Below, one piece after another: positions 1 to 64,000 of a stretch of DNA of 64,000 bases; the first letter of the stretch is position 1, and each line of letters opens with the position of its first letter. The DNA lies in the NCBI GenBank assembly GCA_030386875.1, contig CM059568.1, positions 14,324,316-14,388,315 of the forward strand. The letters are read 5' to 3'. Both the position numbers and the translations under genes were made by a program. Origin of the DNA: Morinoia aosen. Taxonomy: Eukaryota; Arthropoda; Malacostraca; Amphipoda; Talitridae. The notes beneath the pieces were generated by a model that was given only the letters and a program-made list of their open reading frames with translations, was not told where the DNA came from and did no database searches.

Positions 1-837
1 ATTGTATTTTTCCAAACCTTTCAAGCTCATTTCACAGCTGATGACATTTCAACTATAAAGTTTGATATTTTATCGACCAGCCCTCAATTAGCGACCGCAG
101 GTCCTGTTAACAGTAAAAATTAGAAAAAATCGAAAGAAAAGAGAAATTAAGGATTTGCGGTAACATCTAAATTCGGACAAAATCAAAGTCTAAGCAAAAA
201 AACTTTAGAAGAAATCACATACGAATTCAAGTAGATTAAACCAGACAATTCGAACATCAGAATCTTTTAATTACGCAATAGATGACAAGGAACTGTCATA
301 AATTAATTATTGATTCATGCTGAAAATATAATTGAATTTGTATGACTAGGAGCACTACAAATTCAGCATGAGCCCATAATTGAACATACTGGAGCACAAT
401 TCCTTAAGTCAAGCTCGCCTAAACATTTGATGCAAATAACACAAACTATTTAACGCTGTAAAATAGGGCAAGGTGAGGATACAATACTGTCAGACAACTA
501 TCAGTAAGTAAAAAAATATAAATATAATTTGCTACAATGAATTGACGTACACACAAACTTTCAATTAAATAAATAATATCTACTTGTTTTAACAAGCTAT
601 GCCAATTCTAGGGCAGAATCAATAACCTCGAGATTTTCAGAACTTGAGTAATAAATTCCTAATCCTTTCCATTGGTTTGCTGGTATCCAAAACCAATAAC
701 TGAGTGTTATTTGCATAGGATACGAGCTAAAACAGTTCATTTCTCATGAGCGATGTGATATTTGACAGAAACTTTGGAATGAGAATTGTTCTAAATTGGA
801 AGTCCTTTTTTACGACGAACGACCTAACAACATAACT
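1..837. other. No gene seen
   Basis: AT-rich sequence downstream of P1, which lies on the minus strand. No open frame with coding character, repeat array or RNA gene was recognised. Confidence 0.6.
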
Positions 838-1123
838 TTCTCCACTTTTTGGGAGCCGGGAGTAAAGCTCTCTAGACAGTAATTTTTGTACATATCACAT
901 GTTTTGTTAATTTAATACGCAATAATTTGAAAAATCTAGTTTCATCTCTTCCTAAATGGCCGCCTGAAGCCTCAAAGATTCTCCACTTTTCGGGAGCTGG
1001 GAGAAGAGCTCTCTAGGCGATAGTTATTGTACATATCACATAATTCGTTAATTTCCTACGCGAGAATTGTGAAGATCAGATCTAGTTTCCTCGCTTGCTG
1101 ACCGGCCGCCTGAAGCCTCCAAG
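838..1123 (-). repeat. Tandem duplication of the P1 3' end
   Basis: Two imperfect direct copies, about 838-977 and 979-1123. Both contain TCCACTTTT, GGGAGC, GAGCTCTCTAG, TTGTACATATCACAT and GCCGCCTGAAGCCTC. The right copy is the real 3' end of P1: it holds the last codons, the TAG and the 3' UTR. The left copy repeats the same bases with substitutions and small indels and no longer keeps the P1 C-terminal codons. It is a decayed partial duplicate lying in the P1 3' flank. Confidence 0.8.
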
Positions 1124-1679
1124 CTTGAACTGTCGCCGTCTGACGGGTCCAAATCTGCCGGACCCGCGAGGTCGGGCAGGGCTGCGAGCGACGCGGTGGC
1201 CGATGTTGGAGTCCGACTCTGTGTAGTCAGTGAATGTTCCAACATCAGCTGCTTCAGGTTCAGAGTCGTAATAGTAATCAGGGTCTTGTTCGAATCCCAC
1301 GGCGTTAGGGTCCGACCCGGCTCCTTCTGCAACGCCAGCTTCCACGGCGTCAAATTGGGTCTCGGCATCGCCCGCAAAATCCACCGCATCCTCGAAAGTT
1401 GGGTCTTCTTGACCGAGCTGCGGCATGGGCGCCGCCGTGGCGAAAGCCACACATGCAGCCACGGTAACGAGTTTCATTGCGATCTGGAACAAATAGAGAA
1501 CTTGGTTATAAATTGATGAATTTCCTCCTGAAGCTCGTTTACATTGAGGTATTGAGAATTAATTCCAAAAGAATGCAAATTTTGATTATTGTTCAGAAAA
1601 GAGTTTGTGCTGGTGAAGGAACACGAACAAATATGAAATAAGATCGTTCATTTCTTCTATTAATACTCACCATGTTCAT
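1082..1679 (-). CDS. P1: secreted acidic-propeptide / Arg-rich peptide precursor
   Basis: Two coding exons are inferred: 1671-1679 (Met-Asn-Met, then donor GTGAGT) and 1082-1483 (acceptor TTTGTTCCAG), joined in phase 0 over a 187-bp intron. The product is 136 aa. Residues 1-20 form a signal peptide with a hydrophobic core and an A-T-A cleavage site before A-P-M-P. Residues 21-103 are a strongly acidic propeptide with about 20 Asp/Glu and a Tyr triplet. The propeptide ends in H-R-V-A-R, a minimal furin-type R-x-x-R site. The last 33 residues have nine Arg, two Lys and no acidic residue, and end in S-K-R-G-N. This layout is typical of cationic host-defence peptide precursors, where the acidic part masks the basic peptide. 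I recognise no named family. An antimicrobial role is inference; a matrix-binding or signalling peptide remains possible. P2 is its close paralogue. Confidence 0.82.
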
Positions 1680-1820
1680 TTTTGTAGTTTCGTAGTTATG
1701 AATTCTTGAGTACAGTTGCAATACTTGAGATAGCAGTTGCTGAAATGGCAGCAGGTCAGATTGTAGTTGTTGTCTGCTTGACTCGATGAGTGCAATTGAC
1801 TTTCGGAGGCAAGCGCTCGC

Positions 1821-1828
1821 CTTATATA
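1821..1828 (-). promoter_or_regulatory. TATA box of P1
   Basis: TATATAAG on the minus strand, about 150 nt upstream of the P1 start codon. A start site some 30 nt downstream would give a 5' UTR of about 115 nt. No clear kappa-B-type site was recognised by eye in the adjacent upstream sequence. Confidence 0.65.
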
Positions 1829-1859
1829 CAAGTCGGCCGCCAATGCACGAGCGGGCCAC

Positions 1860-3417
1860 AAAAAGCTGCCCTCAAACTCCACAATCTTGGTAAGTCAGAA
1901 TTCTCTGCATACTAGTTTGAGCCAGAAAACTACACTGGGCACAAAGAAAAATTCCGTTTTTTTACTTCTTGCACGGATGCATTCGTACTCTAAAGGTAGA
2001 ATATGTGAATGGTTTTACGTACAGTTTACTTGCTTCTAATACTCCAGTCCAAGCATGAAATTTATGCAGCTTCTCACATAACTCCAACCGCATTCTTCAC
2101 TAATATGTTCACAAGATATAGACCTGAATTAAGACGAGAGAAGGTTCTTTTAACTTCATACAAATCTAATATTGTTTCGCATTTATTGCTTATGAAATGC
2201 GCAGTAGCGCTCGTTTCAAGCACAGTTTTACACTTCGTGAAACAGGATTAGCTTCAACGATGTAATGTTCTTCTCAATAAATTAGATTTAAATCGTGATG
2301 ACGTGATTTAATTACGATGGCAACCGATGTCCAAGCTATAATGATTACTTTAAGTATGTTTGAAATCGATGCAAATTTGTCAGCCGAGGCGGTCGTCAAT
2401 AGACAACATCGCAGCTGAATATGCAACAGCCCTCATCACTCACAAGCCTATTCTCAAAATAGTTTTGTTCACAGCTGTGAAAATAACGATACGAACTTCC
2501 TCGATCGATTATCAATGCAAATTAAAAGTTTCTGTGATGATTTGCTAAATTTTCCTGATGTTATTTCACAAATCTTGGGAGTATGTTCGCTGTTGAAAAT
2601 ATTTCGACGAATCTTTTAGGTTCACTGAAAAGTTTAAAGCTTTTTTCCTATTTGAAAATGTTCCAGCAGATTTTTTTGGTTTATCGTGAAGCCGTTTTTG
2701 ATTTTCCTCAGTGCCACGTTTTCTGATGAAATGCTAAGCTTTGAGTATTGTTACGCATAAATTTTGTGATGCAAACCTATCCCCATATTTAATTAAATGC
2801 TATTATTTCTTCGTGATCCACTAATTTCATTATTCTGTTTCATAGATAATCATTTTTCATTCCACTGTCATAAAGAAAATCATATTCATCCACGCAATTT
2901 TTCGTGATTTTATGACCACGACAACAGTAAAATAATTAAATAAATCTATCCAAAAAAATGTGCTCTGAAATTCACAACGTATCAGTGCTCAGTGAAGATT
3001 GAAATGAAAAATAGATGGTATTCATTTATGAAATTTTCTCTATAGTGGTCACTTCTAGCTTTAATGAAAGAGCTAAACTAAAATCCATTCAAACACAAGC
3101 TCATTTTCAAATTCAATACGTAAAGTGATAAGCGAAGTTTGAAAACGACTTGACAAAAGGTAAAAGTACTTCTGGTAGAGTGATCTTTGGCAATTGAGTT
3201 CATCAGCCCCTTCTACGTTGTTCATCCGCACGTATATACTCAGGCAGTGACCACACAGCAACAAGAGAGCGTGAGTGAGTCAGCAAATGCTGAGGTGAAA
3301 CTTACCGACCCTTTGATTTGTACAGCTCACCGAGTGGTCTGATCTTCATTGTAGATAATGTGGTGCGCTGACATGCGGTAATCGCTCTGAAGTTTTCTAG
3401 CGTGGTCTAATGTTTAC
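1860..3417. other. No gene seen
   Basis: AT-rich intergenic DNA upstream of P1. The short open frames here lack signal peptides, recognisable domains or supported splice sites. Confidence 0.55.
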
Positions 3418-3660
3418 CGATCGACGCCGATGTTAACTGATATAAACTATAACGAGCCGATGTTAACTCTTATAAATTCATGTAGCCAGATGTAGACCAA
3501 TGCAAAATAAGCTAATTCATTAAAACTTACGCAAGCCGATGTAAACTTATGTATACCAACGCAGGCCGATAAAAAGCGATGTTAGCTGATTTTAACTGAT
3601 ATAGACCGATGCAAACCAACACAAAGTGACATTAATTGATGTAAACTGATGCTGCAAGCC
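3418..3660. repeat. Degenerate short-period repeat (GATGTAAAC-like)
   Basis: Many loose copies of CCGATGTTAACTGATATAAA-like words (GATGTTAAC, GATGTAAAC, GATGCAAACC) follow each other with irregular spacing. It reads as an old, decayed minisatellite of roughly 15-20 bp period. It has no coding capacity. Confidence 0.6.
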
Positions 3661-6158
3661 CGAGTAAACTCTCCTAAGCCAGGGACTGCTGCCACCAGAA
3701 TGCACCTCCACGCGTCCGATAGCTGCACTCTGCCCAGCTGATGCATTAATATGTTTATTTTGAGGTTTTATGTGTCGCAATGTAGTCATCTCTTTCTAAA
3801 TTCTTGTGTCAACGTAAAATGTAGCATTGGCATTTGTCGATCACGAAATTTTCTTTTCTAATAATCGTAAAACTTAAATTTATATCGCCAGTTTCCTAGA
3901 AAGTCTAGCAGCAACTTTCGTGCGAAGGTGGAACGATATTTTTCCAATGTGAAGGAGGTATTTTACTTGGTTAGCTTCTCACAATATCTTATCTGCCATT
4001 GGATGGAAGCGAAGATGGTTTCTCCCTTTGATGAGGTAAAAGTTTATTCAAGCAAACACGTTAAATTCTCCTGAGAGTTGCCTCCATTTAAGTGGATTTT
4101 AGAACCAAAATCACTCTGGCGGAAATTCACTTCCCATTTCTCGAAGTTTCCTCTTGGGGCGCTGCGAAATTCCAGTCCACGCACCCAATATCTGCTGTAA
4201 TCCAGATACCCATTCTGGTGCTCACCAAGCAATGAGCTCCTTAAAATAGCATATCCAGTTTCGCATCGAACGATCTCCTCAAGCCATACTAAGAAGCTCA
4301 ATAAAAACTTACCCAAATAGTTATTACGTTTTTGATGCCAGCGAGCGAGCGAGCGACGGGATGCGAGCGACCAGCCTTGCGATCCGCGCAATCTTTTGCA
4401 AGCTGTTCAGGGCAACAAGATTTGCCTCTTTGTGGCCAAAACGTTCTGATTTCTCCTTTTCCAAAGTTAATTTGTCCATGAAGATTACCAGGCATCTGGT
4501 AACCTTGCTAGGCTGTCAAGGTTTTAAAGACCATTTTTAAGACAGGCGAAATTTGCGCATATCGGCCATAAAAAAACAATCTGGTAACCATGGCTACACG
4601 TGTGTTTGTGGTTCGCTGCACAGAAGCAGCTATTGAAGGTAAACTGCGGGTAAACCCACAAGCCTTAAAAGTATATTGATAATCGTCGCTTTTTGCAGCA
4701 AAAGAACTTCTCCATCACAAATGCGTATCCGCTGAAGCGCAACGCTTCTGTGTCAGAGAGATCGGTCATTAAACAGAACCGAATTAAGTGAACTAGTTGT
4801 TTTACAGCTCAATCTTCATCGGTTGTTTCAAAACGGGACTTTGAGCACCGAGTGCTGTAAGTTACACACCATCACTTCATAGTGATCTGAAGGAATCAGG
4901 GTGTGAAAGCATGAAAGATCGATTACTTAGAGTTATTTGTTTGTAAATTCTGGCAAGATCGATTACTCTGGGTCGTATTTTGTAAGTACACCGCTGTAGC
5001 TCAGGACTATTGAACTCAAGGTCAAACAGTAAACTCTTCAGTGAAATAAGTCAATGAACTATTTTGGTCGAAGCTCGGGAGTAGAAAGTGTCTCAGACCT
5101 GCTTGATTCCGTCTGACGAGCATGACCATCTTTGTCTTGAAAATTAGATAAGTTTTTGTGGTACTTTTATCGTTTCACTGCCTCGGAAGCTCCGGAGAAG
5201 CTCACCTTCATTCAGGTCTCGAGTGTTTGTGGAATGTATAATGAACATGACATCAATTGAAGTAAATTTGAAGGTCACTCATAGTACTTGAAAATTTTCT
5301 ATCAATTGTGACTGGATATTCACTAGGGTTATTACCCTCACATGCATGGACGGTACAGATGATGCTTATATTCTTTGAACAGTCACTTTTGTTCACACTC
5401 GTTCAGTCAATGCCACGAACTTCAATCGGCAAGAAGAAAAACTATTTTTCATAAAACCATCTTATTTAAGAAAGAATTTCTTACGCTGTATAGCGATAAA
5501 GAAGAGAATTTGGTGATGGCTTAGCGGACGTTTTTATATCGAATTGTAATGCCTTAATTTGATGCATGTGACGTTGTATATCAGGTGCTTTTCTTTTGTT
5601 TTACCTTAACGTGAAGAAATTTCATGAACTCAATGAAACTAAAAAAAAACAAGCCTGAATTGTGTCAATTGTCAATATGTAACAAGTCGGTTGCTTAAAT
5701 CTGAATCAGTGATTTACTATGTAGCCAGGGAAGATGAAAACGTTTGATAGAAAAATATATTTATTTAAAGCTTGAACACGCATCTTGCTGCTCAACACAC
5801 GCAGAGCGTCGAAATTGGAGTTAAAGAGAGCTACTCTCGGATGGGGTACGTAAAACAGATTCAGGGTAACCAAAAAACTTTGTTTCGAGGATGACTGCGA
5901 ATAATTAAAGCGAATTCTACCTCCGCGACGTTACTAGAACACAAATTATATAGACACATTCTAATAAAATTTGCAACTAATGCAATTATTTCAATTTGAA
6001 ACATGAAGATTTACATTTTGTACCAATACTGAAACCATAATATTTGCATTTTGTAAAACTCGTTGCCCTAACTCATTGTTCACATAGCTGTCCCTTGAGT
6101 TTCACTTGTGATTTTTGAAGGTACTGAAGAGCCAGCGTAACACATCGATACTACCAAT
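3661..6158. other. No gene seen; scattered TE-like motifs
   Basis: No convincing gene. Two copies of the word ATCTGGTAAC (near 4495 and 4572) recur in the inverted-repeat element at 36442-36627. This suggests old copies of the same short transposon family around 4490-4585. Confidence 0.45.
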
Positions 6159-6161
6159 GTA

Positions 6162-6238
6162 CAGGGTGCGCCAGTAAATCCTGCATTTTCAGGCGTCCAC
6201 AGCCCTCTCAAAAATGCAGGATTGACTGTCGCACCCTG
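6162..6238. mobile_element. 77-bp MITE with TA duplication
   Basis: Terminal inverted repeats CAGGGTGCG...CGCACCCTG, extended inward by AATCCTGCATTTT and AAAATGCAGGATT, leave only a short loop. TA lies immediately outside both ends (6160-6161 and 6239-6240). TA target duplication and CAGGG-type ends fit a Tc1/mariner-derived miniature element. Confidence 0.75.
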
Positions 6239-6240
6239 TA

Positions 6241-6780
6241 TTACAACGTTAGTCGCTTAGTAAAGAATGTCTTAATTTATAATATCTCTGCGAAATGTTG
6301 CGCAGAAAGCGTTGAAATTAAGAAATCTACGAAAATAAATACTATAGAGATTCTAAAAATGTTTCTTTCTATAAATACAATCAAGACAGTAGAGTAGAAA
6401 AATAAGTTAGCATACAAATTACACACTGGCGCTTCTCATACGAAGCTCTGTCGATTACATCACTGCTTTGAAAACGTTGAATAAATCTTTAACATCTTTT
6501 GTTCTTCCCCTCTCTAAGTATTTTCACCTTGGAAACTGTTTTGTAATAAGCATTAAAATGTTTGTAATAGTTCAATTGGTTTCACTCGTTATTTGGAACG
6601 CCATATCGGATATTAAAGTTATTTCATGATTCATTCAGCAAATGTTACGTAAAAAACCAACGAAAAATTTTTCCTCAAAATGCTGCAGTAAAATTAAGGC
6701 AGTATCCGTGGAGGAACGAGCCAAATTTTAGTAAAACATCCCCGAGTCTTTGATCAAGCGTTTCTAACATCCTTGTTTGA
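6241..6780. other. No gene seen; P2 3' flank
   Basis: AT-rich flank. Similarity to the P1 3' flank begins at about 6784 with the words GGAGCTAGGAGAAGAGC and GAGCTCTCTAGGCGATA. Confidence 0.5.
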
Positions 6781-6876
6781 GTTTTCAGGAGCTAGGAGAA
6801 GAGCTCTCTAGGCGATAATTCTTGTACATATCGCATAATTCGTTAATTTACTACACGAGAATTGTGAAGATCAGAT

Positions 6877-7450
6877 CTAGTTTCCTCGCTTGCTGACCGG
6901 CCGCCTGAAGCCTCCGAGTTTGAACTGCCGCCGTCTGACGGGTCCAAATCTGCCGGACCCGCGAGGTCGGGCAGGGCTGCGAGCGGCGCGGTGGCCGATG
7001 TTGGAGTCCGTCTCTGTGTAGTCAGTGAATGTTCCAACATCGGCTGCTTCAGGTTCAGAGTCGTAATAGTAATCTGGGTCTTGGGCGTTAGGGTCCGACT
7101 CGGCTCCTTCTGCAACGCCAGCTTCCACGGCGTCAAATTGGGTCTCGGCATCGCCGGCAAAATCCACCGCATCCTCGAAAGTTGGGTCTTCTTGACCGAG
7201 CTGGGGCATGGGCGCTGCCGCAGCGAAAGCCACGCACGCCAATAAGGCAGTAATTTTCAAGGCGAACTGCAAGAAAAATTTTTTTAGCAATTTCTCCCAT
7301 ACTTTTTGTGAAGCTTCAAATCTGATTTCGATATCACGCCAAAGGCAGTACAAAAAGATGGTTTAAAAAGGCGAAATCTTATATCAAAGCATCACATCGC
7401 GATAATGCAGAAAATTTGTCACTTTTTTGAGTCTAACTCACCATGTTCAT
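6877..7450 (-). CDS. P2: paralogue of P1, Arg-rich peptide precursor
   Basis: Coding exons 7442-7450 (Met-Asn-Met, donor GTGAGT) and 6877-7266 (acceptor TTCTTGCAG) are joined in phase 0 over a 175-bp intron. The product is 132 aa. A 20-residue signal peptide ends A-A-A before A-P-M-P. A 79-residue propeptide with about 21 Asp/Glu ends in H-R-A-A-R. The 33-residue Arg-rich C-terminus is identical in protein to that of P1. Against P1 the propeptide lacks four residues (V-G-F-E) and has a few substitutions. The mature part differs only by three synonymous changes. The signal peptide and intron have diverged much more than the rest. The role is inferred as in P1: a secreted cationic peptide, perhaps antimicrobial. 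Confidence 0.82.
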
Positions 7451-7558
7451 TTTTGTGTTGTTGCTGTGTGGCGTTCTCACTCTAGAAATATCGCAACTGC
7501 AGTTGAAGTTATCTGCTTGACGGAGGCAGAGGTACTAAGTATCGAGGTCAAGATGTCG

Positions 7559-7566
7559 CCTTTATA
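7559..7566 (-). promoter_or_regulatory. TATA box of P2
   Basis: TATAAAGG on the minus strand, about 110 nt upstream of the P2 start codon, in a short GC-richer stretch. A start about 30 nt downstream gives a 5' UTR of roughly 85 nt. The upstream sequence is not similar to the P1 promoter. Confidence 0.65.
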
Positions 7567-7599
7567 AGCAGCGCAGTGGCCGTAGATTAGCGTACGAAA

Positions 7600-8240
7600 A
7601 AAGCAGCATCGCGTTTCGATGCACAAGCTTCCGAGTTGTCAAGATATTTCCAGTCTCAGGCAGCTGTTGCTAGTAAAAGTGGGACGGTGACTTCGGGAAG
7701 TGAGTTGCTTGACAGGAAAAGACGCTGTGATAGTGCACATCAGCAGTTACCAAACGCTTGCTTGAAGTATTCGGTACGAAATTTTGAAATGTAGCTACTT
7801 TTTACGAACATAATTGTTTTAAAGGCATGGTTGTGGAACAATTTTATTTTCACGCGCGCTGAAATGATCAAGATTCTAAAGCTTTTAAGAACTCAGCAGG
7901 TTGTTATTGTGGACAATCAAAGCCAAAGTTTTGTTATATTGTTTACTCAGATTACGATATGTGATATTCTTCGACACACTCAGTTTAACATACGTGATAT
8001 TCTATGATACATTCAGTTTATAATACGTGATATTTAATGATGAGACCACTTCAAATTAAGCGACGCTCTATTACGCCCAAAATTTGGAATATACGATTTA
8101 TACAAGTAAGGGAGATGAAAATGAGCTTATATTTCTTCAAAATTGAGCTTCGCCAATTCAATCTTTTCTGTTAAGGGTTGATGCGTTTAAGATATCCAAG
8201 ATAAAATGTCCTCAGGTTGGGGTTGGGCAACATAGAAGTC
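7600..8240. other. No gene seen
   Basis: P2 upstream region. It holds a small direct duplication around 7950-8035 (variants of ACGTGATATTC and ACATTCAGTTTA) and no gene. Confidence 0.5.
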
Positions 8241-8242
8241 TA

Positions 8243-8350
8243 CCCAGTAAAACTTTTTCGCCGGAGCATGCATGTTTTTCGCCGCCTAAGCGATATAATT
8301 ACTTGGGCGATGAAAAACATACAAGCCGGCCACGAAAAAGTTAGACTGGG
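8243..8350. mobile_element. 108-bp MITE with TA duplication
   Basis: The ends CCCAGTAAAACTTTTTCG and CGAAAAAGTTAGACTGGG are inverted repeats. A second inverted pair lies inside (CATGTTTTTCGCC and GGCGATGAAAAACAT). TA borders both ends (8241-8242 and 8351-8352). This is a non-autonomous Tc1/mariner-like hairpin element of a different family from the one at 6162. Confidence 0.72.
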
Positions 8351-8352
8351 TA

Positions 8353-11300
8353 TACGCCATATACAAAGTGGAAGAGGACTGTTCATTTGAGCTAGAGTGC
8401 TAGGAAGTACTTCCATAAGACCTTATCGAGTACTACAGGGAGCCAAAATTAGTTCAGCTTTGTAGTTCTTAACGGATGTAACTTGGAGCAGTTAGATAAG
8501 TAAAAACTTTCAAAAAAGATAATTCCTGTTTCCTAGCATCGTAAAGCTTATGCTTATATATTTGCTTTCATAACTCAATGGCTACGTACAATATTGGCTA
8601 CTGAAGTGAACAGATGATGCTTCAGTCTCCTAATTTCTCTGATTCAAACCCTATACAAACTATCAATCTAGAACCAAATAATTTCTTTACCGAAATGAAA
8701 GGCGACATTCGAATTTTTGCAAACACTGAAAAAGAAGTGAAGACTCACTAATTACGATCAAACCAGCTTTAGTTTCAAAATGAAATTCAACAATCGACTA
8801 TGAAATTCAGGAGTTAATTTCACACCAGTTTAGCCACACAATTATATAAACACTTATATTTGCACATGCGCTAGCAAAAAGTTAAATGTTAAATCCTCGA
8901 AAGTATCATTTTTGTACCACATAAATTAATAGCATGTTGCTCAACCACCGATTTTGCTATTTTTTACTTTACAATCATGAAAATGATACGTTGCTCAATC
9001 AAAGCTACTCCAAAAAAAAACATTGAAAACTTTATTACTTCGGCTAGTGTATACTTTGAATGTTTTTTACAACATGAACGTTAACTTGCGCAACGTATCA
9101 GCTTAGTATCTGCATCAAATTTGAGGTTCTATTTGAGGTATTGGAACAATAGATAACTGCGCAGCCAAGGTTCACGTCGTCTATTTTCTGAGCTTAACTG
9201 CGTGATGGGGTTGTTATTGCTACTCACACAGATCAATTCAGTGCATAACATCTGTGTGTCACATGAAAACAGGCACGTGGATAATAGAACACCTTTGTCA
9301 TGATAATTAAATAACGAATCTAATGAAAGCAAGCACCGTATGATGAACAATTTCCTTATGATGTATTTGTCAAACCTCGGCTATTTCATTGAAATGATCA
9401 TTTATTGTTGAGAAAAATAATTTGAAGTACTCTTGTTACTTCGCCATGTTGGAGAATGTTTCACTCCGTATGAAAAATTCGGAATACTTAAAACCTGTAA
9501 TAATTTATAGTCAGGAGGAGCGACTAGAAAACAATAGGAGTACGATGCAAAGTCTCATGCTTTGACCTTGCAGCTTCAGGACGGATGCTTTAAACTTGCA
9601 TGCGTACTCGTGTGCCGTTGAGTATTTCACCTGTATCCTATTTCTTTTTCGATCTATTAGGAAGTCATGGATACGTACGACTGTGCATTGACATATTTTG
9701 CGAAAAACATGAAAACATGAATAAACTTTGTACGTGCATGATAGCACAAAACTGTGAATGTTAGTATTGGCCCCAAAATTTGTTTCAATCTACATTATTA
9801 TCGAATGCCTGTACATGATTCTTTATATTAATGTGTAACGCATATCAATAGGCAGAGCAAAGATAGCAAACGTCATTACACTCAGCGCAAATAAATGTAA
9901 ATAATACATTTTCCTTACAAACCTTGGTTTTTCCAATACCCCAAAACTAGCATCACACCAGCAACTTTTAGGTTCCAATTATGTTTTGTTATGTCTTTCG
10001 TGTATTCTCTTCCGTATTTTTTCCTCCTTCACTCTTTGCCAATATTATCCCTCTGTTTCACTTCTAAACAAGGAACAGAATTTCAGCCAATTCACGAATA
10101 CTCAAGAAATTGCATACTCTCCTACAGCCCCCATTAACGTAACGTTCCACCACAACTCATATGACATCAAGCACCGTTAAACACTTTCCTTGCGACAGAA
10201 ACCTCTCAAGTTAATAAACAGGCACGGAGGCCAGCCTTGAAAATGTGTGAATCGTGGAACCACATCAGTGATCACTGGGTTGCAGCTTGAGGCGTAAAAA
10301 CTGACGAGGAAGATGATTTACTAACGCCAGTCAATGCCCGTCACCACAGAATTTCCTTATTGGTCAAGTGGAAGAGGCCACTTATCTACAGTTGATGGCA
10401 GTGATCATAGAAATATCGAGGCAGAACTAGGCATTACTATGATGATCGGTGCACCCTCTCGTGAGAGATGATTTGCCATTAGCTCTAGTCGCTATCTGCT
10501 AACATGAAATCAGATGCGCAGATGATTTGTATTTTTGAGACATTGTTTCCTCTAGAAGAGAAGCATTCTGGAAGACGCAGTTTTACGTTTGCTTTTAAAA
10601 TTATTTGGATCTCTCGCAGAGCAAAAAATGATTGACCGGACCCAACGGTTGCATCTGCAACTCAAAAACTTCGAAGGTAAACCCCCTAGAACAACTACGC
10701 GTCTAAACCTGGCCAGATAGTACCTGGCGTCCTCTTTATTAGTAGCATAGGAATGCAACTATTTCTATATTTAGATGCGCCAGTCTTGTTCGACGGCGAG
10801 CTACTTTTTTTAACTTGCCCGCCACAAATTTCAGACGCAGTGAGCACGCAAGAGAACGCGGATCACGCATCAGAGTCGTCCAAATGAGGCGAAGAGAATG
10901 CTGCCGTCTAGTTCTCAGAGCTAAAAGTTGATCGAGTGGCGTATATTGAGATTGGATATGAGTTTCTAAACATAGCGGCACGTCTGCACGCAAAACGGTC
11001 GTTTGAAGGTGACCTTAAGATCTATTTAAACACTTTGAATGATATTAGGCAATCTTCGAACGCAATTTAGATGTTTCGGGAAGTTCGCCGTATACAGTTG
11101 AACTCGCAATAAAGGCTCAGAACATGAGTGATTACAAACGTTTTCTTGCAAATGTACTCTCAAGTTGAGGAATTTGTATCAGTGTACGCCGATTTTGAAC
11201 GTTTTTTATTTCCGATTCTCTGTAAAACCGTGAACACGCCGTCTCTTTGAAAATGGTTGTTTCTAAAAATCATGCAATTCTTGCTTACCTAGAAAGGTTG

Positions 11301-13788
11301 ACTACAGCAATACATTCTTCAAGACCGCGTCGAGACCAAATGACACTACAGCCTGTTTACAGCGTGGCTCTGACCACCCTCAAGGCGACCTTGCAGTGTG
11401 GATACGCTGAAAAAACTCAAAAAATCTCTCAGACATCCTCATCTCCAATGCTTCCTCCATGTTGGCCTCAACCTTGAGACTAAACAGGGTAGCAACTGGA
11501 TATAATTAGGCAACATGGAAGCTCACAACACGCAGACTCTATAAAATGTAATCTTCGAGACAAGATCACAGTGTTCTAGAACTTAATTGACAAGTTCTCA
11601 GGTCTTTGTGACGACAATGTGTCATGTAATTTGACGTTTTCGTCAAGTTTACATAATTGCAGAATCTGACGCATCAGAGACGTTATCATGATCAAGGTCT
11701 TATAAGTAATCCCTATTTATAGCACGACATCAAGGACATCATTTAATGGAGGAAGAAGGATGATCCTCTGTAAGAACTATAAAATTTATTTTAAAGTCGT
11801 ACTTCGCAATAAATTTTCAAGCCGTTTCTCTCCTGTCGCCAATTTTCATTACCACATGCAGTGGAAACATTTCAGAACCTCCATTGTAGCATGTCATCTC
11901 AGCCTTAGCGTCTCATTCACAAATTTGTCAAAAGTTGGTAGCATTTATTTATTTGGTGGCATAAATCAGAATTTGACACACACCAAGCTGCTCTTCTCTG
12001 AGAAGGAATTTGACTGATTAAGTTAACATTAATTCAAATATCTTAGAAATATTACTCTACTTTTTTCTTATTTTCCCGATATTACAGCACCACGTTTCTG
12101 TCACGTATAATAAACTATGAAACTTATAATCTGACTTACTTTTCTCTCCTATAGAAGGCAAGCTCATTGTTCTCGCTTCCAACACCGTCATTGAAGCACG
12201 TTAGCATCAGCGAAATTGCCCAAGTGAAATTCTATAAGTGGAATTGCAGCGACCTAACTCGAGAAATTAACCGCTCTACCTACACGAAGGATCACAAGAA
12301 TGAAATTAGATACGAAAACCGGAAAGAGGAAATGAGCAAATAAATGTGATAATTTACTTTTCGTATAATCTTTTAGTGGAAACGAGCTCTTCTGTGCATT
12401 AAAACTAACCTATATACACACACGAGGAAAACTGTACGTGTGTGAACTCAAGCAGAATGCGAAGCTGGCCACGATTCGAACTACAACTGGACGAAAATCT
12501 GGAGAATTAGTTATCATAAAAACTTTGTATAGTTAAGATTAGACGAGACAAGTAAAAAACTTGATTCGTCGATCAACTATCGCGAGCAGAAATTCTAAGA
12601 CTCTACGGTATCACGCAGCCAAACATGAGCAGTAAAATGTGAAGAATTTGATCAAATTTATCATTTACATCTGTGAAATAAGGTAACTATGTCACAACGA
12701 GTGTCGGAAGTTCAGGTCACTTCTTAGTACTCTCTTGAGAATTTAGTTTGTGAAAGTAAGCTAAAGAATTTAAAAATTGAGAAGCACGTTTAGAAAGAAG
12801 TCAATCCCCAGCTGCGGAGATCGACTGCAGCAATTAAGGAGTGAAAGGCTGTGAAGTTGCTGTGAATAAAAAGTCCTTACGCGCTGTGGTCACTCTGCAC
12901 TGTATTGGCACTTAAATTTTCCTCATCTTCCGTTTAGGACATCCGTAATGCCAAAATTTCGGTGCTTAAGATTGCCGCCGGAGTTTAGGCGTCGCGCAGT
13001 GAGGCCTACTTAAAATCCGTGAGCAAATTTATGTTAATTATTGATGTTTGTAGTACGGATATTATTTATATGGCTTAGCTATTGTAGCCTTTTTAAAATT
13101 GAACTCATATTGCCTATCATGATGGGTTTAATGTCCAAATTTGTTCCTAGACGTATTCTCCCTTTGACATATTTAAAACAGAGTAAGAGCCGAAGTCAGT
13201 AAGGAACTTATTTTGTTCAACTGAAAAGACCGAACTCAGTTTCCTAGATTAGGCTGTAAGCGTACTAAACGGTTCATTCACGCACGAAGTAGGGAAGTTT
13301 TAGCTGCACCATCCAATCCTTTCAGTGACCTTTTCAGTTTTACCCTTCAATAATTTTTCATGATGACTAATGCTACTTACGCTGTTACTCTACTGAACAT
13401 TTTAAAACAAATTTGTTCAATTTCTTAAGCAATACTTCGAAAATTTTGAAGGTAAAATTTTCATCATGTACACGAGGAGATAACGTACGAGGATATACCG
13501 CAACGTACGAGCCGTACCCTAGCATCAAGAACTGGGTTTCTGCAAGAAAAAGAGGTTCCAAGCACTTTCGCCTCAACCCACTTGGGTAATGATACCTCAG
13601 CGCAGGAACATCGACCGCAACACCATGGGAAAAATGCAGTCTAGACTTGCTACGCATTCACGCCATTCAGCGTTTTCTGTCATGGAAGATTCAAACAAGC
13701 TCCAATGAGATTTTAGATATTTTAAGCAAAACATCAGCGTTTTCCTACATAGTAGGTTTGAATAGGTATCAATACGATGATATAAATC
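8353..13788. other. No gene seen (5.4 kb)
   Basis: Intergenic DNA with only short open frames. None shows a domain, signal peptide or matching splice signals that I can support. Confidence 0.5.
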
Positions 13789-13905
13789 TATACTATGATA
13801 AGAGCCGCGTCCGTCCGTCGGTCTGTCCGAAGCCAGCCTGCAGTGTGTGATGAGCGTCTCTGTGATACAAGCTCCAGTCTTATATATTTTAACGGGCCGT
13901 GTTCA
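13789..13905 (+). mobile_element. Transposon terminus-like motif (GCCGCGTCCGTCCGTC)
   Basis: The sequence CTATGATAAGAGCCGCGTCC, continuing CGTCCGTC, matches in inverse orientation the motif at 59481-59518. About 80 bp on, TTTTAACGGGCCGTGTTCAC also recurs near 49419-49440 on the other strand. Several copies of the same words point to a repeat-family terminus. Similar CGTCCGTCCGTC ends are known to me from invertebrate Helitron/Helentron-type elements, but that assignment is from memory and uncertain. Confidence 0.4.
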
Positions 13906-14640
13906 CGTGGCCTCATCAACTCCCGAGAGATTGTATTTTTTAATTTCTTACGGCCTTTCTCTCATTTCGTCCGCTATTTTATTTCAAATAAAGGGGGGTG
14001 GACTAGTTCTTTGTAAAGCCACAGAGTTTTCTTTCAGAAAGGATTCAAATGCGTATCTAATCATAAATGATTTCGTGAATTCAAGCATGCCTGTATAAGG
14101 TCTTTGGAACCATGGTCTAAAGCTTCTATAAACGAGTTAAAAGTGTTAGCACAATGCGAACCTATTTAGCTGATAATAAAAAGAAGTCACTCCAGAAAAT
14201 ATTTACCTAAAACCAAATTAGTCCATCCCATGAACACACGCACCGCCTATGTCCGTACTTGAACTTAAATCTTTTAAATTTGAAGGCAAATAAGTGCTGC
14301 CGGAAGACGAGTGACGAATAAAAACACCATACGTTTCTTATGATTAATTTTTGAGAATACGAAGAAAACTGGTACACAAGATCGTGACGCTATGACACTA
14401 GATATTTGCAGAATTTCAACGCACCAGAGTAGCAGGAATTGATGTGAGGGGCTGCAGAAACTTAGACAAATGAATATTCTTTTTCAATGTACGTAACTTT
14501 TCAAGGAAACTAACATCGTAAAATAAACTCTAATGATGGAAAAGCCAAAAGAGCGAAACTATTTGCATAATTTTCCCTTGTCAATATGGAAATGCTTAAA
14601 CTTCTACACTAGCAAAATTCTAACACAAAATAACAAAATT
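13906..14640. other. No gene seen
   Basis: AT-rich flank before the LTR retrotransposon insertion. No supportable gene. Confidence 0.5.
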
Positions 14641-14644
14641 CTAG
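14641..14644. other. Target-site duplication, left copy (CTAG)
   Basis: CTAG precedes the 5' LTR. The same four bases follow the 3' LTR at 26176-26179. Matching flanks show that the whole element inserted as one unit. Confidence 0.8.
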
Positions 14645-16590
14645 TGTTAGGAAAGATTTAATTTTAGAAATTTAACTAATATTGTGCTAACTGATTGGTG
14701 CTCTTGTGTTTTGGGGTCATGTCGAGAATAATCAATTTAGCGAATGATTTAACGAATTAAAACATGAGAATTTAGGAAAATGGTAATTATGATTTCATTC
14801 TGCGTTTTTTAGAATTTAGGGAAATTATAATTATGTGTTATAAAATTTTATTTTTGTTGATTAAAATTCCAGCGGTGCGGAGGTGTAGTCTCTTCAACAT
14901 TTGTGTGTGTTACAAGCCAGAATGTCTGGACGGGTGTGTGTGGTGAGCCCATAAAGGATGTGTTGTTTCAGAAAGGGTGTGTTGTTTCAGGCAGGGAGTG
15001 TGTAACTCTATCGAGAGGGGAGAAATAACAATCTCAACGGTTGAGCACTAAGACGTTCGAAAGTGCTGACGCCTTGGTCCAGGCGATAGCTGTGTATATT
15101 ATGTTCTCAAGATTTTTGGCTATACAAGCAGTCTGCTGGCCCTCGGCGGGTACCGCATGCTGTGTGGGTTAATGGCACAATCTCAAACTCCATACACAGT
15201 GCTCGACAGATTTATGGCAAGCACTTGAGCGTGAAAAGGAAACTCTCAGAAATAGTCGGAGGGCTAACGTTGAGATCGGCGGTCCTGCAAACCCTCGAGA
15301 GGGAGGAGGCTGCTAAGTTACGTCAGAAGGCTCTAGGCCAATACCACGACATCAATATGGTGGGAAAGTAGTTGAAGCTAAGGAACACGAATGAGGCTTT
15401 AGCTGCGAAACAAGAAGGGCATTCGAACATGACGTAGAAGCTTCTAAGTGTGTGATTGGCCATGCGTGAACTAGAACACCGCTTTCTCGCGAACAAGTGG
15501 GTAGAGCTGATGAGAAAAATTTAGTCTTGCGTCGGCGATCGTCGGATATAGTACGTGTTAAAAATAGGAGGTGTTGAAAATTACCCTGAAAATATGTGAC
15601 ATAGATATCAACACAGGGAGTTAAACTTATCAAAAATTTCGCTTAATAAAATAGTCTCCGTTTTTCCACAGAGGGTAAATTGCAGACCTGGCTAAAGCGG
15701 GGAAATCATTCTGAAGATGCCACATTAAGTGGGGAGGGTAAGAGTGATGTAATTACCTCTGGAGAAAATATTTTGAAATAGATATGATAAAAGTGTGTGG
15801 CCTTTTGTTGAAGTGAAGATTGGAATATTTAAGGGAACTTCATTAGCACGACTAGAAGTAATGAGTATTTAACTTTCATCGTGCAGGCGGGGAGGTTTTT
15901 TTTTGTCATCGGCTTGGAAGAAAGGGAGATCATGGGTCAAGATAACGAAGCGGGACGAGCAGTGTGATATCAGCAATAGACATTTTGAGCTGTGCATAAG
16001 GCAAAAGTTGGAACTGAAGCTGTGTTGTTTAATGAATGTATGTTTGAAGTGACACCACCTCCAGCACTGTTAGAATATGAACATGTTGTAGGGCTCATGT
16101 ATCAGGACCTGTGTGATTAACGTACGGGGATATGCTGGCCAGCGGTAGCATTTATTGTCATTCTGTTATGTAAGCTGTTTAACACATGAAATCTCTAGAA
16201 TACCATTACTCAATTTACACCAGTTCTAATGCCATACATTGCGTGCGTTTATCGATGTTCTGTATGATGTATTGCCGTAAATTATAAATTAAGTGAATTT
16301 TCACGTGTATAAAGTCCCCCCCCAAATTTAGTAGCAAGCAGCCCCTCATCATAACTGATGCGCTCTGAAAAACGCGCATTGAGTAAGTCGAGTTCAACGT
16401 ACATCGGTGAGTACTGCCCAATTTTAGTATACACATTTTGTAGTAGTGTTGATTTGTTTTGGGCTTGCCCATAAATTTTCCTTGTGTTTCCTGTGCATTT
16501 TATTGAGGTATGCCAACCCCTCAAGCGAGCATTCGGTCTTCTCATTAGTGTAAATTAATGAGAGACGAGGCAGACAGCCTTCTCGTGACA
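14645..16590 (+). repeat. 5' LTR (1946 bp)
   Basis: Begins TGTTAGG and ends GTGACA. It is nearly identical to 24231-26175. It contains AATAAA at about 15644 and TATAAA at about 16304, which could serve RNA processing or initiation; the U3/R/U5 borders cannot be set from sequence alone. Short open frames inside it are identical in both LTRs and are not genes. The LTR is long for this family. Confidence 0.93.
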
Positions 16591-16598
16591 ACTCAATT

Positions 16599-16616
16599 TG
16601 GCAAAGGTCAACGCGA
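16599..16616 (+). other. Candidate primer-binding site
   Basis: TGGCAAAGGTCAACGCGA begins 8 nt after the LTR end. The leading TGG would pair with a tRNA 3' CCA. The donor tRNA cannot be named here, and the 8-nt offset is larger than is common. Confidence 0.5.
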
Positions 16617-16959
16617 TCGCTTTGTAATTTCTGTGAATTTGTGAGTGTAGTATAATAAGTGCATTGTATTTTTGTTTGGATTGTTTTCATGTGCAAAACG
16701 TACAAATTTCAGTAGAGGCACATAACTCGTAGTATAAAATTTTCTGTATTCCGGGGTGAGAAGCCAGCAAGCGCACTACCATACAGCTAAAGAAGTGAAA
16801 GTGTTTATAAAAGTGATGAGATGCAGTGAGAAAATTCTAGTGTGTTTACGCGATTAATTCAAAGTGTCAGTGAGATTTCACAGTGAGTAAGTTTAAAATT
16901 ATTTGAGTGATCGCAAATTTTTGAGTTTTGGAGAAGGTGAATTGGAGAAGATCGACACT

Positions 16960-17979
16960 ATGCCTGCGCGCGGGAGGAGAAACAACGACCGCAGAAATGC
17001 GCCAGCAATGCCACCACAGCCCGAAGAGGAAGCCGTTAACATGCCTGTGGTAACGAGTTGCGTGGGTGCCATTGGGGCCAAGTTTAGGAGAGGCGACAAT
17101 GTGGGGGAACATATGGCAAGATTGAAGTTTTTGACGGGTAATCTGAATAACAGTGAGCAGGTGAAAGCCTTCTTCCTATGCCTAGGTCAACAAGAGGCAA
17201 AGGAGTGCAATCTAATAATTGATACACTAACGAACCTACGAGATGCAGAAAACTGGTTGCGCTCTTACGACGACCAGGTCGAACATCCAACTCAAGCGCT
17301 GTTTGAAATAGTGACCAAGAAGCAAACAAGCCGGGAAGGAGTGTCAGAGTACCTGACGCGCCTGGAAAGGCTGTACAACGAGAATTATCTGGAACATCCG
17401 GAACGAATCCTTGTAGATTTGATGTGGCTCGGATTAAGGGAGAACATCACAAGACCATTTCGAAGTGATGCGCGACCTACGACAGTACAAGAACTGAGAG
17501 ACATGGCAATCGAGGTGGAAAATCGACGGATAGTACCAGTGCCAAGGGAAACGACAGAGAAGAGGGAACCGGAGAGAGAAAGAGCGCAGCGAAGCGAGAG
17601 GAGGCCACAGCATGAGACTGCACGTGTCGGCCATACGATGCGGCATTCACCACAACGGCCTAGAGGGTACCGCCAGGAAGTGCCACCCTGGAGAGAAAGG
17701 AACAGACAGACACGCCACTCTCCTTATCATCGAAGAGGAAATTATGAAGCACCCCACTGGAGCGAAAAGGGCAGACTTAGGAGTCAGCAGCACCAAATAT
17801 ACTACGCAAGAAAGCCACAGCCGCATCCGGAAGCACCACCTGCACCTGCAGTGGATTTAGCACAGTATAGAGCAGTGCCACCGCCGTGCGTCAACTGTGG
17901 TAAATTTGGGCACCTAAGAGCTGATTTCAGAGAGCAACATTTTGCAGGACAGCCAAAAAACGGGATAGGAGACCGTTAG
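16960..17979 (+). CDS. gag: Gag of the Ty3/Gypsy element
   Basis: 339 aa from the first ATG of the frame; the open frame extends slightly upstream without an ATG. A retrotransposon gag-like helical region spans roughly residues 60-190, with the motif T-S-R-E-G-V-S-E-Y-L. A long Arg/Pro/Glu-rich linker follows. A CCHC-type zinc knuckle sits at about 310-323 but reads C-x2-C-G-K-F-G-H-x4-F, so the last cysteine is phenylalanine; one base (TGC to TTC) would explain this. The role is particle assembly and RNA binding. The frame stops at TAG 17977-17979, just after the slippery site used to reach pol. Confidence 0.88.
   Translation: MPARGRRNNDRRNAPAMPPQPEEEAVNMPVVTSCVGAIGAKFRRGDNVGEHMARLKFLTGNLNNSEQVKAFFLCLGQQEAKECNLIIDTLTNLRDAENWLRSYDDQVEHPTQALFEIVTKKQTSREGVSEYLTRLERLYNENYLEHPERILVDLMWLGLRENITRPFRSDARPTTVQELRDMAIEVENRRIVPVPRETTEKREPERERAQRSERRPQHETARVGHTMRHSPQRPRGYRQEVPPWRERNRQTRHSPYHRRGNYEAPHWSEKGRLRSQQHQIYYARKPQPHPEAPPAPAVDLAQYRAVPPPCVNCGKFGHLRADFREQHFAGQPKNGIGDR
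17955..17961 (+). promoter_or_regulatory. -1 ribosomal frameshift site, A AAA AAC
   Basis: The heptamer lies in the correct phase relative to gag (ccA AAA AAC). Slipping back one base enters the pol frame, which is open from before this point to 21656. Six nt downstream, GGAG (17968-17971) can pair with CTCC (17980-17983), and GGGAT (17962-17966) with ATCCC (17992-17996). These give a modest stem-loop. The heptamer type is a well-known slippery sequence in retroelements. Confidence 0.8.
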
Positions 17980-20900
17980 CTCCGATAATAAATCCCAGCG
18001 TTATACTCCAAGTGAATGGTGCACCTGTTACCGCACTTCTTGACACCGGAGCAAATATATGCTTGGTAAAAGAGCGTGTGGTTGCGGGGATTAAAAATGC
18101 TAGTGTAAAAGGAACATCCACTGCATTAAAGACAATTGGAGAGGAACCCGTACCAGTGCTGGGAAAGATTAATGTGCCAATCAAAGTTAACGGTCAGAAA
18201 ATTGTACAGAGATGCTTTGTTGTGCGGGAAAATGCATTCCCAGGAGACCTGCTAATAGGAGTGGAAGTAATGAACAAAGTCAACGCAAAGCTAGACTTCG
18301 GAAAATGTAGGGCATCATTCTTTGGCACTTACGTGAACATGTTTTCAGCACCAGGACACGCTTCTCCGAAAATTCTGTGTGTGACGAGGGAAGAAACATC
18401 TGTAACCCTCGCTGAGGACATTACAGTGAAGCCTCGCGCACAAACCATGGTAAAGTGTCGAGCAGATGGCAAGTTTGATGGAAAGGAAGTAATTTTAGAG
18501 CCTAGAATTAAGTGGGCGCCGTACGTCGGAGCCACCGCTGCGAGGGTACAAAATGTGTATGTTTTGATGCCTGTGCTTAACCCTTTTGCCGAGGAAATTG
18601 CTCTAACTGAAGGAGCAATAGTTGCAACATGCCACGAAATCTCGAATGAAAGTGCGACTACAGAAGAGAATAAAGATGGAACCAGTGAAGCAGAAAATCT
18701 CCGCAGAGAGAAGCGCTTTCAGCAAATTAATGAGCTTGACCTCAGTCACTTGGATGCTGAAAAACAAGAACAAGTTAGGAACCTGCTGAAGGAATATAAC
18801 AAGACAATTAGTGCAGACGAGATGGATATTGGCCACGTCAAGGGAGTGAAATACAAAATTTTGCTGAGTGATTACAGGCCAATTCAAACGAAAGGATGGC
18901 GTATTCCATACACCAGCCAAGAAATTATTGATAAGAAGGTCTCGGAGATGATTGAAAGTGGAGTTGTGCAAGAGAGCACAAGTGCTTGGAAAAATCCGCT
19001 CGTACTCGTAAGGAAACCTGGAGGAGGCCACAGAATTTGCCTTGATCTGCGAGCTGTGAACATGCGAGTGGTGAACGAACATTACCCGATTCCCAACATC
19101 ATAGGAACCCTGGAAGAAGTTGCTGGGAAAGAGTACTATTCCATTGTCGATGCAAAATCAGCCTTCCATCAAATTGAGCTAGATGAAGAAAGTAAGCAGT
19201 ACACGGCATTTCAGACTCGACAAGGCAACTTCGAGTACGCTCGGCTGCCTATGGGACTCAAGTGCTCAACATCAGTGTACCAGAGAGTAATTTGTCATGT
19301 TCTGAAAAGGCAGCTTGGAAAATTCGCCGCTATTTATTTGGACGATGTGTGCGTTAGCTCTATGACTTTTGAGAAGCACCTAGAAAATTTGAGGGAAGTG
19401 TTGCACGAATTTCAATGTGCCGGAGTCAAAATAGGCTTGGACAAGTGCAAATTTGCGCAAAAACAAGTGAAGTACCTAGGATGTTACATCAGTCGTGAGG
19501 GACTTGTTCCAGACCCCAAAAATGTTGAGGCCATGCAAAATTACCCTAGGCCCACAACCGCACGCAAAGTCCGCTCGTTTGTAGCAGCACTCAACTTCTA
19601 CCGGCGATTCATTCCGCATTTCGCTACAACAGCTGCACCTCTTAATGCGCTGACTAAAAAGGGGGCAAGATTCAAGTGGGAGGAAGTACACGAGCAAGCC
19701 TTCTGTAAACTTAAGCAGCTCATGATAGAAGCTCCAGTTCTGAAGAAACCTTCTCTAAATGAGACGTATTACTTGAGCTGTGATGCCTCAAATGAGGGCT
19801 CGGGCGCAGTGCTTGCTCAGAAATGTGAGGGTAAGGAACAACCGATTGGATACTTCAGCAAAAGATTCAATGATGCTGAAAAACGTTATTCAATTACGGA
19901 GCGTGAAGGGTTGGCAGTGGTTGCCGCTGTAAATCACTTCTCACCTTATCTGTACGGCAATAAATTTGTTGTGATCACAGATCACACTGCCCTCAAATAT
20001 TTGTTCAAAGGTAAGAACACCAGGAACAATAGAATTATGAGGTGGGCACTAACTCTCTCACAGTATGATTTTGAGGTAATTTATCGGCCTGGAGCTCAGA
20101 ACGTTGTACCCGACGCCTTGTCGAGAAATATTGCGAACGACAACGGAGAAGAGAATCCAGATGACGAAGCACCTAATACAGTGTTCGTCACGACGATGTT
20201 AGATGAAACTCCCAGCGTGCAAGAGGCGGAAAGTAGTTTGCAAAAAAAAAACGTGAGAGCAGAGCAATTGAAGGATCCTGTTTGGGGACCTGTACTGAGA
20301 TATCTTGAAGGTGACAAATTAGGGGACGCTCCAAGTCTCGCTCTAAAACCCGAAATCTTCACCGATGAAGGCATATTGTATTTCAGAAAGACACAACGAA
20401 AGCCTAATAGAACAAGGCACTTAATCGTTGTGCCAGACGCTCTGAGAGAAGCAGCAATAACGTTAGCGCATGATAGTACCATCGGTGCTCATCAAGGTCG
20501 TGCTAAAACGTGGAAAAAGCTCATGGAATTTGGGTACTGGATTAACATGTCGCGCGACGTTAACAAATACATCGATTCGTGCATGCAGTGCCAGAAACGT
20601 AAGATCAACAATCGCATTTGTGTTAGCATGGGTTCATTCCCTGATATTGACAAGCCTCTGGACAGAATAGGTGTTGATTTGATTGAAATGCCAGTCTCGA
20701 ATGAGGGCCACAAATACATCTTAACCGTGGTTGATCACTTCAGTAGATATGTCGCTGCTTTCCCACTCAGAAGCAAGACAACTGAGGAAGTGACTCGAGC
20801 GTTAACTAAATTCGTAACCACGTATGGCCCTGCGAAAACGCTCGTCTCAGACAGAGGTACAGAGTTCACATCAACATTGTTCCGTAACGTGTGCGAAAGA

Positions 20901-21656
20901 TTAAAAATAAAATACTACAACACATCAGCATATCATCCCCAATCAAACGGAATGACGGAACGTCAGAACAAGAACATCAAAACGGTTCTGTCTCACCTCG
21001 CAGCCAGCGATCAACCATCGTGGCATGATGCTTTGCCGTGGACTTGCTTGGCACTGAACACAAGTTTTCAGAGTGTTATTGAAGAAATACCGTATTATTT
21101 ATTTTTTGGTAGGGACGCTGAAATTCCTGTTGTTGACTGGCTGAAAACACCTCGCATGGATTATTCTCTTGGGGACAATTACAGTGCCGAGGTGAGCGCC
21201 CGACTTCACAATGCGTTCAAAGTAGTGAAGGCCAAGTCCAAGGCTTCACACGACAAGTCGGTGCAAATGAAGGAAAGAGGTGTGAAAAACAACCAGGTGG
21301 AGAGCGGAGACATTGTTTTGTTACACAATCCGACAGGAAAGGCCGAAGCTGCAAACGCGTGGCCTACCGACTGGTTAGGCCCCTATCGTGTCCTTGAAAG
21401 GAATGCCACAAATGCGACCATTAAAGCACTATATAGTAACCGACAAGAAAGGGTTCATTTGGATAGATTGAAAGTTGCTTTCCTACGGGGCGAGGCTTTT
21501 CCCGGCACGTCGGACGTCGCAGCTGAACCAGGGAATGGAAACGGATATGAAACTATGGAGAGAGAAGATGAAGACCTGAGGACAGAGAACCACGTAAGCG
21601 CGAGAGCTGCGTTCAAGGAGCGGCGAAGCTACAATTTGCGTTCAAGGTGTAGGTGA
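17955..21656 (+). CDS. pol: Pol of the Ty3/Gypsy element (PR-RT-RH-IN)
   Basis: Expressed by -1 frameshift; numbering here is from 18012 (1214 codons, no ATG needed). The protease has L-L-D-T-G-A at about 9-14. The reverse transcriptase has the S-I-V-D-A-K-S-A-F-H block and Y-L-D-D at 442-445. RNase H starts near D-A-S at 591. Integrase has an H-H-C-C zinc module with the first His near 820 and Cys at 857 and 860. Its catalytic triad is D889, D947 and E983, with D-x35-E spacing as expected. A G-P-Y motif lies near 1123. All key catalytic residues seen are intact and no stop interrupts the frame, so the enzyme may be functional. It provides reverse transcription and integration for the element. 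Confidence 0.94.
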   Translation, partial: KKRDRRPLAPIINPSVILQVNGAPVTALLDTGANICLVKERVVAGIKNASVKGTSTALKTIGEEPVPVLGKINVPIKVNGQKIVQRCFVVRENAFPGDLLIGVEVMNKVNAKLDFGKCRASFFGTYVNMFSAPGHASPKILCVTREETSVTLAEDITVKPRAQTMVKCRADGKFDGKEVILEPRIKWAPYVGATAARVQNVYVLMPVLNPFAEEIALTEGAIVATCHEISNESATTEENKDGTSEAENLRREKRFQQINELDLSHLDAEKQEQVRNLLKEYNKTISADEMDIGHVKGVKYKILLSDYRPIQTKGWRIPYTSQEIIDKKVSEMIESGVVQESTSAWKNPLVLVRKPGGGHRICLDLRAVNMRVVNEHYPIPNIIGTLEEVAGKEYYSIVDAKSAFHQIELDEESKQYTAFQTRQGNFEYARLPMGLKCSTSVYQRVICHVLKRQLGKFAAIYLDDVCVSSMTFEKHLENLREVLHEFQCAGVKIGLDKCKFAQKQVKYLGCYISREGLVPDPKNVEAMQNYPRPTTARKVRSFVAALNFYRRFIPHFATTAAPLNALTKKGARFKWEEVHEQAFCKLKQLMIEAPVLKKPSLNETYYLSCDASNEGSGAVLAQKCEGKEQPIGYFSKRFNDAEKRYSITEREGLAVVAAVNHFSPYLYGNKFVVITDHTALKYLFKGKNTRNNRIMRWALTLSQYDFEVIYRPGAQNVVPDALSRNIANDNGEENPDDEAPNTVFVTTMLDETPSVQEAESSLQKKNVRAEQLKDPVWGPVLRYLEGDKLGDAPSLALKPEIFTDEGILYFRKTQRKPNRTRHLIVVPDALREAAITLAHDSTIGAHQGRAKTWKKLMEFGYWINMSRDVNKYIDSCMQCQKRKINNRICVSMGSFPDIDKPLDRIGVDLIEMPVSNEGHKYILTVVDHFSRYVAAFPLRSKTTEEVTRALTKFVTTYGPAKTLVSDRGTEFTSTLFRNVCERLKIKYYNTSAYHPQSNGMTERQNKNIKTVLSHLAASDQPSWHDALPWTCLALNTSFQSVIEEIPYYLFFGRDAEIPVVDWLKTPRMDYSLGDNYSAEVSARLHNAFKVVKAKSKASHDKSVQMKERGVKNNQVESGDIVLLHNPTGKAEAANAWPTDWLGPYRVLERNATNATIKALYSNRQERVHLDRLKVAFLRGEAFPGTSDVAAEPGNGNGYETMEREDEDLRTENHVSARAAFKERRSYNLRSRCR

Positions 21657-24230
21657 ATTGCCACTTGGAAGCGAGCTGCAGTGGACTGAGATCATGCGTC
21701 ACCTTAACTTTGTGAAATGTGTTCTTGTGCGTTCAATTTTAGCAGAGCTCTTACGTGGGAGTGAGTTTTTCGCTGTATGCTTTAATCTAAATGTGTTCTT
21801 TAGTAGAATTGTACTATTCTAGTTGTGAATTAAAATTAGTCGCACTCACTAGAGTGAAATGCTTCGTTCAGTAAGAATGTGTTCCAGGTTATATCACTCC
21901 AACTTTCTGTGCTCACAAGAAATCTCGTGCATAACAAGACTCTTGTTCGAGTGATCTAGTTTGCACTATGCTTAATTCTCATGTTCTTTCTTGCTAAGTG
22001 AAGGGAAATTGAGAGTCATTAGGTTAACTTCGTGTGTTTCTCAAGAGGAGTACTTTGTTTCATTTGTAGGATGCTTATATTTTTCGCCAGCTTCTCGTGA
22101 AGCGCACGTAGCTCTAGCGAATGAATTAAGTTTAATCTGAAGTTCTTAGGCTGAGGCTATCTCAGGCTTGCTAATTTTATCAATACCGTTAGACCGTTCA
22201 TTTCATAACGGGGAAAATATGTTTAGTGTCGGATTAAAATTTGCGAATTCTTGCGTGCTGTAGTGTTGAATTTTCTGACTTTGTGTCTTTCTCTTGCCCT
22301 GAAAGAATATCGTAAACACGGTATTCCGGAAGGAATTATTCTGATCTTACTCTGTAGAGTGTAGTACGTTTCTTTTCAGACTTAAGGAATTAATTTCTTG
22401 GTAGAGTAGCGTAGTATGTACTTCAGCCCAAAACAGGTCAGAACAATTACATAACACGAATGCGTCTCGTGTAAGCAGCAATTAAGGAAGAATCACGTGG
22501 AATACAAGTAATTATTTACAAGACCAACGAACAGATAGGAACTGTACAAAATAGGGGATAAAGCGCACTTATATTGAAGTATTTAAAAGAATTGCACCAA
22601 TTCAAGCGCTGCAGTGAGAGGCAACAAAGACGAATGTATAGGCGGAAATTTGCAGGATGCTCAGAAGAATGTGGAAGGCACAAGTAATTGCCTCAGAGCC
22701 ACGCGTGGTCGCGCTGTGGCTGTGGACATTGGTCACTAACAAGCTGAACCAGGAAAGGGCATCTCAAGTAATTGGTGCCCTGACTTCGAAGTGTGTAGCA
22801 CCACAGAGCGACAAAATCAGCACCAGGAAGAAAGGAAGAGAATACGAAAATAAAGCAGAGGATGTTCTAGGGCGCCGTTATGTAATAGTGTTCAACAAAT
22901 GCTTTTGTATAATGGGTACCCAAATGAAGCAATAACAAGGCTTTTATATTATTTAGTGTTGAGACGAACTTAAGTTATTTGGAACTTGCATTGTGACATG
23001 AGCGCTTAGAAAGGCATTCCTGAAACTCGCATGCAAGTGTCCTGTGAAATTTTAACTAGGCAAATAATCACTTAGAATATTGAAGCCGCATTGAGGCATC
23101 TCTATTTATACGTGAAATGAAAATGTAAAAGAGATTTCGGCGGATAGGCTTTGAATGAAGCGGACGGTCTTCAGAGAATATTAACCCACGGAATTCTCGC
23201 ATAAATAAGAGTGTTCACTCGAATAAAATAAAAACATCATCTAGTGTCTACCAGATTCCACGTGACGTCAAGGGATACTGAGGGGGATTCTACAGGATAC
23301 CAGTGTGCACTACGCAGGATTATGCCTCGGAATACTTCAGCATTACTTCGTGGGATTGGAACCCCATCGCGAGGGGAGACTTAATCGAATAAAAAAAAAG
23401 TTATCGACGCTTCAACTCGTATTCTTCGACAGACCAACATAAGTTCCTGATTCGCCAATTCGTCTGATCAACGAAGCGGCATTCACGAGTAGTCTGACGA
23501 TTAAAATTTGAGTTCGAATATACGTCCTAAAATGTATGTGAAAGATTGTACTTAACATGATTTAGTGGTAACTTGAATCGTGATTATGATCCGTGTTACC
23601 GAATGAAATCGTGCAAGTAATGTGGTGTATAGAAATTTTATATGAGGCTGGATATTGGGATCATAATCCTTCCTTCTGAAAATGAGTACCTATCTTCAAC
23701 GCGTGTGTGATGGCATTGGAATGCCAGAAGAGAAAATGGAAGGACAGCAAACTCCGGCAACGATACCCAAGGAGTGAACAGCGAATCGTCAAAAGCAGCG
23801 TCAAGGAATGATAGAACAAAAGATGCAAACGGCTAGAGAGATCTGGAAGACAAAAACATCGACACTTGAGGATATTTGAGAATGTAGGAAATGTGTACAC
23901 TAAATTTTGTGAATGTTATTAGGATTTAGTACTCAAGTATTTAGTACGCACTTCAGTTCGGCGGGAAAACCAGACGCATCGGTTAGATGAAAATGACACA
24001 ATATATTACGCTGTGGCTGATTGTATTGTAATAAATAAGATTGTTAAATGTAATGTACCATGTTTCTGCGGAATTAATTTAGAACATAATTGGCTTAAGT
24101 AGATGTGTACCATTTGTGTCTTAAATTGGCTAATAATTCAGTTCAAATTGTTCAAATAAATAACATAACGCTAATACAAAAAAAAAAAAAAAATTGTCGA
24201 GTCAATTTTTTTTATGTAAAGGAGCGGGGA
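21657..24230 (+). other. Non-coding 3' internal region of the element
   Basis: About 2.5 kb between pol and the 3' LTR without an env-like or other convincing frame. The longest open frame (22657-22935) has no signal peptide or membrane segment. Near its end, AATAAA (24155-24160) precedes a run of 16 A (24178-24193), the layout of a polyadenylated RNA end. This may be captured transcript sequence. Confidence 0.75.
24218..24230 (+). other. Polypurine tract
   Basis: AAAGGAGCGGGGA lies directly before the 3' LTR. It is all purine except one C, and is the usual primer site for plus-strand synthesis. Confidence 0.8.
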
Positions 24231-26175
24231 TGTTGGGAAAGATTTAATTTTGGAAATTTAACTAATATTGTGCTAACTGATTGGTGCTCTTGTGTTTTGG
24301 GGTCATGTCGAGAATAATCAATTTAGCGAATGATTTAACGAATTAAAACATGAGAATTTAGGAAAATGGTAATTATGATTTCATTCTGCGTTTTTTAGAA
24401 TTTAGGGAAATTATAATTATGTGTTATAAAATTTTATTTTTGTTGATTAAAATTCCAGCGGTGCGGAGGTGTAGTCTCTTCAACATTTGTGTGTGTTACA
24501 AGCCAGAATGTCTGGACGGGTGTGTGTGGTGAGCCCATAAAGGATGTGTTGTTTCAGAAAGGGTGTGTTGTTTCAGGCAGGGAGTGTGTAACTCTATCGA
24601 GAGGGGAGAAATAACAATCTCAACGGTTGAGCACTAAGACGTTCGAAAGTGCTGACGCCTTGGTCCAGGCGATAGCTGTGTATATTATGTTCTCAAGATT
24701 TTTGGCTATACAAGCAGTCTGCTGGCCCTCGGCGGGTACCGCATGCTGTGTGGGTTAATGGCACAATCTCAAACTCCATACACAGTGCTCGACAGATTTA
24801 TGGCAAGCACTTGAGCGTGAAAAGGAAACTCTCAGAAATAGTCGGAGGGCTAACGTTGAGATCGGCGGTCCTGCAAACCCTCGAGAGGGAGGAGGCTGCT
24901 AAGTTACGTCAGAAGGCTCTAGGCCAATACCACGACATCAATATGGTGGGAAAGTAGTTGAAGCTAAGGAACACGAATGAGGCTTTAGCTGCGAAACAAG
25001 AAGGGCATTCGAACATGACGTAGAAGCTTCTAAGTGTGTGATTGGCCATGCGTGAACTAGAACACCGCTTTCTCGCGAACAAGTGGGTAGAGCTGATGAG
25101 AAAAATTTAGTCTTGCGTCGGCGATCGTCGGATATAGTACGTGTTAAAAATAGGAGGTGTTGAAAATTACCCTGAAAATATGTGACATAGATATCAACAC
25201 AGGGAGTTAAACTTATCAAAAATTTCGCTTAATAAAATAGTCTCCGTTTTTCCACAGAGGGTAAATTGCAGACCTGGCTAAAGCGGGGAAATCATTCTGA
25301 AGATGCCACATTAAGTGGGGAGGGTAAGAGTGATGTAATTACCTCTGGAGAAAATATTTTGAAATAGATATGATAAAAGTGTGTGGCCTTTTGTTGAAGT
25401 GAAGATTGGAATATTTAAGGGAACTTCATTAGCACGACTAGAAGTAATGAGTATTTAATTTTCATCGTGCAGGCGGGGAGGTTTTTTTTGTCATCGGCTT
25501 GGAAGAAAGGGAGATCATGGGTCAAGATAACGAAGCGGGACGAGCAGTGTGATATCAGCAATAGACATTTTGAGCTGTGCATAAGGCAAAAGTTGGAACT
25601 GAAGCTGTGTTGTTTAATGAATGTATGTTTGAAGTGACACCACCTCCAGCACTGTTAGAATATGAACATGTTGTAGGGCTCATGTATCAGGACCTGTGTG
25701 ATTAACGTACGGGGATATGCTGGCCAGCGGTAGCATTTATTGTCATTCTGTTATGTAAGCTGTTTAACACATGAAATCTCTAGAATACCATTACTCAATT
25801 TACACCAGTTCTAATGCCATACATTGCGTGCGTTTATCGATGTTCTGTATGATGTATTGCCGTAAATTATAAATTAAGTGAATTTTCACGTGTATAAAGT
25901 CCCCCCCCAAATTTAGTAGCAAGCAGCCCCTCATCATAACTGATGCGCTCTGAAAAACGCGCATTGAGTAAGTCGAGTTCAACGTACATCGGTGAGTACT
26001 GCCCAATTTTAGTATACACATTTTGTAGTAGTGTTGATTTGTTTTGGGCTTGCCCATAAATTTTCCTTGTGTTTCCTGTGCATTTTATTGAGGTATGCCA
26101 ACCCCTCAAGCGAGCATTCGGTCTTCTCATTAGTGTAAATTAATGAGAGACGAGGCAGACAGCCTTCTCGTGACA
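24231..26175 (+). repeat. 3' LTR (1945 bp)
   Basis: Begins TGTTGGG and ends GTGACA. The differences from the 5' LTR that I saw are A/G near its position 5, A/G near 21, C/T in ATTTAA[C/T]TTTC, and eight instead of nine T in one run. CTAG follows at 26176-26179. Confidence 0.93.
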
Positions 26176-26459
26176 CTAGCAAAATATCCCTAAACCGCAA
26201 CTATCTAAACCCCGTGATAATTTCACGCCAATTCCAAAAGTGATCAAGAAAACGGGCCTGTCTCAGTGCGCAATTCAATCCGGAACATATTTCCTCTTCA
26301 AACGAGGGACCAAACGAATAAGTAATTATGTACGAGCGTAACCTTGCAGTGTTCGCTGACACGCGTGGCGCTGTGTTGTGTGAGACGTGCGCAGTGGACG
26401 CGCTGCGTGATACCTGCGCACATACATGTACGCATGAAACATCAGCGCAAGAAGCGGGC

Positions 26460-26745
26460 GGTATTTCATAATGATAGACTGAAATGAAATGGAATAGACT
26501 AAAACGGAATGGACTGGAATGGACTGAACTGAAATTTAATGGAATGGAAGGGAATGGAATTGAATACAATGAAGTGAAATGAAACAAAAAATGAAATGGA
26601 TTGGACGGGAATAGAATGGAATGAAATGGAATGAAATGAAATGGAATGGAAAAGATTAGAATAGAACTAAATAGAATGGAGTGGAATGAAATGGAATAGA
26701 AGGGGATGGGATGGATTGGAATTGATATGAATTGAAGAAAAGAAA
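26460..26745. repeat. Simple-sequence array (GGAAT/GAAAT-like)
   Basis: Degenerate pentanucleotide-rich stretch of TGGAATGGAATGAAATGGAA type. It produces a low-complexity Ser/Phe/Ile/Pro-rich open frame on the minus strand (26201-27148) that is not a credible protein. Confidence 0.8.
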
Positions 26746-27397
26746 AAACTGAGTGCATCTTTCTCAAGTTGATACACAAATCCCATGCCGTCGAACACTG
26801 CACAGAAGTAGCGGTACCACAGATATAACATTCACAGCCATCGCACTTCACGCACACGTGACAATGCATTCGATTTAACGTGAGAAAGCTTGATTTAACA
26901 GATCTGTGGTTCCAAATATTGGCTTTGTTTTGCATTCTCAACAATTTTAGAGCGGTTACGCGTTCCTCTCTCACATACTTTGATGACGAAATGATCCACT
27001 CCAAAATATGGTGTAAATAAACGTTGTATGCAGAACCGCCGCAATTGCGAGAAGTGCTTAGTAGTTTTAACGTGCATTTTCGAGCATTTTTCGATGTTAT
27101 TTTGAACTCATTTACCAAGTTTCGATCCTCTTGAGGAGTCGTCTGCATGTGTTAGAATGATAATTCTGTCTCGCTCGGTAAACGAATTGGCGAGAGTTCC
27201 GTATCATCGCGGAACTTGATGGTACTGACGATGTCGCTGTCAGTTTTGCTGACTTCTTCAAGAAGAAGAGCAGGCTTAGAACGGTGCGCTAAATTGCTCA
27301 TGAATTATAATTTTTCAAGCGCAGCCCCTGAGCCAGTTTCTAACTTGCGAAAGTATCGGCACCAATGCTCCTATTCGTAAAAAGGTGGCATGGGGAC
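26746..27397. other. No gene seen
   Basis: The minus-strand frame that crosses here reads into the simple-sequence array. Its non-repetitive part (about 26760-27148) has no domain I recognise. It could be a relic of a mobile-element protein. Confidence 0.35.
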
Positions 27398-27605
27398 TCC
27401 ATAACCTTTACATGAATAATCCCACACGTGATAAACACAACACGTGGACTCCTTAACATTGACATGAATATTCCTACACGTGATAAACACAACACGTGGA
27501 CTCCATTACCTTGACATGAATATTCCCACACGTGATAAACACAACACATGGACCCTTTCAAATTGACATGAATATTCCCACACGTGATAAACACAACACG
27601 TGGAT
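27398..27605. repeat. 52-bp tandem repeat with paired E-boxes
   Basis: About four copies of a 52-bp unit. Most copies carry CACGTG twice (CACACGTGATAAACACAAC, then ACGTGGAC); one has the second site changed to ACATGG. CACGTG is the palindromic E-box bound by bHLH factors in animals, but a regulatory role here is unproven. A minus-strand open frame over the array is a repeat artefact. Confidence 0.82.
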
Positions 27606-27746
27606 GCCATAGTAAGATTCCTACGCAAGCTAAGTTCACGTTGACGTCAACACAAGAAAGTATGCGGTTCTCCATAAGGTAAGCACAGCATGCGGACGTC
27701 ATCGCAAGATTTCTACGTAAGCTAAGTTCACGTTGACGTCAGCACA
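27606..27746. repeat. Duplicated segment with TGACGTCA
   Basis: Two copies of a roughly 49-bp segment (27606-27654 and 27698-27746) share CTAAGTTCACGTTGACGTCA. Each holds the 8-bp palindrome TGACGTCA (27642-27649 and 27734-27741), the consensus cAMP-response element. It adjoins the E-box array. Confidence 0.7.
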
Positions 27747-27965
27747 CGGTCGTAAGTGGTGAGGCATAAGATAAGGCCTGGTGCTGACGTGAGAGAAGGG
27801 CACTCCCGCCCGAATACGGCCGCTGCGCCGCAATTTGGGAGGTCGAAATAAGTCTCCACGGAAGCTGCTGCGCACACGTGGCTGCTGCGGCCAGCTCACC
27901 TGCTTTGGTTCAGGTCGATGTTTTCCTAGTGATCTCACTGTTTTCTCGTGTTTTCTTCCTCGTAA

Positions 27966-28484
27966 CTGTTTTATCATGTTTTCTCGCTCGTAACTGTTTC
28001 CTCATGTTTTCTCTAGTAACTGTTTCCTCATGTTTTCTCTAGTAACTGTTTCCTCATATTTTCTCTAGTAACTGTTTTCTCATGTTTTCTCTAGTAACTG
28101 TTTTCTCATGTTTTCCCTAGTAACTGTTTTCTCATGTTTTCCCTAGTAACTGTTTTCTCATGTTTTCTCTAGTAACTGTTTCCTCATGTTTTCTCTAGTA
28201 ACTTTTTCCTCATGTTTTCTCTAGTAACTGTTTCCTCATGTTTTCTCTAGTAACTGTTTCCTCATGTTTTCTCTAGTAACTGTTTCCTCATGTTTTCTCT
28301 AGTAACTGTTTTCTCATGTTTTCTCTATATATAGTAACTGTTTCCTCATGTTTTCTCTAGTAACTGTTTCCTCATGTTTTCTCTAGTAACTGTTTCCTCA
28401 TGTTTTCTCTAGTAACTGTTTCCTCATGTTTTCTCTAGTAACTGTTTCCTCATGTTTTCTCTAGTAACTGTTTTCTCGAGTGAC
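27966..28484. repeat. 26-bp minisatellite, about 20 copies
   Basis: Unit TAACTGTTTCCTCATGTTTT followed by CTCTAG. Copies differ mainly by T/C at two positions (TTTCC or TTTTC, CTCTAG or CCCTAG). One copy near 28321 has an inserted TATATA. It is non-coding. Confidence 0.9.
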
Positions 28485-30908
28485 GCAAACGTGAGCGATC
28501 TTCAAGGCTTTTGTTCAGGAGCGGCGCCGCTTCGTCTAAAATTAGAAGGAATAAAAAGTAGTCAGTCTACACCAGGTAGACTGAACTCATGAACTGTAAA
28601 ATGACAAGGTCTCTGGAGCGTAAAATACTGAGCAAATATTCCGAACTTTTTGTCCTGCCATCGATTGTTTTAGATGGCATGATAAGGTGTATCCACTTAC
28701 CTTTTGATGAATGGTATTTTCATTTGCAATACTTTCTCAGGCAATTTATCGGAAAGTTAATGAATAGGTTTTACGTAAGCTTGACATGATAAGACTTTCA
28801 TTTTTTATATTCGTATATTTCTATTAGGATTAATAGAGCTCGTCAAAATCCTCGTTTGTGGACTAAAAAATACGCAACGGTGGGGAGCGCTTCTGTTGAT
28901 GGCAAGATTCGCACGTTCGTGGTCACTGCGTCATGCTTAAAAAATGCGATCTATGAGATCAGAAGTGCGACCGATTGGAATAAAAATCCAAAAGAGGCAT
29001 AGCTGAAGAAGTTGTTTGTATTTACACTTCATCTCACGTCACCACGCAAATGCAGTCATCCCTGGCAGGCTTAGAGTGATGTGAAACTCGTCACTCATTG
29101 CAGCACGTCAGGCTCTTCGTCTCTCAGGTCACTAGTTGTTTACTGTTAAAATATCCAAAAATATCCATAGTAGAAAACTGATTGACCTTAGTTTTCTTGG
29201 AAGGAAAACTTTTTAGTAATTCGTTTCCTTAAACTAGAAATATTTGTTAATTCTTCGAAAATGACAGATAAAATGATTAAAGAATGCAAATTTTTAAACC
29301 TGTTTTAAATCTGTATGTGGCCGAAATACAAAGAAATCAACTGCTTCTTAACACTACTTCGGAAACAAATCTATATATATTAATGAGGGTTTTAGCACCG
29401 TCCACTTTTCACAGAACAATAATCTAAAACGTAAAGATTTTCAATAGTAATTCATCAATAAGTTCACTAATGAATCAATATATGAAGAACTTTGACCATT
29501 TTAAATTCTTTATTTACCTGAAGCGATACAACAGTAGCCTGTTTCTTAGGTTTGGTTTAATGAACACATTTCAATATAGCTACTTGTGGGCCCGAACAAG
29601 TAAAGCAAATCAACGTCATAACGTCATCATGCCATCAACATCATCATTAATCTCAATAAGTCAGAAAGAGTCACGCATATGCATCGTGTCACATATATAC
29701 TCCCCGTCACGACTACGTTGAGGTAGACGACATAGTCCGAAAAAAAATGAAGATGATGATCCCAAATCGCTTGTTAATGTTATCAGAGGAAGCTATTATC
29801 TTTATTTAACTAAGAAAAGAAAGAAAGAAAAGCCAAGCGGCTTAATTCCAAAAAAAGATGGTAAGAAACCATTGTTGGACTCATATATGCCAAATATGCT
29901 TTTAAATATAACTCCGTAGTTGGTTGACATACATGGGTAAAGTAGTGCCTACGTCAATTGTCGAGCATTGGGAGAAAAACATGAAAACACAAGCCCTTTT
30001 TATAACTATTTAAGATTTGATACGTCCCTACGGTCCTTAACGAGTCCAATTATGGGGGTTATTTCGACACACTTCCATAGTTATTTAACTATATCTCTTC
30101 AAAATAATTGAAGTTTAAACTCAGAAATAATGAACCGTACGATCTGTCTCTAAGTTCCAAGAGACCCACAACAACGAAGAAATGTTTTATCTTCTCTCTA
30201 GCTGACTGGAGAGTTTTGTGCATCACAGCCTATGATTTTTAAGGGATGTTTTCTAAAAGGGAGAATGATGAATCGATTAAATATGATGGCACAAAATCAC
30301 TTCCGATTTTGTAGGGCAAAGATCAAATGGTCGGATATGTTTCATTTTCTATCAGCATTATAAAAGAAAACCAAAACTTCTATGCTAGCCTAAAAGAAAT
30401 GAGAACTCGTCGCTCTGGAACTCTCCGAACGGTGAGAGTACAGACCGAAATATATAATCGTGTGGTTTAATATTTCAAAGTTTTTACTTCAATTATTTTA
30501 AATTAGAAACGAGGGGGTGTGTCTAAATGACACTCACAATTATTGCACTCGTTAAGGACCTTACAACACTTTGACTGCAGCCACTATGTATTAAGTTCAA
30601 CACGAAACTCAAATTTCAAGTCAATTGTAGTAAACTATTTTGAAAATTCCTAACATGAACTGGGTCGTGCCTTCATTTAGCTTTGATTAAATATTTAGCA
30701 AAATTGAGTTTGCGATTATGGGTCGGACAGCAGCATCATGAAAATTTCCTCCGTGTACCACCGGTGGCGCACGTCGCAGTCAAAGTGTTAAGGACGTATC
30801 ACATGAAAAATAATTATAGAAAGGAAATACATTTTCATGTTTTTCTCTCAATCAATTGCTCGACAATTGGCATAAGCATTACGATGCCCATGTATGTTAA
30901 GCAACTAA
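28485..30908. other. No gene seen (2.4 kb)
   Basis: AT-rich intergenic DNA with short open frames only. Nothing supportable. Confidence 0.5.
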
Positions 30909-31158
30909 GGGCCGCCGTCGCACGAAGACCAAATGGTAACGTTTCATCATAATTTTCTACAGTCAGCGGCACCAATCGGTCTGCCCAGCGCCCCGAAACC
31001 GACAGATTTCAGCCTTAGTTAATAATGGTATGACTAAGCTGGTCCCAAACTAAGGCTGAAATCTGACGGTTTTGTGGCGCTGGGCAGACCGATTGGTGCC
31101 GCTGACTGTAGAAAATTATGATGAAACGTTACCATTTGGTCTCCGTGGGACGGCGGCC
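30909..31158. mobile_element. Palindromic hairpin element (MITE-like)
   Basis: Two arms of about 110 bp (30909-31018 and 31048-31158) are near-perfect inverted copies, starting GGGCCGCCGTC and ending GACGGCGGCC, around a roughly 30-bp spacer. Examples of paired words are CAGCGGCACCAATCGGTCTG and its complement. No clear target duplication was found. Both strands give spurious open frames here. Confidence 0.8.
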
Positions 31159-31590
31159 AAAGTTTAGATTTAAAGATATTAGACTGACGATGGTTTTGTA
31201 CCATCTTAATTAAGAATAAACTAATTCGCACCTTATGCATGATTACTTTAGCCGCTTTGTTATTGATGAGAGACTGATCCCTTTATTTATCTTCCAATTA
31301 AATTAAATCAATTAAAAATGAAAATTGAAGAAAGTAACAAATAAATGACCTTCTCCTTTTCTTGATATATATATATATTTCTGATATATATATATCTGAT
31401 AACATATGAAATATTATTAATTATTAACTAAAGCATAAATAAATAAATGAAAAAATTTCAAAATCAGATTATAAAAAAAACAAATTAGTTATCAGAGAAA
31501 ATTATAATAAAAAAGAGAGTAAAATAGATTATTCATGAATTGATAAAATCATTTGCTTCTATCCGTAGGTTAAACAAAATAGGTAAAATC
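31159..31590. other. AT-rich, TA microsatellite
   Basis: Contains two (TA)n runs near 31366-31400 and very AT-rich DNA. No gene. Confidence 0.6.
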
Positions 31591-31594
31591 TCAT

Positions 31595-31791
31595 AAGGTG
31601 CTGCTATAGCGTGAGGTCTACCGCCATACATCGCCCACCCAGGTGCAGTTTTAGATGTACATATTAAGTGTTTATCGCTAAATTAAATGCACGGAACTGA
31701 GTAATATCCATTAGTAACATAACCTCACCTAATTTAACCTCACGCTATAGTACTAACTATAGAATTAGAACTCATGCTACAGCAGCACCTT
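31595..31791. mobile_element. 197-bp MITE with TCAT duplication
   Basis: Terminal inverted repeats are AAGGTGCTGCTATAGCGTGAG-like at the left and its complement (CATGCTACAGCAGCACCTT) at the right. TCAT borders both ends (31591-31594 and 31792-31795). A further inner copy of CCTCACGCTATAG lies at about 31738. It is non-coding. Confidence 0.72.
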
Positions 31792-31795
31792 TCAT

Positions 31796-34700
31796 AAAAT
31801 ATTCTTTATTTTTTGTACACGAATGTGATTTTACTTTTTTAACGGACAGAATACATTGTTTACCAGGTAAAGTCATGGCATGAATCAATCGTTCGAGAAT
31901 CAAGAGAGGCAGACTAAGTCTGGTTGAATTTCAGAGTTAAAATCCTCACTTTACGTAGCATGCAGAGATGGTGAGTTCAATGCTGGTGGATTATTAATTT
32001 CTTTGTGTGGGAAATTCCCAGGGAAATATAACGTGTTACAGCCTGGTTTGAGATGATACCAGTTACTCCAAACACATTGTAGATGTTGCGATCTTTTTTT
32101 TATTTTTTTGGTGGGAAATATTGACATAATGGAATTAAATATTAGCTCCAATATAGCTACGCATCTCGAATATTCGTCTCTCAAAAGACTTTGCAAGAAA
32201 AGTTAACTTGAAAAGATGTTACTGACGATTAAAAATAGTGTTCTGAGTGAAAATTTTCGAAGATTTCTGTGCAAAGGAAAAAGGGGAGAACATTAATTTC
32301 TAGCGTTGTTTTATCGCGTTTTATTCGTTTTTTTTACATGCCCGCAGTCTCAAAAACTCTTTCGAAAACTGTTCCTCAAGAAGGGAACGCTTTACATAGT
32401 AAGGAAGATAAACAAAATTTTTTATAATTGCAGCAATAATAAAAAAAGTAGTAGACATGAAAATGAATATTTTTAACCAATTCTTTTGTGCAGAAAAGAG
32501 TATGAAAGCAGCGAAGAATTTGCGAGGCAAATATGTAAGGGCTGAGGATATTTCAACTAATAAACATTGTTAAAGAGAGACAAAGCAGATACCTTCATAG
32601 GGTTGAAACTCCGAGAGATCTTGCCAATGATGATATATAAATGAGAAGTTAAAGAATTAAACCAAGCTAGAGTATTTCAACACTTACGAGACAAATTCTC
32701 AGACATACACAGTTCATGAATACCAAGTATATCGAGTAAAAGTTTTCAATTTCTTTGGTGGATTCTGCTGGAAGCAGAGGTTAATTCATCGTCTCAATAG
32801 TTATGTCGGTTTGTTGCAAGGACCGTACCAGTGATATTTTATGAATGAGTCATTAGAAAAGTATAAAAAAGCTTGCAGTGAGATTTGGATTAAATGTTCC
32901 TCTCTAATTCTACGTTGTAAAGTAAAACAGCAGTCAATTCCCATCAAATATGGCAAAGATAATACAAAAATCATCATTGGATCTTGAAAATGTTTGAAAG
33001 AAATCAAAAAATGCTTTATTATAATCAAGCGTTTCTAAGAACATGCTATGGAATGAACAGAAGCTAAACTTTTTCTGCGGAGTAAAGAATAAGTTGGATA
33101 AAACTTGTTTATTTGTAATTCTGACTCAGGTGATATTTCGCTTTGATTACCTCACCATATTTTATAGAGATGCCTTTCTGTGTCTCCAGAAAAAGTTGTA
33201 ATAATATATACATACATAAATTTTACAGCTTTGGTTCGGTCCAAAGATAACTTCATGAAAAGTCATTGTGTAACCTCTCCCTTGAAGGCAAAAAAAATAT
33301 TTCACTCGCGAAAGAAAGATATCCCTAGGTACATTCTTCTCACGACTGGCAGAGAAATATAATCTTTGTAAACTTTTTCAGGCCACGATGACGAAAAAAG
33401 CTAAATCTTAGAAATTATATCTCAGTGAGCTAGCGTTCATGTGGCTTCAGACAACATCCGTCTCAGTCGTAGGAGCCTCGCTGAGAAACAAAAATTTTCT
33501 CAAAAATCATCAATCAGTTTTTCTCAACTTTCTCAAACCATCAAAAACCATCAAAGCAAATCCGGCACTTTATTTTGAATCCCAACAAGATGTTTTCGGC
33601 AATACTCAAATAACATCTACAAAATACTCCATCTCAATGCTGTACTTGCTTCATTGCAGACTTAAGCGATGGGTGGTAGTTTGAGTACTTCACTAGTTTC
33701 TCTGAAGTCATTATATTCACTTTGCAGGAACTGAAATCTTCCCGTCACTCATAATTTTTGCTTTCGTTTCCATTGACTTTCCTGTACAGTACAGGGAGTT
33801 GTACATTTAAGTATCTTTGTAATATTTGGCTGTTGCATCGTTCACACACACTGAACTCACGCAGTGCAGCTTATCATAATAACTACAAATTTCAAATTGT
33901 CAAAAAATGTTTCATGTCTAACAAAATTCCCTTCACAATAATTCCTCAAAACCATTACAAAAAAGCTCCTGAATTACTAATTTTATCTACACTCGTTCGT
34001 TGAATTAAACGAGAGTTCAAAAATTGGCTTCGGCTAAAATGTTTTTAATTTTTTTTTATTTATACGCGTACATGTAGTGCAATTTTTGTGTAATCTTTGC
34101 TACCGAGCAATGGAATTTCATTTGAATTTATGTTAAGATAAATTATCAACTTGACTTTTTGACCACCTATCATCGTATTTTTATCACCTAGCATCTTATT
34201 TTCATTATCTATAGACCTTTTCATTTAAAAATTTAAAAAACCAGCGTTTTGAGTTGCAGGTTATGTATCAACTGTTTGGAAATTTATAATTTTCATTTTT
34301 TTAGTTATATACCAACACATCTTTTTATACGATGTGAGTGAAAAAGATACGAGAGACATAGGTGAAAACAAGTGATAGTCCGGAGAGGCTAAGCCTGGTG
34401 AGTACGACGGATAAAGGAAGAGCTCCAACCTAAGTGCTGAGATGGTGCCTTTTGATTCGCATGGCGTAGAGTTGCATTACTGGAAATCGCTTTCCAGTGT
34501 CTGCAAAAGGAGACCAATGTGGACGCTAATTGATTAGTGCAAGGTTAAAATTGATCCGTTGTTGACGGTGGGGAACGTATTTACTGTTTCCCTTGGTTTC
34601 GGAAGCTCATTGTTCACTAAACTTTTCTAATCTCACAAAATTCACTGCATTGTCTTCCTTCCGCAGCGAGTTGGTTTTGCTGCCAGTGTGGATATTTGAC

Positions 34701-36441
34701 CTGTGTAGCATTGATTTTTTGTTTCATGGGTTCTCGAATTTCCGTCTCCAGTCACTATTGCATACATAAGATTCTTTCTTTCATCTGAAAAAGCAACATT
34801 ATACATTCAGTGCCGCATTAGCCCTTTATTTGGTTTGAAATCAGACATGTTTACCACACAAGCACAATATTATGGTATTACGGTTGCACATCATCGGGTG
34901 TCGACAGGTAAGGTCCTTGCAACAAGCTAACGTAAGAGCTGAGACCGTGTAATAGCCCTAGCTTCCAGCGCCATCCACCGAGGCAATTGAATATTTTATA
35001 CAAGCATATCATTTATTCATAAACTGCTTATGTCTGAGAATTTGGAATGTGTGTGTTGAAGTAACAAGGTTTAATTCTTAACCTTCTACTTACATTTTCT
35101 CACAGGCAGAATCTTTTACTATAGCCTCTCGGAGGTACCACCCAATAAAATTACAGGCTTCTCCTCTCAAATATTGGTTTTTCTAGCTGAAATATCTTCA
35201 GCGATAACAAATATGCGTCGTAAATTCTTCGCTGCTTCATTTTTTCTGCAAAACTGACTTAGTTCAAAAAATTTTAATTCAACATTTTGTAAATTTATTT
35301 CTACCATAGTTTTTTTTATAATATCCTTACTATTTTGAGACGTTCCCTTCATACAGAGCAGTTTTAGAAGAACGTGAGGCCCTTTTTGAACTACGAACAT
35401 TTCAGAAAAAAAAGACAAATAAAGTGCATTAAAACCCCATTTGAAACCTACGTTCATTCCTTAATCATTTGCACAAAAATCTGCCAAACTTTTAATCCAG
35501 AGCATTTGTCTAAATCGTCAGTAAAACTTCTTCTAGTTAACAGTTTTGCAAAGTCTTTTGATAGACGAATGATCGATGTGTGTAGCCTTCTTGGAGCAGG
35601 GATTCAATCAAGTTTTTATCACTATTTAGCCCGAAAAAATGGAAAACAGTTTGCAACAATGAGCTTTGAGCAACTTGTGCTGCCTAAAGTCAGGCTGTCA
35701 CACGTAATATTTGTCTTGGAATTTCCTCCGCAAAGAAAGTAATGATCCACTGGCGTTGAAGTCACCTTCGCTGAATGCTACGTCAATTGAGGATTTTAAC
35801 GATGAAATTCGATCGAACCTGACCTGCTTCTCTGGATTCCCAAATGCTTGATTAATTCAATGACGTGACCAGGTTTTCAACGTAACCTGTACGCTAGAAA
35901 AAAAGGCACATTAATTTGTAAAAAATTTCTTTGATTAAAATGAATTTGATCTAATTTTCTTAAGCCTGTAAATACAATAGACAAATTTCATCAATTCATG
36001 ATTAATTTATTGAATTTCATTATTTATTAATGTTTTCTTTGATATTTTTTGTTAATGTATTCATTCATTTATTAATTTAAAGTAGTTCATTTGTCTTACA
36101 AGTGAACAATTTACTAATTCATACCAATTTATTTATTCATCAATAAAAAGAATAACTCTTGTATATATGGATTACTTTCTTTAATTTTTTTTTCCTTTTC
36201 ATATGATTTAACAAATCAGCCGCTTATCAACATCAAAGAGGCTCAAGTAATCCTACATCCGGCATCAAAGGTTGCAGAAGCTATCGCTCTGACTACAAAC
36301 GCATCTACACAACTGGTTTTCACGCAGCCAAATCCCAACCATGTGCATTCAACGTCGCAGTTCCCGCACCCGAAGACCAGGACATTATTGGCATCTGGTC
36401 TACCAGAGAGCACGCTGTCCTGTTGTGGTTGCGTGCAGGAT
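31796..36441. other. No gene seen (4.6 kb)
   Basis: AT-rich. The open frame at 35374-35742 (+, 122 codons) is the longest but has no recognisable domain, signal peptide or splice context. Confidence 0.45.
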
Positions 36442-36627
36442 GCCAGATTGGCTTTTTTTTAGTCCCAAAATTCCCAAGCTTGGGTTTTTTTCATTGAAAT
36501 TTGAGTTGAAAATCACCCTGCATACGGCAACCCTGCAGAGTTGCCAGATGCTGGGCGGTGATTAACGACCAAGTTTTTCGAAAAAGCCCAAGCTTGAGGA
36601 TTTTTGGCGGAAAAAAGACAATCTGGT
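36442..36627. mobile_element. Inverted-repeat element upstream of P3
   Basis: The left arm begins GCCAGATTGGCTTTTTT and the right arm ends AAAAAAGACAATCTGGT. Inside, CCCAAGCTTGGG pairs with CCCAAGCTTGAGG. A third GCCAGATGC lies in the middle, so the structure may be composite. It ends about 100 bp before the P3 start codon and may supply part of the P3 promoter. Confidence 0.65.
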
Positions 36628-36724
36628 AACTTGATCTCTCCTCACAGGCAGTTGGACTCGAGTTTTCTTGTAGTGAGGTGTCCTTTCCTGGCCTTGCAAA
36701 ACCCTTCACGACAGTCTTCTCACC

Positions 36725-39700
36725 ATGAGACTTGTGAGCAATTTAGCAATAAGTTCCGTCAATGTTTGTGATGGGTAAAATATGTACCGATCTCGAACTG
36801 AACTGAAGTAAACAATTTCAAACAATTTATTTAGTTAGTTAACTAAAGCAATGGGTACTTACCATTTTGGTAACATTCATGCGCAATCAAAATTTTTGAG
36901 TTAACGCAAAATGGGCTATTGGGGTGTGTTAGCGTGTATGTTTTAAAATGAATATTATATTGTGTAGCCTAAAGTTTTAAGGCAATTATGTTCATTAACG
37001 ATACAACGATGAATGTTCTTTGACTTTGTTGATACTGCAGTAGACATGTGAAAAATAATCCAGTCCGAAATTCATCGAGTTTGAAAATCAAGTTCGACGA
37101 CATCCTTATAAAAGAAATCGTTAATTTTTTATGTCCCTCTAAGAATTATTTACCTCGAGAGGAAAAAAAATTACTTGATGCTGCGAGCTATGCATTGAGG
37201 TAACTGGATAAAGAATGCATCAATTTTCTATATGTTGATGATCAACTATTCTTGATTGCCTACTTGAGCACATCGCAAGCTATGCATCCTTTATGTGCTT
37301 TCACACATGTTTCCTTTTTCAGAAATTTTCAAACTCACAACCATTTAACATAAAAGTTTCATTTATAGTTAATACAATCTTGTCGAATAATTTATTAACC
37401 AATTAATTAATACTATCTTATGATTAATACCATCTACATCAGTACTGACTTTGTATGCCCATGGGACGTCCATTTTAGTGAATATAGGGTTCCATTTCTA
37501 ATGACAGCTGTACGAAGTTAGAGAGAGCCTGCTAAAATAACACGTTTTACCTGTGGCGGGCTTAACTGAAATTCAATTTTCTACTCGAATTCGAATTAAT
37601 TTTAGATTTCAATGTTTAAATTAACGAACGTTATACACATCGTGTATTCATTTAGTTTTCCTTGAGTATTGGTGAAAATTGAGTTGTGACTCCAGGTCGG
37701 TTAAAAGCATCATAGAAATCCCCTGAATGACCACGGGAGGGCCACATCGCAGTTAAAGTGTTAAATTAGCAAGACAATTCTTGCAACGTAATCCTGTAAT
37801 ATCTTCTTAAATTAAAAAAAACATTGTCTCGAACGTAAAATGTACTTCCAATTTGATTCTGACATTTCTGTTTTACATGGTCAGCTGAATTAGAAACATC
37901 AGTACACCAAATTATTTACTTGCTTTACTTTACAATTTGTTCCTCTCCATATTAGTTGCTCTAAAAGCCTCGTAGCTTATTTACCCCACGAAGCTAAGTT
38001 TGCTATACGTCAGATATTGAGTTGGTTCTTGTGCTTTACTTGTAGCAGCGCGCATGCTTAGGGTTATCAAATCTTTCAAGTTTTGTTGATGAAAGTTATT
38101 CTGAAACATAACACATGCTGGGAGACACCGATGCTTTGACACCTCCATCCAGCACGTACCTTTACCCAAGGTCAAACGAAAGACAGCCTGAGGTATGAGC
38201 GACTTTTGATACAACGTACTTGTTGCCTCATACATTTATCACCTACAATGTTTGCTGTATTTTTTCTCGCTTTTTATAAGCTCTTTGAGCGATAAACCAA
38301 TTTCACTGACAGTCTGTCTTCCCATCCCATAAAGTTTGCTTCTTCTTTTCAGAAACTTTGGTTTTTCCATCAAATCTAGTCTATAGAGCGCTTAAAAATT
38401 TATCATTCTTTATTTAGTACTTCAGTTTAGCTGAGTTTAATCGATTTCTCTGAGAACCTCGTGCCATAAAAATAACTAGCAACTTTCGAGCAACTAGCAA
38501 CATTTATGTTTGATGCGGATCTGAGTAAACTTGTTTGGACAAGGCAGGTTAGGTTTTGGGCTTTAAAAATATGCTTATCACGTGGCTGAGCAAGGGATCT
38601 GAGAACATATATGCTCGAATACATAAGAATTCACGCTTGGATTTTAAAACACGCTATAGGTTGAACACAGCATCATACTGGTTAGTGTTCTTTCTTTAGC
38701 AGTTTCTTCAATTTTTCTCGTATCCACTCGAAAAATAACTTGTTCGTAATCAACATTTGACATTGGATATGTGAAGCTAAAGCCAATGCTTCAAAAAATG
38801 ACTGTTCTTTGAGTGGAAACTTTCAGTGACTGGACAAATAGATTAAGAATATTTAAGTCAAAAATGAAAATATGAAACGCTGAAAAAACAAAACCTGGTA
38901 AAATTCAGTTGCAAACATACCTAGTCATTTACTTTATAGGAAATAAGCGAACCATTCTCTAAAAAATTAGGTCATTAATTAGATAACGCTAAAAAATTCT
39001 TAAATTCTGACTACTCTTCACAAAGCTTGAAGTATTAAAATTACTATGAGGTACCGATACCCTTGGCTATCAGATTGAGTACGACTTTCTGCTTGTGAAT
39101 GACTAACTAGTCTGGTGCTTCGGTCATAGATTACGCTGTGATGCTCTTCTATCTTTAGGCAAAGATGGTGTTACGTCGCACCTACTTGCGCAACGCACTC
39201 AAGTTGTATTATAACAAGAGAAGCTCATATATATATAGCGATAAAAAAGCATCAACTTGGCTTCATGAATGCTGCAAATAATCTAAGATGGCGACATTTT
39301 GATCACGTTTTCCTGGATAGCATTCGTGAAGCTTTCAATTGAAAGTCTAAATAATGTCTTCCATGTAAATACCGAAGAGCTCATCCTCAACATTTTGAGT
39401 CTATATGATATAAAAGTTTGAGCTTATTTCAGAGATGTAAAACGGACTTCTTGGTCTGCCAGACGCCTGATTTTTGAATTATTTAAGTTGCCGTAAGTGT
39501 AAAATCTACAGCGAAAGTTTTTTCAGCGGATTAGATGCAATCAAGCAATAGTTTTCTAAAAAGTATTTTAATTTAAAACATTTTTCAGATAAGCAGGCTC
39601 AACTTTCGTTTTAGCAAACTCTTGACTAACCTGATTGTCTTCAATGGAAAAGTCATTTCTGCCAGTGTGGGAAATTGTTTGGTTTCTTCTGTATCATTAT

Positions 39701-40444
39701 TTCAATCAACCTTGTTTCAGCAATGCCCGAACTGTATTCTCTGTGCTTGCAGCTATATTCGGTAATCCCACCCCTTCTTTTCACTACTTCCCACTGCATC
39801 AAAACGTCTAAAAAGAACATTTCCTTTCAAATTTTTTCTTTGTGATGGAAACAGAACCAAAGTCCTTTCAATTGGATTTTAATATCATTAATTTTCCAGA
39901 TTGTGCTTGCTCTCATCGCAATTACACTTGTGTGCATTGCCAGGGGATCAAAATTTCTAAGAGAACACTTCCTTACAAACTTCTGTCTCTGTGATGGTAG
40001 CAGAATCCAAGTCTTCTCGAGGTGTTTTTACATCATTAATTTTTCCAGATCGTCCTTGCTGTCATCGCAAATGTTCCCTGCATTACCTCGGGATTAAAAC
40101 TTCTAAAAAAACATTTCTGTTTAAACTTCTTTGTCTGCGATAGTAACAGAATCCAAGTCCTTTCAATGTGTTCTTAAAATGATTAATTTTTCCAGATCGC
40201 GCTTGCTCTCATCGCAATACTGGCGTGCATCTCTATCGTGGCAGCGGCGCCAGATCCGGATCCAGCTCCGCAATTCGGCCGCGGTATCGGCATCGGAATA
40301 GGGTTCGGGCGCGGCATTGGCCGCGGCTTCGGCCGTGGCGGGCGGAGGGGCGGCTTTGGGAGAAGCTTCGGCCGCCTCCGCAGGTTTCGCAGACCCTTTT
40401 TCGGGGGCGGTCGCCGAAGAGGCTTTGGATTTTTCTTCGGATAA
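36725..40444 (+). CDS. P3: secreted Gly/Arg-rich peptide
   Basis: Exon 1 is 36725-36733 (Met-Arg-Leu, donor GTGAGC, in context CACCATGAGA). Exon 2 is 40196-40444 (acceptor AATTTTTCCAG). They are joined in phase 0 over a 3462-bp intron to give 85 aa. Residues 1-20 form a signal peptide ending V-A-A before A-P-D-P. The secreted part starts A-P-D-P-D-P-A-P-Q-F-G. It continues as 54 residues of Gly, Arg, Phe and Ile with 15 Arg and no acidic residue, and ends G-F-F-F-G. Gly-rich cationic peptides of this type occur among crustacean antimicrobial peptides; I do not assign it to a named one. Exon 1 was chosen because its three-codon length, donor and phase match the other four genes. Its distance makes it the least certain join. 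Transcript data would decide. Confidence 0.72.
39752..40195 (+). repeat. Tandem copies of the P3 intron-end/exon-start module
   Basis: Units of about 148 bp precede P3 exon 2. Starts after TTTTCCAG lie at 39900 and 40049, then the real exon at 40196. A more decayed copy of the intron part runs from about 39752 to 39899. The first two exon starts encode I-V-L-A-L-I-A-I and I-V-L-A-V-I-A-N, against I-A-L-A-L-I-A-I in P3. After about 15 codons they turn back into intron-like sequence (AAACTTCTAAAA... TTTCAATG... TTCCAG), so they lack the Gly/Arg region. Confidence 0.82.
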
Positions 40445-40720
40445 TTTAAATTTTAAGTTCGAGAAATGTACTGAATAAGTTGGTATTTTCTAAAATACCA
40501 GTACATAAAATACAAATTTTATGTACTTCCAAAGGTTCGAAATTATATTTTTTAATAATCATAATTTTAAGCACATGTATTTTTTATACGCCATTGATTT
40601 TTCTTCGGAAAATCATGATTTTGTGTGCATCCAAAAATCTGAGAACAATTTGGATTTTGAGTATTTTAAATGTAACACAGAATTCTGAATTGTTTTTCGG
40701 GTTATAGGAATTCAAAGTTC
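40425..40720 (+). repeat. Partial repeats in the P3 3' flank
   Basis: The P3 end GGATTTTTCTTCGGATAA recurs in degraded form as TGATTTTTCTTCGGAAAATC near 40596 and TGTTTTTCGGGTTATAGG near 40690, spaced by roughly 90-170 bp. This suggests partial tandem duplication of the gene end, as at P1. Confidence 0.45.
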
Positions 40721-40914
40721 TTAGAAATTCACATAAGGGTGCTGAAAGTTGTGAGAACAACGTGCATCTCACACATGTGTGCACGCTTAAGCGTGACGTT
40801 TTCACCTCCAAAATTTAGTATACGACAAGTTAGATTCCGATATGCGTTACTAAACACCAGTGATCCACTCATACTAGGTATTGCTGGTGAGCACCGTAGT
40901 AGTCAACTTTGATC

Positions 40915-41110
40915 TGGTAGGGTGGTTAACTACGATGTGGTCAGTGATCATTTACGATGTTCTTGGATGGTTATCAACGATGAGGTTGGGTGGTTAACTT
41001 CGATGTGGTTAGTGATTATTTATGATGTTGTTGGATGGTTATCTACGATGGGGTTGGGTGGTTAACTACGTTGTGGTTGGGTGGTTATCCATGATGTGGT
41101 TGAGGGGTTA
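40915..41110. repeat. About 70-bp tandem repeat (GGTTGGGTGGTTAACTACGATG)
   Basis: About three imperfect copies built from GGGTGGTTAACTACGATGTG and GGATGGTTATCAACGATG subunits. It is non-coding. Confidence 0.7.
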
Positions 41111-42125
41111 AGAGCGTCATGGCAGTTAACTGATCATGACTTTGCCAACTGTACAAGACGCGAAATGCTTTTCGACGAAGCATAGAATAAAATTATTCTT
41201 CTGTTATTGTGTCTATTATTGGCATCAACCGATGCTGTACGAGACCTGTTTCATCGATTCAACACGTGTGATTTACTGGTGAATTAGAAAATTTGTCGTG
41301 AAAGTAACATTTCCCAATACATTCTAATGAAATATTAATGAAATATTAATGTCGTTTCTCATACTCATTCAACTCTTGTTCTCGAAATAAAATATTTAAA
41401 ATGAATGATGCGTAAAAGGCCATAAGTTGATTCAACCGTGCTGGCTTCTCTGTGAATATTCATTCATTTTCAACGCTCGTCACTCCATTGTAATTTTTGG
41501 CACGTCTTATTAACAAATTAGAAAAGAATCTCTGGGACTTACATTGTGTCTTCGTGAAAGGCACTCCACTTATACATTCTCCAAATGAAGTCTTGAGTGT
41601 TCAGATCACCTGAAGAGCCCAAAATTCCCGTCTGTTGCGATTTGGTAGGTGTTGACGGACGCGGCGTGAATGAGAACGACATCAGGCATGGAAGTGAATG
41701 TAAAACATGACTGTCAAGCTTTATTGTGCTTCTCACGATCAATCCACTAGAGTTTAAGTTAAGTTAAGTAATTCTGAGCTAAGTCAAGAAAGTCTGTCGA
41801 GAAACGATGGCTGTATACACACTTCAACATTTTGTTGTGAGAAGTAAAGCTGTGCGTGGCATACGCAATGTAGGTTGAAGGATTTCGCCGAGCATACATT
41901 ATGTAGTTCAAGATATGATACTTATATTACTAGCAGGTTTCTTCCTATTATCCTAGTATTAATATATTAAACAACTCTGAAATCCAATGGAGGTGGCGGA
42001 CTCTGTTGTACATAGACTTAATAAATTCCACAACATAAGTTTATTTTGTCTACAGATGCATTCCACTTGTGAAGATAGTATCTATACCCTTCATGAGATG
42101 AATTGTTCATCAGATTGACGGGGTG
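41111..42125. other. No gene seen
   Basis: Holds AATAAA at about 41186 on the plus strand, a possible but distant processing signal for P3. No gene. Confidence 0.4.
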
Positions 42126-42215
42126 GTTCAACAGATAGTTGTCCAACAGATTGTTTCTCAACACATGGTTGTTCAACAGACCGTTATGTAACAGATAGTT
42201 GTTCAACTGATCAAC
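42126..42215. repeat. 15-bp tandem repeat, six copies
   Basis: Units such as GTTCAACAGATAGTT, GTCCAACAGATTGTT and GTTCAACAGACCGTT. The Asn/Leu-rich open frame on the minus strand is a repeat artefact. Confidence 0.75.
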
Positions 42216-42962
42216 AGGTGGTCAGGGCGGTAACTCCCTGTTTCTCACCACGAAGATCAGCGACCCCGGCGCCTAATGCACGGAAGGTCATTCTTATTTT
42301 ACGCGATGCACATAGCGCACAATAATTTGATTCTTGTCTCTAGTTGTAACGAATGCTATGAGCATTTTTGAAGGACGGTTTTGAAAACTAATTCTAAAAA
42401 TTTTGTATTCAATGTAATGTTATTGAATATTTATTTAAATAAAATACTTTTATTTGGCAGGTTCTAAGATAGTTTGTTCAAAATCAAAGTAACCGACCCA
42501 AAATGAGTAGACTAAGTAAACAGTATGGATATCGTATTTTGCGCTAAATTTGTCCTCCGCTAAGGAGGAACAAATATTTTTACAACATGGTTACAAAAAA
42601 GTATCTTGAAATAATGTAGTGAGTAAATGTACAAATCGAAACAAGTATTCTCGTTTGAAAAAATTAACTTCAACTTAATGGATGAACGAAGAACAGGACG
42701 GTTTGTAATTTTTAATGAATTTGTGGTTGGCAGGTTAATTGATAAAAAAATTCGAAGACTCAGACACATGAGTTTTTAATTTTACTGAATTTATAGAAGT
42801 TTTATGATAAGTGCTCATGTTTACTCACGTGAAACATTGCAGGGCTCACACTACAGTGCGACGGAGAATTTAACATCCGACTAATTCAATAACTATGATT
42901 GTCAAATACTAGTTATTATGGAACGAAAAGGAAAACCAGCGTAGCTAAGAAAATCATGAAAC

Positions 42963-42990
42963 GTTTCGGATAAGAAAAATCCATCCTCAG
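42963..42990 (-). ncRNA. Hammerhead-ribozyme-like core
   Basis: On the minus strand CTGAGGA (42984-42990) fits the hammerhead core CUGANGA. GGAT and ATCC then form a four-base-pair stem II around a short loop, followed directly by GAAACGT. Stems I and III cannot be drawn confidently. Hammerhead motifs are known in Penelope-like elements, and this one lies just downstream of a Penelope-like endonuclease remnant on the same strand. Confidence 0.55.
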
Positions 42991-43124
42991 TGTTCTGAAA
43001 AACAATAAGTCAAAGTATTAAAAACTATTCCTGAACTATAATTTTCTGAATAAAACAACAGATAAAATATTGACATCAAAAAAGACAAAGAAAAGACAAT
43101 AATAAAACAAAACTATAAAGCATT

Positions 43125-43433
43125 TTAACAAACAGTAGAAAGCTTGACCGCCGTGTCACATTCATTAATTGACGGACGGTTTTTTAAAATGTACATCCAT
43201 TTTAAAATGCGGAGATCAGATAAATTTGGGGTTGGGTCCAAAGTTTTAAAATTCGTGTTTTTAAAGAAATGGTCGTTATTTAAACAATGTTCTCTTACCG
43301 ACGAATTAGATGGCTTAGTCAGATTATTGCCCGTACGAAAGGAGACTCCCCTGTGTTGTGCACACCTCACAAATAATTGGAGCCCAGTGCTACCAATGTA
43401 AGATCACTCGCAGCGGTCACACGTATATTGATA
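43125..43433 (-). pseudogene. Penelope-like element GIY-YIG endonuclease fragment
   Basis: The minus-strand frame shows, in order, Y-T-C-D-R-C (CxxC, 43410-43421), an in-frame TGA (43404-43406), S-Y-I-G-S-T-G, Q-H-R-G-V-S-F-R-T-G, V-R-E-H-C-L-N-N-D-H-F and R-I-L-K-W-M-Y-I ending R-P-S-I-N. This order matches the C-terminal GIY-YIG nuclease of Penelope-like retroelements. The usual acidic residue (E in ESLYI-like motifs) is replaced by K. With the internal stop, it is a dead remnant. No reverse transcriptase part was recognised upstream. Confidence 0.72.
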
Positions 43434-43440
43434 TATCACT

Positions 43441-44750
43441 GAGGTGCGCAACATCACATCTGGAATATCTGGAATATCTCACTTTTTATCCTAAAAGTGA
43501 GATTTCCTAGAAATCGTCCTATTTCATCTAGTTATTATGGTGTCGACCGTGTAGAGCTATTAGTCATAGATGCAGAATTATTTACATACACTCACTTTAC
43601 GTTAAACATTATTCCCTGATATCGCAAAAGGCTAAGCTCATATTTCAATGTAGGCGGGCAAATTCTCAGGAATATACTTCACTATGAATATTTTCAGAAT
43701 AGGAGACACATTGTGAGCACATATGAGCGTTTTTTGATATATTGATCACGATCAGTTTTGAATAGAATGTAGAAACATCAGACCCTATGGTCCAATAAAA
43801 ACACGTTTTCGGTAAGCTGATGTATCAAATTTGTTTTTAAACCGATGCCCTTTGATATCATGAAAATTTAAACGACTTTCCTTCACCGGCTCCTGTTGGT
43901 CGCGATCAGCTGAAAATTGTTAACATGAAAACTCACGAACACAAGCTGAAACCATGACGCATGAAAATCACCTCCTTAGCTAGGCTTTCTTTGTGAAAAA
44001 AGTTCAAATAATTTTTTTTAATGTACTTTCGGTTGTGATAACCTTGTTTGTTTTCTTGCACGATCAAAGTAGTTCGTTTTGAGTAATTTTTTAGACGTTT
44101 AACTTCCAGTACTAACGACGTCCGGAACCTCATTTTTGAACAGTGATTCTCTTCTTGTTTAACTGAAATGAAAAAATCATACCTTAAGTATTCCTGTGTT
44201 TCCGTATTTAAAAATCTGAAAATTGTCAACCAACAATTTTTTGAGAAAATCTATTTAGATCGAGGTTACGATCTGAAGGATGGGTTTCATAGTTCAAGAA
44301 ACGTTCATATTTTTCCTGCCCAAGCTTGAAAAGAAGACATTCACTCCCCCAGTTTTCTTGGCGCCAAAAGCAAAGCAGGGTGAAAGCGACAACTACGTTA
44401 AGTCCTTCCTCTAAAAATTACATGCCGGTATGTGTTGTTCCTTTGGCCTCGAGAAATTCGCCTATTTTTTAAGAAAAACAACCCTTATTTTTGACCAAAA
44501 TAACAGCAATACTCGACACATATATTAATTAACAGAGGCTAGTTTTGTACCTTGGGTTTTAGAAGAATAAATAATAATCACATAACTGCACAGTACATGA
44601 GTTGAAGTATTGACTGATAGAAAAGTTTTGACTACGCACCAGTATCGATAATTCAACACCCTTCCCGGGAAAGTATTACAGTCCGAACCGTTATAACCAT
44701 TTTCAAGAAAACATCGTACAATGAACATACCTGCTGCACAAAAAGTGTCC
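43441..44750. other. No gene seen
   Basis: AT-rich. No recognisable reverse-transcriptase sequence upstream of the Penelope-like remnant. Confidence 0.45.
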
Positions 44751-45012
44751 GCAACAATATTTTAAAGGTAGCCTCACAACAAAACTGCAGCAAGGAAGGT
44801 CCATACAATAAGAAACTCAGTCACGTGCACGCGCGACTGAACTGCTTTGGTTTCTGATGAAATTTGGGGGCGATCTCGGTGCCGAGTGTGAGCTACCGCA
44901 CGAACACACCGGGACAGCAAGCAGTCTCGCAGCAACTCCACGTCCGCAAGGTAGTTTTTGCACCCTCTGTTTGGATCCGGCTGCGGGCTTTGATTTGTTT
45001 AATACAATTAAA

Positions 45013-47787
45013 ATGAGGCTTGTGAGTAAAATTACAACTATTTGTAAATATGTATAAATGTTTAATATTATTTATAATTATTTATATAAATATTTCTAAA
45101 CATTTATGAGTCGATTGTACACACAGGTTTTCAGATAACAGAGGCATTAATTCAAATAAATTTCAATATATTATACATTGAATTAGTTAAATTTAACTAT
45201 GCTGCGTTTTTTATCTCTTCGACGAAGGCTTTAGTTGTTCCTCATGATCATTTAAATTACTCCTAATATAAGTTTTATTGATGTTAAGCCTAACATTCTT
45301 AAGATCGTCCCAAAATGTTATTAATGCTATACTGACTTTCATTCACGAATAAATTTCTTTTATGGGAAACAAAACTAAACTGAAAATCACATAATTGAAC
45401 AGGGAAAAATGTACTAGTTTTTCCAGTGTGTTTGGTAGCAGTACAAGTCAAAACTTACTAGTTTTACCTGCTTACATTTTATGGCCATCTTTCACAGAGC
45501 AATTTTTAACTTTGCACGCGTTGAAGAGAAACGGAAGTTCATTGTGGAATTAGAGTATACACAGCAAATAATTAAATTTTTCATAAAAAAACGCATTTTT
45601 GAAACCGAGAGACTTAATTCAATGAAGAAACGAACTTATGAAGCTTTGTTTGCATTATCACATTTGTTATCACTTTTTATATAATTAGGAAGAAAAATCA
45701 CTAGAGTAGTTTTTCAGTAAATTTTCTAGTACTATTCAATAGTCACTGAATAAGTTGAGTTAAAATTTTCAGTAAATAGTGCAAAACAATATTAATTTTA
45801 AAATGGACGTAAATCATTCAAAGTTTAGACCCCGTGACTTGAAAACTTCGTTTGTAGCGTGTGAATATCTCCCTGACATTTGAAAATGGGTTAATATCAC
45901 ATTTCTTCCCTGGTGCACAATTACAGTTTTAGAAATGCAGAATAAACACCGCTATGACACGGCACGGGTAATCCAGCCAGTAGCGTAGAATATGGCAACA
46001 GACACCAGTCAAGTGGCCCATTCTTGACTCGTCCCCAAGTCCCGGGCAGTCCGACATCAATCACGTACATGATGACTCTAAGAAACACATTAATGTAAAT
46101 GATAACTGCAAGAAACACATTAACGTAAATGATAACTGTAAGAAACACATTAACGTAAATGATAACTGTAAGAAACACAATAACGTAAATGATGACTGTA
46201 AAAAACACATTGATGTAAATGATAACTCTAAGAAACGCATTAATGTAAATGATAACTGTAAGAAACACATTAACGTAAATGATAACTGTAAGAAACACAA
46301 TAACGTAAATGATGACCGTAAAAAACACATTAATGTAAATGATAACTCTAAGAAACGCATTAATGTAAATGATAACTGTAAGAAACACATTAACGTAAAT
46401 GATAACTGTAAGAAACACCTTTACGGTCATCATTTCCTCAGTACATTTATGCTGACACAATGTTTGTAAGTGCAAGTGTTACACATAGTGTGGTGTCATT
46501 ATTTTTCTATTTTTTCTCATTATTGCTAATATTGGGGTCATACATGCAATGTTGTCGACAGTAACTTTAGCCAACAAAATCCAGACGCACCACCGTGGTT
46601 GAGCGTTATTAGGAATTGCTTGATTGTTCAATTTCTCAGGGCTTCTCCCCTTTGGGGATGAGAGTATTGTACGAAGGCTCACCCTTAGTGCTCAGTTTAG
46701 GCGGGAGCAGAGACCAAAATATGGGCGAAATTGCGTAAATTCATCCAAGAGCGAAAAAATTATGGATCTCGTGAATAAAGTTGATCAATATTTCGGCTAA
46801 CAACGAACATATAAGTTGTATACAATGCTGCTTCCAAAATTAATTTTTTTCATTTGGTTCTATCAAATTAGGTATTCAACATTAGGTATAATATAGTTAA
46901 ATAAAGGTACATTGGATTGGAATAAAAGTTTCCTCTGACTTTCTGAGCTGAAATTTTATAATGATTGAATTAAAGTAACTTTCACACTGTATTTTCGAAG
47001 AGGAGTTATTATTAATTAAACATTTTATTTCAGATTAAAAAAATGTTGTTCATAAACTATATATGGCGCGCCTATGCTTGAATTTGTATCATGTGAAAAT
47101 CCCGTTACAAATTTTTTGAAACATACACATTTCCTGGACATTTTTGCAAGTGTCATTTTTATTTCACCTAGCACCATCGTCGACTGGTTACTGATTAATC
47201 AAATCAAAATCATCATTAGTATATCATTAACGACACATCTAATATTTAACTACCCCACCTCTTTATTGAAAATATCCATCTCTTAGCAGTTATTTCACAT
47301 AATAATTATTTTAATGTAATATTCATTTTACAAAGAAATTATTATAATATATAATAATTATTTTGCAAAACAACTATTTCAATATCAATAGTTATTTTAC
47401 ATGATAATCATTTTAATATTATTTATTTTCTGTAACAATCATATTAATGTCAATATCAATTTTGCATAATAATTATTTTAATGTTAATACTAATTTTATA
47501 TAATTATTATTTTATTATTAATAGGTATTTTACACGATAATTTTCACTTGCAGTTCACGTTGGTGCTGTTCGCAATGGTCGTTACCGCTATGCTGGAAGT
47601 CGCATCACCGAGCCCAGCTCCAGAGCCACAGTTCGGCGCTGTGGTCGGCGGGAGGCCGGGCAATGGCGGACGGTTCACCAAGCCCACAGGACGCTTCAGC
47701 AGGATCAGGAGGAGAAATTTCGCGTATGCTGGACGCCGCCGACGGCACAGACATCTAAAAAGACATTATATCCTCCATTTCAACTAG
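45013..47787 (+). CDS. P4: secreted Arg-rich peptide
   Basis: Exon 1 is 45013-45021 (Met-Arg-Leu, donor GTGAGT, in context TTAAAATGAGG). Exon 2 is 47554-47787 (acceptor TTTTCACTTGCAG). They are joined in phase 0 over a 2532-bp intron to give 80 aa. A 20-residue signal peptide ends E-V-A before S-P-S-P. The 60-residue secreted part begins S-P-S-P-A-P-E-P-Q-F-G, sharing the P-Q-F-G start of P3. It has a Gly-rich middle and a very basic end with I-R-R-R and R-R-R-R-H-R-H. In total there are 13 Arg, 2 Lys and a single Glu. R-R-R motifs could be further processing sites. A host-defence role is inferred. An upstream ATG at 44857 would open a competing frame if transcription starts before it; the true start site was not located. 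Confidence 0.75.
46080..46420. repeat. 30-bp tandem repeat inside the P4 intron
   Basis: About 11 copies of AAGAAACACATTAACGTAAA followed by TGATAACTGT. Variants recur every four units, giving a 120-bp higher-order period. Two overlapping minus-strand frames over it, with Leu/Ile/Phe/Val repeats, are artefacts of the 30-bp period. Confidence 0.88.
47300..47540. repeat. AT-rich degenerate repeat before P4 exon 2
   Basis: Repeated words such as AATAATTATTTTAATGTTAAT recur every roughly 50-70 bp up to the splice acceptor of P4 exon 2. Confidence 0.55.
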
Positions 47788-50700
47788 TCAATTCGTATTT
47801 GGGATTTGTCACACAAACCGAGCTCGCGGGAACTTGAAAAAAAGCTGCAAGGCTTTGGTTTTGTTGTTTAAGTCATGGAGGCTTCCAAATGAAGATAAAT
47901 TTCATACTCTCTTGAGCACGTTCTACATAGTATCATATGGCTTTAATAATTTAAAGTAGCTGTTTCCATTCCTTTTTCAGTAGTGCGAAGAAAAATACGA
48001 GCAACCGTGGTGGCATGTAAGGGGAATACAGACAAATTTTCGCCTTCATGCTTCGGTGCTTCCAAACTGTGATAAACTAGAAATATTAGGATTAGAAATC
48101 ATCTATTGATTTTATCGTGATACGTAACTTTAGTTTTATGATACCAATTACATAGCGATACTAGTTAATTCATGAGGTAGAAATTTCTATCATGCCTGCG
48201 TTGTCAAAAATGAAAGAACTTTTAGGTTAGTGTTTTTTCATTAGTCTTAACGGCCCTTACATAGAATGAACAGGTCAAATACATATCTTGTTTCTCTCAG
48301 TTCCTCTGTTGTTGTGTCAAAATAACAAGAAAAAATACAATCAGCGTATGCAAATTACAATTATTTTTGGTGCCCATACGTAAATGTTTAATTTGGGGAA
48401 ATTCGGAAAGAAACTAATGCTGTTTTATACACTAAAAATTTAATTTAATGATTTGTGGGATTCATTTAATATTATCAAATCCCCTTATTCTAGACGGTAC
48501 TTGCACGATAGTAGAAATATCTTCAACCGAATTGATTTGCATTTCATTCGTTCAGTTGTTTTTCTTCGTAAGTTATCATTTATGCCCCGAAAATAAGTCA
48601 AACACATTTACTCATGAGTTATATCCTATCTACGCGTTTTACGAACGAACATTGCTGTCTTAATTTTAATAGTACTATTATTATTGTTATTATTAATATT
48701 ACCATTATTATTATTATGTTAACTAACTTTAGTCTAATATGACAAAATGTAAATCTTCCATCACGAGCTAAAAACGGCATGTTCCCTTTTGTGTGTTTTC
48801 TTTCTCTGATCATAATTAACTCAGCTAAAAGTCGGAACAAATCTGGTATTTTTCGAAAAATTTTAAACATAATCAGATCAGCATAATATCGAGGATCGCA
48901 ATTTAATGAACAACGTTTTTCCCTAAAAATTGTCATTTACGAGTATTCTCGCGTATATCGTAAGTTATCTACACTCCATGCCAATACACGAGCACATGTT
49001 GCTTTCAAAAGCAAAAATTACTTTCAAGTGGAGAATGTATACCTTTCTGTGGTCATATTCCCGTTTTATTTATTATAATTTTATCCTACATTTGTTTCTG
49101 AGCAAATGGTGGCAGCACTAGGAAGTCTCAGGTTTTAACACCAACATAGCGTCAACAAAAAGTTTGGTACCTTAAGAAAAAGCCACTCAAAAGTCAATTC
49201 ATCCTGTAAACTTGGGCTTAGAGTTTTTCTCAAATATTTAGTGAGCTATCCGAAGTCTTGAGTCGGACGGCGACGTGAGTGAGTGGAGTCTAATTAATGA
49301 AGTATACCGCATATCTACGAGCAGTGTTCATTCACAGCATTGAGTTTAAAATACAGAGTATCATTCTGTGTCGTATACGAGAAAAATACTGTATCGTATT
49401 CTGCATTTTATTAATTAAAGTGAACACGGCCCGTCAAAAATAACAGGATTCGATAATGTTGTGATGCTCGTACCACAGACACGGTCATTACGCCCATCTA
49501 GCTCGATTCCAATGTGTGACAATCCAACAGTCTCTACCTATCATATATTAACCCAACTATTTCCCCTATGTAAATTCTTAAGAGCGTCATAGGGAGAAGG
49601 ACCAACCAAGCTACTAATTGAGTGTTATTATCTCGTGGATAATAGAAAATCCAGCTGATAAGAGCTTTATATTCAAATATGACACCGTCTCATTTTCTCT
49701 TTTTATTTTTGCAGAAAAGTCTATGGTGAAGCCTTAGAAGGACACAACTATGATAGCGAAGTCCATATTTCAAACGAACATTGATGTTTGAAATATTGAC
49801 TTACGCTAGTCTAACGGATCATTAATTCGATATTTACAGCTCTTCCACGTCTCTTTACCAGCAGTGGCTATAATTTATTACAGAAATCAACTTCCGTAAT
49901 AATTCAGCCATATAACTGTCATATCCATGAGCGCAGAGTAAACCTTTACTTTCTTGCCCTCTATTTGCTCTTGAGAGATCACTTGTGCTTATACTCGCTG
50001 CTCTGCTTGGTATTCCAGCATTAAATCACTTTTATACAAAACACTGAGTCAATTTTTAAAATTATTTTCAAACATATGTAGGAAATTGCATAGAATCATA
50101 ATTGCAATAATCAATTAGGTCATTATTATTGAGGTAGGCTATCTGACTCAATTACATTTATTGCTAAGCATTTTCCATTTCATAACTAAATGAATTTTGT
50201 CTTCATGAGAATGTAGCAAAGGATGACTTTTGGCCTCCAGCTAAATATACTTGCTCCATAACTTTTGTTAAAATCGATTCTAACAATAAACGTGTTAATA
50301 AATATTCCCGTATAAAAAACTTCAGGTAATGACGGGTACGATCTTATCAAGTAAAAAAATATGAGGATTTCAGTGAAATTTCTGCGTATTATTGAAATCG
50401 CATATTAATCACTCTGCGCCATTACTATTTTGTTTTAGTCTTTCTTAAACTCTAGAAGTATGGTTTTCTATTTCTAAAACAAATTTGGGGGAACTGTGAT
50501 GTTTAGATAAAATTCGTTTTGAATTACGGTAAATGACAAAGCCTGGGCTCTTTTAATAGTAATTTCAAGAGAAAAATTTACTGCACTTAATATGCAGATT
50601 TTAACAATTAATCACATAGAATTCATCTTATTTTATTGTTTGCTACTGATCAACGGATGCTTTGCATCTGGAAATAATTTACTTAAAATGTTTGCCTCTC

Positions 50701-51734
50701 TCATGCTAATTTAGAACGTGAGGCAGATCTGACGTTCAAAAAGACATTTGATTTGTAAATCTCACGTACATGTTCCGATTCTTTGTGTTTGTTTCAATCG
50801 ATAGTGAAATACGCTTGGAAATTTCAGTATCCGATCCTCAGGAAGTTATAGCTACGAGACGCTGCAAGGATGTCTCAGGTAATATAATTGAAAAATTTTA
50901 CTTCAGTGATGAGTCGCAGTTTGTCTCTGATGTAATGGCTGCTACACTTGTCTGTTGATGTTTCCACTCAAACATTAGGCGTCACACGTTACATGGACCA
51001 TTGTGAAATGTTGTCGTAAGTCTTGTCAGTTAGTCCATTCTAGTTACCGAGTCTCGGGAATATTTTCAGCCAGCTTTACTTTCATGGGAAATTCCACAAT
51101 TTCTTGTATGATCGAGTTAGCTTCCAGAGCTAGGGAAAAGGTACTTGCTGTCTCGTCTGTACAAAAACCTATTTTAAATTTCATGTATGTTGGTCTTTTA
51201 GTTTTAGCAGCAGAATCAAATACTTCCAAGGTTCCAACCATCATACTTTCAACTATATCAAAGTGTGAATGAAACGGAATACTGTCCTCATAGTGTTCTC
51301 CTTCAATGCATCGTAATCTTTTTTCACCAGTATTTATGATATTTATAAACCTTCATGAACTAACAACAACTGAACCTATGAAATGCATTTTAAAGTTTTT
51401 CTCTCAAGATTTGTTAAGGATCTTTATAAATGTTAATACATAATAAAAATCGATGTTATACATTTTATGTCATCTGTATATCATTATAACAGATCATTTC
51501 ACCAGTCTATGTATACATCATATGTATCATCTGTTCAGGAAAAAAATTATTTATCTTTTTTCGTGTTCTGACACTTGAGGAATTTTTTTAAGCTGTTTCT
51601 TGGTAGTCGCCATTAAGGACTGAAGTCAAAGTCGACATCGAGAACTGAATTTCAATATTAACCTGAAGAGCACTTAGCGCACATCATTTCAGGGTAAGGA
51701 AGAGTCTGCATGATGGCTAATTGAAACCTAAAAA
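47788..51734. other. No gene seen (3.9 kb)
   Basis: AT-rich, with an ATT-trinucleotide-like stretch at about 48670-48715. A copy of the motif GTGAACACGGCCCGTC (near 49420) is shared inverted with about 13890. The open frames at 50770-50958 (+) and 51044-51244 (-) look somewhat protein-like but are unsupported. Confidence 0.4.
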
Positions 51735-51962
51735 GTTGATTGGTCCCATGATTTCAAAACGCAAAACCTGGAAAATTGATACTTGGTCCCATGGTTTCAC
51801 TCATGCAGAAAATCTGGAAAGTTAACACTTGGTCCCTTAATTTTACAGACGCATAAAACCTTGATCATTGATAGCCTACTTGGTTCCATGGTTTCTCTGA
51901 CGTAGCAAGCCTGGAACTTTGATACTTGGTCCTATAGTCCCATGGTTTCACTGAAGCAGAAA
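51735..51962. repeat. Degenerate 60-70-bp repeat (CTTGGTCCCATGGTTTCAC)
   Basis: About four imperfect copies with the core ACTTGGTCCCATGGTTTCAC followed by AAAACCTGGAAA-like words. Confidence 0.65.
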
Positions 51963-53025
51963 AATAAAAATGGGCTTCATTTCAGAGACTGCGGTGGCGC
52001 CAACGGTGAGGAGCTCGAACTGCTGCTCAGGTAAGTGGAGTACGATGATGGCTGCAAGATATTCATCATTGTATCCTTTACATTGTGATGCTTAACTCGG
52101 ACATTAAAGCACTGAATGTAGTGATGTCCTTATCTGGAACTCGTACAGCTTCTCGAGTCCTGATAAATTTCAGAAAGAATTTCAACAGTGAATGTCATGC
52201 CATACTTTAGGACTGCTGTTTTAGCTTTTAAGTGTTAAATATTCACAAGTGTTATTAACGTTGTAAATAAATGAACGTAGGGTTCTAGCAGCAGAAGTGT
52301 TATTAAGGGTGCAAATAAATGAACATGGAATTTTTGAAGCAGTATCGTCTGCAGCCGGAAATTTTGACGCTTCTGGCCAAATGTGGCCAAACATTTTGTC
52401 CAAATGTGGGCCAAAATTTTGGCAAAATTTTGTTAAGCTGGTGATCAATTTCTAGAGAAATTTTCTTGAGTATTCGTTTTATTTTACCTCATTTGCTGTC
52501 TTGCTGTTTTTGAAACGTTCTCTGAGACAAAGCCACTTCAAACCTACGAGCCGCTGTAGAAAGCGTTTGCGAAAGTTCTATGAATTCTTCTAGTTTTCTT
52601 TCCAGTGTTGTTAGTTCACTGAGTTGCTTCATTCAGCCAAAAACTAATACGGTTGTGTCGCATATGAATTGACCAGGCTTGAACTTCCTTATCATTTGAG
52701 TTAGATTAGAAAAGTTAATTTAAACCAGTACTGCTTAGTTAGTTGAACGCTAACTTACTCCGCGAGTCAGCTATCAAAATCAGATGTTCACAATGAACGT
52801 GTTTCTAACATTTAAATTTGTGACTAATAAATGCGTGTCAATAAATACCGCACGAATCATTTGTTTTGATGCATCTGAAGTGTGAAATTGCAGCTTCAAA
52901 TGGTCTTTTTACCTCAAGGGCAAGACGAAGACTTCTCATGCATTATCATTCTGTCATCCGACGCTGTATCCGTTTTCTTGGCTCTCGACGCGTTGAAGAT
53001 GTGCTGTACGTATTCCTTACCATCT
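51963..53025. other. No gene seen; small duplication
   Basis: GTGTTATTAACGTTGTAAATAAATGAAC is repeated once in variant form (about 52238-52325). No gene was supported. Confidence 0.45.
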
Positions 53026-53118
53026 AACATCACGTATTTCGGCCCCGAACATCACGTATCTCGTCACCAAACGTCACGTATCTCGTCACCAAACGTCACG
53101 TATCTCGTCAGAAAACGT
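53026..53118. repeat. 22-bp tandem repeat (CACGTATCTCGTC)
   Basis: Four to five copies of CACGTATCTCGTCACCAAAC followed by GT. The terminal copies are degraded. Confidence 0.75.
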
Positions 53119-53926
53119 CGCGGATCTTATTACGGTAAATCACGTCTCTCATTCCTAAATACCAAACGTATAAAACGTGCGCACGTGTTTGGCGTACGGC
53201 CTACTTCACTAAAAAAGATGCGCTCTCGAGGATAATTAACTGACGAAGTTCAAGCTTGAGACAATTGTCGCTTGAGACAAATTATTACTTGAAGCTAATC
53301 TTTCAACAGTGTAAATTTTAGGAGAGAATCCCATGAGTGATTTTGTTGAAGTTATCCGCGTATAATGCGCTGTGGTACAGACAATTCACATACGAATGTC
53401 ATTCTGCTTTACTGTCAGGACTTGAAGAGTGCGAAGTTCTTGAGAGTGCTATTCTACCAAATTTCGCTGAAGGTTATGGCGAGCATTAAGTAAATATTTC
53501 CTTCGTAATGAGGACAGCATGAGGAATGTAAAAAGGAATTCTGAGGCAATTGATTGTCAGACAGTGTTCATTCTCTGCCCGTAAATCGATTCGTGGTGTT
53601 TCTTCATCCGTTTTGATTGCTAATGAACAACTCCAATTTGAAATTCGTCAACGTAATGTGTTGCTGCAGGGAACAATAACAATAAATAATTTTTGCGCAT
53701 AATTGATGATTTACTTCAACCAATAAAGCTGTTAACTTTTTCCAGGTTCATCATCCAACCTATTCTGTAGCTTTCCTAAATACCGTTAGATACTTTCGTT
53801 TCTTCAACTGCCATGACCAAAACAATTTTTTTTTAAGTACACACATTGAAAAAGATGCAAACCTAACACGATTCTATCAAATTTAATGAAACCTCCTAAC
53901 CAGCCCTAGCAATTTGACAAAATATC
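53119..53926. other. No gene seen; P5 3' flank
   Basis: Intergenic DNA beyond the P5 polyadenylation signal. Confidence 0.45.
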
Positions 53927-53932
53927 TTTATT
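53927..53932 (-). terminator. Polyadenylation signal of P5
   Basis: AATAAA on the minus strand, about 108 nt after the P5 stop codon. Confidence 0.6.
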
Positions 53933-54039
53933 TTCGAACTCCCGCGAAAAAAAAAGACGTTAATTGCTAACATACCATTTCTTAAGTTAAGCAATGCCCG
54001 GGTCGTATCACATTCGTCAGGAAAGAAAACATGCACATC

Positions 54040-55631
54040 TTATCCGTAGTATCCGTATCCTCCGCGGAATCCTCCAAATCCTCCTCTGTATCCTCCGAAG
54101 CCTCCGAATCCTCCGAATCCTCCATATCCACCGTATCCTCCTCTGAAGCCGTAGTGCGGCTCAGCGTCGGGGTAGGGGAAGGCTGTGGCGTACGCCACAC
54201 ACGCCACGGCCACCAGCAGAGCCAAAAGGAACTGGAGAAGACCATAAACAACTGAAAATCTTTTTCGACACAATTGTCCAGTGTGTTTTTATTTTCCATG
54301 TGGAGTTTCACAACGTATATGATTCAAAACTAAAAACTTATATATGTCACCGGTCTGTGTAAAGTTCGTATTATATTTTGGTAAACAATGAAAGGGCGCA
54401 GTCGCATTTATTAACAATCAGCTACCCACTTGTCGCACTGCCTGAAATAGTTCAGATATTTTTTATATTAATATTATCTTCATGTCTATCTCCGTCCAAC
54501 AGAACAGCTGACGTCAGGTCATTTTTCTTGAGCAAGTGAAAAAAAAAATCAGTTCAAGAAATGTTCTTTGATTGGAATGAAAACACTTCTAGTTTTCGCA
54601 CTTTTTTACGCGCTTTGCCTCTAATCGACCAGAGCGTTTATTGTTTTTCTTTATTATTTGATGGTTGCATTTAAAGGATTTACGTTGCCATCAGCCCGAA
54701 CATTGCCACACCAAGACGAATGAACTTGTAATTCTAATCATCATCATACAATAGAAGCACAAGATGGATCAATCGTGCTTGGTTATATTATGTAATGACG
54801 TTGTTCCTCACTAGGACAACGATTTTGATGTTGAGAGATGCTGATTTTGATTATTTTAATGGTGTGTTTTGTTAGCTATGTGTAGCAGAATTGAAAAACC
54901 GACTTTATAGCTCGAATACATTTTTATCTTCTTTTAGAAGAGTGAAAAATATAATGGCACGGTAATTTGTTACCTCGTACGCTAAAATCCACTCAGGACA
55001 AAATAGTGAAGTAAATGAAATGCCATTCATTCCTACCGGTACGGGAAAGAGCAATTTGACCTAATGGTACACATTTGTCTCAAAACGTAGTCACCGTTTT
55101 AAAGTATTTAACACACAGCAGCGAATTGTACTCCAGCAAATGGGTGGCTAACCTTAGCTCGAGAGCTATGTAGAATGGTAGAAAGTACTAAGCATAATAA
55201 GTCCATTTCTAGAGCGTGACCACTTGTCCAAGCGTGCCTCCATAATAACATGCGTACTGCAAATGTGAGGGCCGAAAGAAACAATATGGACTAGAACAAT
55301 GGGTGCATATTTAGGTGCATGTACGTGAACCTTATCTAAACTATCCCACCCTCTCGCGGTAAGCACGGATTACTGTTGGATATTAAATCGTTAAAGGTAC
55401 TCTATCGAAGGACAAACATAGATTTACACGATGATTGAATGAACCGTAATGCAAAACATTGGAAAAAGAAGCAGGGCATTTTTACATAATTCATAATTAC
55501 TTCGACTGGCCAATACCATTCTCCGAGTAGCGCCTTCAATATTTCAAGTACACCGACACCAAACAGCAGCTCGTGCGGAGCAACAGAAAAGAGCGCAAGT
55601 CTCTACCACTCGATGAGCTCACCAGCTTCAT
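54040..55631 (-). CDS. P5: secreted Gly/Tyr/Phe-rich peptide
   Basis: Exon 1 is 55623-55631 (Met-Lys-Leu, donor GTGAGC, in context CAACATGAAG). Exon 2 is 54040-54231 (acceptor TCTTCTCCAG). They are joined in phase 0 over a 1391-bp intron to give 66 aa. A 20-residue signal peptide ends A-T-A before F-P-Y-P. The 46-residue secreted part starts F-P-Y-P-D-A-E-P-H-Y-G and continues as G-G-Y and G-G-F repeats with three Arg, ending G-Y-Y-G. Roughly half of it is glycine. GGY-type peptides include nematode and arthropod antimicrobial peptides as well as cuticle or matrix proteins, so either role is possible. It is the least cationic of the five. Ser-rich and Glu/Asp-rich open frames on either strand over exon 2 are shadows of the Gly repeats. 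Confidence 0.82.
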
Positions 55632-55722
55632 GTTGAATGCGTTGAGTACGAGGCAAGTGGAGCAGGAGTAGCGCAGGTCAGGCGGGCTGCCGGGTTATTG
55701 CTCGCACGAAGACGATGCTGCG

Positions 55723-55730
55723 CTTTTAAA
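55723..55730 (-). promoter_or_regulatory. TATA-like box of P5
   Basis: TTTAAAAG on the minus strand lies about 95 nt upstream of the P5 ATG in a GC-rich stretch unlike its surroundings. It would place the start near 55698 with a 5' UTR of roughly 67 nt. Confidence 0.6.
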
Positions 55731-57158
55731 GAGGCTCCCCGCAACTGGTTTGGAGCGGTTGGGGAGCGGTGCGAAGTATTCCTGTCTTTCCATGTGCTAA
55801 ACAGCCCCTCCCCCCCAGCCTCTGTACATTGTCCTCAGCGACAATATCAAATCAGGAATTTTTGAGTTGACTTCTTCGTAGACGCATTCCCATCCGCTAA
55901 ACGACCTCCCCATTTGCCTCTATGAGTTGTTCTCAATGGAAGTTCGAATCTGGAACTTTTCAATTGACTTCTCCGTAAACGCATTCCTTAACACGTGCGC
56001 ATACAAGTAATAACTGAGATAAAAAGATTAGGTAATGGGGAGTAATTATCTTCGACGGAGTCTACCATACAGTATATCTCCTAACGTTTCACGTTGCATT
56101 TGATAAAAACGGCACATGTTGCGTTGACGTTGATTCTCAAACTGACTTTCAAGTGAAAGAAATTTTTTTCCCCCCGTACTTACGTATACGAAAATTAATC
56201 GAAAGCTGTCGTATATGTACGACCTGAAACAGGACCTTCACGTAGACGTCAATATCGCTAATATTCTACATTTTTCCAATCGTGGGCAAAATGTATAACA
56301 ACTTTTTAAAACGTCCATAACATTACTACAGGGTTTAAATTTGCGACCTAATTTAAATAGAATTCCAACTTCCACTAGCTCGCGGTTAATCCCAGCCTAT
56401 AATTTCTGTTATGTCAACCAAACATTCATTTTTACTCTGATATACAAAAATCTCAACGGATGAAAGCATCTGACAAAACATTCATGTTTTACTTGTGTTT
56501 TCGGACAGATTGTCTCCATGGATTTTATTAAATGATAAAAGAAGTAGGCAAATGCATCATGCTTCTAAAAGCATGACTTATGGTTTCGAAGAAAACAATG
56601 ACACAGCAAGTTTACGCATTACACCAAGTTTTGCGTTGAAAAACAACGCAACAAAGTAGTAAAATTCCCCTGCAATGCCGAAAGTACCTGTAACAAATTC
56701 CCTTGAACTCCCCAAACGGAAAATTCTGCACCATCGTTTCTCTGTTGATGTAACTGCATTAATGTCTAATTGTAACTGTATTAATGAATATGACATAGCC
56801 GTAGTGCTCTACAAGTTACTGTAACTATGATACGAAACTGCCGTTCTTAATAATGTTCCCATTATGACACTACATAATACTAAAAGATAACTATCAGGAA
56901 GTGACAAAATATAGAGTACAAAACACTGGTCAGAATAACAAATCAAGTATTTATTCCTCTCTGACTTTGACACAACCTTGAGGAAGACCCTCTCACTTGC
57001 GTCATGCCTCCGCTCCTAGTCATCTTCCTTAGTTCAGTGAACCGTTCAAGCCGAGAGGAAATCGCGCGCGTTACCGCAGTTTGGCTCCCATGCCATGAGC
57101 GCTGAGTCTGTTTTTGAGTCCAGTGTACGTACTTAGCTGTTTGATTTATTTAAACTTC
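55731..57158. other. No gene seen
   Basis: P5 upstream region, then AT-rich DNA. Two related segments near 55800 and 55905 (GACTTCT-CGTA-ACGCATTCC words) form a weak direct repeat. Confidence 0.45.
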
Positions 57159-57397
57159 AGCTTTTTAACTTTAATTTAAAAAAGCTCAAGTTCAATTTAA
57201 AAAAGCTCAAGTTTAATTTAAAAAAGGTGAAGTTCAATTTAAAAAAGCTCAAGTTTAATTTAAAAAAGGTCAAGTTCAATTTAAAAAAGCTCAAGTTTAA
57301 TTTAAAAAAGTTCAAGGTCAATTTAAGAAAGCTCAAGTTTAATTTAGAAAAGCTCAAGTTTAATTTAAAAAAGATCAAGTTTAATTTAAAAATTCCA
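57159..57397 (+). repeat. 21-bp array, left arm
   Basis: About 11 copies of TTTAAAAAAGCTCAAGTTCA followed by A, with GCTC varying to GGTC, GTTC or GATC. The period of seven codons keeps Lys/Asn/Leu/Phe open frames open on both strands. They are artefacts. Confidence 0.9.
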
Positions 57398-57685
57398 TCA
57401 TTGATGCTTCTCAGCTTGAGAATAACACCTCTTACAGAACAGTACCTCCAACAGAACAGATCTGCACCTTCTCGAATCTTTTTATATTCACAGAATGAAA
57501 CCTGCTCTCAATGACACCCAAAGTGCTCTCCCGCTTCATGTTGTCAATACGTAATTCAGTTTTTCCTTTATCTTTTGCATATTTTTTACCAATGTTTGTG
57601 TTTTTTCAAAGTTTAGATTTTGAATATGAACTACTTTAGTGCTTTAATTTCTCTTATATTTTTTCGTTTTACAGAAATTTTCTTG

Positions 57686-57713
57686 CTGAAGACGAACAGT
57701 TAGTTCGAAACGT
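57686..57713 (+). ncRNA. Hammerhead-ribozyme-like core
   Basis: CTGAAGA (fits CUGANGA), one C, GAAC, loop AGTTA, GTTC, then GAAACGT. This is the same layout as the minus-strand motif at 42963-42990: core, one extra base, a 4-bp stem II, then GAAACGT. It lies in the extra segment inserted in the left foldback arm, which may derive from a Penelope-like element. Confidence 0.45.
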
Positions 57714-58434
57714 TCAGTTTTATTTGATCATTTTTGATAAAAATGACTTTACGTGTAGCGATTTTCACCTTGCATTTTAATTTAAAAAGTCTCAAGCAGC
57801 CTGTATTTAAAAAAGATGAATTTCAATTTTGAAAAGCTTATGTTTCTAAAATTTCATACTTATGTAGTAATAATATAAGTAAAGTTTATTTGTCAGAAGG
57901 CATATTTATTTAAAAGTATTGGCCCTGAAAATAGAGTAAATCGAATATCAGACAAGGCAACCTGCTGTGATGTACTAAATTTGGCATTCTTTAAGTTTTA
58001 CCTATGAATCATTTGCCAAACAGATCATCGGTACTTATATCTATTGACAAAAATGATGCAAATAAACTTCATGTAATAAGTAACTGTGGGACCATTAGTA
58101 ATATGCGCTGACTGAAAAGTTGAAGCTCAGTAATGTTCAATTTTTCAGTCAGTGCAGTTTGCTAATTGTCCTACAGTTACTTATAACATGAAGTTTATTC
58201 GAACCATTTTTTGTCAATAGTTAAAAGTACCGATGACCTGTTTAGCAAATGATTCGTAGGTAAAACTTAAAGAATGTCAAATGATTTATTCCATTTTCAG
58301 TGCCAGTACTCTTAAATGAATATGCATTCTCATGATTAAACTTCAATTATATTATTATTACATAAGTATGCAATTTTAGAAACACATGCTTTTCAAAATT
58401 GAAATTTACCTTTTTTTAAATATAGTCTGCTTGA

Positions 58435-58672
58435 GAATTTGTCAATTAAACTTAATCTTTTTAAATTAAACTTGATTTTTTCTTTAAATTAAACTTGAGC
58501 TTTTTTAAATTAAACTTGATCTTTTTTAAATTAAACTTGATCTTTTTTAAATTAAACTTGATCTTTTTTAAATTAAACTTGAGCTTTTTTAAATTGAATT
58601 TGATCTTTTCTAAATCAAACTTGAGCTTTTTTAAATTGAACTTGAGCTTTTTTAAATTAAAGTTTAAAAGCT
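58435..58672 (-). repeat. 21-bp array, right arm (inverted)
   Basis: The same unit as the left array but on the other strand (AAATTAAACTTGATCTTTTT and variants). The outermost end AGCTTTTAAACTTTAATTT on the minus strand matches the left end AGCTTTTTAACTTTAATTT. Confidence 0.9.
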
Positions 58673-58682
58673 CTAGTGCACA

Positions 58683-59079
58683 CGTTCTGGTCGGCATTAA
58701 TCTGAAGAATTTCATCCCTTCTTTCTTGAGTTAAATTCGCTTGTGCAAGTCGATGCTGTTCAGCATTAGTCTGAAGAATTTCATCCCTTCTTTCTTGAGT
58801 TGAATTCTCTCGTGCCACTCGATGTTGTCCAGCGTCGGCCGAAGAATTTCCTCGCTTCTTTCATGTGTTATTTGCTTCTCTAGCTACTCGGTGCTGCTCT
58901 GCATTATTCCGTATAATTTCCAAACGCCGGTCAAGGGTCAATTTAGCTCTAGCTTCACGTTGGCTGGCAACATTGCTTCGTCTTGCCATTTTGCGTTGTT
59001 CAACCGATCGTCTTCGGCGTTTTTCTTGCTATCGTAGTCTTGCTACTACTCCCTTTCGGTGGGACACATTTCTATCCAT
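58683..59079 (-). pseudogene. Decayed protein with 23-aa Arg/Glu/Gln repeats
   Basis: The minus-strand frame begins at ATG 59077-59079 in a CACCATGG context. It carries repeats of a 69-bp unit encoding Q-H-R-L-A-Q-A-N-L-T-Q-E-R-R-D-E-I-L-Q. An in-frame TAG near the start and a TGA plus a frame change after the third repeat break it. It ends where the foldback element begins. Such repeats recall N-terminal regions of Helitron-type transposon proteins, from memory only. The identity is uncertain. Confidence 0.5.
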
Positions 59080-59480
59080 GGTGGCCTCTTTTTTGGAAAT
59101 TTTATTCTGAAATGTCGCCTATTATCTCTTCGGAGCTTTTCAAGAAAATCACAATTTCGAAAATGATAACTCAAGTTCCAATATCTTGGGCTGTATCCTA
59201 AGTGGTAGCCAGGTTACTGGTCAAACGAATTTAAAACATTTTTTTCGCATTATCTATTAAAAATATCAAAGCAGCATGATGAATTTCAACAGAGAAAGCT
59301 CCAAAAGTAATATCTATTTGTAAAAAATATGCCGATTGTGTATTCTGGATACCATAATCCAAGTGAAAGGGAATTGAATCGCCACAGAAAAATAATGCAA
59401 TTGAATAATTTCTTGTATTTCTTAATTTAAGCTTTATCCTTGTTGCTACCAAGGCTATCGATTAGAAAAGGTTGTCACAC

Positions 59481-59518
59481 AGACGGACGGACGCGGCTAC
59501 TTTTATAATAGTGATGTA
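59481..59518 (-). mobile_element. Transposon terminus-like motif
   Basis: On the minus strand CTATTATAAAAGTAGCCGCG is followed by TCCGTCCGTCTG. It is shared with 13789-13826. It lies about 400 bp upstream of the decayed 23-aa-repeat frame on the same strand, so both may belong to one truncated element. Confidence 0.4.
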
Positions 59519-60028
59519 GTTTGACATAGGCAAATCTCAGCACACAAGCTCACATATTCCACTTGTATCTGTGGGGCATTTGAAAAACATGTCGCCTCCA
59601 ACGTTTGGGCGATAAAACGGTAAAAATATTTTTTCCTTGCGTCATTCCCTAATTTAATATTCATTTTTACCCTATTTTTCTTCTTTAACGCTAAATGTGA
59701 AGTCCAACGGACTTTAAGTTAAGTATTGTTAATTGTAAATTCAAATAAGAAATAAGGTCTCCGTTCGATGCCCTATAGAAGACACTGAATCTATTCTGGA
59801 ACACAAGTAGTTTTTTTTCCAGTCGTCCATTATGGAAGTTTAAAGTAATGATTCTACAAATGCATCCCGTGCGGAAATGAATTGCTTAAATTGTTAAATT
59901 TTGGCTGACATTTCTTTTCTTTTTACAGTGCTTTTATCTATAGTGATATGTATTACCCATCGACACGATTCACACGGCGCTTGTATCTCGTTAGCTGAAT
60001 ATTGTGAGACCAGGCGATCTTTATCTGC
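59519..60028. other. No gene seen
   Basis: Short AT-rich interval. The plus-strand frame crossing into the next array is not a credible gene. Confidence 0.5.
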
Positions 60029-60295
60029 CACCCTCAAACTCCCCTGCCACCCTCACTCTCCCCTGCTACTCTCACACTCCCCTGCCACCCTCACTCTCCC
60101 CTCCCACCCTCACTCTCCCCTGCCACCCTTACTCTCCCCTGCCACCCTTACTCTCCCCTGCCACCCTTACTCTCCCCTGCCACCCTTACTCTCCCCTGCC
60201 ACCCTTACTCTCCCCTGCCACCCTTACTCTCCCCTGCCACCCTTACTCTCCCCTGCCACCCTCACTCTCCCCTCCCACCCTCACTCTCCCCTGAC
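60029..60295. repeat. 19-bp minisatellite, about 14 copies
   Basis: Unit CCCTGCCACCCTTACTCTC, with CTCAC in place of CTTAC in the outer copies. Pro/Leu/Ser/His-rich open frames across it are artefacts. Confidence 0.9.
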
Positions 60296-60540
60296 AGTCC
60301 AATTAAATATTGAAACAGTCAATCCTACACATCAGGCAGCGCAGGCAGAGAGCACGACGCGAAGGAACGACTGCCGCTCATGCAGTAAACACTGCTATTG
60401 AGGAGTCCAAATTTTATGAATTTACGCATGGGGACGGACAGACGAAGTGTGTAATCTCAGCATTAGTCAGCAGGTTGCAGTGTTGGAGCGTGTGATTTGA
60501 GGTCGTACATGGCAATGCACCGCCACGGCTAATTCTTTTG

Positions 60541-63500
60541 CTCGACTTTTGTGAGAAGGACCATTGTGACAAGGTCCATTTGTTTGTGAGAAGGTATATT
60601 TGTTTGCGAGAAGGACCATTGTGAGAAGGGCCATTTGTTCGTAAGCAGGCATAGTTGTTTGCAAGAAGGACCATTGTGACAAGGGCCATTTGTTCGTGAG
60701 AAGACACAGTTGTTTGCAAGAAGGACCATTGTGAGAAGGACCATAGTGAGAATGACCATTGTGAGGAAAAGGGCCATTTGTTCGTGAGAAGGACCATTGT
60801 GAGAAGGACCATAGTGAGAATGACCATTGTGAGAAGGGTCATTTGTTCGTAGGAAGGCACAGTTGTTTGCAAGCAGGACCATTGTGAGAAGGGCTATTTG
60901 TCCGTGAGAAGGCACAGTTGTTTGCAAGAAGGACCATTGTGAGAAGGACCATAGTGAGAATGACCATTGTGAGAAGGGCCATTTGTTCGTGAGAAGGACC
61001 AGAGTGAGAAATATCAATGTGAGAAGGACCACTGTGAGAAGAATCAATGTGAGAAGGACCAGTGTGAGAAGGATCAATGTGAGAAGGACCAGTGTGAGAA
61101 GGACCAGTATGAGAAGGATCAATGTGAGAAGGACCACTGTGAGAAGAATCAATGTGAGAAGGACCAGTGTGAGAAGGATCAATGTGAGAAGGACCAGTGT
61201 GAGAAGAATCAATGTGAGAAGGACCAGTATGAGAAGGATCAATGTGAGAAGGACCAGTGTGAGAAGAATCAATGTGAGAAGGACCACTGTGAGAAGAATC
61301 AATGTGAGAAGGACCAGTGTGAGAAGGATCAATGTGAGAAGGACCAGTGTGAGAAGGACCAGTATGAGAAGGATCAATGTGAGAAGGACCAGAGTGAGAA
61401 GGATCAATGTGAGAAGGACCAGTATGAGAAGGATCAATGTGAGAAGGACCAGTGTGAGAAGAATCAATGTGAGAAGGACCACTGTGAGAAGAATCAATGT
61501 GAGAAGGACCAGCGTGAGAAGGATCAATGTGAGAAGGACCAGTGTGAGAAGGACCAGTATGAGAAGGATCAATGTGAGAAGGACCAGTGTGAGAAGAATC
61601 AATGTGAGAAGGACCAGTATGAGAAGGATCAATGTGAGAAGGACCAGTGTGAGAAGAATCAATGTGAGAAGGACCACTGTGAGAAGAATCAATGTGAGAA
61701 GGACCAGTGTGAGAAGGATCAATGTGAGAAGGACCAGTGTGAGAAGGACCAGTATGAGAAGAATCAATGTGAGAAGGACCAGAGTGAGAAGGATCAATGT
61801 GAGAAGGACCACTGTGAGAAGAATCAATGTGAGAAGGACCACTGTGAGAAGAATCAATGTGAGAAGGACCAGTGTGAGAAGGATCAATGTGAGAAGGACC
61901 AGTGTGAGAAGGACCAGTATGAGAAGGATCAATGTGAGAAGGACCACTGTGAGAAGAATCAATGTGAGAAGGACCAGTGTGAGAAGGATCAATGTGAGAA
62001 GGACCAGTGTGAGAAGGACCAGTATGAGAAGGATCAATGTGAGAAGGACCATTGTGAGAAGAATCAATGTGAGAAGGACCAGTGTGAGAAGGATCAATGT
62101 GAGAAGGACCAGTGTGAGAAGGATCAATGTGAGAAGGACCACTGTGAGAAGAATCAATGTGAGAAGGACCAGTGTGAGAAGGATCAATGTGAGAAGGACC
62201 AGTGTGAGAAGAATCAATGTGAGAAGGACCACTGTGAGAAGAATCAATGTGAGAAGGACCAGTGTGAGAAGGACCAGTGTGAGAAGGACCAGTATGAGAA
62301 GGATCAATGTGAGAAGGACCACTGTGAGAAGAATCAATGTGAGAAGGACCAGTATGAGAAGGATCAATATGAGAAGGACCACTGTGAGAAGAATCAATGT
62401 GAGAAGGACCAGTATGAGAAGGATCAATGTGAGAAGGACCACTGTGAGAAGAATCAATGTGAGAAGGACCAGTATGAGAAGGATCAATGTGAGAAGGACC
62501 AGTGTGAGAAGAATCAATGTGAGAAGGACCACTGTGAGAAGGACCACTGTGAGAAGAATCAATGTGAGAAGGACCAGTGTGAGAAGGATCAATGTGAGAA
62601 GGACCAGTGTGAGAAGGATCAATGTGAGAAGGACCAGTGTGAGAAGAATCAATGTGAGAAGGACCAGTATGAGAAGGATCAATGTGAGAAGGACCAGTGT
62701 GAGAAGAATCAATGTGAGAAGGACCAGTGTGAGAAGAATCAATGTGAGAAGGACCAGTATGAGAAGGATCAATGTGAGAAGGACCAGTGTGAGAAGAATC
62801 AATGTGAGAAGGACCACTGTGAGAAGAATCAATGTGAGAAGGACCAGTGTGAGAAGGATCAATGTGAGAAGGACCAGTGTGAGAAGGACCAGTATGAGAA
62901 GGATCAATGTGAGAAGGACCAGAGTGAGAAGGATCAATGTGAGAAGGACCAGTATGAGAAGGATCAATGTGAGAAGGACCAGTGTGAGAAGAATCAATGT
63001 GAGAAGGACCACTGTGAGAAGAATCAATGTGAGAAGGACCAGCGTGAGAAGGATCAATGTGAGAAGGACCAGTGTGAGAAGGACCAGTATGAGAAGGATC
63101 AATGTGAGAAGGACCAGTGTGAGAAGAATCAATGTGAGAAGGACCAGTATGAGAAGGATCAATGTGAGAAGGACCAGTGTGAGAAGAATCAATGTGAGAA
63201 GGACCACTGTGAGAAGAATCAATGTGAGAAGAACCAGTGTGAGAAGGATCAATGTGAGAAGGACCAGTGTGAGAAGGACCAGTATGAGAAGAATCAATGT
63301 GAGAAGGACCAGAGTGAGAAGGATCAATGTGAGAAGGACCACTGTGAGAAGAATCAATGTGAGAAGGACCACTGTGAGAAGAATCAATGTGAGAAGGACC
63401 AGTGTGAGAAGGATCAATGTGAGAAGGACCAGTGTGAGAAGGACCAGTATGAGAAGGATCAATGTGAGTAGGACCACTGTGAGAAGAATCAATGTGAGAA

Positions 63501-64000
63501 GGACCAGTGTGAGAAGGATCAATGTGAGAAGGACCAGTGTGAGAAGGACCAGTATGAGAAGGATCAATGTGAGAAGGACCACTGTGAGAAGAATCAATGT
63601 GAGAAGGACCAGTGTGAGAAGGATCAATGTGAGAAGGACCAGTGTGAGAAGGATCAATGTGAGAAGGACCACTGTGAGAAGAATCAATGTGAGAAGGACC
63701 AGTGTGAGAAGGATCAATGTGAGAAGGACCAGTGTGAGAAGAATCAATGTGAGAAGGACCACTGTGAGAAGAATCAATGTGAGAAGGACCAGTGTGAGAA
63801 GGATCAATGTGAGAAGGACCAGTGTGAGAAGGACCAGTATGAGAAGGGTCAATGTGAGAAGGACCACTGTGAGAAGAATCAATGTGAGAAGGACCAGTGT
63901 GAGAAGGATCAATGTGAGAAGGACCAGTGTGAGAAGGACCAGTATGAGAAGGATCAATGTGAGAAGGACCACTGTGAGAAGAATCAATGTGAGAAGGACC
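60541..64000. repeat. 15-bp minisatellite with higher-order structure, runs off the window
   Basis: From about 61000, monomers of GAGAAGGACCAGTGT type follow without interruption to the right edge. They mostly alternate CC-type (GACCAGTGT, GACCACTGT, GACCAGTAT) and TC-type (GATCAATGT, AATCAATGT) units. The part from 60541 to 61000 is more complex, with longer units containing CATTTGTTCGTGAGAAGG and CACAGTTGTTTGCAAGAAGG. Segments 61201-62265 and 62731-63795 share the same order of 71 monomers at an offset of 1530 bp. The minus-strand open frame of over 1100 codons exists because 15 is divisible by three. Confidence 0.93.

Follow-up and report, generated by a model that had tools for sequence, protein, structure and literature searches.

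Whether small genes that share an exon layout form one family, and what their products do, is the question raised by a locus of the talitrid amphipod Morinoia aosen. The window, which is the whole stretch of 64,000 nucleotides that was analysed (contig CM059568.1, positions 14,324,316 to 14,388,315), contains five predicted genes, P1 to P5, and an earlier note had read them as one ancestral signal-peptide cassette joined to diverse peptides. Judged from its sequence, the window holds a small secreted-peptide gene cluster of an amphipod, and four of the five genes (P1–P4) look like divergent relatives of one cationic peptide.

Gene Models and Splice Joins

P1 to P5 are modelled as five small two-exon genes for secreted peptides, each with a signal peptide and one intron. 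On the reverse strand, the first coding exon of P1 (1671..1679; MNM, donor GTGAGT) is preceded about 150 nt upstream, as seen by eye, by TATATAAGG, and its second coding exon (1082..1483) encodes 17 signal residues, an acidic segment, R-V-A-R and a 33-residue cationic C-terminus. P2, on the same strand (exon 1 at 7442..7450, MNM, donor GTGAGT, with TTATAAAGG seen by eye about 120 nt upstream; exon 2 at 6877..7266), is a copy of P1, either a recent duplicate or converted. On the forward strand, P3 (exon 1 at 36725..36733, MRL, donor GTGAGC; exon 2 at 40196..40444) would encode a cationic peptide rich in Gly, Arg and Phe, and P4 (exon 1 at 45013..45021, MRL, donor GTGAGT; exon 2 at 47554..47787) a cationic Arg-rich peptide with the motif RFxxxRRRxFxxxGxRR. 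P5 lies again on the reverse strand (exon 1 at 55623..55631, MKL, donor GTGAGC, with CTTTAAAAG seen by eye about 100 nt upstream; exon 2 at 54040..54231), and its second exon encodes FPYPDAEPHYG followed by a Gly/Tyr/Phe-rich peptide.

When the sequence was re-read, the three-codon first coding exons claimed in the earlier note (MNM, MNM, MRL, MRL, MKL) were found for P1–P5, as were the GTGAGT or GTGAGC donors and phase-0 introns in all five models, and exactly 17 residues of exon 2 stand ahead of AP, AP, AP, SP and FP, in the order of the genes. The introns measure 187, 175, 3462, 2532 and 1391 nt. The further claim of a 20-residue signal for every gene agrees with the models and is uncertain for P1, because its exon 2 contains an in-frame internal ATG (IA-MKLV) and the P1-type protein of the sand-hopper Trinorchestia longiramus (Amphipoda), which also has an internal ATG (IT-MKF), reads GNM where P1 has MNM.

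First exons of the form M[KRN][LM]|GTGAGY, classes that were set after the five genes had been seen, occur five times on both strands of the first 60,400 bases, compared with a mean of 0.05 and a maximum of 1 in 60 Markov simulations, and the looser ATG-NNN-NNN-GTGAGY occurs six times in the same bases, with 1.0 expected and a maximum of 4. Each of the five first exons lies upstream of, and on the same strand as, an exon with 17 residues before the mature start. The exon-2 pattern was matched by P1, P3, P4 and P5 (four matches, 0.025 expected from 40 simulations) and missed P2 because its acceptor has 8 pyrimidines in 15 positions, the cut being 9.

Two proteins of T. longiramus bear on the joins. 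FHG87_011299 is orthologous to P1/P2 (66% identity, 94% of P2 covered, E = 1.4e-46), this species alone being matched in the P2 search (one protein of 81 candidates), and FHG87_011300, matched by a profile of P3+P5 (E = 1.6e-13), is orthologous to P3. Both are hypothetical proteins, known here as predicted proteins alone, and both run on across the predicted joins with 17 residues after the join: NM|I is continuous in the former at the position matching the P1 join, and the latter starts MRLI. The annotation of this genome is described as drawing on RNA-seq and Iso-seq hints (PMC7062882). FHG87_011299 differs from P1/P2 in 47 further N-terminal residues, apparently in-frame 5' UTR, besides the GNM already mentioned. 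The consecutive locus tags of the two proteins, and contigs of the same length (115,979 bases), indicate that two kinds of gene recur side by side, which supports the view of the cluster as one set in one locus. Of the proposed splice joins, those of P1/P2 and P3 are supported by the T. longiramus proteins, and those of P4 and P5 are predicted from the window sequence alone.

It is improbable that the P4 and P5 models are wrong, with exon 2 joined to a first exon other than those at 45013 and 55631, or with the gene silent. Such an error would fit the introns of 2532 and 1391 nt, the protein search for P4, in which no candidate had three shared words and no relative was found, and the lack of TATAWAWR sites within 1 kb upstream of P4. 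However, the first 60,400 bases contain three M[KR]L|GTGAGY sites, where 0.03 are expected, and the intron of P3 is longer still, yet its orthologue begins as predicted.

Finding a phase-0 intron behind a first exon of three codons proves neither one gene family nor defence. An account of Drosophila describes 88 genes whose phase-0 intron lies at position 5; 38 of them encode components of the cuticle and in 80 it is the only intron, and for two cuticle genes of Tenebrio positions 4 and 5 were deduced (PMC1626468). The short first exon is a known trait of arthropod genes, commonest among those for cuticle proteins, and all five models resemble the latter in having a single phase-0 intron only a few codons in (PMC1626468). 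The short first exon alone was rejected as evidence of common origin because this layout is typical of Drosophila cuticle genes; the same typical layout also speaks against a role in defence (PMC1626468).

Relations Among the Secreted Parts

The secreted parts had been described as differing sharply, which agrees with P5, whose secreted part appears weakly like the other four at best (P3–P5, p = 0.05; P4–P5, p = 0.03; P1 C-terminal part to P5 not significant, p = 0.15), and not with the remaining genes. On alignment, P3 and P4 are homologous over their secreted part (score 81 vs. 33.3 ± 6.4 for shuffled sequences, reached by none of 3000 shuffles). A cationic C-terminal core is, on the same kind of evidence, common to P1/P2 and P4: the score of the P1 C-terminal part with P4 was reached by 3 of 3000 shuffles, in one among seven secreted-part comparisons. 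By plain alignment, this part of P1 did not significantly match P3 (p = 0.34) or its orthologue from T. longiramus (score reached in 246 of 2000 shuffles).

P1–P4 begin with P-x-P-Q-[FL]-G. A P-x-P-(Q/H)-(F/Y)-G start had earlier been assigned to P3, P4 and P5; this assignment has to be redrawn, as the strict form P-x-P-[QH]-[FYL]-G is found in P1, P2, P3 and P4 (four observed, mean 0.1 in 30 simulations) and P5 has A-E-P-H-Y-G. At the other end, RFxxxRRRxFxxxGxRR is common to P1, P2, P4 and FHG87_011300. The full motif was not found in P3, which apparently lacks it through an indel, in P5 or in FHG87_011299, which retains the core RFxxxRRRxF. Its score in P4 (0 of 100,000 shuffles) is circular because the motif was written after the protein alignment. 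Less biased measures are the alignment of the P1 C-terminal part with P4 and the occurrence of the motif in FHG87_011300 (14 of 100,000 shuffles), a protein that had also been seen before the motif was fixed.

The signal peptide of P4 is the least similar among the five by alignment, and its match to the P1 signal is not significant (p = 0.35). Between P1 and P2, the signal part (codons 4–20) shows 8 non-synonymous and 5 synonymous differences and the secreted part 3 non-synonymous and 7 synonymous codon differences. The P1/P2 signal has diverged more than the secreted part, whereas a conserved cassette carrying hypervariable cargo would show the opposite. One ancestral signal cassette on diverse peptides is not the best reading, given the secreted-part homology of P3 with P4, the cationic core common to P1/P2 and P4 and the divergent P4 signal, and a cassette with unrelated cargo was rejected as well, because the secreted parts appear related and because of the P1/P2 divergence.

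The Acidic Segment of P1 and P2

P1 and P2 contain an extra acidic segment of 79–83 residues, whose C-terminal end is a furin-type R-x-x-R, conserved in the form R-x-x-R|S. The site is present in all three P1-type proteins aligned (RVAR, RAAR, RVVR). The computed charge is about -19 for the acidic segment and about +10.5 for the C-terminal peptide, so that mature P1/P2, if uncleaved, would carry a net charge of -8.1. In alignments, P1 and FHG87_011299 are identical at 27 of 29 positions over residues 100–128, and conservation amounts to 27 of 30 residues in an acidic block, where Ser and Tyr are interspersed with acidic residues, and to 27 of 37 in the cationic end. An acidic block as conserved as the cationic end is not needed for a mere neutralising spacer, and this weighs against the defence reading given below.

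P5 and Neuropeptide-Like Relatives

P5 has 45.7% Gly, 17.4% Tyr and a computed net charge of only +0.8. Its relatives, from 7990 candidates scored, include Cherax neuropeptide-like 28, Procambarus neuropeptide-like 31 and Halocaridina SK128_010510, with weak E-values of 2.1e-3, 3.1 and 3.2, and unnamed P5-like proteins occur in environmental contigs. Whole P5, signal included, scored above all 2000 shuffles with each of six chosen relatives, a result that is inflated because the six were picked from 19 matches with E up to 10. The crustacean peptides have a signal peptide, P-x-P-[DE]-x-E-P and then a Gly/Tyr/Phe-rich stretch, and P5, compared with selected relatives, likewise has a signal peptide, a short Pro/acidic stretch and Gly/Tyr/Phe-rich repeats. 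Unlike P5, the Procambarus and Halocaridina proteins consist of two repeats separated by basic sites, the relatives being compared as proteins alone. P5 may belong among the Gly/Tyr-rich peptides that are called "neuropeptide-like" in crustaceans.

Possible Functions

No Pfam family scored above cut-off in P1–P5, where the sole match with E up to 1 was Keratin_2_head to P3 (11 bits, cut-off 28.2), or in seven of the 20 retrieved proteins. Matches below cut-off in these proteins comprise DIM protein over the signal peptides of P0002 (E = 0.34) and P0017 (E = 0.14), Foot protein 3 and DUF5437 in P0003 (E = 0.006–0.007), DUF4148 in P0008 (E = 0.19) and P0016 (E = 0.27), and Trypan_PARP in P0017 (E = 0.13). 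The search of the window with Rfam gave no matches.

For P1–P5 together, host defence is preferred over a cuticle or mineral matrix, with a probability of about 0.5; because this reading rests on composition, it is a role that we infer. Cationic secreted mature peptides are predicted for P3 (computed net charge +12.8), P4 (+13.8) and, only if cleavage occurs, the C-peptide of P1/P2, P5 being nearly neutral. P3 and P4 would be secreted as ready-made cationic peptides and P1/P2 as charge-masked pro-proteins, from which a furin-like protease could release a free 33-residue cationic peptide. The products are short, repetitive and probably disordered, and together they would most likely act in haemocytes or at an epithelium, where they would attach to anionic surfaces of microbes. 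No kB-type sites were found within 1 kb upstream of any of the five genes (0.14 for the strict form to 0.85 expected), which is weak evidence because only 0.14 strict sites are expected; GATA (12 vs. 11.2 expected), TATA (2 vs. 2.3) and ecdysone-type sites are not enriched there.

Crustacean defence peptides are described as isolated mainly from decapods, and in 2016 armadillidin was termed the only one from outside the decapods (PMC5031766); for Amphipoda, transcripts of ALF and crustin are mentioned, together with a single entry in a review table (PMC7017220; PMC9409781). Armadillidins, a precedent for the defence reading, belong to terrestrial isopods, also Peracarida, and are described as a family found only in Oniscidea; like the peptides considered here, they are linear, Gly-rich and Arg-containing with a signal peptide, which is conserved and has 19 residues as opposed to 20 in the P1–P5 models (signals compared by length alone), and they carry a mean of 5.1 GGGX tetrapeptides (range 3 to 7; PMC7017220). 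By contrast, P3 has one GGG and P1, P2, P4 and P5 have none. The nlp-29 peptides of C. elegans, a second precedent, are Gly-rich. Their genes form a cluster of secreted-peptide genes that evolved by duplication and is induced by fungal infection (PMC2453101), a nematode system similar to P1–P5 in small secreted peptides and duplication, the likeness being drawn without a comparison of ancestry.

Less likely, yet a serious alternative, is that P1–P5 are structural cuticle peptides, small and Gly/Tyr/Arg-rich, cross-linked through Tyr and with charged segments that bind chitin or each other. The Gly and Tyr content of P5 and the missing kB-type sites are consistent with it, as is the single phase-0 intron in the signal region that marks cuticle genes, although the same account states that this intron position does not define one gene family (PMC1626468). 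Unlike domain-bearing cuticle proteins, however, P1–P5 have no Pfam cuticle domain above cut-off, and cuticle proteins have no obvious need for charges of +13 to +14 in P3/P4 or for the cleavage site of P1/P2. It is also rather improbable that P1/P2 are orchestin-like acidic calcium-binding matrix proteins and their cationic relatives partner matrix peptides. Orchestin has about 12.4 kDa and a pI of about 4.4, near the 12.56 kDa and pI 4.54 computed for mature P1; both are acidic, secreted and talitrid, and they are likened by size and pI alone. In the talitrid Orchestia cavimana, calcium is stored in the posterior caeca and orchestin is a phosphorylated protein of the concretion matrix (PMC3335408); the Ser and Tyr within the conserved acidic block would suit such a protein. 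Against this stand the conserved R-x-x-R and the +10.5 tail, unexpected in a calcium binder, and the P2 search that matched T. longiramus alone, in a database that may not contain orchestin. If a matrix function were true, it would bear on talitrid calcium storage.

Very improbable is a role of P1–P5 as secreted signalling peptides, made as genuine neuropeptide-like precursors and cleaved at basic sites. The nearest named non-amphipod relatives of P5 are the crayfish proteins auto-named neuropeptide-like 28 and 31, and RRKR or GKR sites lie between the repeats of the Procambarus and Halocaridina shrimp proteins, whereas P5 has neither a dibasic site nor an amidation signal. The name itself says little, because the C. 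elegans nlp-29 group is distinguished from the nlp genes that are likely bona fide neuropeptide genes (PMC2453101).

Evolution of the Cluster

If the preferred defence reading is true, the cluster would represent a new peptide family for Amphipoda, with a masked and an unmasked cationic core side by side. A more specific version is tentative and itself doubtful: an undescribed amphipod host-defence family with one core, from the P-x-P-Q-F-G start to the RFxxxRRRxFxxxGxRR end, would have gained (or lost) the large acidic segment and furin-type site within one exon, so that an always-active cationic peptide became a latent pro-protein with masked charge. The cluster would have kept the two forms next to each other, and gene conversion would have homogenised the latent one. 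The cluster apparently changed by tandem duplication, by gene conversion (P1/P2) and through small internal repeats. On the forward strand, a tandem array at 39791..40219 (period 146–149, 2.9 copies) contains the P3 exon-2 acceptor in its last copy, and its earlier copies show exon-like heads following CCAG at 39900 and 40049. At 838..980 on the reverse strand, the end of P1 exon 2 recurs with its 3' flank as a second, degenerate copy.

A Partly Conserved Cluster of Predicted Secreted-Peptide Genes

The secreted-peptide gene models in the window form a real cluster that is conserved in part. All five predicted two-exon genes described in the earlier note were found in place: P1 (minus strand; exon 1 1679-1671, exon 2 1483-1082), P2 (minus; 7450-7442, 7266-6877), P3 (plus; 36725-36733, 40196-40444), P4 (plus; 45013-45021, 47554-47787) and P5 (minus; 55631-55623, 54231-54040). 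In every model, a first coding exon of three codons ends at a GTGAGT or GTGAGC donor; a phase-0 intron follows, and exon 2 then codes 17 residues ahead of AP, SP or FP. A count over both strands of bases 1-60,400 gave five occurrences of the exon-1 pattern M[KRN][LM]|GTGAGY, where 60 simulations put the expectation at 0.05, and four of the exon-2 pattern, where 40 simulations put it at 0.025; the pyrimidine cut-off used for the latter excludes P2. Both patterns were shaped by the finding itself, yet they are independent of each other, and every exon 2 (5/5) is preceded on its own strand by its exon 1. Exon 2 of P1 also contains an in-frame internal ATG (IA-MKLV), with a counterpart in the orthologue from the sand-hopper Trinorchestia longiramus (IT-MKF), so that translation could begin there without exon 1; P2 has TTG at that codon.

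A search with the P2 protein returned one relative from 81 candidates, the predicted T. longiramus protein FHG87_011299 (66% identity, E 1.4e-46). The best of 19 matches in a P3+P5 profile search, which accepted E up to 10 and scored only 7990 candidates, was FHG87_011300 of the same species (E 1.6e-13), the P3 orthologue, which starts MRLI and has 20 residues ahead of SPDPEPAPQFG. Their locus tags are consecutive and the contig of each is 115,979 bases long, which points to a single contig; P1/P2-type and P3-type genes most likely adjoin in T. longiramus, as in the window. Judged by these two matches, the window itself probably derives from a talitrid amphipod. Compared as protein only, both sequences continue over the predicted P1/P2 and P3 joins. 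FHG87_011299 reads GNM just ahead of the join position, where P1 reads MNM, and its model has 47 extra residues that by eye resemble an in-frame 5' leader of P1. According to an excerpt of PMC7062882, the T. longiramus annotation drew on RNA-seq and Iso-seq hints.

Relationships Among the Peptides

While the layout described in the earlier note stands, its account of one ancestral signal-peptide cassette joined to diverse peptides needs correction, since some of the secreted parts are themselves related. Those of P3 and P4 align with a score of 81 (shuffled, 33.3 +/- 6.4; 0/3000), and the C-terminal 33 residues of P1 following R-x-x-R (P1C) align with P4, ungapped over 19 residues, with a score of 51 (shuffled, 28.2 +/- 5.4; 3/3000). 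Shuffled alignments did not relate P1C to P3 (p 0.34) or P5 (p 0.15); for the secreted parts, P3-P5 gave p 0.05 and P4-P5 p 0.03. FHG87_011300 links the P1 type with P3/P4, because it matches both P3 and P4 (0/2000 shuffles each) and contains the P1/P4 motif RFxxxRRRxFxxxGxRR; its plain alignment to P1C was not significant (246/2000). The full motif is absent from P3, P5 and FHG87_011299, the last of which keeps the core RFxxxRRRxF. The strict start P-x-P-Q-[FL]-G is common to P1, P2, P3 and P4. These four may be read as one family, in which P1/P2 carry a large acidic segment between the common start and the cationic end.

Judged by its sequence, P5 stands apart from P1-P4: its signal resembles those of P1-P3, but in the secreted part it is similar to Gly/Tyr-rich peptides of crustaceans. 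Six relatives from short environmental contigs (P0003 to P0007 and P0011) are alike Gly/Tyr-rich peptides, with MKLL..., a Pro/acidic stretch with [DE]PH and then Gly/Tyr/Phe repeats; P5-like peptides are thus present in some further group, the source of these six.

P1 and P2 are 92% identical as proteins. Their DNA is nearly identical only at about 987-1450 (P1) against 6782-7233 (P2) (93% identity): agreement reaches 49 to 59 of 60 per segment compared only in the stretch between about 1417 and 998, the lowest of these having 9 gap columns, as against 43/60 in the signal-coding segment and mostly 25 to 39 of 60 in the promoter, the intron and the flank past 998. Codons 4-20 show 5 synonymous and 8 non-synonymous differences, codons 21-136 show 7 and 3. 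This pattern looks like gene conversion, which is probable because one block is alike while promoter, intron and signal are far less so, or like selective constraint on the secreted part. P1 and FHG87_011299 are identical at 14/19 signal residues, 25/49 and 27/30 in the first and second acidic parts and 27/37 at the C-terminus, whose first 29 residues include 27 of the matches. P1, P2 and FHG87_011299 all retain the R-x-x-R|S site (3/3). By calculation, the acidic segment of P1/P2 has a charge of about -19, the C-peptide +10.5 and the uncleaved mature protein -8.1. A degenerate tandem copy of the last part of P1 exon 2, together with its 3' flank, lies downstream (838-1123; 81% identity).

Possible Functions

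Composition and gene arrangement suggest that the cluster peptides may serve host defence, at a probability of roughly 0.5. The predicted products are small secreted peptides of cationic type, P1/P2 have a putative masking segment that carries a furin-type site, and the genes are clustered and duplicated; excerpts on the isopod armadillidins (PMC7017220) and the C. elegans nlp-29 cluster (PMC2453101) provide precedents. Among matches listed in open-access literature on amphipod/talitrid AMPs, armadillidins, neuropeptide-like proteins and Gly-rich cuticular proteins, available as excerpts, no description of P1-P5-type peptides was found. Counted against defence are the lack of kB-type sites in the five 1-kb upstream regions, an acidic block conserved to the same degree as the cationic end between P1 and FHG87_011299, and a cuticle-like exon layout.

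The short-first-exon, phase-0 layout recurs across arthropods (in a reduced set of 20, no pair exceeds 32.1% identity; PMC1626468, in excerpt) and is therefore proof neither of common origin nor of defence. If anything, it favors the cuticle; a cuticular role for the peptides is considered less probable than defence. Still less probable, though a live rival, is that P1/P2 are orchestin-like matrix proteins: mature P1 has a computed mass of 12.56 kDa and a pI of 4.54, near the values for orchestin.

Repeats and Mobile Elements

A Gypsy-like LTR retrotransposon (14645-26175) is bounded by two direct repeats of ~1.95 kb that are 99.8% identical. Its protease, RT, RNase H and integrase matches to Pfam lie above cut-off, those of its gag-like frame below. 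Inserted recently between P2 and P3, the element widens their distance by ~11.5 kb. The P3 intron contains a tandem array of 146-149-base units (39791-40219), the last of which supplies the actual exon-2 acceptor and signal start. Earlier units keep CCAG and an IVLAxIA-like head at 39900 and 40049, so these heads of exon 2 either arose by duplication and then decayed or could be alternative acceptors. A minisatellite of ~102 30-base copies (60927-64000) runs off the window end, and open frames of >1000 residues in it were rejected as repeat artefacts. Long palindromes of ~305 bases (57979-58282) and ~255 bases (30910-31158) match their own reverse complements at 86% and 89% identity, respectively, and an inverted pair (31835-32284 and 35459-35902) shows 73% identity.
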